A DNA stretch of 41,873 bases from an uncultured Clostridia bacterium (GTDB lineage Bacteria > Bacillota > Clostridia > Christensenellales > Borkfalkiaceae): positions 1-41,873 of the forward strand of contig CANQNO010000015.1 in assembly GCA_947625245.1 (NCBI GenBank), read 5' to 3'. A program made the translations under genes and the position numbers. Positions 1 through 41,873 of the stretch are shown here, piece by piece; within the stretch, counting starts at the first letter, position 1, and every line of letters begins with the position of its first letter. The notes under the pieces are model-generated. The model saw nothing but the letters and a program-made list of their open reading frames with translations. It was not told the origin of the DNA and did no database searches.

Positions 1-1068
1 TTATACAATAAAGATAAAACCAAATTCGTGCTTATACCCGAAGCTATTAAATCAGTTACATTGCCCGACAGCATAACTTCTATCGGCGACAATGCATTCG
101 AAGATTGCATAAGTCTTGAAAGTATTACGGTAACGGATAACAATACTGCATACGCAAGTCAGGACGGAATTTTATACAATAAAGATAAAACCAAATTCGT
201 GCTTATACCCGAAGCTATTAAATCAGTTACATTGCCCGACAGCATAACGGATATCGGCAATGCCTTTGCGTATTGCGCAAATCTTGAAAGCATTACGGTA
301 ACGGATAACAATATTGCATATGCAAGTCAGGACGGAATTTTATACAATAAAGATAAAACCGAATTCGTACTTATACCCAAAGCTATAAAAGGTGCCGTAA
401 CCATACCCGACGGCATAACTTCTATAGGCAGTAGGGCGTTCGAAAAACGCACAGGTCTTACAAACATTACTATACCTGACAGCATAACTTCTATCGGCGA
501 CAATGCATTCGAAGGTTGCATAAGTCTTGAAAGTATTACGGTAACGGATAACAATATTGCATATGCAAGTCAGGACGGAATTTTATACAATAAAGATAAA
601 ACCAAATTCGTGCTTATACCCAAAGCTATTAAAGGTTCTATAACCATACCCGACAGTGTAACTTCTATCGGACTCGGGGCGTTCTCTGGTTGCACAAGCC
701 TTACAAACGTAACCATAGGCAACAGCGTAACTTCTATTGGTAGTAGTGCGTTCAGTGGTTGCACAAATCTTGAAAGCGTAACCATACCCGACAGCGTAAC
801 TTCTATCGGAAATGATGCGTTCAGTGGTTGCACAAATCTTGAAAGCGTAACCATACCCGACAGTGTAATTTCTATCGGCGAATGTGCGTTCAAGGATTGC
901 ACAAGCCTTACAAGCGTTATCTTTAATAATCCCAATGGGTGGTATTGTACATGGTATCCTGATGCGACACATGGCACTGATATATCTAGTGAAAATTTGC
1001 AAAATCCCGAAACTGCAGCTACATATCTAAAAAACAGTGGTGATTATTTGAAACGTAAAAGAGCGTAA
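1..1068 (+). CDS. BspA-like leucine-rich repeat protein, 5' truncated by the window edge
   Basis: The reading frame is open from base 1, so the N-terminus, including any signal peptide, lies outside the window; an internal ATG at 28 is not the real start. The visible 355 residues are leucine-rich repeats of the BspA / LRR_5 type, with recurring IPDSVTSIGxxAFxxCTxLxxVTI units of about 23 residues. These alternate with a longer module containing DGILYNKDKTKFVLIP, which appears four times. Such proteins are usually surface or secreted and are implicated in adhesion, but nothing here proves a ligand. The C-terminus (GDYLKRKRA) has no LPXTG or other anchor motif. The repeats are also close to identical at DNA level (module starts near 1, 172, 340 and 583), which suggests recent duplication. 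The next gene begins 32 bases downstream on the same strand. Confidence 0.9.
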   Translation, partial: LYNKDKTKFVLIPEAIKSVTLPDSITSIGDNAFEDCISLESITVTDNNTAYASQDGILYNKDKTKFVLIPEAIKSVTLPDSITDIGNAFAYCANLESITVTDNNIAYASQDGILYNKDKTEFVLIPKAIKGAVTIPDGITSIGSRAFEKRTGLTNITIPDSITSIGDNAFEGCISLESITVTDNNIAYASQDGILYNKDKTKFVLIPKAIKGSITIPDSVTSIGLGAFSGCTSLTNVTIGNSVTSIGSSAFSGCTNLESVTIPDSVTSIGNDAFSGCTNLESVTIPDSVISIGECAFKDCTSLTSVIFNNPNGWYCTWYPDATHGTDISSENLQNPETAATYLKNSGDYLKRKRA

Positions 1069-1100
1069 ATTTATAAAAAATTAATTACAAGGAGAATTTT

Positions 1101-1820
1101 ATGAAATATTCTTTAAAAAATATAAAATCATACAATTTTATTGTATTTTGCGGATTGTTTTGTTGTGGAATCGCATTTTTAGTTAGCAGTATATTTATTC
1201 ATTGTGAATGGGAAAGAAACGTGTTTATAAGTATCGGAGCGGGCATAATTTCCTCTTCTTTAGTTTCATTTTTATTTGAGGTATATCAAAACAGATCAAG
1301 AGAAAACTTTTATACATATTTTTGGTGTTCTTATTCGCAGTGTAATTGGTACATTGTAAAAATTACATGCATTTTCAATTTAAACATTAATACGCCAATA
1401 TGTTTGAATTTTGTTTCAAAAGCCTTAGCATATTGTAAGTATTTTATAAGCGTTGCAGATAAAAGTTTTAATGAAGCGCTTACAAAGTTTTTAAACAAAA
1501 AGTTTTGTTTAAATAAAAATTTTATAAAACGTATTTATGATTTTTTCGACTCATACAAAAATTTAAAAAACTGCGTAAAATCAACTGATTTTGATACTAA
1601 TGAAAATAATGAAAATAATGAAAAATTAAAGAAATCTTTAATTGATTTTAAAGAAAAACTTGAAAAATTGAAAAATTATTTGCCGTTGAAATTAAATAAT
1701 TTTAACGCCGAAAATTTGCAGGATAGTGAAAAGTATATTGAAAGCTGGACAGAGTACAACAAAAACCTTAAACTTTTACTTAATAAAGACGACTTTAAAA
1801 CCATAGAAGAAGTCAAATAA
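1101..1820 (+). CDS. Hypothetical protein with two N-terminal membrane segments
   Basis: A 239-residue protein of unknown function. AAGGAG at about 1090-1095 is a good ribosome binding site for the ATG at 1101. Two hydrophobic helices are visible at about residues 13-33 and 40-60, separated by a short charged stretch (HCEWERN). The remainder is a Lys/Asn-rich, mostly helical region with heptad-like segments (KLKKSLIDFKEKLEKLKNYL), probably a cytoplasmic coiled coil. The gene is far more AT-rich than the rest of the window and uses AAA, AAT and TTT codons heavily, which is compatible with horizontal acquisition. It follows the repeat protein closely and may be cotranscribed with it. A strong terminator follows immediately. 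I recognise no family. Confidence 0.75.
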   Translation: MKYSLKNIKSYNFIVFCGLFCCGIAFLVSSIFIHCEWERNVFISIGAGIISSSLVSFLFEVYQNRSRENFYTYFWCSYSQCNWYIVKITCIFNLNINTPICLNFVSKALAYCKYFISVADKSFNEALTKFLNKKFCLNKNFIKRIYDFFDSYKNLKNCVKSTDFDTNENNENNEKLKKSLIDFKEKLEKLKNYLPLKLNNFNAENLQDSEKYIESWTEYNKNLKLLLNKDDFKTIEEVK

Positions 1821-1832
1821 CACAACTTTAAA

Positions 1833-1867
1833 CCGCCGCGGCGAATTTTTCGCCGCGGCGGTGTTTT
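1833..1867 (+). terminator. Intrinsic terminator after the two-TM protein gene
   Basis: A perfect 13-bp GC-rich stem (1833-1845 pairs with 1849-1861) with a TTT loop is followed by TGTTTT. It begins 12 bases after the stop codon. Confidence 0.85.
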
Positions 1868-2051
1868 CTAAATAATTACTACGCTCATTACGAGCGATGT
1901 CATTTCGAGGGATATGAGACCCGCGAAGCGGGCGATTGACCGAGAGAATCCCATGGTGGTATCCTCAAAGAAATTACGAAGAGCGCAAACAATTCTAAAA
2001 ATTACCGCCGCTTTTTCATCGGGGGGATTCTTCACTGCGTTCAGAATGACA
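1865..2051 (+). repeat. Interspersed repeat family A, copy 1
   Basis: The element starts with TTTCTAAATAATTAC, then carries the family core from TGTCATTTCGAGG (1899) to CAGAATGACA (2051). The core ends GTCATT and AATGAC are mutually inverted. An internal hairpin CCCGC-GAA-GCGGG and the inner pair AATCCC / GGGATT are present. No protein is encoded. The remaining gap, 2052-2158, holds a second partial 3' end of the same family (GGGGGATTCTTCACTGCG at about 2061) with an insertion; I see nothing else there. Confidence 0.8.
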
Positions 2052-2158
2052 AGTAGGAAAGGGGGATTCTTCACTGCGTTCTCGCCGTTGGCGAGAGCGT
2101 CGGGCTAAAGCCCTCGCGCAGAACGACAGAGGGAAGGGGCGCATATTCTAAAATAGCA

Positions 2159-2191
2159 AAAAATAGCAAGCACGGCTTGCTTGCTATTTTT
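2159..2191 (-). terminator. metK terminator formed by a family D hairpin
   Basis: A 14-bp perfect stem (2159-2172 with 2178-2191) and a CGGCT loop, bounded by A5 and T5 so that it can terminate on either strand. It starts 7 bases beyond the metK stop codon. The same hairpin, differing in a few bases, recurs at 7854, 8053 and 8254. Confidence 0.8.
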
Positions 2192-2197
2192 GTGAAA

Positions 2198-3325
2198 TTA
2201 TTTAATATACCTCTTCAAATCGTCGACTTTTGTAAGCCTTTCCCACGGCAAACCGGGTTTGCCGAAGTGCCCGTAAGCCGCCGTCTGCGAATAGATGGGC
2301 GCTTTCAGCCCCAAAGTCTCTATAATTGCCGCGGGGCGCAAATCGAATTCCTTTACCACAATGTCCGCAATCTCGTCGTCGCCGAGCTTCCCCGTGCCGA
2401 ACGTATCCACGAAAATAGACACGGGCTTTGCAACTCCTATGGCATAGGCAACCTGCAATTCCGCCTCGTCGGCGATTCCCGCCGCAACAAGGTTTTTGCA
2501 TATAAACCTCGCCATATACGCCGCCGAACGGTCCACTTTTGTGGGGTCCTTGCCCGAAAAGGCTCCGCCGCCGTGCGCGCATCTGCCGCCGTAAGTGTCC
2601 ACAACAATTTTTCTGCCCGTAAGCCCGCTGTCTCCTTCTGGACCGCCTATTTCAAATCTTCCCGTGGGGTTAATAAAATACTTTGCGTCTTTTATGAGAG
2701 AGTAAGGTATAACGCCTATTACGTGCTTTATTATGTCCTCTTTAAGCTGTTCCTGCGTAACTTTTGTGTTGTGTTGTGCGGAAACCACTACCGTATCTAC
2801 CCTGACGGGCTTTTTCCCGTCGTATTCTACCGTAACCTGCGTTTTCCCGTCGGGGCGGAGGTAGCCCAAAGTACCGTCCTTTCTCACATCGGCAAGCCTT
2901 TTTGCAAGCTTGTGCGAGAGGGAGATGGGCAGGGGCATCAGCTCTTCGGTTTCACGGCAGGCGTAGCCGAACATCATGCCCTGGTCGCCCGCGCCAACTT
3001 CGTTTTCCCTCGAAACGCCGAGGGCTATATCGGGGCTTTGCTCGTGAACGGCAACGTCTATCTTGCACTTGTCATACGCGAACGAGCCGTGCACATATCC
3101 TATTTCCTTTATAATTTTTCTCGCAATGCCCTCGTAATCGACGGCGGCGGAAGAGGAAACCTCTCCCATAATCAGCATCCTGTCATACGCCGCGCAGCAC
3201 TCCACGGCGCAGCGCGCTTCTTTGTCCTTTTGCAGCACGGCGTCTAAAATTCCGTCCGATATCCTGTCGCACAGTTTGTCGGGGTGACCTTCGGTCACGC
3301 TTTCGCTCGTAAAAAATTTTCTCAT
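2198..3325 (-). CDS. metK: S-adenosylmethionine synthetase
   Basis: Makes S-adenosylmethionine from ATP and methionine in the cytoplasm, releasing phosphate and diphosphate. The 375-residue length is near the usual 380-400. Family signatures are clear: [19 protein letters not shown] at the N-terminus (catalytic His and Asp), [12 protein letters not shown] at about 115-126, and [19 protein letters not shown] at about 250-268, the phosphate-binding loop. The start is supported by an upstream GGAGG (read on the minus strand, just before ATG at 3325) and by the conserved N-terminus. A SAM-responsive leader and a consensus promoter lie upstream, so feedback control by its product is expected. The gene is monocistronic, ending at a family D hairpin. 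Confidence 0.98.
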
Positions 3326-3356
3326 AAATTCCTCCGTGAATTTTCGGGAAAAGGCT

Positions 3357-3482
3357 AAAAAAAAACTCCCCGAAAGGGGAGCGGTTTTTATATTTTCCCC
3401 ATCGTTTCGGCATTAGCACCTTGCAAAAAGCAGGTTGCTGTGTGGTCGTCGAGCCGTTCTCTCGCACACTCTTTATAGGTTT
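3357..3482 (-). ncRNA. SAM riboswitch (S-box type) with intrinsic terminator, metK leader
   Basis: Read on the minus strand, the leader contains GAGAGAACGGCTCGACGA, then CAGCAACC, then a TGC-TTTT-GCA stem leading into AAGGTGCTAATGCC. This matches the order of conserved elements of SAM-I aptamers (GA-rich strand, GGC..GA, GCAACC, AGGTGC-AA-CC). The aptamer spans about 3398-3482. It is followed by a terminator stem CTCCCC-GAAA-GGGGAG (3366-3381) and nine U residues (3365-3357). With SAM bound the terminator should form, lowering metK expression. The match is by eye; the P1 pairing is less certain than the core. Confidence 0.87.
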
Positions 3483-3488
3483 GTATGT

Positions 3489-3517
3489 ATTGTAACAGAT
3501 ACTTTCTGGCTTGTCAA
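3489..3517 (-). promoter_or_regulatory. metK promoter
   Basis: On the minus strand TTGACA (3517-3512), a 17-base spacer and TACAAT (3494-3489) sit just upstream of the riboswitch. Confidence 0.85.
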
Positions 3518-3538
3518 TTAAAACCGCCCCGTATTGTC

Positions 3539-3567
3539 TTGATTTTTCCGATTATTTATTTTATAAT
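3539..3567 (+). promoter_or_regulatory. Promoter of the radical SAM gene, predicting a leaderless mRNA
   Basis: TTGATT (3539-3544), 17-base spacer, TATAAT (3562-3567). Six bases separate the -10 box from the ATG at 3574, so transcription should begin at or next to the start codon. No Shine-Dalgarno sequence is present. Confidence 0.75.
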
Positions 3568-3573
3568 GTTGTT

Positions 3574-4422
3574 ATGAAATGTTTCGGTTGCCCCGTAAAG
3601 TGCGGGGCGGACAGAGAAATATACGCGGGGTTGTGCGGGGTTAAGGGACTTAAAATAGCAAAGTATTATCTTCACCCGTACGAGGAGCCCTGTATATCCT
3701 ATAAAAACGGCAGCGGCTGTATATTTTTTTGCGGCTGTTCTTTAAAGTGCGTGTTCTGCCAAAACTTCGAACTCTCGCGCAATTCCCGCGGGAAAGAGAT
3801 TTCGGTACAAGAGCTCGCCGATATTTTCAAAGAGCTGGAGGACATGGGTGCGGACAACATAAATCTGGTTACGCCAACCCATTATTTGAGGGATATTATC
3901 AGGGCGCTTGAAATTTACCGCCCAAAAATTCCCATTGTCTACAACACCCACGGCTACGAAAATATAGAGGATTTAAAGCTTGCAGACGAATTTACCGATA
4001 TATGGCTCACCGACCTTAAATTCATCGACCCGATGCTTGCAAAACGCTACACTGCCCGTGCGGATTACCCCGGCTACGCCCTGCCCGCGGTAAAGTTTAT
4101 GTCGCAAAAGCCGCTTAAAATGCAGGACGGCAAAATGCTTTCGGGCTGTATAGTGCGGCATCTTTTGTTGCCTTTGGCGGCGTACGACGGCGTGAACGTC
4201 GTAAAATTTATGTCGGGGCTGAATAAAGACGTATATTTTTCGCTCATGAGCCAATATATTCCCTGCGGCGTAGTCGCAAGGTACAACGAGCTGAAACGCC
4301 GCATAACCAAACGGGAATACAACACCGTGCTTGCCGCGGTGGAAAGGTACGGGTTAAAAAACGTTTTCGTGCAGGATTTTTCCAGCGCGAAAGAGGAGTT
4401 TATCCCTAAGTGGGATTATTAA
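3574..4422 (+). CDS. Radical SAM protein related to pyruvate-formate-lyase activating enzymes (PflX/COG1313-like)
   Basis: A 282-residue radical SAM enzyme. The [4Fe-4S] motif CSLKCVFC (CxxxCxxC) sits at about residues 55-62 within FFCGCSLKCVFCQNFELS, the hallmark of the PflX subgroup. Extra cysteines at the N-terminus (MKCFGCPVKCGADR, plus LCGVKG) may bind a further metal centre. The biochemical role of this subgroup is not established. I choose the ATG at 3574: the upstream TTG at 3511 lies inside the divergent metK promoter, and the protein aligns with the family from MKCFGCPV. The start has no ribosome binding site but a TATAAT box six bases before it. It is divergent from metK, whose product is the cofactor, and is followed after 12 bases by the ABC-F gene. 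Confidence 0.88.
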   Translation: MKCFGCPVKCGADREIYAGLCGVKGLKIAKYYLHPYEEPCISYKNGSGCIFFCGCSLKCVFCQNFELSRNSRGKEISVQELADIFKELEDMGADNINLVTPTHYLRDIIRALEIYRPKIPIVYNTHGYENIEDLKLADEFTDIWLTDLKFIDPMLAKRYTARADYPGYALPAVKFMSQKPLKMQDGKMLSGCIVRHLLLPLAAYDGVNVVKFMSGLNKDVYFSLMSQYIPCGVVARYNELKRRITKREYNTVLAAVERYGLKNVFVQDFSSAKEEFIPKWDY

Positions 4423-4434
4423 AATGCGATACAT

Positions 4435-6327
4435 ATGTTAATTTCATTTGAAAACGTTTCCTTCGGGTACGGCGACAATTCAATATTTTCCTCCGTAACT
4501 TTTTCGGTGAACGAGGGGGACAGGGCGGGGCTTATCGGCGCGAACGGCGAGGGCAAAACCACCCTTGTAAAACTTGCCGTGGGCGAACTTTCCCCCGACT
4601 CGGGCAAAATTACCCTTAAAAACGGTATGCGCATAGGCTATCTCGCGCAGAACGGCGGATATTCTTCGGGCAACACCGTGTACGCCGAAATGCGCGACGC
4701 GTTAAAAGAGGACTTTTCGGCGGTAGAAAGGCTGTCTGCGCTGTCGCTAAAGCTCTCCGAAACGTCCGAAAGCAGCCATGAATACGCCGTGCTGTCGGCA
4801 AAAATCGAGAGCCTTAACAAATTTATTTCCTCGCGCGACAGCTTTAACGCCGACATTGCCGTTAAAACCGTGCTCAACGGCATGGGTTTCAAAGATATGT
4901 ACGGGCAGATAGTGGACAATATGTCGGGCGGCGAAAAGACGCGCTTAAAGCTTGCCCGCCTGCTTTTGGAAAAGCCCGACCTTCTCATTTTAGACGAACC
5001 CACAAACCACCTCGACCTGCCCACGCTTTTCTGGCTCGAGGACTATTTGCAAACTTACCGCGGCGCGCTTATAGTCGTCTCGCACGACAGGTATTTTTTG
5101 GACAGGATTTGCGGCAGAATTTTAGAACTTGAAAACGGAAAACTCAACACGTTCCCGGGAAATTACTCCAAATATAAAATTTTAAAGGCGGAAAAAGTCG
5201 CCCGTATCGTAAAGGAATACGGGGAGTGGGAAGAAGAAAGGGCAAAACTTTCCGACTATATCGCAAAGAACATAGTCCGCGCCACAACGGCAAAATCGGC
5301 GCAGAGCAGGGTAAAACAGCTTGAAAAACTTCTTACGGAAAACGCGGCGGAAAAGCCCTGCCTTCCTCCGTCACCGCCTTTATTCGGCTTTGCTTTTTCG
5401 CAAAAGTCATACGAGAACGTGCTTACTATAAAAAATCTCAACCTCGAAGCGGGCGGCAAACAGCTTATAACGGGCGGCAATCTCAAAATCACCCGCGGCG
5501 ACAAGGTTGCCGTAGTAGGCGATAACGGCACGGGCAAGACCACGCTTTTAAAGGCGGTTATGGGCGGGAATCCCGCCATTGAGATCGGGCGGTCTGTCAA
5601 AATTGCCATTTTCGATCAGGAAGGGCTGAATTTAAACCCCGAAAACACTGTGATCGATGAACTTTGGGAGCGGCACGTCAACTTTTCGCAGACCGAAACC
5701 CGCGCCCTGCTCGCCCGTTCCGGGCTGTATGCCGCGGACATACAAAAAAAGGTAAAAAACCTTTCGGGCGGTGAGCGGGCAAAACTCGCGCTCGCCATAC
5801 TTCAGGCGGAAAACGCCAACTTTCTCTTGCTCGACGAGCCTACAAACCACCTCGATTTACCCGCGCGCGAAAGCCTCGAAAACGCGCTTAAAGAGTTCTG
5901 CGGCACTCTCCTGTTCGTCTCTCACGACAGATATTTCATATCGGCAATAGCCGGTAAAATAGTTGAGTTAGAGGGCGGAAAACTCAACACGTTTGCGGGA
6001 AATTACCTTGAATACACCCAAAGCAAGGCGGAAGCGCGCCCCGCGGAAAAGCCTTTGGGCGGGCGCGACGAAGCCGCTGAACATGCGAAAAAGAGCGGCT
6101 ACCGTTCCAAAAAAGAGAGAGCCGAAACGGAGCGGAAAAAGGAGAGAATACGCGACATAGAAAGCGAAATAGCCGAACTCGAAAGCGAAGAGGCGGAGTT
6201 AAACTCCAGGCTTTCCGATCCCGCGGTTTTGACCGATTACATGCAAGTGCGTGAGCTGTCGGGTAAACTTTCCCAAATAAAAAACAGGCTTGAAGCTCTT
6301 TACGCCGAATATGCAGATATGATATAA
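4435..6327 (+). CDS. ABC-F family ATP-binding protein
   Basis: A 630-residue protein with two ABC ATPase domains and no membrane segments, typical of ABC-F factors that act on the ribosome (translation factors or antibiotic-target protection) rather than in transport. Domain 1: Walker A GANGEGKTT (35-43), signature MSGGEKTR, Walker B LLILDEPTNHLD. Domain 2: GDNGTGKTT, LSGGERAK, LLLDEPTNHLD. Between them lies the basic linker (about 250-300) that in this family reaches the tRNA. A charged coiled-coil C-terminal extension (from about residue 550) resembles that of Uup-type members. The start ATG at 4435 follows the radical SAM gene by 12 bases; no strong ribosome binding site is visible. The specific subfamily cannot be assigned by eye. 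Confidence 0.93.
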   Translation: MLISFENVSFGYGDNSIFSSVTFSVNEGDRAGLIGANGEGKTTLVKLAVGELSPDSGKITLKNGMRIGYLAQNGGYSSGNTVYAEMRDALKEDFSAVERLSALSLKLSETSESSHEYAVLSAKIESLNKFISSRDSFNADIAVKTVLNGMGFKDMYGQIVDNMSGGEKTRLKLARLLLEKPDLLILDEPTNHLDLPTLFWLEDYLQTYRGALIVVSHDRYFLDRICGRILELENGKLNTFPGNYSKYKILKAEKVARIVKEYGEWEEERAKLSDYIAKNIVRATTAKSAQSRVKQLEKLLTENAAEKPCLPPSPPLFGFAFSQKSYENVLTIKNLNLEAGGKQLITGGNLKITRGDKVAVVGDNGTGKTTLLKAVMGGNPAIEIGRSVKIAIFDQEGLNLNPENTVIDELWERHVNFSQTETRALLARSGLYAADIQKKVKNLSGGERAKLALAILQAENANFLLLDEPTNHLDLPARESLENALKEFCGTLLFVSHDRYFISAIAGKIVELEGGKLNTFAGNYLEYTQSKAEARPAEKPLGGRDEAAEHAKKSGYRSKKERAETERKKERIRDIESEIAELESEEAELNSRLSDPAVLTDYMQVRELSGKLSQIKNRLEALYAEYADMI

Positions 6328-6346
6328 TCGTCGAAAGGTGAGTTTT

Positions 6347-7351
6347 ATGGAAGAAGATAAAAAAATACGCCATACGATTTCCGCTGAAGAGACGTTTACG
6401 CTTGCAAAGGACGTATTCGATTTGCGTACGCTCATCAAAAACATTTATTCCAACCGCGCCGTCATCTCCCGCAGGATAAATCTCGTCACTTTCTGCGTCA
6501 GTTCGCTGTTTACATTGCTTTATTTGGCATATGTGCTTTACGCAAGCTTTTTCGGCAAACTGTCGCTCGGCACCGAAATAACTTTGTACGTCCTTGCAGG
6601 GGTGTACGCCGTAATCGCCGCCGTGCTTCTCGCTTTAACTTTAATAAGCTTTAAGGCGCAGGCTAAAAACATAAAAAAATTCAATATTGCGCTTAAAATC
6701 ATACGGCTTACGGCAAGACTTCTTTCCATATCCATCTCCATTGCCGCAATAGCTCTGTCAAAGGCGGAGGGTCCGTCGCTGAACATCGCGCTCGAAATAG
6801 TCGTGATAATAATTTCGGTGATAACGCTTATCGCGCAGCTCATGCCGCTGTTTTTCGGCGGCGCGGCAAAATTCGTGCGCTGGCTTCTCTCGCCCGTCAA
6901 AATCAAAATGCGCTTTTCGGCGGTGGCGGTGGAGTGGTTCAACCTTGCCGTCACGGGCAAACCCCTTAAAGGTTCCGAAAGAAAAGTCAGCAAAAAGCAT
7001 TACGAAGCGATCGGCGGGTTGATAGACGGGGTGCTTAACCCCGCATTGGGCGATAAGTACATAAACTCCATAAAGCCCGCACAGCTTATTGCGCTTGACG
7101 AACATTGCCCCGAAACCTCCCGCCCCGTCCTCGAAGGCACTTTAAAGAGTATCTTCGCCTATGCGGCGGAGTGCGGATATGTCGTTTTCGACCCCTGCCG
7201 CGACTTGAATTTTACGGGTTCCGTCGAGGAAGAGAAGAAAAAAACTTTTAAGGACAGGATAGTGGGCGTGGGCACCAAATTGGGCAAAAAAGTGTTGGAT
7301 AAGTATATAGCGGCGTCATCCACCGACGACGCTACCGAAAACGGCGTATAA
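6347..7351 (+). CDS. Hypothetical membrane protein, four predicted transmembrane segments
   Basis: 334 residues, family not recognised. AAAGGTGA (6334-6341) precedes the ATG at 6347; the in-frame GTG at 6338 lies inside that site and is rejected. Four hydrophobic segments lie at about 45-67, 76-100, 112-133 and 142-170, followed by a hydrophilic cytoplasmic C-terminal half of about 160 residues. That half has the conserved-looking stretches KKHYEAIGGLIDGVLNPALG and ECGYVVFDPCRDL, and ends with a Lys-rich tail. A TATAAT at 6323-6328 with TTTACG at 6299-6304 could form a local promoter inside the end of the ABC-F gene. Its stop codon (7349-7351) lies inside the structured repeat B, so the last residues were supplied by the repeat or the repeat invaded the 3' end. 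Confidence 0.8.
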   Translation: MEEDKKIRHTISAEETFTLAKDVFDLRTLIKNIYSNRAVISRRINLVTFCVSSLFTLLYLAYVLYASFFGKLSLGTEITLYVLAGVYAVIAAVLLALTLISFKAQAKNIKKFNIALKIIRLTARLLSISISIAAIALSKAEGPSLNIALEIVVIIISVITLIAQLMPLFFGGAAKFVRWLLSPVKIKMRFSAVAVEWFNLAVTGKPLKGSERKVSKKHYEAIGGLIDGVLNPALGDKYINSIKPAQLIALDEHCPETSRPVLEGTLKSIFAYAAECGYVVFDPCRDLNFTGSVEEEKKKTFKDRIVGVGTKLGKKVLDKYIAASSTDDATENGV

Positions 7352-7460
7352 GCGTCGTTCTGCTGTGTCGGGCTTACGCACTCCTCGGTCACGTACTAAT
7401 TTGTACGCTCCCTTCGTCGTTTACGCGCCCTCCTTGCATAACTCGCTTCTCCGCCGTTTT
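7338..7460 (+). repeat. Structured repeat family B, copy 1
   Basis: About 123 nt with a long closing stem: AAAACGGCG (7338-7346) pairs with CGCCGTTTT (7452-7460), and AAGCG (7350-7354) with CGCTT (7444-7448). An inner stem is GGGC (7370-7373) with GCCC (7427-7430), and the apical hairpin is CGTAC / GTACG around 7392-7407. Compared with copies 2 and 3, three of these stems differ by paired substitutions that keep base pairing. It overlaps the stop codon of the preceding gene. Copies 2 and 3 are at 27424 and 30928, all in the same orientation. Confidence 0.85.
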
Positions 7461-7492
7461 CCACTTCGTAATTACAATATAAAAAATTTTCT

Positions 7493-7530
7493 GCGCCCGC
7501 GCGAGTTTCTCCCGCGCGGGCGCAATTTTT
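7493..7530 (+). terminator. GC-rich terminator-like hairpin
   Basis: An 11-bp perfect stem (7493-7503 with 7513-7523) is followed by AATTTTT. It probably ends the transcript of the four-TM protein gene. The same GCGCCCGCGCG stem recurs at 29778 and 31076, each time directly before a family A repeat. Confidence 0.65.
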
Positions 7531-7824
7531 AAATAATTACATAGCAATTTACGAGCTTGTCATTTCGAGGGATATGAGACCCGCGAAGCGGGCGATTGAC
7601 CGAGATTTCTCAAAAGGCGTAAGGGCAACGCCTTTTTCGGGCACCGCTCGCGCTTGCATATGCGCTCGCTCATCTCGCGCGGCAAAACAGCGCACTGTGC
7701 TGTTTTGAGAAATCCGCGCTCGTCCCACGGTGGTCTGCTCAGAGCAATTACGAAGAGCAAACACACTTCTAAAAATTTCCACCGCTCAACTTCGGGGGGA
7801 TTCTTCACTTCGTTCAGAATGACA
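7526..7824 (+). repeat. Interspersed repeat family A, copy 2 (long form)
   Basis: The core runs from TGTCATTTCGAGG (7558) to CAGAATGACA (7824), with the usual CCCGC-GAA-GCGGG hairpin. It carries a 107-bp internal segment (family C) after the GACCGAGA motif that is missing from copies 1, 3 and 4 but present in copy 5. Confidence 0.8.
7606..7712 (+). repeat. Internal segment C of repeat A, copy 1
   Basis: Bounded by inverted ends TTTCTCAAAA (7606-7615) and TTTTGAGAAA (7703-7712). Inside are the hairpins AAGGCGT/ACGCCTT and ACAGCGCACTGTGCTGT. The nearly identical partner is at 29885-29990, in the same position within family A. There is no coding capacity for a transposase. Confidence 0.75.
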
Positions 7825-7845
7825 GGAAGAGAGGGCGAGTAGCCC

Positions 7846-8296
7846 TCAAACTCACGAAAAATTGCAAGCACGGCTTGCTTGCAATTTTTGTGAACTTGTT
7901 TCTAAAATTATTAACGGCGCAAGCAAAATCGCCATTTTGCGCCGGCGCACCCAATTTGCGCATACCTGCGCCTGAGCGGGGTGAATGCCCGCGATTATAT
8001 TATTCGTGGGCGCTTAATTATCGTGGGCAGAGGGCAAGCAGCCCTCAAACTCACGAAAAATTGCAAGCACGGCTTGCTTGCAATTTTTGTGAACTTGTTT
8101 CTAAAATTATTAACGGCGCAAGCAAAATCGCCATTTTGCGCCTGCGCACCCAATTTGCGCATACCTGCGCCTGAGCGGTGTGAATTGCCGCCATTATATA
8201 ATACGTGGGCGCTTAAAATGGCGGCAAGAGAGGCAGCGCCTTTAAAACTCACGAAAAATTGCAAGCACGGCTTGCTTGCAATTTTTGTGAACTTAA
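7846..8296 (+). repeat. Tandem family D repeats, about 2.3 units of 198-199 bp
   Basis: The landmark CTCACGAAAAATTGC recurs at 7851, 8050 and 8248, giving periods of 199 and 198 bp. Each unit contains a 14-bp hairpin with A5/T5 flanks (around 7854, 8053 and 8254) and a spacer rich in GCGCC/GGCGC motifs. The last unit is cut off at the glyS stop codon. Short coding frames crossing the array are artefacts of the repeat. A single hairpin of this family ends metK (2159-2191), and a decayed piece lies before tsaD (27700-27742). Confidence 0.85.
8254..8286 (-). terminator. glyS terminator provided by the last family D hairpin
   Basis: A 14-bp perfect stem (8254-8267 with 8273-8286), CGGCT loop and U-rich exit on the minus strand, 11 bases after the glyS stop codon. 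Confidence 0.75.
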
Positions 8297-8297
8297 T

Positions 8298-9677
8298 TCA
8301 AAACTCAATCGCCTTTTCTATATATGCGGCAAGGTCGTCGGCGTTAAGCCGTATTTGCTCCATGCTGTCCCTGTCGCGCACGGTTACGGTGTTGTCGTTC
8401 AATGTGTCAAAGTCTACGGTAATACAGAACGGTGTGCCTATTTCGTCCTGCCTGCGGTAACGCTTGCCTATGGAGCCCGCCGAGTCGAACGTGACGGGGA
8501 AGCGCTTTGCAAGCTTACGGTAAATTTCCTGCGCCCTGTCCGAGAGATTTTTCTGCAAGGGCAGAACAGCGGCTTTATACGCGGCGACTGCGGGGTGCAG
8601 GTGCAAAATATTTCTCACCTCGCCGCCTTCGAGCGCCTCTTCGTCGTACGCTTCCGAAAGCACTGCAAGCATAAGCCTGTCCGCGCCTATAGAGTACTCT
8701 ATAACAAACGGGATATACCTTTCGTTCGTCACGGGGTCTACGTACTGCATAGTCTTTCCCGAAAATTCCTGATGGCGGGAGAGGTCGTAATCCGTTCTGT
8801 TGTGTATGCCGTTCAACTCCGACCAGCCCATCGGGAAATCGTACTGTATGTCGCAGGCGGATTTTGCATAGTGGGCGAGCTTGTCGTGGTCTTTAAATCT
8901 GAGCCGCTCTTCGGCAAAGCCCAAATCTATTAAAAACTTCCATGCTTTTTGCTTGTATTCTTCATAAAATTCTACGTCCGTGCCCTCTTTGCAGAACCAT
9001 TGGTGTTCCATTTGTTCGAATTCTATCGTGCGGAAAATGAAATTTCCGGGAGTAATTTCGTTGCGGAACGCCTTGCCTATCTGCGCTATGCCGAAAGGCA
9101 CTTTTGCGCGGGTGGTGCGCTGCACGTTCATAAAGTTCACAAATTCGCCCTGCGCGGTTTCGGGGCGCAGATAAATTTTGTTCTGGCTTTCGTCCGTCAC
9201 CCCGCGCGAAGTTTCAAACATAAGGTTAAATGTGCGGATATTCGTCCAATTGAATTTCCCGCATACGGGGCAGGGAACGCGGTGCTCGTTTATATACGCT
9301 TCCATCTCTTCGTTGGACATTGCGTCGGGATTTATTTTGCCTTTGGAGTGGTTTTCTATAAGCGTGTCCGCGCGGTGGCGGCTCTTGCACTCTTTGCAAT
9401 CCATTTTGGGATCGGAAAAGGAAGTGGTATGCCCGCTCGCTTCCCACACCCGCGAATTCATCAAAATCGCCGCGTCTATGCCGAAGCTCGAATCGCTTTC
9501 CTGAACAAATCTCTTCCACCAGAGCCTTTTTAAATTGTTCTTCATTTCCACGCCGACGGGCCCGTAATCCCAGGTATTGCCCATACCGCCGTATATTTCG
9601 CTTCCGGGAAAGATAATTCCCCGCGCCTTGCACAGGTTGACAAGTTTTTCCATAGTTACAATTCTTTGGGCAGACAT
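8298..9677 (-). CDS. glyS: Glycyl-tRNA synthetase, dimeric class II type
   Basis: Charges tRNA-Gly with glycine. This is the single-chain dimeric form (often called GlyQS), 459 residues. Visible class II features: GSEIYGGMGNTWDYGPVG near the N-terminus, motif 2 in FRNEITPGNFIFRTIEFEQME, and a C-terminal anticodon-binding domain (about 350-459) with GTPFCITVDFD and TVTVRDRDSM. A zinc-ribbon-like insert has Cys pairs (CKECKS, CPVCGK). I start at ATG 9677 because AAAGGAGC lies 5-6 bases before it; an in-frame start 19 codons upstream lacks such a site and would add a non-family peptide. The leader is short and shows no T-box elements. It is transcribed divergently from fhs and ends at a family D hairpin. 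Confidence 0.97.
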   Translation of the reverse strand: MSAQRIVTMEKLVNLCKARGIIFPGSEIYGGMGNTWDYGPVGVEMKNNLKRLWWKRFVQESDSSFGIDAAILMNSRVWEASGHTTSFSDPKMDCKECKSRHRADTLIENHSKGKINPDAMSNEEMEAYINEHRVPCPVCGKFNWTNIRTFNLMFETSRGVTDESQNKIYLRPETAQGEFVNFMNVQRTTRAKVPFGIAQIGKAFRNEITPGNFIFRTIEFEQMEHQWFCKEGTDVEFYEEYKQKAWKFLIDLGFAEERLRFKDHDKLAHYAKSACDIQYDFPMGWSELNGIHNRTDYDLSRHQEFSGKTMQYVDPVTNERYIPFVIEYSIGADRLMLAVLSEAYDEEALEGGEVRNILHLHPAVAAYKAAVLPLQKNLSDRAQEIYRKLAKRFPVTFDSAGSIGKRYRRQDEIGTPFCITVDFDTLNDNTVTVRDRDSMEQIRLNADDLAAYIEKAIEF

Positions 9678-9739
9678 CAAAAGCTCCTTTTGCACGCGGA
9701 CGCCGCCGCGCACCGCAAATTTTATGGTTTTCAATAGAT

Positions 9740-9768
9740 ATTTTATAAAAATACAGCCGTCAAGTCAA
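9740..9768 (-). promoter_or_regulatory. Probable glyS promoter
   Basis: On the minus strand TTGACT (9768-9763), 17-base spacer, TAAAAT (9745-9740). The -35 box sits in an imperfect inverted repeat (GCCGTCAA..TTGACGGC) around 9756-9780. Confidence 0.6.
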
Positions 9769-9854
9769 GTGATTGACGGCAGGGCGGGCGCCGGCGTTAA
9801 GAAAATCTTTTTAAAAAGCCGCTGTAAAACTTAAAAAAATCCGACTTCAAACAG

Positions 9855-9883
9855 TGTACTTTTTACGCGCGGTATGTTATAAT
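9855..9883 (+). promoter_or_regulatory. Probable fhs promoter
   Basis: A perfect TATAAT at 9878-9883 lies 29 bases before the ATG; the -35 candidate TGTACT (9855-9860) is weak but at 17-base spacing. Confidence 0.45.
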
Positions 9884-9912
9884 AAATTGAATATTTTACA
9901 GGCGGTTAAATT

Positions 9913-11574
9913 ATGCTTTCGGATATCGAAATCGCGGAAAGTTGCAAAATGAAAGACATACGCGAGATAGCGGCTAAATTGGGGCTTTGCGAGGACGACC
10001 TCGAATTATACGGTAAATACAAGGCAAAAATCCATCTTAAAAAAATCGATCCCCGCGCCAAACTTATACTCGTCACGGCAATCAATCCCACGGCGAGCGG
10101 CGAGGGCAAGACCACCGTTTCGATAGGACTTTCGGACGGGCTTTCCAAAATAGGCAAAAAGGTTTGCCTTGCTTTGAGGGAACCTTCTTTGGGCCCTGTT
10201 TTCGGCGTCAAAGGCGGCGCGGCGGGCGGCGGATACTCGCAGGTCGTGCCCATGGCGGACATAAATTTACATTTTACGGGCGATTTGCATGCCATAACGG
10301 CGGCAAACAATCTGCTTTGCGCTATGATAGACAACCATATTTTGCGCAACCTGCAGCCCAAAATCAAGACGGTCTATTTCAAACGCTGTATGGACATGAA
10401 CGACCGCGCTTTGAGGAACATAACCCTGCATAACCCCGCGGGCGCAATGAAAGGCTGCGAAAGCTACGACCGCGAAGAGGGCTTCGAAATAACCGCCGCT
10501 TCAGAGGTGATGGCTTGCCTGTGCCTCGCGACCGACCTTGCCGACCTCAAAAAGCGGCTCGGCAACATAATAGTTGGTGTATCCGACTGCGGGGAGTACG
10601 TACGCGCAAGCGATTTAAAAGCCGAGGGGGCTATGGCTACCCTTTTAAAGGACGCAATAAACCCCAACCTCGTGCAAACCCTCGAGGGCACCCCCGCGAT
10701 AGTGCACGGCGGACCCTTTGCCAATATCGCGCACGGCTGCAATTCCGTACGCGCTACATACGCCGCAATGACCCTTGCCGACTACGCCGTAACCGAAGCG
10801 GGCTTCGGCGCCGATTTGGGCGCGGAAAAGTTTATGGACATGAAATGCCGCGTCGCCGGGATAGAGCCTGACTGCGTGGTGGTAGTCGCCACGGTAAAGG
10901 CGCTTAAACTGCACGGCGGATCGGACAAGACCGAACTCTCCGTAGAAAATCTTCCCGCACTCAGGGCGGGGCTTCCCAACCTTGCAAAGCATATCGAAAA
11001 TATCGCAAACGTTTTCAAAAAACCCGTGGTGGTTGCAATGAACCGCTTTGCCTCCGATACCGGAGCGGAGATAGACGAAGTGCTGTCTTTCTGTAACAAA
11101 AAGGGCGTTAAAGCTGTGTTCTGCGACGTATTCTTAAAGGGCGGCGAGGGCGGCACCGAACTTGCCAAAGCCGTTGCGGAGGAGTGCGAAAAGCCTTCCC
11201 GTCTCTCATACGCATACGATTTTGCCGATCCAATAGTTAAAAAAATCAACGATATAGTCAAAAACGTATACGGCGGTTCGGGCGCGCGGTTTTCGGAAAC
11301 CGCCCTTTCAAAAATCGCCGAAATAGAGGGGAAAGGTATAAAGGGTCTGCCCGTAATAATAGCCAAAACGCAGTATTCTTTGTCCGACGACCCCAAAAAA
11401 CTCGCCCGTCCCGAAGGGTTCGAAATTTTTGTGAGGGATATAATTTATAAGGGCGGCGCAAATTTCGTCGTCGCCGTCGCGGGCGAAATAATGCTGATGC
11501 CCGGTCTTTCCAAAACGCCCGGTGCCGAAAGGATAGACGTGGACGCCGACGGAAAGATAAGCGGGCTGTCCTGA
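9913..11574 (+). CDS. fhs: Formate--tetrahydrofolate ligase
   Basis: ATP-dependent formation of 10-formyltetrahydrofolate from formate and tetrahydrofolate, the entry to the methyl branch of one-carbon metabolism used by acetogens and purine-fermenting Clostridia and for purine synthesis. The 553-residue length matches the family (about 556). The nucleotide-binding loop is NPTASGEGKTTVSIGL (about 57-72); the usual family text has PAGEGKTT, so the ProAla pair is AlaSer here. Other strongly conserved blocks: REPSLGPVFGVKGGAAGGGYSQV, DINLHFTGD.HAI, and GFGADLGAEKFMD. The weak AGGCGG at about 9900 is the only ribosome binding site. glnS follows after 33 bases, suggesting a small operon. No other folate gene is adjacent. 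Confidence 0.97.
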   Translation: MLSDIEIAESCKMKDIREIAAKLGLCEDDLELYGKYKAKIHLKKIDPRAKLILVTAINPTASGEGKTTVSIGLSDGLSKIGKKVCLALREPSLGPVFGVKGGAAGGGYSQVVPMADINLHFTGDLHAITAANNLLCAMIDNHILRNLQPKIKTVYFKRCMDMNDRALRNITLHNPAGAMKGCESYDREEGFEITAASEVMACLCLATDLADLKKRLGNIIVGVSDCGEYVRASDLKAEGAMATLLKDAINPNLVQTLEGTPAIVHGGPFANIAHGCNSVRATYAAMTLADYAVTEAGFGADLGAEKFMDMKCRVAGIEPDCVVVVATVKALKLHGGSDKTELSVENLPALRAGLPNLAKHIENIANVFKKPVVVAMNRFASDTGAEIDEVLSFCNKKGVKAVFCDVFLKGGEGGTELAKAVAEECEKPSRLSYAYDFADPIVKKINDIVKNVYGGSGARFSETALSKIAEIEGKGIKGLPVIIAKTQYSLSDDPKKLARPEGFEIFVRDIIYKGGANFVVAVAGEIMLMPGLSKTPGAERIDVDADGKISGLS

Positions 11575-11607
11575 CGATAATTTTGCTAAATTTTCAGGGG
11601 TGATGAT

Positions 11608-13254
11608 ATGGAACTTCCCGAAGCCACTAATTTTATCGAACAGATCATAAACGAGGAACTCGAAGCGGGCAAATTCGAACCCGTTGGCAATAAGCTAAAA
11701 GTGCGTTTCCCGCCCGAGCCTAACGGCTACCTGCACATAGGGCACATTAAAGCCATGTGCATAAATTTCGGCGTCAAAGAGCGTTACGGCTGTAAACTCA
11801 ACCTCAGGATGGACGATACAAATCCCGCCAAGGAAGACTACGAGTATGTAAACTCCATAGTCGAAGCGGTAAAATGGTTGGGGTTCGAATACGACGAGCT
11901 TGTGTTTGCGTCAGACTACTACGACAAGCTGTATGAAATAGCCGAAAAATATATTCTCGACGGCAACGCGTACGTATGCGACCTCTCCGCCGAGGAAGTT
12001 ACCGCCACCCGCGGCACTCTTACCGAACCGGGCGCTCCTTCGCCATACCGCAACAGGAGCGTTGAAGAAAACCTGCGGCTCTTCCGCGAGATGAAGGCGG
12101 GCAAATTCCCCGACGGCGCGCGCACGTTGCGGGCAAAAATAGATATGGCGTCGCCTAACCTTAATATGCGCGACCCCGTAATATATAGGATAGCGCACGT
12201 CAACCATTACCGCACGGGCGATAAGTGGTGCATCTATCCCATGTACGACTTTGCCCACCCCATCCAGGACGCCACCGAGGGCGTGACCCACTCGCTGTGC
12301 TCGCTCGAATTCGAAAACCACAGACCGCTTTACAATTGGTTTGTGGAAAAGGCGGGCTTCCCCGAGCCCCGTCCCCGCCAGATAGAGTTTGCGCGGCTAA
12401 ACATAACCAACACGCTCATGTCCAAAAGATATCTCAAAAAACTTGTGGACGAGGGCTTTGTGCGGGGTTGGGACGACCCGAGAATGCCCACTGTAATGGG
12501 CTTGAAAAACCGCGGCGTTCCGCCCGAAGCGCTTAAAAAATTCTGCGCCGACGTGGGCGTGGCTAAGGCGTATTCGGTAGTGGACAGCGCCCAGCTCGAC
12601 AGCTGCATACGCGACAACTTAAACGAGAACGCCGAAAGGGCGATGGCTGTTTCAAAGCCGTTAAAGCTCACCATAACCAACTATTCGGGCGAGGAAGAGC
12701 TGGATTTCGAAAAAAATCCCGTCAAATTGTCGGGTACGCGTAAAATCAGGTTTACGGGCTGCGTATATATAGACGGCGACGACTTTTCCCTGAACCCGCC
12801 GCCCAAATACAAGAGATTGCAAAAGGGCGGCACCGTGCGGCTGAAATCGGCTTATATCGTGCGTTGCGACGAGGTTATAACGGACAAAAACGGCGAACCC
12901 GAAGAGCTCTTGTGCACGTACTTCCCCGAGACGAGAAGCGGCAGCAACGTGCCTACCGACATCAAGGCGAAAGGCGTAATACAGTGGGTGGACGCAAAAT
13001 ACGGCGCGGACGCCGAAATAAGGCGTTACGAACCGCTTTTGAAGGATGAGGAATATCCCGACCAGGATTACGCCGAACGGCTCAATTACGACAGCGAGCA
13101 TATATCCTACGGCAAAGCCGAACCCTATCTTTGCGAAAGCGCCGACGACACGCCTTTCCAGCTCATGCGTACGGGTTATTTTAAAAAGTCGTCCGCGGGC
13201 GGCAAGCTCGTTCTTTCGGAAATAGTTTCTTTAAAAGATAATTTCAATAAGTAA
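11608..13254 (+). CDS. glnS: Glutaminyl-tRNA synthetase
   Basis: Class I synthetase charging tRNA-Gln directly. 548 residues, the usual GlnRS length. The HIGH motif is at 43-46 in PPEPNGYLHIGHIKA; the KMSKS equivalent is LMSKRYLKKL. The block VTHSLCSLEFENHRPLYNWF is diagnostic of GlnRS as opposed to GluRS, and the C-terminal half is the beta-barrel anticodon-binding region. AGGGGTGAT just before the ATG at 11608 supports the start. Many Firmicutes lack GlnRS and use Glu-tRNA amidation, though many Clostridia carry it, so its presence fits that class. It lies between fhs and a CvpA-like gene (14-base gap), probably in one transcript. Confidence 0.96.
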   Translation: MELPEATNFIEQIINEELEAGKFEPVGNKLKVRFPPEPNGYLHIGHIKAMCINFGVKERYGCKLNLRMDDTNPAKEDYEYVNSIVEAVKWLGFEYDELVFASDYYDKLYEIAEKYILDGNAYVCDLSAEEVTATRGTLTEPGAPSPYRNRSVEENLRLFREMKAGKFPDGARTLRAKIDMASPNLNMRDPVIYRIAHVNHYRTGDKWCIYPMYDFAHPIQDATEGVTHSLCSLEFENHRPLYNWFVEKAGFPEPRPRQIEFARLNITNTLMSKRYLKKLVDEGFVRGWDDPRMPTVMGLKNRGVPPEALKKFCADVGVAKAYSVVDSAQLDSCIRDNLNENAERAMAVSKPLKLTITNYSGEEELDFEKNPVKLSGTRKIRFTGCVYIDGDDFSLNPPPKYKRLQKGGTVRLKSAYIVRCDEVITDKNGEPEELLCTYFPETRSGSNVPTDIKAKGVIQWVDAKYGADAEIRRYEPLLKDEEYPDQDYAERLNYDSEHISYGKAEPYLCESADDTPFQLMRTGYFKKSSAGGKLVLSEIVSLKDNFNK

Positions 13255-13268
13255 TAATCGGAGTCATT

Positions 13269-14330
13269 GTGGGTATTGCAAACATTATAAATTTATGCGT
13301 GCTTTTATTGTTTTCCCTTACGGGTCTTATAATGGGGCTTGTAAAGGGCTTTAAAAGGGTAAAGAGTTGGGGCAGCGATTATTTTCTGTCCTCTCTTGCG
13401 ACAATAGGCACGGGCGCGATTTTGATAAAGTGCAACGTTAACGCAAAAGTGGGCGGAATAGTTATAATCGCCTGTGCGATAGCTTATATGTTCCTCTTTA
13501 TGGGAATTTCAAAGCTCGTGCGCAGTCTTTTGGAGCGCGCTTTCGAACGCCGCGAGGACGATATGCGCAAACTCGGCGGAGTGGGGGTCGTAAACAGACT
13601 GTTCGGCGGCTATGCGCTCGCCGTAAAGGGCTTTGTCATTGCCGCTATTATCTTAGTACTTTTTTACACGGTGGCGGATCTATCGGGCGTCGCCTCGCTT
13701 AAAAACGCCTTTGCGGGCGTTTATTCGGGCGGAGTATGGAAGGTGCTAAAGCCCTATATTTTCGACTTTATAATTCTCGGCGTAATAAATCTTTCCGTCC
13801 GTCACGGCTATTCCAACGGCTTGTCGTCGGCTCTGTGGGGGCTGGCGGTTTTGGGTTTGGTTGTGGGAAGCGGCTTTGTAGCTTACAACCTTGTGTTCAA
13901 AACCACCCTTTTCGGCGGCGCCGCGCAGTCGTTCAGCCTTAAACTCGCCAACGTTGTAAAGAACGCGGACATTGCGCTCACCGCGGCGAAGTGGATATTG
14001 ACGGCTATAATGTTCATTGTTTTGGCTATAGTGGTGTTCGTAGCGTCTTTCTTCGTTTCAAGGGTCATAACTTTTGCCCGCGCCGATTCCGCCTATTATC
14101 TTGTGGACGGCATTTTGGGTGCAACGGTGCTCACTTTGATATTTATCGCCGCAATGCTGTTCGTCGGCTCGATATTCGCGCCTGTTTCCGACCTCGGGTT
14201 TATGGCGCCTTTTACGGGCTATTGTTCGGGCGGTTCGGTCTGCAGATATTTCTACACCGAAAATCTGCTCACCCAGTTCGGTATGCCTGCGTTCCTTCCG
14301 TTGCGCAGTTGGTTTGCCGCAACCGCATAA
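13269..14330 (+). CDS. CvpA-like polytopic membrane protein
   Basis: 353 residues starting with GTG at 13269, preceded by GGAG at 13260-13263. The N-terminus (IINLCVLLLFSLTGLIMGLVKGFKRV) resembles the start of CvpA-family proteins, which are membrane proteins of uncertain role first linked to colicin V production. About seven to nine hydrophobic segments are visible across the chain, with Gly/Ala-rich packing motifs. It is longer than typical CvpA (about 160-200 residues), so it may be a duplicated or extended variant. It is the last gene of the fhs-glnS run and ends before a strong terminator. Confidence 0.6.
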   Translation: MGIANIINLCVLLLFSLTGLIMGLVKGFKRVKSWGSDYFLSSLATIGTGAILIKCNVNAKVGGIVIIACAIAYMFLFMGISKLVRSLLERAFERREDDMRKLGGVGVVNRLFGGYALAVKGFVIAAIILVLFYTVADLSGVASLKNAFAGVYSGGVWKVLKPYIFDFIILGVINLSVRHGYSNGLSSALWGLAVLGLVVGSGFVAYNLVFKTTLFGGAAQSFSLKLANVVKNADIALTAAKWILTAIMFIVLAIVVFVASFFVSRVITFARADSAYYLVDGILGATVLTLIFIAAMLFVGSIFAPVSDLGFMAPFTGYCSGGSVCRYFYTENLLTQFGMPAFLPLRSWFAATA

Positions 14331-14346
14331 TAAATTCAATAAATGC

Positions 14347-14380
14347 AAAAGCGCCCCCGTCCGCGGACGGGGGCGCTTTT
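14347..14380 (+). terminator. Bidirectional terminator between the CvpA-like gene and the DUF1540 gene
   Basis: A 34-base perfect palindrome (AAAAGCGCCCCCGTCC and its complement) with A4/T4 ends. It lies between convergent genes and can serve both. Confidence 0.85.
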
Positions 14381-14383
14381 AAG

Positions 14384-14539
14384 TTAAATCTTTTCGGAAT
14401 AGCTCTGGCAGCAGGTGCAGGCTTCTTCGTTGCAGGTGCAGCCCACTTTTATTTTGGGCAGTGTGCAGTTGCAGCTTTCGTAGTTATGCTTGCAGGTAGT
14501 AACGTCGCAAGCTATATCGAAATTTACTTTGGAATCCAT
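14384..14539 (-). CDS. Small cysteine-rich protein, DUF1540-like
   Basis: A 51-residue protein with about nine cysteines in a pattern like DUF1540 (C-x-V-x-x-C-x(4)-N..C..IKVGC..C). It probably binds metal; its biological role is unknown. A perfect GGAGGT lies five bases before the ATG at 14539, which fixes the start; the frame is open further upstream but that part has no ribosome binding site and would run into the rplI promoter. It is divergent from rplI. The gene is small enough to be missed by length filters. Confidence 0.82.
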   Translation of the reverse strand: MDSKVNFDIACDVTTCKHNYESCNCTLPKIKVGCTCNEEACTCCQSYSEKI

Positions 14540-14592
14540 ATTTACCTCCGTAGTAATATTTTGTTTTATTGCCCGTAAATTATTCCCTGTCC

Positions 14593-14621
14593 TTGACAAA
14601 CGCCGAAGTATGCAATAAAAT
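14593..14621 (+). promoter_or_regulatory. rplI promoter
   Basis: Consensus TTGACA (14593-14598), 17-base spacer, TAAAAT (14616-14621), 19 bases before the rplI ATG with GAGGAG between. Confidence 0.85.
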
Positions 14622-14639
14622 AATAAAGAGGAGCTGTTT

Positions 14640-15083
14640 ATGAAAGTTATACTGTTACAGGACGTTAAAGGACAGGGCAAAAAAGGCGAAGTGGTGGACG
14701 TAAACGAGGGCTATGCGCGCAACTTTTTAATAAAAAAGGGCATGGCGGAAATAGCCACGGCTTCCAAACTCAACGACATTTCCATGAAAAGGTCCGCGGC
14801 GGATTTCCACAGGGCGGAAGAGCTTAAAGCCTTAAAAGAGCTTGCTCGGAACATCAACGGCAAGTCTTTTACGGTAAAAATCAAGGCGGGGCAAAACGGC
14901 AAGGTTTTCGGCTCCGTCACAAGCGCGGACATCTCCGCGTCGCTTGCCGCCGCAGGGTACGAAGTGGACAAAAAGAAAATAATACTCGCCCAGCCCATAA
15001 AAAATACGGGCTCGTACGGCGTGGAACTCAAACTTGCCGAGGGTATCTCGTCAAAAATCACCGTTGTGGTGGAAGCGGAGTAA
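14640..15083 (+). CDS. rplI: 50S ribosomal protein L9
   Basis: A 147-residue L9, which binds 23S rRNA near the base of the L1 stalk and helps keep the reading frame. The N-terminal globular domain is textbook: [30 protein letters not shown], then the long connecting helix (about 40-75) and the C-terminal domain with [15 protein letters not shown]. Length is standard. GAGGAG (14628-14633) precedes the ATG. Monocistronic here, with its own promoter and terminator; not next to rpsF, rpsR or dnaB as in many genomes. Confidence 0.98.
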
Positions 15084-15105
15084 AAAGAATCATTAACGGA
15101 TAAAA

Positions 15106-15151
15106 AGCCGTACGCGGCGGGCGTAACGCCCGCCGCGTACGGCTGTATTTT
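15106..15151 (+). terminator. rplI terminator
   Basis: An 18-bp perfect stem (15106-15123 with 15127-15144), TAA loop, followed by GTATTTTTT. Confidence 0.9.
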
Positions 15152-15187
15152 TTATAGAGCCGCTTTGCGGCTTTAAATATTCTAATG

Positions 15188-17083
15188 TCACCTGCCTCTG
15201 CCGCCGCCTCCGCCGAAGCCTCCGCCCGAGTGTCCGCCGAAACCTCCGCCGAAGCCGTTTGAGCCCGACGAAGCGGGGCGGGAAATTATTTCGCGCGTGA
15301 GTCTTGCCGAAGAGCGCCGTATAAGCGAATCCAATATTATTATGTCAAACATCGTTTCGGCAGGCGAGCGCACCGCCCATTCGGGGGGCTGTAATGTCAA
15401 ATCCTTGAATTTGTCGTTCCAAATTTCCGTAACGTTTAAAACCTGCGCGTACGGCAGAACGTGGTAGTAATACTGCGGGTCGCTTTCAAGCAACTTTTCC
15501 AGCCTGTCTTTTTCTGCGTGGATAATGAAATTTCTGAATCCCACAATCAGGTTTAAACGCGCGTTGTGTTCCTTAGTGCGGGTTATTATCAGTACCGAAA
15601 CGGACACCGTTGCAAAGCACAGCGCAATAAACAATATTTTCGGCAAGAGCGGCATTACCGAGGCGGGCACCAAAACCGAAACAAGCGCCGTGCAAAGCGC
15701 AATTCCCAAAATTATCAGAAAGAGGTAAACAGTGTTTTTATTTTTGGAATTTTTAAACCTGTTGTATGCTGCCGATTCGCTTAACCCGTATAAAACAAGC
15801 GCGGGTACAAGCGCCGCAAAGCCGTACAGGTACAAAAGGCGGGGGGAAACCGTAACCAAAGCGGAAATCATAAAGCCGAAACCCGCCAAAAGCCCCGCAA
15901 GGATGGCAAACAGAATGGAAACGCCCACGCTGGCGCTTGAAAAAAGCCGTTTCGCCTTTTGGTTGGCGTTCGCCACGGCGCGCTCATACGTCTTATAAAA
16001 ACTGTATTTGAGGGAGTCCACGCTTACGGAATCGCCGCCGCGGAACAGTCCCGAAAATACAATCTGTTCATAGCTTTCAGCCGTCTGCGGCAAAAATTTA
16101 AGCCTTATAAGTGTGGGGTTGTCGGGATCCTCGAGATTGATTTTAATATATCCCCTGTCCGCCCAGTAAAAAATCAACGCCGTCACGTCCTCGGGGTCAA
16201 CCTTGCTGTCGATATACTTTCCCATAATCAGCGGGTCCATTCCATCCGGGGCTTCAAAGGTAACTACGGGCGTGAGCCTTACCTTACTGAAAAACAGCAG
16301 CTTAACCAATATTGTCAATACCAAAAGCCCCGCCGCTCCGAGCGCAAAGTAGTAGGGGGTGGCGTCGAAGTAGGGGGATACGGCGCCCTTTTCAAATTGC
16401 AAATCAAGGGTTATGCCTTCATATTTTTGAAGCTCCCCGACGCTTGTTTTTATAACCTGTCTGCCGTTTTCTTGGGTTAAGGTAAAGTTTGTATCGCTTG
16501 TTTTCGAGCCTTCCGCGCCCACATAGCGTTTGGCGCTTTCAAACCCTGCGGGAAGAATTAAGGTAACCTCCGCATTGTGTATGGCGCAGTCCCAGCCCGT
16601 GCCTATGGGCACGAGGGGCAAAAGTCCCGTTTTTACGACCGGATTGCTTATGCAATAGGTATAGGTTAAGCGGTACGTCTCGGTTTTATCTTTCTTGTAC
16701 GACGTATCGCCTATGTCAACGGTTACAAAATCGTTGCTGTCTATACGCACATAGTAGGATGCTTCGGGTTTGCCGCTCAAAAGGCTTACGCCCTCAACGT
16801 TTACGTCCTTAACGCCCGCGCCCTTGTTTACGGGTATATCCCGCATAATTCCCGTACTTTCAAAGCCGTAATAGTGCACTTGCAGAATTTCTTCAACCTT
16901 TATTTCGCAGTTTGAAGCAATGTCATAGGTCACGCCGTAATAATCCAATTCAAAGCGGTGGGCATAGTCCGTTCCCGCAGGAGTGTCGCTTTCATCCTGC
17001 GTTACGGCAAATATGGCTATTCCTATAAAAAAGACTACGGCAAATATAATCAGCAAATGATTGACGGCTCGTCCCGTTTTCAT
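15188..17083 (-). CDS. DUF2207 family membrane protein with Gly-rich tail
   Basis: 631 residues. An N-terminal hydrophobic segment (about 8-28) acts as signal or anchor; then an extracellular beta-rich domain with the DUF2207 pattern (YDIASNCEIKVEEILQVHY, GIMRDIPVN), a TM segment at about 245-265, a cytoplasmic part, further TM segments at about 385-480, and a C-terminal tail FGGGFGGHSGGGFGGGGG. These tails are typical of DUF2207 proteins, which are regularly encoded beside LemA; their function is not established. GGGGGAA directly before the ATG at 17083 supports this start over an in-frame one 12 codons upstream. It follows lemA by 45 bases in the same direction. Confidence 0.88.
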   Translation of the reverse strand: MKTGRAVNHLLIIFAVVFFIGIAIFAVTQDESDTPAGTDYAHRFELDYYGVTYDIASNCEIKVEEILQVHYYGFESTGIMRDIPVNKGAGVKDVNVEGVSLLSGKPEASYYVRIDSNDFVTVDIGDTSYKKDKTETYRLTYTYCISNPVVKTGLLPLVPIGTGWDCAIHNAEVTLILPAGFESAKRYVGAEGSKTSDTNFTLTQENGRQVIKTSVGELQKYEGITLDLQFEKGAVSPYFDATPYYFALGAAGLLVLTILVKLLFFSKVRLTPVVTFEAPDGMDPLIMGKYIDSKVDPEDVTALIFYWADRGYIKINLEDPDNPTLIRLKFLPQTAESYEQIVFSGLFRGGDSVSVDSLKYSFYKTYERAVANANQKAKRLFSSASVGVSILFAILAGLLAGFGFMISALVTVSPRLLYLYGFAALVPALVLYGLSESAAYNRFKNSKNKNTVYLFLIILGIALCTALVSVLVPASVMPLLPKILFIALCFATVSVSVLIITRTKEHNARLNLIVGFRNFIIHAEKDRLEKLLESDPQYYYHVLPYAQVLNVTEIWNDKFKDLTLQPPEWAVRSPAETMFDIIILDSLIRRSSARLTREIISRPASSGSNGFGGGFGGHSGGGFGGGGGRGR

Positions 17084-17128
17084 AATTCCCCCGCGGCAGT
17101 CTGCCCCTGCCGGTCTCAACTAAACCCC

Positions 17129-17719
17129 TTAAAAGGAAACTTTTACGTTCTTTCTCTCCGTCTCGTCCTCAACCTCGAAGTAGGGCTGTTTTTTAAAGCC
17201 GCACATTTTTGCAACGATGACGGAGGGTATTTTTACGGCTTTTTTGTTATAGCTCACCACCACGCCGTTATAATAGCGGCGGGAAGCGGCGATTTCGCTT
17301 TCAATCTGCGAAAGCGAATTTTGCAGCTGTGTGAAGTTGGTATCGGCTTTGAGCATGGGGTAATTTTCCGCAACTATGTTTATGGAGCGCAGGGCGGCGG
17401 AAAGCTGTTTGTTGGCGGCTATTTTTTCTTCGCCCGTCGAAGCTTCGCCCACTCTCGCGCGCGCCGCGGTGATTTCGGTAAGCACTTTGCTTTCGTGGGC
17501 GGCATAGCCCTTTACCGTCTCCACAAGGTTGGGCACAAGGTCGTATCTCTTTTTAAGGTATACGTCCATTGTGGAAAAAGCCTCTTCAACCGAAGCTTTC
17601 GTACCCGCAAAAAAGTTGTAGGTTGCTATAAACCAGATAACTATCGCGGCGACTACGATCACCGCCGCGGCTACCGATATGCCTATTACGGCGCTTTGGG
17701 GAATAGCAAGTAAATTCAT
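17129..17719 (-). CDS. lemA: LemA family protein
   Basis: 196 residues with one N-terminal membrane helix (about 8-32, VIGISVAAAVIVVAAIVIWF) and a helical-bundle domain with the conserved blocks AFSTMDVYLKKRYDLVPNLV, ENYPMLKAD.NF.QLQ and IAASRRYYNG. LemA proteins are widespread with unclear function. AAGGAG about nine bases before the ATG at 17719 defines the start; an in-frame ATG 15 codons upstream overlaps the Nudix gene and has no site. It lies 13 bases after the Nudix gene and upstream of DUF2207, a commonly conserved pairing. Confidence 0.95.
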   Translation of the reverse strand: MNLLAIPQSAVIGISVAAAVIVVAAIVIWFIATYNFFAGTKASVEEAFSTMDVYLKKRYDLVPNLVETVKGYAAHESKVLTEITAARARVGEASTGEEKIAANKQLSAALRSINIVAENYPMLKADTNFTQLQNSLSQIESEIAASRRYYNGVVVSYNKKAVKIPSVIVAKMCGFKKQPYFEVEDETERKNVKVSF

Positions 17720-17732
17720 ATTTTTTTTCTCC

Positions 17733-18227
17733 TTAATTGAATTTTTTAATTTCGGGAACGGCATTTTTCAAAAAGGCTTCCGCAAGGGAATCCTTTTTTA
17801 TGGTGCCGAGCGCCTCTTCAACCGAAAACCAGCGCGCGTCGTCGAGTTCGTTTTTTGCGGGAATTATTTCCCCGTCCTCCGCAATAATCAAAAAGTTAAG
17901 CATAAGCACGTTGTGCGGCTCGTAATACCTCGAACCCATATATTTTGCCTTTACGGTATTAAGGTTGGTCTCTTCCTTAAACTCCCTGAACACGGCTTTT
18001 TCGGCTGTTTCGCCCTTTTTAACGTAGCCCGCAACCAGCACATAGTCGTTTTGCCCGTCGTGTCTTGCAAGCAAAATTTTGTCTTTAGCCCTGTTCACCG
18101 CAACCATGCTCACGGCGCAGGAGTACTGCGGGAAACGGAATTTTCCGCACTTTTTACAATAGGGCACAAGCCCCTCGCCGTCCGCAAACATAAGGGTAAG
18201 CTGTTCGCCGCAATCCGTACAGAACAT
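17733..18227 (-). CDS. Nudix hydrolase with zinc ribbon, NADH-pyrophosphatase-like
   Basis: 164 residues. The N-terminal zinc ribbon CTDCGEQL...YCKKCGKFRFP is followed by a Nudix domain with a complete box GYVKKGETAEKAVFREFKEETNL (about 87-109), whose glutamates bind the catalytic metal. The arrangement resembles the C-terminal half of NAD+ diphosphatase (NudC), but the substrate cannot be read from the sequence and the protein lacks an obvious NudC SQPWPFPxS signature. AAGGAGGG precedes the ATG at 18227. It is the first gene of the operon with lemA and DUF2207, driven by a consensus promoter. Confidence 0.9.
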   Translation of the reverse strand: MFCTDCGEQLTLMFADGEGLVPYCKKCGKFRFPQYSCAVSMVAVNRAKDKILLARHDGQNDYVLVAGYVKKGETAEKAVFREFKEETNLNTVKAKYMGSRYYEPHNVLMLNFLIIAEDGEIIPAKNELDDARWFSVEEALGTIKKDSLAEAFLKNAVPEIKKFN

Positions 18228-18257
18228 ATTTTTCCCTCCTTTTCAATCATTTATTAT

Positions 18258-18286
18258 ATTATACAGCCGTTTTGCGGAATTTTCAA
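18258..18286 (-). promoter_or_regulatory. Promoter of the Nudix-lemA-DUF2207 operon
   Basis: Minus strand TTGAAA (18286-18281), 17-base spacer, TATAAT (18263-18258). Confidence 0.85.
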
Positions 18287-18313
18287 TAGGATGTGCCGAA
18301 TTTGGCATAATTG

Positions 18314-18342
18314 TTGACATAATTTTTACGTTATAGTATAAT
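18314..18342 (+). promoter_or_regulatory. Promoter of the UDP-sugar pyrophosphorylase operon
   Basis: TTGACA (18314-18319), 17-base spacer, TATAAT (18337-18342): a full consensus promoter, back to back with the Nudix promoter 28 bases away. Confidence 0.9.
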
Positions 18343-18402
18343 ATTTTGAAACAAATCGAAAAAATCACGGTTTAAAAAGTCTTTTAAAGGGGGAAATTTC
18401 AT

Positions 18403-19620
18403 ATGAATTATTCCGAAGCTTCGTCGCTTTTGAAAGAACACGGGCAGGAGCAGTTGCTGGATTATTTCGGCGAGCTTAACGAGGCGGAGCAAAAAGAGCT
18501 TTTGGGCGATATAGAAAAAATCGACTTTTCAATAATCGAAAACGCGGACGCCTCGCACAAGGCGCCCGGAAAAATAACTCCCGTCACGGCGGTGGATCTA
18601 AGTGAAATAGCTTTGAACAGGCGCATGTACGCAGAGGCGGGCACAGAGATTTTGCGGCAGGGCAAAGTGGGCGCGGTTCTCCTCGCAGGGGGGCAGGGCA
18701 CGCGGCTCGGCTCCGACAAGCCGAAGGGAATGTTCAACATAGGCGTCAAGCGCAAGCTCTCCATTTTCGAACAGCAGATGAACAACATTTCCGCCGTCGT
18801 CGCCGAAACGGGGGCGTATTTCCATATTTTCGTAATGACGAGCGAATTGACCGACGCCGACACCCGTAAATTTTTCAGTGACAACAAGTTCTTCGGCTAT
18901 CCGGGGGAACTCATACACTTTTTCGTGCAGGACGTCTCGCCCGCATGCGATAAGGACGGAAAGATATACCTCGAAAACAAGCACAAGGTACTTTTGCTGC
19001 CCAACGGCAACGGCGGGTGGTATTCCTCGCTTATAAAAAGCGGGTTGGGCGATATAATAAAAGAAGAGCAGATAGAGTGGCTCAACGTTTACGGCGTGGA
19101 TAACGTATTACAGCGCATATGCGACCCGGCGTTTATCGGCGCTACCGCGCTCGGCGGTTACGGATGCGGCTCCAAAGTGGTAAAAAAGGTCTCCGCCGAA
19201 GAAAAAGTGGGCGTTTTGTGCAACGAGGACGGCAAGCCGACGGTAATAGAGTATTACGAAATGCCCGTAGAACTTAAAAACAAGAGAACGGAAAGCGGGG
19301 AGCTCGAATATTGCTACGGCGTTATACTTAACTATCTCTTCAACGTGGAAAAGCTCAACGCCGCGCTCTCCTGCAAACTGCCCTATCACAAGGCATTTAA
19401 GGCGGTGCCCCATCTTGAAAACGGAGTTACAATCACCCCGTCCTCGCCCTGCGGCTATAAATTCGAAACCCTCGCCGTGGATATCGTAAAGAATATGGGC
19501 AGCTGCCTTGCGTTCGAAGTGGAAAGAAATAAGGAGTTCGCCCCCGTAAAGAACGCGGAGGGAACGGACAGCGTAGCGACGGCGCGCGCGCTTCTCAAAG
19601 AAAACGGTATAAGATTATGA
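18403..19620 (+). CDS. UDPGP-family uridylyltransferase (UDP-glucose or UDP-N-acetylglucosamine pyrophosphorylase)
   Basis: Makes a UDP-sugar from UTP and a sugar-1-phosphate. 405 residues. The nucleotide-binding signature GAVLLAGGQGTRLGSDKPKG is at about 88-107; other family blocks are LLLPNGNGGWYSSL, YGVDNVLQRICDPAFIG and LPYHKAFK (lysine near the phosphates). It belongs to the eukaryote-like UDPGP group (UGP/UAP1), not the GalU family. Whether glucose-1-P or GlcNAc-1-P is the substrate cannot be decided by eye. AAAGGGGG precedes the ATG. The stop codon overlaps the start of the protease gene (ATGA). The phosphohexomutase at 35474-37204 could supply its substrate. Confidence 0.9.
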   Translation: MNYSEASSLLKEHGQEQLLDYFGELNEAEQKELLGDIEKIDFSIIENADASHKAPGKITPVTAVDLSEIALNRRMYAEAGTEILRQGKVGAVLLAGGQGTRLGSDKPKGMFNIGVKRKLSIFEQQMNNISAVVAETGAYFHIFVMTSELTDADTRKFFSDNKFFGYPGELIHFFVQDVSPACDKDGKIYLENKHKVLLLPNGNGGWYSSLIKSGLGDIIKEEQIEWLNVYGVDNVLQRICDPAFIGATALGGYGCGSKVVKKVSAEEKVGVLCNEDGKPTVIEYYEMPVELKNKRTESGELEYCYGVILNYLFNVEKLNAALSCKLPYHKAFKAVPHLENGVTITPSSPCGYKFETLAVDIVKNMGSCLAFEVERNKEFAPVKNAEGTDSVATARALLKENGIRL

Positions 19621-20918
19621 AAAAGAAAATTTTTATTGTTGTGCTTGCGGCTTTGCTGGTTTGCGCCTGCTGCGGTTGCCGCCCCGTAAACGGCATAGAC
19701 GGCAGGGACGGTCAGGATCTCAGCATTTACGAGGTGTACGAGGCAGCCAACCGCGCCCGCACCGAACAGGGGCTGGAACAGATAAGCTTCCTCGACTTTC
19801 TGCACGAATATCTCAATTACGATTTCACCTACTCCGAAGAGAAAGCGGAGCGTGAAATCATCAACCGCTCAGTAATGTCCTGCACGGCGGTACTTTCCGG
19901 GTTTATGTACAAGGGAGTGCACATCGACCGCATGGTGTACTATGCCGGTTCGGGAGTGATAGTTGATATAGATAAAACCGCGGGCGACGCATATATCGTC
20001 ACCAACTGCCACGTAGTGTACGACGACGGGTCGGCAAACATGTACGCGGACGTTGTTTACGTATACCTGTACGGCAACGACGGGGTGCAGGACAAAGACG
20101 GGCAAATTACCGAGGGCATAAAAGCCGAAATAGTAGGCGCATCGCTCACATACGACCTTGCGCTTTTAAAAGTAAGCGGCTGTGACGAATTCAAAAGCGG
20201 GGAATTCACCGCGGCTTCTTTTGCGGAAGAGGAAGAGGTATTCGCGGGATCGGAAGTTTTCACGATAGGCAACCCCGAGGGCACGGGAATTTCCGTTACA
20301 AAGGGCATCATCAGCCGTGAAAGCGAAATAATATCCGTAAATCTATCCACGGTGCATGCCGACGACGACAGATATGCCACAGAATTCAGGGTAATACGCA
20401 CGGATACAGCCGTAAACGGCGGCAATTCGGGCGGCGGGCTGTTCGATTCTTCGGGCATGCTTGTGGGTATTGTCAACTCTAAAGCTGTCAGCGAGGAAAT
20501 AGAAAACATGGGCTATGCGCTTGCAGGTTCCTATGCAAGGCGTCTATGGCTCCTTATGCGCGACGGATGTTCTTCCAACGACAAGTTAACGCGTTACGGC
20601 GTACACCGCGCCGCCGCGCCCGCTTACGACTATACTTCGTCGGCGTATTTCGACAACGAAAAAAATCTCGCCGTAATCAGGGACAAAGTTTATGCAACGA
20701 GTTCTTCGGATGGAATAATGCAGGGCGATATTTTCAGGCGCATAAAAATTGTGGATACGGAAGGCAGAACGGTGGAGGACGTGGAAATAACCCGCTATTT
20801 CAATCTTGAGGACGCCCTCCTTTCGGCGAGAGACAACTATAAAATCATCTATACGGTGGAGCGCGAAGGCGAAGAAAGGACGGTGGAAACCAAACCGTCG
20901 TTTACAAATATCCCTTAA
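19617..20918 (+). CDS. Secreted, probably lipid-anchored trypsin-like (S1C) serine protease
   Basis: 433 residues. The N-terminus MKKKIFIVVLAALLVCAC is a signal peptide with a lipobox-like LVCAC (Cys18 the likely lipidated residue, though Cys at -2 is atypical). A short collagen-like GIDGRDGQD and a helical segment follow, then a trypsin-fold domain with the catalytic triad visible: His in VTNCHVV, Asp in YDLALLKV, Ser in NGGNSGGGLFD. No clear PDZ domain follows; the last ~100 residues are unassigned but could be a degenerate one. It overlaps the uridylyltransferase gene by four bases (ATGA), so translation is probably coupled. DegP/HtrA-like proteases act in envelope quality control, a plausible but unproven role here. 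Confidence 0.88.
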   Translation: MKKKIFIVVLAALLVCACCGCRPVNGIDGRDGQDLSIYEVYEAANRARTEQGLEQISFLDFLHEYLNYDFTYSEEKAEREIINRSVMSCTAVLSGFMYKGVHIDRMVYYAGSGVIVDIDKTAGDAYIVTNCHVVYDDGSANMYADVVYVYLYGNDGVQDKDGQITEGIKAEIVGASLTYDLALLKVSGCDEFKSGEFTAASFAEEEEVFAGSEVFTIGNPEGTGISVTKGIISRESEIISVNLSTVHADDDRYATEFRVIRTDTAVNGGNSGGGLFDSSGMLVGIVNSKAVSEEIENMGYALAGSYARRLWLLMRDGCSSNDKLTRYGVHRAAAPAYDYTSSAYFDNEKNLAVIRDKVYATSSSDGIMQGDIFRRIKIVDTEGRTVEDVEITRYFNLEDALLSARDNYKIIYTVEREGEERTVETKPSFTNIP

Positions 20919-20924
20919 GCGTAA

Positions 20925-20960
20925 AAAAATTCCGCGGCGAAACATCGCCGCGGAATTTTT
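20925..20960 (+). terminator. Bidirectional terminator between the protease gene and smpB
   Basis: A 16-bp stem (20925-20940 with 20945-20960), AACA loop, A5/T5 flanks. The smpB stop codon lies in the stem. Confidence 0.85.
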
Positions 20961-21408
20961 ATTTGTATCTCTTAATTTCCCTTTCCATTTCCCGCTTTAT
21001 ATCGCGGTCTGCAATCGTCTGTTTTTTGTCGTAATTCTGCTTGCCCTTGCACAGCGCTATTTCCACTTTTACTAAACTTCCCGAAAAGTAGAGCGAAAGG
21101 GGTACGAGGGTAAACCCCTTTTCGTTTATCTTTCCCGCAAGCCTGAATATCTCCCGCTTGTGCATCAACAGTTTCCTGTCGCGTTTGGAATCTTTTGAAT
21201 TGAACGCCCCCGCCTTGTCGTAGAGGGGGATATGCATGTTTTTTAAATAGAGCTCGCCCTTATAAAGCAGGCAAAAGCTGTCTTTCAGGTTGCAGTTACC
21301 CGCTCTCAGCGATTTTACTTCCGCTCCTTCGAGAACTATCCCGGCTTCGAATTTGTCGAGGATAAAGTATTCGTAAGCCGCATGCCTGTTGTAAGCGATT
21401 TGTTTCAT
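20959..21408 (-). CDS. smpB: SsrA-binding protein SmpB
   Basis: Binds tmRNA and delivers it to stalled ribosomes for trans-translation. 149 residues, standard length. Family blocks: NRHAAYEYFILDKFEAGIVL, GAEVKSLRAGNCNLKDSF, and the basic C-terminal tail with KGKQNYDKKQTIADRDIKRE. GGAAGG lies about eight bases before the ATG. It is downstream of secG in the same direction, a pairing common in Firmicutes (secG-rnr-smpB), although rnr is missing between them here. Confidence 0.98.
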   Translation of the reverse strand: MKQIAYNRHAAYEYFILDKFEAGIVLEGAEVKSLRAGNCNLKDSFCLLYKGELYLKNMHIPLYDKAGAFNSKDSKRDRKLLMHKREIFRLAGKINEKGFTLVPLSLYFSGSLVKVEIALCKGKQNYDKKQTIADRDIKREMEREIKRYK

Positions 21409-21432
21409 GGCAGTCGCCTTCCGTTTATAATA

Positions 21433-21454
21433 AAAGCGGCTTTAAAGCCGCTTT
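21433..21454 (-). terminator. Terminator or attenuator between secG and smpB
   Basis: A 22-base perfect palindrome (AAAGCGGCTTT AAAGCCGCTTT), followed on the minus strand by TATTAT, 16 bases past the secG stop. The short U-tract suggests partial read-through into smpB. Confidence 0.6.
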
Positions 21455-21470
21455 GGTGATTTTTTTATAT

Positions 21471-21749
21471 TTATCCGATTATTGTCGGTACGATTATCTG
21501 TATCACGTAAACGACGATTGCCAGAACGGCTATCACGGCAAGCGAAACCCACGTCCACTTTTTAAGCTTTGCTTCAAGGCTCGTGCCCTTGTGCTTGCCG
21601 AAGAAAGTCTCGCTCGAAGCGGTTATGCCCTGAATACCTTCGGAATTGCTCTTCTGGAACAGTACCATAAAAATGGTGAGAAGAGCGGTAATGAAGATGA
21701 GGATAAGGCATATCGAACATATTGTAATATACAGAATAAACAAATCCAT
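21471..21749 (-). CDS. secG: Preprotein translocase subunit SecG
   Basis: 92-residue auxiliary subunit of the SecYEG channel. Two membrane helices (about 5-28 and 67-89) flank a cytoplasmic loop with the family motif VLFQKSNSEGIQG..ASSETFFGK. AAAGGTGAT lies before the ATG at 21749; the in-frame GTG at 21758 falls inside this site and is rejected. secA is encoded 1.3 kb away on the other strand. Confidence 0.96.
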   Translation of the reverse strand: MDLFILYITICSICLILIFITALLTIFMVLFQKSNSEGIQGITASSETFFGKHKGTSLEAKLKKWTWVSLAVIAVLAIVVYVIQIIVPTIIG

Positions 21750-21837
21750 TTGTATCACCTTTTACTTTTCGTACTTCGCCATTATAGCATACCGAAAGCC
21801 ATTTTACAAACAAAAACAATGCAATTGGCAAAATTTT

Positions 21838-22797
21838 TTATTCTCTTTTTTTGAATTTAGGGCTTTTTTCGCCGAATTTGTTTATTACCACTATGCCCGC
21901 GCACACAAAAAACAGGGCGGGAAGGGTGTAAAAGGAAAATAGCTTGTCGCTTTCCCCCAGCAGTACGGCGGAAAATATGACGCCGAAAACGGGGTTTGCG
22001 CTCTTGAATACGGCAATTTTGGAAACAGGGTTAAAGCGCAGCAAAAACGCCTGCAAGGTAAACGCGCAAGCCGACAGAAAGGCAAGATATAAAAGCATGA
22101 ACGCCCCGCCGGTTGTAAAGCGGGGCATCCGCCCGCCCGCCGCCAGCCCCGCGACGGTCAGCGCTATGCCGCCCGCAAAAAACTGCCAGCCGCATACCGC
22201 CGTCGCGTCGCCCCGCCGCGCCGCAACTTTCATAAGCCCCGCCGCCACGGCGGAGCACATACACGCAAATATTACAAATCCTTCGCCCTTTAGTGTAAAT
22301 TCAAAGTTGAAATTTTCGCCTATGTTTATAAAAACCACTCCCGCAAACCCCAGTATACAGCCCAAAAGTTTTAAAGGCGTAAACCTTTCGGTCCTGTATA
22401 AAAAGCAGGCGAAGAGTATGGTAAAAAACACCCCGAGCCCGTTTAAAACAGAGGATTTCACTCCCGAAGTGTTGGCGACGCCTATGTAAAAAAACGAGTA
22501 TTGCAGGCAGGTTTGGAACAGGCATACGAGCGCGGTATAGCCGAGCATATTTTTTGCGGGCAACAAAAATCTGCGCTTTGCAATGCTGCCCGCAACTATC
22601 ACGGCGGCTCCCGCAACGGTAAAGCGTATCCCCGCAAAGAGAAGAAGCGAGGGTATGTCGCCCGTATCTATCCCGAACAGCGCATAGCCGAGTTTTACGC
22701 AGGGAAACGCGCTCCCCCACAGCAGACTGCAAAAACCTGCGCATATGCACACTACCCACGGTTTGGAAAATATCTTTTCTTTTTCGGTAAGTTTCAC
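21838..22797 (-). CDS. EamA-type (DMT superfamily) permease
   Basis: 319 residues if begun at GTG 22797. About ten membrane helices in two EamA halves; the first half begins SLLWGSAFPCVKLGY, the second covers about 160-300. These exporters or importers move metabolites such as amino acids or sugars; the substrate is not readable. The frame is open to a TTG at 22833, but the GTG at 22797 is preceded by TATAAT at exactly six bases and has no Shine-Dalgarno sequence, so a leaderless start is the better model. The C-terminus is Lys-rich (FGEKSPKFKKRE). Divergent from secA. Confidence 0.85.
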   Translation of the reverse strand: MKLTEKEKIFSKPWVVCICAGFCSLLWGSAFPCVKLGYALFGIDTGDIPSLLLFAGIRFTVAGAAVIVAGSIAKRRFLLPAKNMLGYTALVCLFQTCLQYSFFYIGVANTSGVKSSVLNGLGVFFTILFACFLYRTERFTPLKLLGCILGFAGVVFINIGENFNFEFTLKGEGFVIFACMCSAVAAGLMKVAARRGDATAVCGWQFFAGGIALTVAGLAAGGRMPRFTTGGAFMLLYLAFLSACAFTLQAFLLRFNPVSKIAVFKSANPVFGVIFSAVLLGESDKLFSFYTLPALFFVCAGIVVINKFGEKSPKFKKRE

Positions 22798-22803
22798 ACT
22801 ATC

Positions 22804-22833
22804 ATTATATTTAAAAAAGCTTTTCCGCGCCAA
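22804..22833 (-). promoter_or_regulatory. Promoter of the EamA permease gene, predicting a leaderless mRNA
   Basis: Minus strand TTGGCG (22833-22828), 18-base spacer, TATAAT (22809-22804), then six bases to GTG at 22797. Confidence 0.6.
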
Positions 22834-22890
22834 AAATGCGCCGTAAAATCAACTTTTTCCAAAAATTTCAAAAATTCGCGGGAAAAGAAT

Positions 22891-22919
22891 TTTACTTATC
22901 CGCTCAAATATAGTAAAAT
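22891..22919 (+). promoter_or_regulatory. secA promoter
   Basis: TTTACT (22891-22896), 17-base spacer, TAAAAT (22914-22919). About 100 bases of leader follow, with small hairpins (GCGG-CAAA-CCGC near 22973 and TAAGC..GCTTA near 22991). Confidence 0.65.
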
Positions 22920-23024
22920 TGAAAATGAACGATTATATGGTTTGTTAAAATACGCAAAAAATAAATCTTTGCGCGGCAAACCGCTCCCGCTAAGCGCTTT
23001 TGCTTAACGGAAAGGAGTATCTCA

Positions 23025-26000
23025 ATGGGCTTAATCAAATTTATCATGGGCTCCGACAGCCGAGGCGCCCTCAAAAAACTGGACAAAATGGCTAAAAAGG
23101 TGGAAGAGCTCGAACCCAAATACCAGGCTATGTCCGACGCCGAACTTAAAAGCCAGACGGGCATTTTAAAGGGAAGGCTCGCCGCGGGCGAAACGCTCGA
23201 CGACATTTTGTACGACGCTTTCGCCGCCCTGCGCGAAGCGAGCTGGCGCGTTTTGAAGATGAAGCACTTCCACGTCCAGATAGTCGGCGGCATATGCCTG
23301 CATCAGGGACGTATCGCCGAAATGAAGACGGGCGAAGGCAAAACCCTCGTCTCCACATTGCCCGCATATCTTAACGCGCTCACGGGCAAGGGCGTACACA
23401 TAGTTACGGTAAACGACTACCTCGCACGGCGCGACGCGGAGTGGATGGGCAAGGTACACAAGTTCATGGGTCTCACCGTGGGCGTTGTGGTTCCGGGCAT
23501 CGACGACGACGAAAAAAAGAAAGCTTATGCCTGCGACATAGTTTACGCCACAAACAACGAGCTCGGCTTCGACTACCTGCGCGACAACCTCAAAACTTCT
23601 ATTCCCGCAATGGTCCAGCGTGAGCTCAACTTCTGCATAATCGACGAAGTCGACTCCATACTTATAGACGAAGCGCGTACGCCCCTTATAATTTCGGGGC
23701 GCGGCGGCGAAAGTTCCGAACTTTACGAGCGCGTGGACAGGTTCGTGCGCACACTTTCGGGCGGGTTCGACGACGACAAAGAAGACGCATTAAAAAAGGC
23801 GCCCGCAAGAGTCGTAAAGCAGTACGAAGCCGAAGAACGGTTGAGAAATTCGGTAAGGCACCTCAACAATTGGGATTATGAAATCGACCGCGACGAGAGG
23901 AAAATAACCATTTCCGAAATTTCGGGCGACGGGCTTACGGCAACCGAAATAGAACGCGCCGCCGACGAAAAGATAGAACTAATTTTAAAAGAGATCGAAG
24001 GTTGGGATTATGTTATTGCCGTAAAGGGCGGCAAGGTTACCGTAACCGACAAGGATTCAAAGAAAAAAGCTGCGCGCGAATATACCGAAGAGGAAAAACA
24101 GGCGATAAACCGCTTGCAGGAGGTTTTGCGTGAGAGCCGCGATTGGGATTATATAGTGGACAGAAAAGATAAGTCTGTCACCATTACCGAAAAGGGCTCC
24201 AAAAAAGCCGAAAGGTTTTTCAATATTGCCAACTTCGGCGACATAGAAAACGCCGATTTGCACCATCACATACAGCAGGCTTTAAAGGCGCACGAGCTTT
24301 TCCATAACGGCGAGGAATATATAATTTCCGACGACGGCGAAGTGCAGATAGTAGACGAGTTTACGGGACGTATTCTCCACGGCAGGCGCTATTCGGACGG
24401 GTTGCACCAGGCAATAGAAGCCAAAGAGCACGTAAAGGTCAAGGAAGAGAACAAGACCCACGCCACGGTCACCTTCCAAAACTATTTCCGCCTTTACGCC
24501 AAACTTTCGGGCATGACGGGTACGGCTAAAACCGAAGAGGACGAATTCAGGACAATCTATTCCCTCGACGTCGTGCCTATCCCCACCAACCGCCCCGTAA
24601 AGAGAGTGGATAACCCCGACATGATCTATTCCACCGTCGAGGGCAAAAAGAAAGCCATAGTCAACGAAGTCGTCGCCCGCCACGAAACGGGCCAGCCTAT
24701 TCTTATAGGTACCGTCACGGTAGATAAGTCGGAGGAAATTTCCCGTCTTTTGCGCCGCAACGGCATAAAGCACAATATCTTAAACGCCAAAAACCACGAG
24801 CGCGAAGCCGAAATAGTTGCGCAGGCGGGGCGTTTCGGTGCGGTTACCATTTCAACCAACATGGCGGGGCGCGGCACCGATATCCTTTTGGGCGGCAACC
24901 CCGAATATCTTGCCAAAAAACGCATGCGCGAAGAGGGGTACGACCACGACATGGTGGAAGTTGCCATTTCGTATGCCGACCGCGAATTCTCCGAAGAAGA
25001 GCAAAAAGCGCGCGCAAGGTACGCCGAACTCTATGAAATGTATAAAAAGGAGACCGACGAGGAAAAGCAAAAAGTTATTGCCGCAGGCGGGCTTTGCATA
25101 ATAGGCACCGAGCGGCACGAATCCCGCCGTATCGACAACCAGCTCCGCGGCAGAAGCGGACGTCAGGGCGACCCGGGCGCCTCGGTATTCTTCATTTCCC
25201 TCGAGGACGACCTTGCAAAGCGTTTCGGCGGCGAAAGCCTTAAAAAGCTGTACACCATATTCAAAATCGACGACGACCAATGCCTGCAATCGCGGCTGTT
25301 GACCCGTTCCATCGAGAACGCCCAGCGCACGATAGAGGGCAGGAACTTCGGTATCCGCAAACACACCCTCCAATACGACGAAGTCATGAACGAACAGCGT
25401 AAAACCATTTACGGCGAGCGCATGAAAGTCCTTAAAGGCGACGACGTTCACGACCAAATGCTTAAATATATTCCCGATTACGTCGCAAAAATCGTTGCGG
25501 AAACGGTGCGCGTAGAGGAAATGCCCGAAAAATGGGATGAAAACGCCCTTAACGAAGCGTTGCGCCAAAAAGTATATCCCGACGAGTGCACTTTCGAAAT
25601 CACCCGCGAAATGCTCGAAAAATGGGATTACGAAGCGGCTATCAATAAAATCAGCAAGGAAGTCGCCAAGGCTTACGAGCTTAAAATAGAAAATATCAAC
25701 AAGATACTCGAAGAGGTAAAGGCGGACAATCCGCAGGCAAGGCTGCCCGATTCTTTTGCGCAGGTAGAACGCGAAGTCCTGTTAAGAACGGTAGACGTAA
25801 ACTGGATAGACCATATCGACGCCATGGACCAGCTCAGAAAGGGCATAGGCCTGCGCGGTTATGCCCAGCAAGACCCCATAATTGCCTATAAGGCAGAAGG
25901 CCACGAGATGTTCGAGGAGATGATAGAGCGCGTTCAGAACGCAACCATCTCCATGCTGTTAAAGCGCATCCGCCTTGAAAAGAGAGCGCCGGCTCCCGTG

Positions 26001-26303
26001 CGCAAAGTCACAATGGAGCCGCCCCGCACCGTACAGGCTCCTCCCGCGGCGCCTGAAGAAAACCCGCCGCAACCCGCAGCCGAACAGCGTGAAGGGCAAA
26101 CGGGCGGCGGCATAAATTCCCGCACGGATTTGTTTTTGGGCGGAACTCCCGCCAAAAAGCCCGCAAACCTTGTGCCCAATATCGATTCCAAACAAATTCC
26201 AAAAGTCAACCAAAAATCGGCTAAAATAGGCAGGAACGACCCTTGCCCTTGCGGAAGCGGCAAAAAATACAAGGATTGCTGTTACTGGAAAGACCATAAA
26301 TAA
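23025..26303 (+). CDS. secA: Preprotein translocase ATPase SecA, with an enlarged cross-linking domain
   Basis: Motor ATPase that pushes preproteins through SecYEG. 1092 residues against about 840-900 usually. Walker A MKTGEGKTL is at about 100-108; the DEAD-type motif is in IIDEVDSILIDEARTPLI; the second nucleotide-binding fold has ISTNMAGRGTDILLGGNPE and QLRGRSGRQGDPG; the C-terminus carries the zinc-binding CPCGSGKKYKDCC after a Pro-rich linker. The extra length lies mainly at about 240-410, inside the preprotein cross-linking domain: a WDY..VTITE module occurs three times, with tryptophans at 283, 327 and 374, where canonical SecA has one such segment (DYEVDEKTRTVTLTEEG). The core continues normally afterwards. 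AAAGGAG before ATG 23025 supports the start. prfB follows after 12 bases. Confidence 0.97.
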   Translation: MGLIKFIMGSDSRGALKKLDKMAKKVEELEPKYQAMSDAELKSQTGILKGRLAAGETLDDILYDAFAALREASWRVLKMKHFHVQIVGGICLHQGRIAEMKTGEGKTLVSTLPAYLNALTGKGVHIVTVNDYLARRDAEWMGKVHKFMGLTVGVVVPGIDDDEKKKAYACDIVYATNNELGFDYLRDNLKTSIPAMVQRELNFCIIDEVDSILIDEARTPLIISGRGGESSELYERVDRFVRTLSGGFDDDKEDALKKAPARVVKQYEAEERLRNSVRHLNNWDYEIDRDERKITISEISGDGLTATEIERAADEKIELILKEIEGWDYVIAVKGGKVTVTDKDSKKKAAREYTEEEKQAINRLQEVLRESRDWDYIVDRKDKSVTITEKGSKKAERFFNIANFGDIENADLHHHIQQALKAHELFHNGEEYIISDDGEVQIVDEFTGRILHGRRYSDGLHQAIEAKEHVKVKEENKTHATVTFQNYFRLYAKLSGMTGTAKTEEDEFRTIYSLDVVPIPTNRPVKRVDNPDMIYSTVEGKKKAIVNEVVARHETGQPILIGTVTVDKSEEISRLLRRNGIKHNILNAKNHEREAEIVAQAGRFGAVTISTNMAGRGTDILLGGNPEYLAKKRMREEGYDHDMVEVAISYADREFSEEEQKARARYAELYEMYKKETDEEKQKVIAAGGLCIIGTERHESRRIDNQLRGRSGRQGDPGASVFFISLEDDLAKRFGGESLKKLYTIFKIDDDQCLQSRLLTRSIENAQRTIEGRNFGIRKHTLQYDEVMNEQRKTIYGERMKVLKGDDVHDQMLKYIPDYVAKIVAETVRVEEMPEKWDENALNEALRQKVYPDECTFEITREMLEKWDYEAAINKISKEVAKAYELKIENINKILEEVKADNPQARLPDSFAQVEREVLLRTVDVNWIDHIDAMDQLRKGIGLRGYAQQDPIIAYKAEGHEMFEEMIERVQNATISMLLKRIRLEKRAPAPVRKVTMEPPRTVQAPPAAPEENPPQPAAEQREGQTGGGINSRTDLFLGGTPAKKPANLVPNIDSKQIPKVNQKSAKIGRNDPCPCGSGKKYKDCCYWKDHK

Positions 26304-26315
26304 TAAATTAAAATT

Positions 26316-27416
26316 ATGTTTAAAGCAGACGATTACAGATTAAAACTCAAAGCCCTTGCCGACACGTTGGGCGAGGCAAAATATGCGCTCGACATCGATA
26401 ATTTGGGCGAGCGGCTCTCAATGCTCAAAAAAGAACAGGAGAGCCCCGAAGTATGGCAGGATTTGGAAAAATCCGCAAAAATCGGCAGAGAAATTTCCTC
26501 TGTCGAAAATAAAATTTCAAGCTATAAAAAGGGCGAAGCCGCTCTCGCCGACGCAAACGCCTATGTCGACCTCATCGAAGAGGCGGGCGACGAGAGCTTG
26601 ATACCCGAACTCGAACAGATGATTTCCGACGCCGAAACGGACATTGAGGAGATGCGCATACGCGCCTTGCTCCGCGGCAAATACGACGCGAACAACGCCA
26701 TTTTAAACCTGCACTCCGGCGCGGGCGGCACGGAAGCCTGCGACTGGACGCAAATGCTTTACAGAATGTATTGCAGGTATTGCGAACAGCAGGGCTTTAA
26801 AGTGACCGAACTCGACTGTGAGGACGGCGACGAAGCGGGGTTAAAGAGCGTTAGCTTTAAGGTCGACGGCGAAAACGCATACGGCTTTTTAAAGGCGGAA
26901 AAGGGAGTGCACAGGCTTGTGCGCATATCCCCGTTCGACGCCAACAAGCGCCGCCACACGTCCTTTGCCTCGCTCGAAGTTATGCCCGAAATAGACGACG
27001 AAAACGAGGTGGAGATCCGCGACGAGGATATCCGCATAGACGTATACCGTTCTTCGGGCGCGGGCGGGCAAAAGGTAAATAAAACCGAAACGGCTATAAG
27101 GATCACTCATTTCCCCACGGGGATAGTGGTTACCTGCCAGAACGAGCGCAGCCAGCTGCAAAACAAGGCTATGGCGTTCGAATACCTCCGCGCAAAGCTT
27201 GTCGAAAGGCAGATAGCCGAGCGCGAAGCCGCCGACGCAGAGCTTAAAGGCGAAATCAAAAAGATAGAGTGGGGCAGTCAGATCCGCAGTTACGTATTCT
27301 GCCCGTACACCCTTGTAAAAGACCACCGCACGGGTTATGAAAACACAAATATTCAGGCTGTCATGGACGGGGATATACAGGGGTTTATAATAGATTATCT
27401 CAAAAAAACCGTTTAA
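26316..27416 (+). CDS. prfB: Peptide chain release factor 2
   Basis: Recognises UGA and UAA stop codons and triggers peptide release. 366 residues. The codon-reading tripeptide region is RISPFDANKRRHTSF (SPF); the catalytic GGQ is in SGAGGQKVNKTETAIRITH. The whole protein is in one frame: the N-terminal helical domain runs straight from MFKADDYRLKLKAL with no in-frame UGA near codon 26, so the autoregulatory +1 frameshift found in most bacterial prfB genes is absent. It is 12 bases after secA, the usual clostridial secA-prfB order, and has no clear ribosome binding site of its own. Structured repeat B starts eight bases after its stop. Confidence 0.97.
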   Translation: MFKADDYRLKLKALADTLGEAKYALDIDNLGERLSMLKKEQESPEVWQDLEKSAKIGREISSVENKISSYKKGEAALADANAYVDLIEEAGDESLIPELEQMISDAETDIEEMRIRALLRGKYDANNAILNLHSGAGGTEACDWTQMLYRMYCRYCEQQGFKVTELDCEDGDEAGLKSVSFKVDGENAYGFLKAEKGVHRLVRISPFDANKRRHTSFASLEVMPEIDDENEVEIRDEDIRIDVYRSSGAGGQKVNKTETAIRITHFPTGIVVTCQNERSQLQNKAMAFEYLRAKLVERQIAEREAADAELKGEIKKIEWGSQIRSYVFCPYTLVKDHRTGYENTNIQAVMDGDIQGFIIDYLKKTV

Positions 27417-27423
27417 CTGCCGT

Positions 27424-27544
27424 AAACCGCGTATAAGCGTCGTTCTGCTGTGTCGTGCTGTGGCAACCCTCAGTCACTTACCATTAAAGTAAGCTCCTTC
27501 GGGTTATCCTCGCACTCCTTGCATAACTCGCTTCTCCGCGGTTT
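27424..27544 (+). repeat. Structured repeat family B, copy 2
   Basis: 121 nt directly after prfB. Stems: AAACCGCG (27424-27431) with CGCGGTTT (27537-27544); AAGCG (27435-27439) with CGCTT (27529-27533); GTGC (27455-27458) with GCAC (27512-27515); AACCC (27465-27469) with GGGTT (27501-27505); hairpin CTTAC (27477-27481) with GTAAG (27489-27493). Confidence 0.85.
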
Positions 27545-27556
27545 CTCATCTTAAAC

Positions 27557-27695
27557 TTTCTAAATAATTACTGCGCCCATTACGAGCGATGTCATTTCGA
27601 GGGATATGAGACCCGCGAAAGCGGGCGATTGACCGAGAGAATCCCCCCGTGGTCTGCTCAGGGCAATTACGAAGAGCGACTTCTAAAAATCACCG
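27557..27695 (+). repeat. Interspersed repeat family A, copy 3 (3' truncated)
   Basis: Starts TTTCTAAATAATTAC, core from TGTCATTTCGAGG (27590) with hairpin CCCGC-GAAA-GCGGG and AATCCCCCC, but it lacks the GGGGGATT..GAATGACA end and runs into a family D fragment. Confidence 0.75.
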
Positions 27696-27699
27696 CCTC

Positions 27700-27742
27700 T
27701 CAAACTCACGAAAAATCGCAGGCGCGGCTTAATTGTGAACTT
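27700..27742 (+). repeat. Family D fragment, decayed
   Basis: TCAAACTCACGAAAAATCGCAG then GCGGCTTAATTGTGAACTT resembles the hairpin of the 7846-8296 array, but the stem is broken by changes. It ends eight bases before the tsaD start. Confidence 0.6.
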
Positions 27743-27750
27743 ACTTTTGT

Positions 27751-28791
27751 ATGTACAACATAAAATCCTTTAAAATCAAATCCTCACCCGTGATTTTGGG
27801 CATTGAATCGAGTTGCGACGAAACCGCCGCGGCGGTAATTTCGGGCAGAAAGCTATTATCTTCCGAAATAATTTCTTCCGCGGCAGAACAGTCCGTATAC
27901 GGCGGGGTCGTGCCCGAAATAGCTTCCCGCGCTCACACCGAAGCCGTGGACGAAGTCGTCACCCGCGCATTGAAGAGCGCAAACGTCGCCCTTTCGGATA
28001 TCGACGCCGTTGCCGTAACATACGGTGCGGGGCTTTTGGGCGCGCTTCTGGTGGGGCTTTCCTTTGCTAAGGGTTTGGCATATTCATTAAATATTCCCCT
28101 CGTTGCCGTCAACCATATCCGCGGTCACCTTGCCGCGGCATATCTTGTCGCCGAAGACTTAAAGCCGCCTTTCATAACCTTGCTTGCAAGCGGCGGGCAC
28201 ACCGCGGTTCTGCACACGCTCACTTACACCGATTTTGAAGTTTTGGGAGAGACCTGCGACGACGCCGCAGGTGAAGCGTTCGACAAAGTCGCCCGCGTTC
28301 TGGGGCTTGCCTACCCCGGCGGGGTCAACGTGGAGCGGCTCGCCCGCGACGGGCAAAACACGGTAAAATTGCCTTCCGCGCTCGTTAAAAACGCAACCTG
28401 TATGCAGTTTTCCTACAGCGGTCTCAAAACGGCGGTTATAAACGCCGTGCACCATGCGGAGCAAAAGGGCGAAGTTTTAAACAAACCAAACATAGCCTGT
28501 TCCTTTCAGCATGCGGCGATCGACCCGCTTGTAAAAAAGACGGTCGAGTGCGCCAAATCCCGCAACGTTTCCACCGTGACGGCAGGCGGCGGGGTAATTG
28601 CCAACGGCTATTTAAGGGACGCCCTCACAAAGGCTTGCCAAAAGGCGGGTTTAAGGTGCGTTTTGCCCGAAAAGCGTTACTGCACCGACAACGCCGCAAT
28701 GATAGCGGCGGAAGGTCTCACCCAATATCTCTGCGGCAACTTCGCAAGCCTTGATATCAACGCCGCCGCCCGCATACCTTTAAAAAAATAA
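27751..28791 (+). CDS. tsaD: tRNA N6-adenosine threonylcarbamoyltransferase TsaD
   Basis: Transfers the threonylcarbamoyl group to A37 of ANN-decoding tRNAs (t6A), with TsaB, TsaC and TsaE. 346 residues from the ATG at 27751. Family blocks: VILGIESSCDETAAAV, the metal-binding HIRGH (VNHIRGHLAAAYL), the ATP site GGVIANGYLR near 280-290 and the third metal ligand region CTDNAAMIA. The conserved family sequence begins near GTG 27790 (VILGIESS), so a start there would remove 13 residues; neither start has a Shine-Dalgarno sequence. TsaB and TsaE genes are not adjacent. The upstream region consists of repeats. Confidence 0.95.
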   Translation: MYNIKSFKIKSSPVILGIESSCDETAAAVISGRKLLSSEIISSAAEQSVYGGVVPEIASRAHTEAVDEVVTRALKSANVALSDIDAVAVTYGAGLLGALLVGLSFAKGLAYSLNIPLVAVNHIRGHLAAAYLVAEDLKPPFITLLASGGHTAVLHTLTYTDFEVLGETCDDAAGEAFDKVARVLGLAYPGGVNVERLARDGQNTVKLPSALVKNATCMQFSYSGLKTAVINAVHHAEQKGEVLNKPNIACSFQHAAIDPLVKKTVECAKSRNVSTVTAGGGVIANGYLRDALTKACQKAGLRCVLPEKRYCTDNAAMIAAEGLTQYLCGNFASLDINAAARIPLKK

Positions 28792-28811
28792 AATTATAAT
28801 CCTTAAATTCA

Positions 28812-28840
28812 TTGACAATTTTAATGCGGTTTGTTATACT
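28812..28840 (+). promoter_or_regulatory. rpsU promoter
   Basis: TTGACA (28812-28817), 17-base spacer, TATACT (28835-28840). Confidence 0.88.
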
Positions 28841-28894
28841 TTAAAAGCTCGCTTGTTCGGGCAATAAGTGCGCAAGGCAAAGGAGGGTAGTAAG

Positions 28895-29074
28895 ATGTCA
28901 ACCATAAGAGTAGGCGAAAACGAATCTGTTGAAAGCGCGTTAAGGCGTTTTAAAAGAAAGTGCTCGCGCGACGGCATAATCGGCGATTTGCGTAAAAAAG
29001 AATTTTACGAATCTCCCTCTGTCAAAAAGCGCAAAAAGGCAGAAGCCGCAAGGAAGAGAAACAACAGAAATTAA
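28895..29074 (+). CDS. rpsU: 30S ribosomal protein S21
   Basis: 59 residues: [20 protein letters not shown], then [20 protein letters not shown] and a strongly basic tail. Typical bacterial S21, located near the anti-Shine-Dalgarno end of 16S rRNA in the ribosome. AAAGGAGGG lies before ATG 28895; an in-frame ATG nine codons upstream overlaps this site and is rejected. It has its own strong promoter and a terminator three bases after the stop. Confidence 0.98.
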
Positions 29075-29077
29075 CTT

Positions 29078-29116
29078 AAAAGTTCGTTGCACATAAGAAG
29101 TTGCAACGAACTTTTT
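29078..29116 (+). terminator. rpsU terminator
   Basis: A 14-bp perfect stem (29078-29091 with 29102-29115), loop of ten bases, then a T run. Confidence 0.85.
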
Positions 29117-29161
29117 CATTATAAAATTTGTCGATTTAAAGCTGAATTTGTAGAGGGGAAA

Positions 29162-29548
29162 ATGGAAGATATAAAATTAATGGCTCGCGCCGCCAAACAG
29201 CGGCTTAAAAGCAATTTTTGGAGCGACTGCAAAAAGCAATTCGATTTAAACGCCACCGAAGCAAAGGAACGCGGTATAAGTGAAATCAAAATAAAATCTT
29301 CAATGAAAGGTCAGGTAAAAAGCACTATCCGCGGCGAAAAGGACGATGAATTTTATCTTAAAGTCAAAAAGATGCTCGACGAGGAGGGCGAAGTTTTCGA
29401 CGCGCTCGGCAGGCTTACCGACAAGGAATACTATAACACCCTTACGTACGAAGAAAAGACCCGCTACACGCTCGACCTTGCCAACAAATACAACGCCGCG
29501 CTTGCAAAGTGGAGAAAGGAAAGGGAGTTAAGTGGTCTGACTTCGTAA
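29162..29548 (+). CDS. Conserved-looking hypothetical protein
   Basis: 128 residues, soluble, highly charged and predicted mostly helical; no signal peptide or membrane segment. It starts MEDIKLMARAAKQRLKSNFW at ATG 29162, preceded by AGAGGGGAAA; an in-frame ATG at 29087 lies in the rpsU terminator and is rejected. Notable stretches are FWSDCKKQFDLNATEAKERG and LTYEEKTRYTLDLANKYNAAL. The position after rpsU is often held by a YqeY-like gene, but I do not see YqeY motifs. It may depend on read-through from rpsU. I do not recognise the family. Confidence 0.75.
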   Translation: MEDIKLMARAAKQRLKSNFWSDCKKQFDLNATEAKERGISEIKIKSSMKGQVKSTIRGEKDDEFYLKVKKMLDEEGEVFDALGRLTDKEYYNTLTYEEKTRYTLDLANKYNAALAKWRKERELSGLTS

Positions 29549-29552
29549 ATGC

Positions 29553-29739
29553 TTTCTAAAATATTTACATAGTAATTTACGAGTATGTCATTTCGAGTCG
29601 AAGGAAGACGCGCCAAAGGCGCGCGACCGAGCGAGATAATCCCCCCGTGGTCTGCTTTAGGTTATTACGAAGAGCGGAATTCCAAAGTCTTTGCTTCCGC
29701 TCAACTTCGGGGGGATTCTTCACTTCGTTCAGAATGACA
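29553..29739 (+). repeat. Interspersed repeat family A, copy 4
   Basis: Full-length: TGTCATTTCGAG (29586) to AGAATGACA (29739). The internal hairpin is CGCGCC-AAA-GGCGCG instead of the CCCGC/GCGGG of other copies, with pairing kept. Inner pair AATCCCCCC / GGGGGGATT. Confidence 0.8.
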
Positions 29740-29777
29740 GGGGGGAGAGAGGTTTCTAACTTCGTAATTGCAATAAT

Positions 29778-29802
29778 GCGCCCGCGCGTTCCGCGCGGGC
29801 GC
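29778..29802 (+). repeat. GC-rich hairpin preceding family A copy 5
   Basis: An 11-bp perfect stem (29778-29788 with 29792-29802) with TTC loop. It is the same stem as at 7493 and 31076. It does not follow a gene and has no T run, so it looks like part of the repeat rather than a dedicated terminator. Confidence 0.65.
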
Positions 29803-30037
29803 TTACTAAATAATAACAAAGAAACTTACGAGCTTGTCATTTCGAGGGATATGAGACCCGCGAAAGCGGGCGATTGACCGAGAGTTCTCAAAAGGCGTAA
29901 GGGCAACGCCTTTTTCGGTCACCGTTCGCGCCTGCATATGCGCTCACTCATCTCGCGCGGCAAAACAGCGCACTGTGCTGTTTTGAGAAATCCGCGCTCG
30001 TCCCCCCGTGGTCTGCTCGGGGCAATTGCGAAGAGGT
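29803..30037 (+). repeat. Interspersed repeat family A, copy 5 (long form, 3' truncated)
   Basis: Core from TGTCATTTCGAGG (29835), hairpin CCCGC-GAAA-GCGGG, then segment C (29885-29990), then TCCCCCCGTGGTCTGCTC, stopping near GCGAAGAGG without the GAATGACA end. Confidence 0.75.
29885..29990 (+). repeat. Internal segment C of repeat A, copy 2
   Basis: TTCTCAAAA (29885-29893) to TTTTGAGAAA (29981-29990), almost identical to 7606-7712 and placed at the same point of the host repeat. Confidence 0.75.
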
Positions 30038-30051
30038 TCCAAAAAATGCTA

Positions 30052-30079
30052 ACAGCGGCGCAAATGCGCCGCTGTTTCT
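30052..30079 (+). terminator. Terminator-like hairpin
   Basis: ACAGCGGCGCA (30052-30062) pairs with TGCGCCGCTGT (30065-30075), followed by TTCTGTTT. No gene lies directly upstream, so its role is unclear. Confidence 0.45.
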
Positions 30080-30239
30080 GTTTATGAATATGTACATAGA
30101 ATAATATGTTCTGCGTACTTAGTACTTTAACAGTATATTCCCAACTTCATTTTATGTCAAGAAATAACGCCGCATTTCTGTGAAAAAAACAAAAATTTTT
30201 TAAATATGTTATTTTAACCGCTTTCCGCCGCCTTTTTCA

Positions 30240-30294
30240 GCCGTGTGAAAGCACATAGAACATATTATTCTATGTGCTTTCACACGGCGTTTTT
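30240..30294 (+). promoter_or_regulatory. Long hairpin upstream of the pilin gene (terminator or leader element)
   Basis: A 21-bp perfect stem (30240-30260 with 30268-30288), seven-base loop, followed by GTTTTTGTT. An inverted 19-base match to part of it (30257-30275) lies at 30094-30112. It may insulate or attenuate transcription into the pilin gene, whose start is 96 bases downstream. The rest of 30080-30383 holds a short palindrome GTACTTAGTAC (30115-30125) and AT-rich sequence with no clear promoter. Confidence 0.55.
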
Positions 30295-30383
30295 GTTGCC
30301 GCAAAAGGACAATTTTGGATATCTCGCCGTACATCCCTGCGGTGTGTATATTAAATAAAAAAAATCAAGGAGACAAAAAAACA

Positions 30384-30803
30384 ATGTTACAAAAAACAAG
30401 AAGCAAAAAAGGCTTTACGCTTGCCGAACTTTTGATAGTAGTAGCTATTATCGCAGTTCTTACCGCAATCGCAGTGCCTCTCTTCGTTAGCGGCGTTAAA
30501 AAGGCGCAAGACGCAACACTTCAAGCAAATATTCGTGCTGTACGCGGTGAAGCGGTTGCTGTTATATTAATGGCTGAATCTGGTGATGACATGTATATCG
30601 ATACTGTATTCGGTGGGGCTACTACGGCATATGTTGAAGCCACTGTAGATAAATCTGGGAATATGGGACCTGTATCGATATCTTCCAAAAAAGCCGAAAC
30701 GACAGAATATGGTGGCGAAGAAGGTCAATGGGACGGCGATAAGCAAACAACGATAGTCGTTAAATTAACCAAAACCGATTTATCGAAGAAAGTAGGCGGT
30801 TAA
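30384..30803 (+). CDS. Type IV pilin-like (prepilin) protein
   Basis: 139 residues beginning MLQKTRSKKG-FTLAELLIVV: a short basic leader, the prepilin peptidase site after Gly10, Phe at +1 and Glu at +5, then one hydrophobic helix to about residue 32. This is the class III signal of type IV pilins, pseudopilins and competence pilins. The C-terminal domain is small, acidic and without a cysteine pair. AAGGAG before ATG 30384 decides the start over one 23 codons upstream. No assembly ATPase, platform protein or prepilin peptidase is nearby, so it is an orphan in this window. It is flanked on both sides by repeats. Confidence 0.88.
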   Translation: MLQKTRSKKGFTLAELLIVVAIIAVLTAIAVPLFVSGVKKAQDATLQANIRAVRGEAVAVILMAESGDDMYIDTVFGGATTAYVEATVDKSGNMGPVSISSKKAETTEYGGEEGQWDGDKQTTIVVKLTKTDLSKKVGG

Positions 30804-30890
30804 CAATTAGCAAGCCAAAGCGGCATTGATATTGCAAGGGTATGCCGCAAAGCTTATATCCGTATCTATAGGGATGTACGATATGGGGTG

Positions 30891-30919
30891 GCGGGGTGTT
30901 TTCACACCCCGCTATTTTT
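30891..30919 (+). terminator. Pilin gene terminator
   Basis: GCGGGGTGT (30891-30899) pairs with ACACCCCGC (30904-30912), followed by TATTTTT. The 87 bases between the pilin stop and this hairpin include a further GCGGCAT/ATGCCGC pairing. Confidence 0.85.
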
Positions 30920-30927
30920 GCTCCCGA

Positions 30928-31048
30928 AAACCGCGTATAAGCGTCGTTCTGCTGTGTCGTGTTGCGGCAACCCTCAGTCACTTACGTCTATGTAAGCTCC
31001 TTCGGGTTATTCCTCGCACTCCTTGCATAACTCGCTTCTCCGCGGTTT
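30928..31048 (+). repeat. Structured repeat family B, copy 3
   Basis: 121 nt, starting nine bases after the pilin terminator. Stems as in copy 2: outer AAACCGCG/CGCGGTTT, AAGCG/CGCTT, GTGT (30959-30962) with GCAC (31016-31019, one U-G wobble), AACCC/GGGTT, and CTTAC (30981-30985) with GTAAG (30992-30996) around a different loop. Confidence 0.85.
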
Positions 31049-31075
31049 CACTTCTTATGACATATTAAAAAATGC

Positions 31076-31106
31076 AAAGCGCCCGCGCGGAACGCGCGGG
31101 CGCTTT
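31076..31106 (+). repeat. GC-rich hairpin preceding family A copy 6
   Basis: A 14-bp perfect stem (31076-31089 with 31093-31106), GAA loop, ending in CTTTCT. Same core stem as at 7493 and 29778. It could also act as a terminator. Confidence 0.6.
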
Positions 31107-31150
31107 CTAAATAATAACAAAGCAATTTACTAAGGGTTTTCGCAAGTCAT
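31104..31150 (+). repeat. Interspersed repeat family A, copy 6 (5' remnant only)
   Basis: TTTCTAAATAATAAC..AGCAATTTAC then AAGTCAT; the remainder of the element is missing and the pcrA promoter region begins. Confidence 0.6.
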
Positions 31151-31166
31151 TTTTTTCGCTTTTTGT

Positions 31167-31195
31167 TTGAGTTTTGCCGGCGGCTATGGTATAAT
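31167..31195 (+). promoter_or_regulatory. pcrA promoter, predicting a leaderless mRNA
   Basis: TTGAGT (31167-31172), 17-base spacer, TATAAT (31190-31195), six bases to the ATG at 31202. No Shine-Dalgarno sequence. Confidence 0.75.
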
Positions 31196-31201
31196 GGTTT
31201 T

Positions 31202-35420
<4,219 letters not shown>

Positions 35421-35429
35421 CCGTACAAA

Positions 35430-35464
35430 AAAAACACAGCCCCGCGGTGCGGGGCTGTGTTTTT
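35430..35464 (+). terminator. Bidirectional terminator between ligA and the phosphohexomutase gene
   Basis: A 15-bp or longer stem (35430-35445 with 35449-35464), GGT loop, A-run and T-run flanks, placed between convergent genes. Confidence 0.88.
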
Positions 35465-35473
35465 ATATTAAAT

Positions 35474-37204
35474 TCACATTTCCAAAAGTTTTACAGCCGC
35501 TTTCTCCATTTTTGCAAGGGCTTCTTCCGCGTCCTTTTTCTTCTGCATTTTCACCGAAAAATAGATTTTAAGCTTAGGCTCTGTGCCCGAAGGGCGTACG
35601 CATATAAAACTGCCGTTTTCAAGTTCATAATACACGCAGTTGGTCAGGGGGGAGCCTATTTCGGACTGTTCGCCCGTCGCTATGTCCGTCTTTATGTTTT
35701 TGGAATAATCCCGCACGGAAGCCACGTTGTAAATGTCGAATTTTGTAACCGTGCGCTTTTTTAGTCTGTCCACAATCGCGTTCATATCGTCCATGGCGCT
35801 TATGCCGCCGAACGGTATGGATATGTTGCTGTCCAGCACATAGCCGTAAGTTTCGTAAATTTCCTGCAAGCGGCGGTACACGGTTTTGCCGACCGAAGCG
35901 TAATAGCACACCATTTCCGCGCATACCATCGAAGCCGCAACCGCGTCCTTGTCTCTCGCGTGGGTGCCGCGCAGATATCCGCAGCTCTCTTCAAACCCGA
36001 ATACAAAGGAATAGGGGTGTTCGCAGCCGGGCTGTTCCCATTGCTTTATCTTTTCGCCTATGAATTTAAAGCCCACGGGCACTTCGAACAGCGTCACCCC
36101 GAACCTCGCGCAAATGGCTTTTGCCATGCCCGTAGTTACGAAAGACTTTACCACCGCGGGGTTTTCGGGCATTGTTCCCTCTTCTTTCAGACGGGTCAAA
36201 ATGTAGTCCAAAAGCAATATCCCCACCTGGTTGCCCGAAAGCACTTCAAACTCCCCGTCGTTGTTCTTTACCGCCACGCCCAGCCTGTCGCTGTCGGGAT
36301 CCGTGCCGAAAACTACCGTCGCGCCTATCGCTTCGGCATATTTTATGCCTAAAGAAAGCGTCTCCTTAAATTCGGGATTGGGCACTTCCACGGTGGAAAA
36401 GTCGGTGTCCTTTTTAACCTGTTCTTCCACAACTGTCGCGTTAATGCCTATACGTTTAAGAATAGTGGTAACGGGTATATAACCCGAGCCGTGCACGGGC
36501 GTGTATACGAGCTTGAGGTCTTTGCCGAACTTTTTTATCGCCTGTTTGGAAATTGTGAGTTTTTCAAGCTCGTCGTAATACTTTTTGTCTATCCTTTCGG
36601 GTATTACTTTAATATATTTCAGCCTCTGTTCGTCGGAGGGGGAGCAGGGGGCAAGGTAATCGTTTATGTTCTTTATAAAACCCACTACTTCCGCGGTGTC
36701 GTCTGGGCTCATCTGCGCGCCGTCGCCGCCGTAAACTTTATAGCCGTTGTACTGTTTGGGGTTGTGCGAAGCGGTGATCATAATCCCCGCAAAAGCGTTC
36801 AGCTCGCGCACCGCAAAAGAGAGCATCGGCACCGGGTGTTCCATGGGGAAGATGTGCGCCGTTATGTTGTTGCAAGCCAAAACTTCGGCGGCGGCAAGCG
36901 CAAATTCGTCGCTTTTAAGGCGGGTATCGTACGAAATGGCTACCCCGCGCTCGCATGCCTCCGCGCCCTTGCTCTTAATAAATGCGGCAAGCCCGCGCGT
37001 CGCGCGCCTTACGGTGTATACGTTCATCATATTCGTGCCGAAGCCTATTATGCCGCGCATACCCGCCGTGCCGAACTGCAATTCCGCGCTAAAGCGGTAT
37101 TCTATTTCCTTTTTGTCGTTTTTAAGAGCCGAAAGCTGGATTTTGGCTTCCTCGCTCAAACGCCTGTCCGAAAGCCAGCACATATATATTTCTTCGTAAT
37201 TCAT
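35474..37204 (-). CDS. Alpha-phosphohexomutase (phosphoglucomutase/phosphomannomutase)
   Basis: Interconverts hexose-6-phosphate and hexose-1-phosphate. 576 residues, the length of the PGM2/PgcA group. The active-site serine is in GIMITASHNPKQYNGYKVYG; the metal loop is FGTDPDSDRLGVAV; sugar binding GFEESCGYLRG; the phosphate-binding region CVRPSGTEPKLKIYF is near the C-terminus. Glucose and mannose specificity cannot be separated by eye. AAAGGAGAT precedes ATG 37204; an in-frame ATG 40 codons upstream would cover the promoter and is rejected. It probably supplies glucose-1-phosphate to the UDP-sugar pyrophosphorylase at 18403-19620. Confidence 0.95.
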   Translation of the reverse strand: MNYEEIYMCWLSDRRLSEEAKIQLSALKNDKKEIEYRFSAELQFGTAGMRGIIGFGTNMMNVYTVRRATRGLAAFIKSKGAEACERGVAISYDTRLKSDEFALAAAEVLACNNITAHIFPMEHPVPMLSFAVRELNAFAGIMITASHNPKQYNGYKVYGGDGAQMSPDDTAEVVGFIKNINDYLAPCSPSDEQRLKYIKVIPERIDKKYYDELEKLTISKQAIKKFGKDLKLVYTPVHGSGYIPVTTILKRIGINATVVEEQVKKDTDFSTVEVPNPEFKETLSLGIKYAEAIGATVVFGTDPDSDRLGVAVKNNDGEFEVLSGNQVGILLLDYILTRLKEEGTMPENPAVVKSFVTTGMAKAICARFGVTLFEVPVGFKFIGEKIKQWEQPGCEHPYSFVFGFEESCGYLRGTHARDKDAVAASMVCAEMVCYYASVGKTVYRRLQEIYETYGYVLDSNISIPFGGISAMDDMNAIVDRLKKRTVTKFDIYNVASVRDYSKNIKTDIATGEQSEIGSPLTNCVYYELENGSFICVRPSGTEPKLKIYFSVKMQKKKDAEEALAKMEKAAVKLLEM

Positions 37205-37258
37205 TTTATCTCCTTTAAATAGGTATACAGCCTGCCGTCCGCAAGTATACCCGAAAAC

Positions 37259-37287
37259 ATTATATAAAAAAAACTTCCCGTTGTAAA
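37259..37287 (-). promoter_or_regulatory. Phosphohexomutase promoter embedded in a terminator
   Basis: Minus strand TTTACA (37287-37282), 17-base spacer, TATAAT (37264-37259). The -35 box lies in the loop of the hairpin that ends the upstream operon, and the terminator's T-run is in the spacer. Confidence 0.75.
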
Positions 37288-37295
37288 GCGGGAAG
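37265..37295 (-). terminator. Terminator of the rdgB-phosphodiesterase-membrane protein operon
   Basis: CTTCCCG (37295-37289 on the minus strand) pairs with CGGGAAG (37280-37274), followed by eight U residues. It lies 35-65 bases after the last gene's stop. Confidence 0.8.
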
Positions 37296-37329
37296 CCGTT
37301 AAAAACTTTATTTTTGTCATACAAGGGTT

Positions 37330-38301
37330 TTATACCCCGTCGCCGTTGCCCCTGAAAAATTCCTCGCGGCTCAAAGCGCGCTCTTTTTCGGGCTTTATAA
37401 TCGTGTTCTTGTCCACAAAATAGCGTATTTCCTCGCGGTCGTAATAGTTTACGAATTCAAAGCAGATCAGTATTACATAGCTCGAGGGTATGGTCAATAA
37501 CGCCGCCACGCCGAAAGTCAGCACCGAAGCGCTGTTCACCGCAAGGATAATCAAAATAAGCACCAAAAAGTTCGAAAAGATGTTCAGGGTGTTTTTGCCC
37601 TTTCTCGAAAAGGTGTAGGCGATAGCCTTTTTTTGCCCTGTCTTGCCGCGTACCAGCGCGGGGAGCCAGTCGCAGGTGAAAGTCATTTTCAGCGCAATGG
37701 CGAGTATCATAAGCAGGGTAAACAGGAATACGCTCACCAAAAAGTACTTTATGCCCGACAGCATAAAGAAGAGCACAGTAAACAGCAAGGCGCACACCGC
37801 AACGTCGTAAACCAGCGAAAGAGGCACGTAAATTAGGTTGTAAACCGCCGCTTCTTTAAGGTGCGAAACAAGCGTCCTTAAAAAATGCGAATCGGCTCTC
37901 AGCGCCATTTTGTCGTTGATTAAAACGGCGGTAGTGTAATTACCTATGCCCGTGAACCATTTTTCCACGAGAATAACCACGAACAGCAGCAACGCCATAA
38001 GCGCTATTTCGCCTTTGCGTGTGCTTAAAAGCTCTATGAATTTCCCGTACGCGCTCTTGATGGCGGCGGAAGTTTCGGCAAGCGTTCCCGTCTGACCGTT
38101 CAAAAGGTCTGAAACGAAGTGCTTTACGCTCTCTATAAGGGTATTCAGCGCTTCCGAATTAATAAAATCGCTCACAAAGGGGTACAGGCAACCGATGCTT
38201 ATCCCTATGGCGGCAATGCCAATTATAAGCCTGTACAAAAGTTGTTTGTAAGCAATCGAAAAGTTGTCTACGAATACGTGAAACGTGTGTTTGAATTTCA
38301 T
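37330..38301 (-). CDS. Hypothetical polytopic membrane protein
   Basis: 323 residues, family not recognised. About six hydrophobic segments are visible: roughly 20-45, 98-118, 155-180, 184-210, 235-258 and 262-285. The N-terminus (MKFKHTFHVFVDNFSIAYKQ) is basic and the C-terminus is a charged cytoplasmic tail (about 290-323). Its start overlaps the stop of the phosphodiesterase gene by four bases (ATGA), so translation is coupled, and it closes a three-gene operon with rdgB. The functional link to nucleotide clean-up is unclear. The start has a GAGGAA within the upstream gene. Confidence 0.82.
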   Translation of the reverse strand: MKFKHTFHVFVDNFSIAYKQLLYRLIIGIAAIGISIGCLYPFVSDFINSEALNTLIESVKHFVSDLLNGQTGTLAETSAAIKSAYGKFIELLSTRKGEIALMALLLFVVILVEKWFTGIGNYTTAVLINDKMALRADSHFLRTLVSHLKEAAVYNLIYVPLSLVYDVAVCALLFTVLFFMLSGIKYFLVSVFLFTLLMILAIALKMTFTCDWLPALVRGKTGQKKAIAYTFSRKGKNTLNIFSNFLVLILIILAVNSASVLTFGVAALLTIPSSYVILICFEFVNYYDREEIRYFVDKNTIIKPEKERALSREEFFRGNGDGV

Positions 38302-38777
38302 AAAAATTCCTCGTCCGTATAAACGATTTTCGCTACGGTTTTGTTGCCGTTTATAACAAGATACATATAGCTGTTGCGGGAATATCTCGACATGGTGCCG
38401 GGGTTCAGCAGCAGAACGCCGTCGTTTTCTTCCTCCGCCGCCTTATGGGTGTGCCCGTAAAGCGCAACGGTACAGCCCGCTTCCTTTGCCCGCGCGGCAA
38501 GGCGCGAAGGCGAGGATTTGACCGAATACAAATGGCCGTGACAGGCAAAGATCTTTACGTTTTCCGCCTCTATTATCATTTCCCTTTCGCCGCAGGGCAT
38601 TACGTCGCAGTTTCCGTTTATTATATAGGTGTTTTTGTTGTACTTTTTTATGTAATCCCCGTCCTGCGAGGTGTCGCCGAGGTGTATCACCATATCGCTT
38701 TCCTTTAAAATTTCCGCGATGCGGTCTATCGCCTTACGGTTACCGTGGGTATCGGAAAGAACGGTTATCGTAGTCAT
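38298..38777 (-). CDS. YfcE/MJ0936-type metallophosphodiesterase
   Basis: 159 residues of the calcineurin-like phosphoesterase fold. Metal ligands: SDTHGN (8-13), HLGDT (about 33-37), GNCD (about 53-56), CHGHLYSV (about 75-82) and YGHTHKA (about 102-108). Members hydrolyse phosphodiesters in vitro, with the physiological substrate often unknown. It overlaps rdgB upstream and the membrane protein downstream by four bases each (ATGA), and AAAAGG precedes its ATG. The rdgB-yfcE-type pairing is common in Firmicutes. Confidence 0.93.
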   Translation of the reverse strand: MTTITVLSDTHGNRKAIDRIAEILKESDMVIHLGDTSQDGDYIKKYNKNTYIINGNCDVMPCGEREMIIEAENVKIFACHGHLYSVKSSPSRLAARAKEAGCTVALYGHTHKAAEEENDGVLLLNPGTMSRYSRNSYMYLVINGNKTVAKIVYTDEEFL

Positions 38778-39343
38778 ATAAACCTTTTAAGATCCATCAG
38801 CGCGCGGTAGCGGTGGGAGACGGAATTTTTTTCCTGTTCGGTTGCAAGCCCGAAAGATTTTTTAAGGTCGTCCGAATAGAACAGGCTGTCATAGCCGAAG
38901 CCGTTACTGCCCGACTCTTCCAAAAGAATTCTGCCGTAAGTTTTGCCCTGCCCGAAGTAGGTGCGCCCGTTCGGCAGGCACAGGCAGACCGCGCACTCGA
39001 AGTGCGCCTTCCTGTTAGAAACTTTTTCAAGATATTTCAAAAGCAGTTTGCGGTTTTCCGCGTCGCCCTCGCCCGAAAACCGTGCCGAAAAAATCCCCGG
39101 CGCGCCCCTCAAGGCGTCCACGCACAAACCGGAATCGTCCGCAAGGGCGGGCATATCGAACATTTTGGAAATAAATTCCGCCTTTATGAGCGCGTTTGCG
39201 CGGAAATTTATGCCCGTCTCTTCGATTTCTCCGTCAAAGCCGAGTTCCCGCATGGATACAAGCTCCACGCCCGTAAAAATGTCTTTTATTTCTTTAAGTT
39301 TGCCTTTGTTGCCGGTTGCAACGGCTATTCTCCTGAAATCCAT
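38774..39343 (-). CDS. rdgB: XTP/dITP diphosphatase (RdgB/HAM1 family)
   Basis: Removes non-canonical purine nucleoside triphosphates (dITP, XTP) from the nucleotide pool, preventing their incorporation. 189 residues. Family signature ATGNKGKLKEI at 8-18, the catalytic segment ALADDSGLCVDALRGAPGIFSARF at about 65-88, and SNGFGYDSLFY and SHRYRAL near the C-terminus. ATG 39343 has no Shine-Dalgarno sequence but a TATAAT box exactly six bases upstream, so the operon mRNA is probably leaderless. First gene of the operon with the phosphodiesterase and a membrane protein. Confidence 0.96.
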   Translation of the reverse strand: MDFRRIAVATGNKGKLKEIKDIFTGVELVSMRELGFDGEIEETGINFRANALIKAEFISKMFDMPALADDSGLCVDALRGAPGIFSARFSGEGDAENRKLLLKYLEKVSNRKAHFECAVCLCLPNGRTYFGQGKTYGRILLEESGSNGFGYDSLFYSDDLKKSFGLATEQEKNSVSHRYRALMDLKRFI

Positions 39344-39349
39344 AAATCC

Positions 39350-39378
39350 ATTATAGTATAAATTATTTTAAAAGTAAA
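39350..39378 (-). promoter_or_regulatory. rdgB operon promoter, predicting a leaderless mRNA
   Basis: Minus strand TTTACT (39378-39373), 17-base spacer, TATAAT (39355-39350), six bases to ATG 39343. Confidence 0.72.
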
Positions 39379-39383
39379 GGAGT

Positions 39384-39878
39384 TTAATCCCATTTTAAAC
39401 GGTGAAGGGCGCCTTCGGTTTTAAATCCTTTAAAGCCGTGTTGCCTCAGCCCTTCGTAAACGGCTATCGCCACGGAGTTGGAAAGGTTCAAACTTCTCGT
39501 TTCGCCCACCATGGGTATCCGCAGGCAAAACTTTTTGTTGGCTTTCAAAAGCTCTTCGGGCAGCCCTTTCGTCTCCTTGCCGAAAACCAGAAAGTCGCCC
39601 TCTTCAAACTGCGCTTCGCAATAATTTTTAAGCCCTTTCGTCGTAAAATAAAAATAGCGGGAGGAGGGGAACTTTTCAAACAGCTCCCCTAAGTTTTCGT
39701 AGTAAAAAATATCAACGCCGTCCCAATAGTCCAGCCCCGCGCGTTTAAGGTGCTTGTCGTCCACCTCAAAGCCGAGCGGCTTTATAAGGTGCAGTCTGCA
39801 CCCCGTCGCGGCGCACGTCCTCGCTATATTGCCCGTGTTCTGCGGGATTTCGGGCTCTACCAAAACTATATTGAACAT
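39384..39878 (-). CDS. trmL: tRNA (cytidine(34)-2'-O)-methyltransferase TrmL
   Basis: SPOUT methyltransferase modifying the wobble base of leucine tRNAs. 164 residues. Motifs: NIVLVEPEIPQNTGNIARTC (1-22 region), FGKETKGLPEELL (about 95-107), and IPMVGETRSLNLSNSVAIAVYE (about 118-139), the knotted cofactor site. GGAGA before ATG 39878 decides the start; an upstream in-frame ATG (39890) overlaps that site. Own consensus-like promoter; the rdgB promoter lies directly downstream. Confidence 0.95.
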   Translation of the reverse strand: MFNIVLVEPEIPQNTGNIARTCAATGCRLHLIKPLGFEVDDKHLKRAGLDYWDGVDIFYYENLGELFEKFPSSRYFYFTTKGLKNYCEAQFEEGDFLVFGKETKGLPEELLKANKKFCLRIPMVGETRSLNLSNSVAIAVYEGLRQHGFKGFKTEGALHRLKWD

Positions 39879-39919
39879 TTTTGTCTCCATCGGTTTTCAT
39901 GCAACTTCCAACGTAAACG

Positions 39920-39948
39920 ATTTTAAAATATTTTTCCGCAAAAATCAA
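39920..39948 (-). promoter_or_regulatory. trmL promoter
   Basis: Minus strand TTGATT (39948-39943), 17-base spacer, TAAAAT (39925-39920). Confidence 0.75.
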
Positions 39949-40000
39949 CTTTTTGGGCGGCTGCCTCTAAGCTCCGCCCTTAAATTTTAAAAAAATTTAT

Positions 40001-40030
40001 TTGACAACCCCTGCCGTTTGCTGTTACAAT
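40001..40030 (+). promoter_or_regulatory. Na/Pi cotransporter gene promoter
   Basis: TTGACA (40001-40006), 18-base spacer, TACAAT (40025-40030), about 40 bases of leader before the ATG. Confidence 0.8.
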
Positions 40031-40078
40031 AATATAGGTGGAAATTTGTTTTATCATTTGTAATTCGAGAATAAAGAT

Positions 40079-41830
40079 ATGAGCGTTTCACTTTTGGCGT
40101 CGCTCACCGCAAGCGACGCGTTGTCTATAATCAATAACTTTTTGCTGCTTTTGGGGGGCGTCGCCGCGCTCATGATAGGCATCAATATGATGGGCAACAA
40201 CATAGAAAAGGCTGCGGGCAGGCATATGCGCCGCCTTATGGCAAAGGCGACGAAGAACAGGTTTTTGGGCGTTGCGACGGGCGCTGCGGTTACGACCCTC
40301 GTCACCAGTTCGGGCGCCACGACCGTAATGATAGTCGGCTTCGTAAACGTCGGGCTTATGACTTTGGCGCAAGCCGTTTCCGTAATAATGGGCGCAAACA
40401 TAGGCACCACCGTCACGGCTTTCATAACGGCGGTATCCACAACGGGCGGCGGTATAAAAACGGCGGCGGTGTTCGCCTTTTTCGCCTTTGTGGGCGTCCT
40501 TATGAATATGTTCGGCAAAAAGGATCTGATAAAGCAGATAGGTCTTATTCTTGCCGGTTTGGGCTTGATATTCGTGGGCATGAACACCATGTCAGGCTCT
40601 ATGTCATCGCTTCTCGACGAAAGCAAAAACGGCAATATCGCCCGCGCGGTAAAGGATATGTTCGCGTCTATAGGCGGGGGCGGAGGAAATCTTACCTGGC
40701 AAATACCCGTGCTGTTTATTCTGGGCGCGCTTTTAACGGGGCTTGTGCAGTCCTCCGCGGCGGTTACGGCAATAGTAATGTCGCTTGCCGCGGCTAACGC
40801 CGTAGACATGCAGTTTGCAATATTCGTTATTTTGGGCACCAACCTCGGCACCTGCGCGGTTGCGCTCTTATCCTCGCTGGGCACCAGCGTAAACGCAAGA
40901 CGTGCGGCGTTCGTCCATTTTTCCTTTAACCTTATCGGCGGAATAATCTTTATAATTCCCCTTTCTTTCCCCGCCGTAAGCGGCGCGCTCGTGCGGTTTT
41001 TGCAGTCTTTAATACCCAATATCGCAATACAGGTCGCCGTTTTCCATATGTTTTTCAACATAGTCACAACCCTATTGCTGTTGCCTTTCCAAAAATATCT
41101 CGTCAAACTTGCCGAATTTATAGTGCGCGACAAAAAGGCGGGCGGCGTTGCACAGGGCGAAGAGGACGAAACGCTGGATATGCGCTTACTTAAAACTCCC
41201 GCCATAGCCATAGGTCAGGCGCGCAAGCAGATATCCAAAATGGGTCAGCTCGCCTTTGCCAACTACAAGTTGTCGCTGGATATGCTGCTTTCGGGCGATC
41301 TTTCTCAGATGAACGTTTTCAACGAACGCGAACAGCACATAAACAAATTCAACCACTATATAAATTCCTATCTCGTAAAGCTCTCCCTCGAACCGCTTTC
41401 CGAAACGGACGAGAAGAAGCTGTCGTCTTTCTATCACGTGACGAGCGATATCGAGCGCATAGGCGACTACGCCGAAAACATAGTGGAGTATGCGGAGTCG
41501 GCGGTAAAGGAAAAGGTGACGTTCACCGAACACGCCCTCGACGAGATCCGCGAAATGGATCTGCACCTTACGGAATTATATAAAAACGTGGAAATGACTT
41601 TCGAAAACATAACTTTGGGCTATATGGAAAAGATAGACGAAGAGGAGCAGGCGACCGACGACATGTGTACGCAGATGCAGCAGTCCCATTTAAGGCGCCT
41701 TAACGAAAACAGATGCACCCCCGAAGCGGGCGCCATTTTCCTGCAGCTCGCCATAGGCATGGAGCGCATAGGCGACCATATGAAAAACATATCCAATTCC
41801 GTAAAGGATTACGCCCCGCACTCAAAATAA
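40079..41830 (+). CDS. Na/Pi cotransporter family protein (NptA-like) with PhoU-like C-terminus
   Basis: 583 residues. Membrane part (about 10-350) with two inverted halves, each holding the NptA signature: LVTSSGATTVMIVGFVN and GANIGTTVTAF in the first, GLVQSSAAVTAIVMSL and GTNLGTCAVALLSS in the second. The C-terminal ~200 residues are hydrophilic helices resembling PhoU (HVTSDIERIGDYAENIVEYA, then AIGMERIGDHMKNISNSV). Probably takes up phosphate with sodium or acts in phosphate homeostasis. ATG 40079 has only a weak ribosome binding site (GAGAATAAAG). No pst or pho genes are adjacent. Confidence 0.94.
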   Translation: MSVSLLASLTASDALSIINNFLLLLGGVAALMIGINMMGNNIEKAAGRHMRRLMAKATKNRFLGVATGAAVTTLVTSSGATTVMIVGFVNVGLMTLAQAVSVIMGANIGTTVTAFITAVSTTGGGIKTAAVFAFFAFVGVLMNMFGKKDLIKQIGLILAGLGLIFVGMNTMSGSMSSLLDESKNGNIARAVKDMFASIGGGGGNLTWQIPVLFILGALLTGLVQSSAAVTAIVMSLAAANAVDMQFAIFVILGTNLGTCAVALLSSLGTSVNARRAAFVHFSFNLIGGIIFIIPLSFPAVSGALVRFLQSLIPNIAIQVAVFHMFFNIVTTLLLLPFQKYLVKLAEFIVRDKKAGGVAQGEEDETLDMRLLKTPAIAIGQARKQISKMGQLAFANYKLSLDMLLSGDLSQMNVFNEREQHINKFNHYINSYLVKLSLEPLSETDEKKLSSFYHVTSDIERIGDYAENIVEYAESAVKEKVTFTEHALDEIREMDLHLTELYKNVEMTFENITLGYMEKIDEEEQATDDMCTQMQQSHLRRLNENRCTPEAGAIFLQLAIGMERIGDHMKNISNSVKDYAPHSK

Positions 41831-41847
41831 GATTTTAATATATTAAA

Positions 41848-41873
41848 AAGCGGCGGCGGGCGCAAAGGTGCGC
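41848..41873 (+). terminator. Possible terminator cut by the window end
   Basis: AAAAAGCGGCGGCGGGCGC followed by AAAGGTGCGC looks like the left arm and loop of a GC-rich hairpin 20 bases after the stop; the right arm lies outside the window. Confidence 0.4.

Follow-up and report, generated by a model that had tools for sequence, protein, structure and literature searches.

ERIC elements (also called IRU, RU-1 or MITEEc1) are widely used in DNA fingerprinting, and a 2005 paper by De Gregorio is said to be the main one on their position and orientation. The REP and REPIN sequences associated with RAYT (Y1) transposases are likewise short structured repeats at gene 3' ends, and integron attC sites, which form a folded bottom strand whose structure rather than sequence is kept, lie right after gene ends. 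In the sections of the ERIC literature considered here, ERIC is described from enterobacteria and Vibrio, and neither its mobilising enzyme nor the reason for its fold is settled (PMC2229807, PMC2759123, PMC2267715); the excerpt of a scan of 40 genomes, two Clostridium among them, lists it for E. coli, Y. pestis and V. cholerae (PMC2267715), and in Yersinia an effect on the stability of cotranscribed mRNA is reported in the relevant section of PMC2229807. Among the titles and abstracts of a literature search, we found no report of ERIC relatives in Firmicutes. The pneumococcal BOX element, like the repeat described here, is a modular, mobile hairpin of Bacillota, and according to an excerpt of PMC3049150, 36 genes of a single genome owe their stop codon to it.

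The window, i.e., the entire stretch of 41,873 nt analysed here, carries three copies of a repeat of about 121 nt, as the preliminary description had reported, which we consider, with a probability of about 70%, to be a small non-autonomous mobile repeat that forms a branch of the ERIC superfamily in Bacillota. Copy 1 (7339..7459, minus strand, which is the folded strand) starts upstream of the stop codon of the ORF at 6338-7351 and provides this overlapped ORF with its last codons and its stop; the sequence GCTACCG at its gene-side edge (7331..7337, plus strand) recurs, as GCTNCCG or a near variant, at this edge in many copies of the genome group G000/G006/G014/G017. Copy 2 (27424..27544, minus strand) starts 7 nt past the stop codon (27414-27416) of a release-factor gene with PCRF and RF-1 domains (26316-27416). 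Copy 3 (30928..31048, minus strand) adjoins a terminator-like hairpin and T-run directly 5' of it (30890..30919, plus strand), not a stop codon, and exemplifies a second class of insertion site that recurs in other copies; placement, described earlier as alike in all three, differs from copy to copy. The apical core of copy 3, AGGAGCTTACAT ... GTAAGTGACTG (30975..31001, minus strand), is nearly letter for letter that of E. coli ERIC.

The repeat is real, beyond chance. A search of the host genome and its relatives, which had been proposed for the three copies, gave 38 matches in the host's own 1.42 Mb, the window copies included, and located the element in 22 of 24 genomes of the same genus, with 0-64 matches per genome (more than 50 in G014 and G024, 55 in G006, 18 in G002, and none in G008 or G018). 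In wider samples, with the host genome counted in each, it is present in at least 116 of 297 genomes at the level of the order and at least 35 of 398 at the level of the phylum, both numbers being lower bounds because scoring covered 11 and 8 candidates per genome, respectively. A first pattern scan of named genomes gave no matches; a second gave 94 stretches, and the 80 listed were all titled as Clostridia, Clostridiales, Eubacteriales or Coproplasma MAGs. Related copies also occur on IMG/VR contigs of unidentified host, where 32 of 52 loci were searched. As to a catalogued RNA family, the only match above the gathering threshold in an Rfam search of the window is a SAM riboswitch, with the repeat copies unmatched, and five further element loci gave no Rfam match.

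Selection for structure, as assumed when the three copies were noticed, is strongly supported. For each window copy and on each strand, 0 of 200 shuffles folded as well. The fold had been drawn on the strand of the upstream gene, but it is the opposite strand that folds far better: the minus strand reaches -51 to -58 kcal/mol (z about -8 to -9), as compared with -39 to -42 kcal/mol (z about -4 to -6) for the plus strand. The conserved blocks and the compensatory changes described for the outer stem, the inner stem (GGGC/GCCC versus GTGC/GCAC, with GTGT/GCAC in copy 3) and the apical hairpin (CGTAC/GTACG versus CTTAC/GTAAG) are present in the sequence, and changes on both sides of a pair extend to 16 of 38 pairs in 26 copies from the host genome (alignment A2), 31 of 38 in 147 copies (A3) and 37 of 38 in 60 diverse copies (A6). 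Further pair types show no excess in A2 (22 versus 25.5 in shuffles) and are equalled in number by 36 of 500 shuffles in A3, while no shuffle matches the number observed in A6. The element is a single rod, mostly 121-132 nt long and reaching about 153 nt with an insert among the copies listed, in which short covarying helices alternate with fixed purine-rich loops: a tandem G.A beside a fixed G.T, and AAGG[A/C] facing [G/A]AC[A/G]CAG. The central module comes in several interchangeable versions, and the AACCC/GGGTT pairing, noticed earlier in copies 2 and 3 but not in copy 1, belongs to one of these.

In this architecture the repeat resembles ERIC in several respects. ERIC, at 127 bp, is also one long imperfect hairpin, with the apical core GGAGCTTAC..GTAAGTGACT bearing tandem G.A and G.T and a basal AAGGC..AACGCAG motif, and it too is multicopy and intergenic and folds better on the same strand (5 of 5 folded). 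We compared it with three models, built from 26 copies of the host genome (R1), 104 copies of the order (R2) and 60 copies from the order, the phylum and IMG/VR contigs (R3); 18 of the 60 rows of R3 are IMG/VR sequences of unidentified host, which leaves R1 and R2 as the models without any possible gammaproteobacterial sequence. R1 matches the E. coli ybhI-ybhJ ERIC over its full length at 26.4 bits, R2 does so for 5 of the 6 ERIC loci compared (22.7-37.1 bits, against 12.0 for the best other match), and R3 matches 9 of 10 loci (two of the ten being one site in two strains) at 29.4-48.3 bits (best other match, 14.6). A sequence-only profile matched 4 of 6 ERICs at E-values of 1e-6 to 1e-4, all E-values here coming from a shortened calibration. 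The repeat groups with a described family, ERIC, so that one outcome named beforehand as a refutation, a match to a repeat family already catalogued, partly applies, although nothing relevant came from the Rfam searches.

The likeness has limits. In contrast to ERIC, many copies of the repeat carry an extra G.A loop between the core and the next helix, the hosts are Bacillota, and the outer stems are unrelated to those of ERIC in sequence and highly variable between copies; terminal inverted stems are present, but their sequence is not that found at the ends of ERIC. It is because of these outer stems that we speak of a superfamily and not of ERIC proper. Placement also differs in degree: in three of nine enterobacterial sites (ybhI, Kosakonia, ubiV) ERIC lies antisense 1-5 nt past a stop codon, in K. 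aerogenes it lies about 15 nt past alaS in the opposite orientation, and in five it lies elsewhere, which is far looser than what is seen in the Clostridia studied here (see below).

Such differences could mean that the repeat is a separate Bacillota family that converged on the same kind of enzyme without sharing ancestry with ERIC, which we regard as unlikely. The profile arms alone have no significant sequence similarity to ERIC, the Serratia ERIC is matched only in part, with scores at the level of noise (11.3 bits with R2, 15.4 with R3), and the ERIC loci were retrieved with a 44-base core as bait, so that presence of the core was given. Against convergence, the two motifs follow in the same order and at the same spacing in both groups, and a pattern combining the two, drawn up once both had been seen, occurs in 3 of 6 ERICs, where shuffles predict 7.5e-5 occurrences per 150 nt. 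The K-12 copy rises from 26.5 bits with R1 to 34.2 with R2, both without gammaproteobacterial sequence, and to 38.9 with R3; together with the near identity of the apical cores, the similar size, the shared strand asymmetry and the occasionally shared placement, this argues for probable common descent.

The strand asymmetry extends well beyond the window. In 129 of 135 copies of 120-160 nt (12 of the 147 fell outside this range), the strand antisense to the upstream gene folds better than the sense, i.e., transcribed, strand; under DNA parameters the same strand is favoured in 133 of the 135. The conserved tandem G.A mismatches are found only on the better-folding strand, and mismatches kept on one strand number 168 G.A to 17 C.T, counted outside helix 6 and the fixed G.T pair. 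G.U makes up 1.1-2.4% of pairs in the element's helices, about 3 to 6 times less than in the SAM riboswitch of the same genome group (6.3%); in a control of 22 tRNAs the share is 6.6%, the zero A.C of that control being built in. Over pairs formed in at least 80% of rows, the fixed pair aside, G.U to A.C stands at 47 to 32 in A3, and two other alignments give 64 to 46 and 14 to 9; for the SAM riboswitch of these genomes the ratio is 37 to 2. The scarcity of G.U pairs hints at folding as single-stranded DNA.

Insertion sites are strongly biased. Among the 136 full copies (11 of the 147, shorter than 120 nt, are not counted), 90 are antisense to the upstream gene and no more than 13 nt away from its stop codon; for the 117 copies with genes on both sides, 85 are so placed, compared with 14.7 expected under uniform placement. 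With neighbouring genes taken, as in these counts, from simple gene callers, a gene is present on that side for 143 copies, of which 137 are antisense to it. Some of the remaining copies directly follow a terminator T-tract or a further copy. Both tandem copies and truncated pieces occur, and partial copies retain the gene-distal end. Several copies adjoin conserved genes, and a comparison between species revealed orthologous genes both with and without the element; spacers read as occurring in both states include fusA-tuf, L29-L14 and secY-adk. Because orthologous genes in related species can be without it, we read the element as mobile, which favours the mobile repeat over the structured 3' UTR RNA that had been offered beside it. 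At one site without the element (locus L150 of G017) a remnant of the gene-side end persists, and some absences are therefore losses.

A cis-acting structured RNA serving the host, either as antisense RNA or as a 3' UTR element regulating the preceding gene, would fit the strong covariation, the tight placement at gene 3' ends and the mRNA-stability effect reported, in the section cited above, for Yersinia ERIC. We nevertheless find it improbable, given the worse folding of the sense strand, the G.U to A.C ratio so unlike that of the riboswitch, the orthologous genes without the element, the tandem and truncated copies and the lack of an Rfam match. Insertion of a retro-mobile RNA by reverse transcription at transcript 3' ends (terminator ends or mRNA ends at stop codons) would account for sites at T-tracts and stop codons and for the retained gene-distal end, and reverse transcriptases do occur in 7 of 25 genomes searched, including G005 and G014, but none was found in the host genome, G006 or G002 (absences that are not proof, as the assemblies are 93-95% complete), and this is the least probable of the readings.

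Under the preferred reading, that of a non-autonomous mobile repeat, the element would be copied by an enzyme supplied in trans that probably recognises the folded strand, and would insert for the most part directly after stop codons, terminator T-tracts or existing copies, leaving the host gene largely intact. Once inserted, it would become part of a 3' UTR or an operon spacer, and any influence on mRNA stability, of the kind proposed for ERIC in Yersinia, would be a secondary effect.

Described mobilisers were considered as candidates for this enzyme. A REP/RAYT system was rejected, the Y1 transposase (PF01797) not being found in the host genome, the only one searched for it, and the rod is much longer than REP or REPIN sequences. 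Mobilisation as a MITE of IS630 type was likewise set aside, as PF13358 was found in none of 31 genomes, the host's included. Unlike attC sites, the outer stems show no conserved recombination boxes noticeable by eye and vary between copies, and several copies lie behind conserved genes, outside cassette arrays. Kinship with BOX, judged on one BOX sequence, is not significant: R2 aligns with this sequence over its whole length, keeping TAGGA and GACG in register, at 9.0 bits (E 0.077), and R3 scores 13.5 bits (E 0.5), below its best unrelated match of 14.6.

A broader and rather doubtful proposal unites ERIC, the Bacillota repeats, the IMG/VR copies and perhaps BOX in one superfamily spread across bacteria, whose members would move as single strands of folded DNA. 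An undescribed enzyme would act on the rod and its tandem G.A loops and join the element to DNA at the ends of transcripts or reading frames. This proposal is suggested by G.U hardly exceeding A.C, unlike in the riboswitch, by G.A being kept on one strand and by the preference for that strand under DNA parameters. A family that spans phyla and has many covarying copies would provide a structural model for ERIC, reveal which loops are under selection, and make it possible to test which enzyme recognises the folded strand and how insertion is directed to stop codons and terminators.

The flanks of copies with full flanking sequence, from two groups, were also tallied for TA, whose target duplication is reported for an ERIC relative (PMC6267812). 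Several T-tract insertion sites have no TA, and the 29 copies of one group show no clear signal near their ends. Several copies have the ends TAAAACGC..GCGTTTTA. In the other group, 50 of 98 copies have a TA at gap 9 on the distal side, while TA positions on the gene side are scattered.

The ~121-nt repeat present in the window at 7339-7459 (copy 1), 27424-27544 (copy 2) and 30928-31048 (copy 3), each time with the element strand (the better-folding one) on the minus strand, is a real, strongly covarying hairpin that appears to be mobile. We consider it probable, at roughly 0.7, that it represents a Bacillota branch of the ERIC superfamily. Its placement behind stop codons and terminators is unusually exact. 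The preliminary description of a repeat with covarying stems holds up: the helices covary in three alignments, and a DNA search returns 36 matches in the own genome, short pieces among them, against 38 with R1, a covariance model built from 26 copies. Extended to related genomes, the covariance-model search proposed there is positive in 27 of 41 genomes when the own genome is counted.

The minus strand of each copy forms a rod. In order, it comprises an outer stem, AGA/TAT containing one G.A, a short helix, a G.A mismatch, a stretch of six pairs interrupted by one mismatch, AA/ACA, one isolated G-C pair, a tandem G.A and a four-pair helix; above these come a centre that varies and an apical helix of six pairs, the first of which is a fixed G.T next to a tandem G.A. 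The central modules are shuffled among the copies. Both-side changes occur in 16 of 38 pairs among the 26 own-genome copies (score 0.275 vs 0.114 shuffled; a free alignment, A2, whose structure was hand-adjusted from RNAalifold), and in 31 of 38 pairs among 147 copies (A3, 0.485 vs 0.169) and 37 of 38 among 60 diverse copies (A6, 0.725 vs 0.178), the latter two alignments being fitted to a model and thus biased towards the structure. When partners are shifted by 1-3 columns, paired cells drop from ~90% to at most 44% in all three alike; the count of additional pair types does not exceed that of shuffles in A2 and exceeds it only just in A3.

Under RNA parameters the element strand is the better folder in 129 of 135 full copies, and under DNA parameters in 133 of 135; the same holds for 21/21 phylum copies and 5/5 ERICs folded. 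This strand carries 168 G.A mismatches vs 17 C.T. With the fixed G.T pair excluded, we count 47 G.U and 32 A.C in 4160 cells of A3, and 64 and 46 in 3108 cells, and 14 and 9 in 596 cells, of two further alignments (A4 and A5). As a control served relatives of a SAM riboswitch in the window (3396-3481, minus strand, score above the Rfam gathering threshold), whose 29 aligned copies from the same group of genomes show 37 G.U and 2 A.C in 590 cells (Fisher p 3e-5 for A3, 7e-6 for A4 and 1e-3 for A5). This scarcity of G.U fits a folded DNA strand better than an ordinary RNA helix, which would tolerate more G.U, and we take it only as a hint, given that related copies do not count as independent and that the element and riboswitch alignments were produced in different ways.

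Within the same genus, 22 of 24 genomes are positive with R1 (1-64 matches each; G008 and G018 give none), as are 4 of the 16 genomes sampled from the rest of the order. Across the order, R1 is positive at E up to 1e-4 in at least 116 of 297 genomes, own included (43/125 genera), and across the phylum R2, a model of 104 order copies, in at least 35 of 398, own included (31/267 genera). None of the 34 phylum positives besides the own genome is labelled as the same class, and at least 14 same-class genomes are without an R2 match, 343 of the 398 phylum genomes lying outside this tally. A pattern derived from the copies matches 94 stretches in named genomes, and the 80 of these listed all belong to MAGs of Clostridia type, among them several Candidatus Coproplasma. 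Thirty-two IMG/VR loci preselected by the apical core yield 28 R2 matches at E up to 0.01; L351, L356, L379 and other IMG/VR loci carry ERIC-like elements at full length on viral-listed contigs.

The apical core resembles the ERIC primers, so real ERICs were collected for comparison. Loci were retrieved with a 44-base ERIC query, which matches 5375 of 5426 E. coli genomes and 283 plasmid records; the core is therefore present in them by choice. R1 recovers the ybhI-ybhJ ERIC at full length with 26.4 bits (next best in the locus 8.3), ranks it first in 100 kb of K-12 sequence (26.5 bits, runner-up 18.2) and gives 26.5, 25.3, 10.9 and 9.4 bits on four plasmid ERICs. R2 scores five of six ERIC loci at 22.7-37.1 bits, with 12.0 for the best other match. 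R3, a model of 60 copies (18 of them from IMG/VR contigs of unassigned host), scores nine of ten ERIC loci (one site being included twice, from two strains) at 29.4-48.3 bits, with 14.6 as the best match elsewhere and no match at E up to 1 in 50 kb of K-12 sequence that lacks the core pattern. The Serratia ERIC reaches 11.3 bits with R2 and 15.4, as a partial match, with R3. A two-motif pattern, composed after both groups had been inspected, matches 31/135 genus copies, 6/21 phylum copies and 3/6 ERICs (7.5e-5 expected per 150 nt), and a sequence-only profile supports the relation to ERIC in the centre and not in the arms. It is the sequences of unassigned host in R3 and the choice of ERIC loci by their core that hold down our confidence in an ERIC-superfamily membership. 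Among the matches listed, mostly outside subscription papers, titles and abstract starts revealed no published report of ERIC relatives in Clostridia; the published work drawn on comprises PMC2229807, PMC2759123, PMC3091717, PMC6267812, PMC2267715 and PMC3049150.

With genes taken from a home-made gene caller, a gene lies on the 3' side of the element in 143 copies, and 137 of these copies are antisense to that gene. Ninety of 136 full copies lie within 13 nt of its stop codon (25 before, 65 behind). Of the rest, 16 lie at 14-70 nt and 21 farther away, 6 are in the other orientation and 3 lack a gene there. For the 117 copies with genes on both sides, uniform placement would put 14.7 within 13 nt, vs 85 observed, and for behind-stop copies only, 6.6 vs 61 of 93; the gene on the opposite side is at a median distance of 344 nt. 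Element edges fall into three classes: directly after the stop codon, after a terminator T-tract, or after another copy. Two opposite-strand copies on one contig (C8 of genome G006) each follow their own neighbour gene, and their orientation is therefore tied to the gene in this case. As judged from a crude ORF list, seven of the 18 phylum copies whose 3' flank is known have the stop of an antisense ORF within 13 nt. Among the nine distinct enterobacterial sites, the ERIC is antisense and 1 nt behind the stop codon at ybhI (in two E. coli strains) and in Kosakonia, and 5 nt behind at ubiV; in K. aerogenes it has the opposite orientation and lies ~15 nt behind alaS, and the other five are elsewhere. 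The release-factor gene at 26316-27416 precedes copy 2, and its orthologue in genome G014 (L122) has an element there too.

In 14 copies, window copy 1 included, the reading frame enters the element by 12 or 13 nt and stops at an internal TAA; a noteworthy parallel is offered by BOX elements, described in PMC3049150 as providing the stop codon in 36 cases. The host gene of copy 1 (6338-7351) has a weak match to a phage-integrase central domain, below the Pfam cut-off. Comparison of BOX with covariance models was not significant: R2 aligns the BOX element of L393 end to end at a non-significant score. This BOX element sits at the extreme end of the record of the Streptococcus satellite phage (prophage) Javan437.

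Between species, the element is present in one and absent in another with the host-gene ends kept, and some of these spacers are read as belonging to ribosomal-protein and translation-factor operons. Some absences are losses, because a G017 site without full element keeps a remnant of the gene-side end. Parasitism, rather than a host function, is the simplest account of the element. An ERIC relative of Photorhabdus is reported, in PMC6267812, to have IS630-type ends and a TA duplication; IS630 (DDE_3) was found in 0 of 31 genomes, a Y1 transposase was not found in the own genome, and a reverse transcriptase, not found in the own genome, G002 or G006, is present in 7 of 25, including G014 and G005. 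In G014 and G006, partial pieces with the distal end kept accumulate behind full copies. At L121 and L096, distal-end pieces belonging to different subtypes are strung together downstream of the elements, in a pattern that looks as if new copies enter beside the gene and older ones are displaced and truncated.

Tandem copies and repeated central pieces of the element occur at L060, L078, L081, L117, L118 and L153. Composite repeats ~226 bp apart at L030 (1200-1600) and L037 (100-480), on contigs C18 and C21 of genome G000, start with the element's first 20 bases and continue into other repeat DNA. A second repeat, TGTCATTTCGAGGGATATGAGACCCGCGAA..CGGGCGATTGACCGAGA, lies downstream of copies 1 and 2 (~7558-7611 and 27590-27639), and pieces of it are also found near other element copies.
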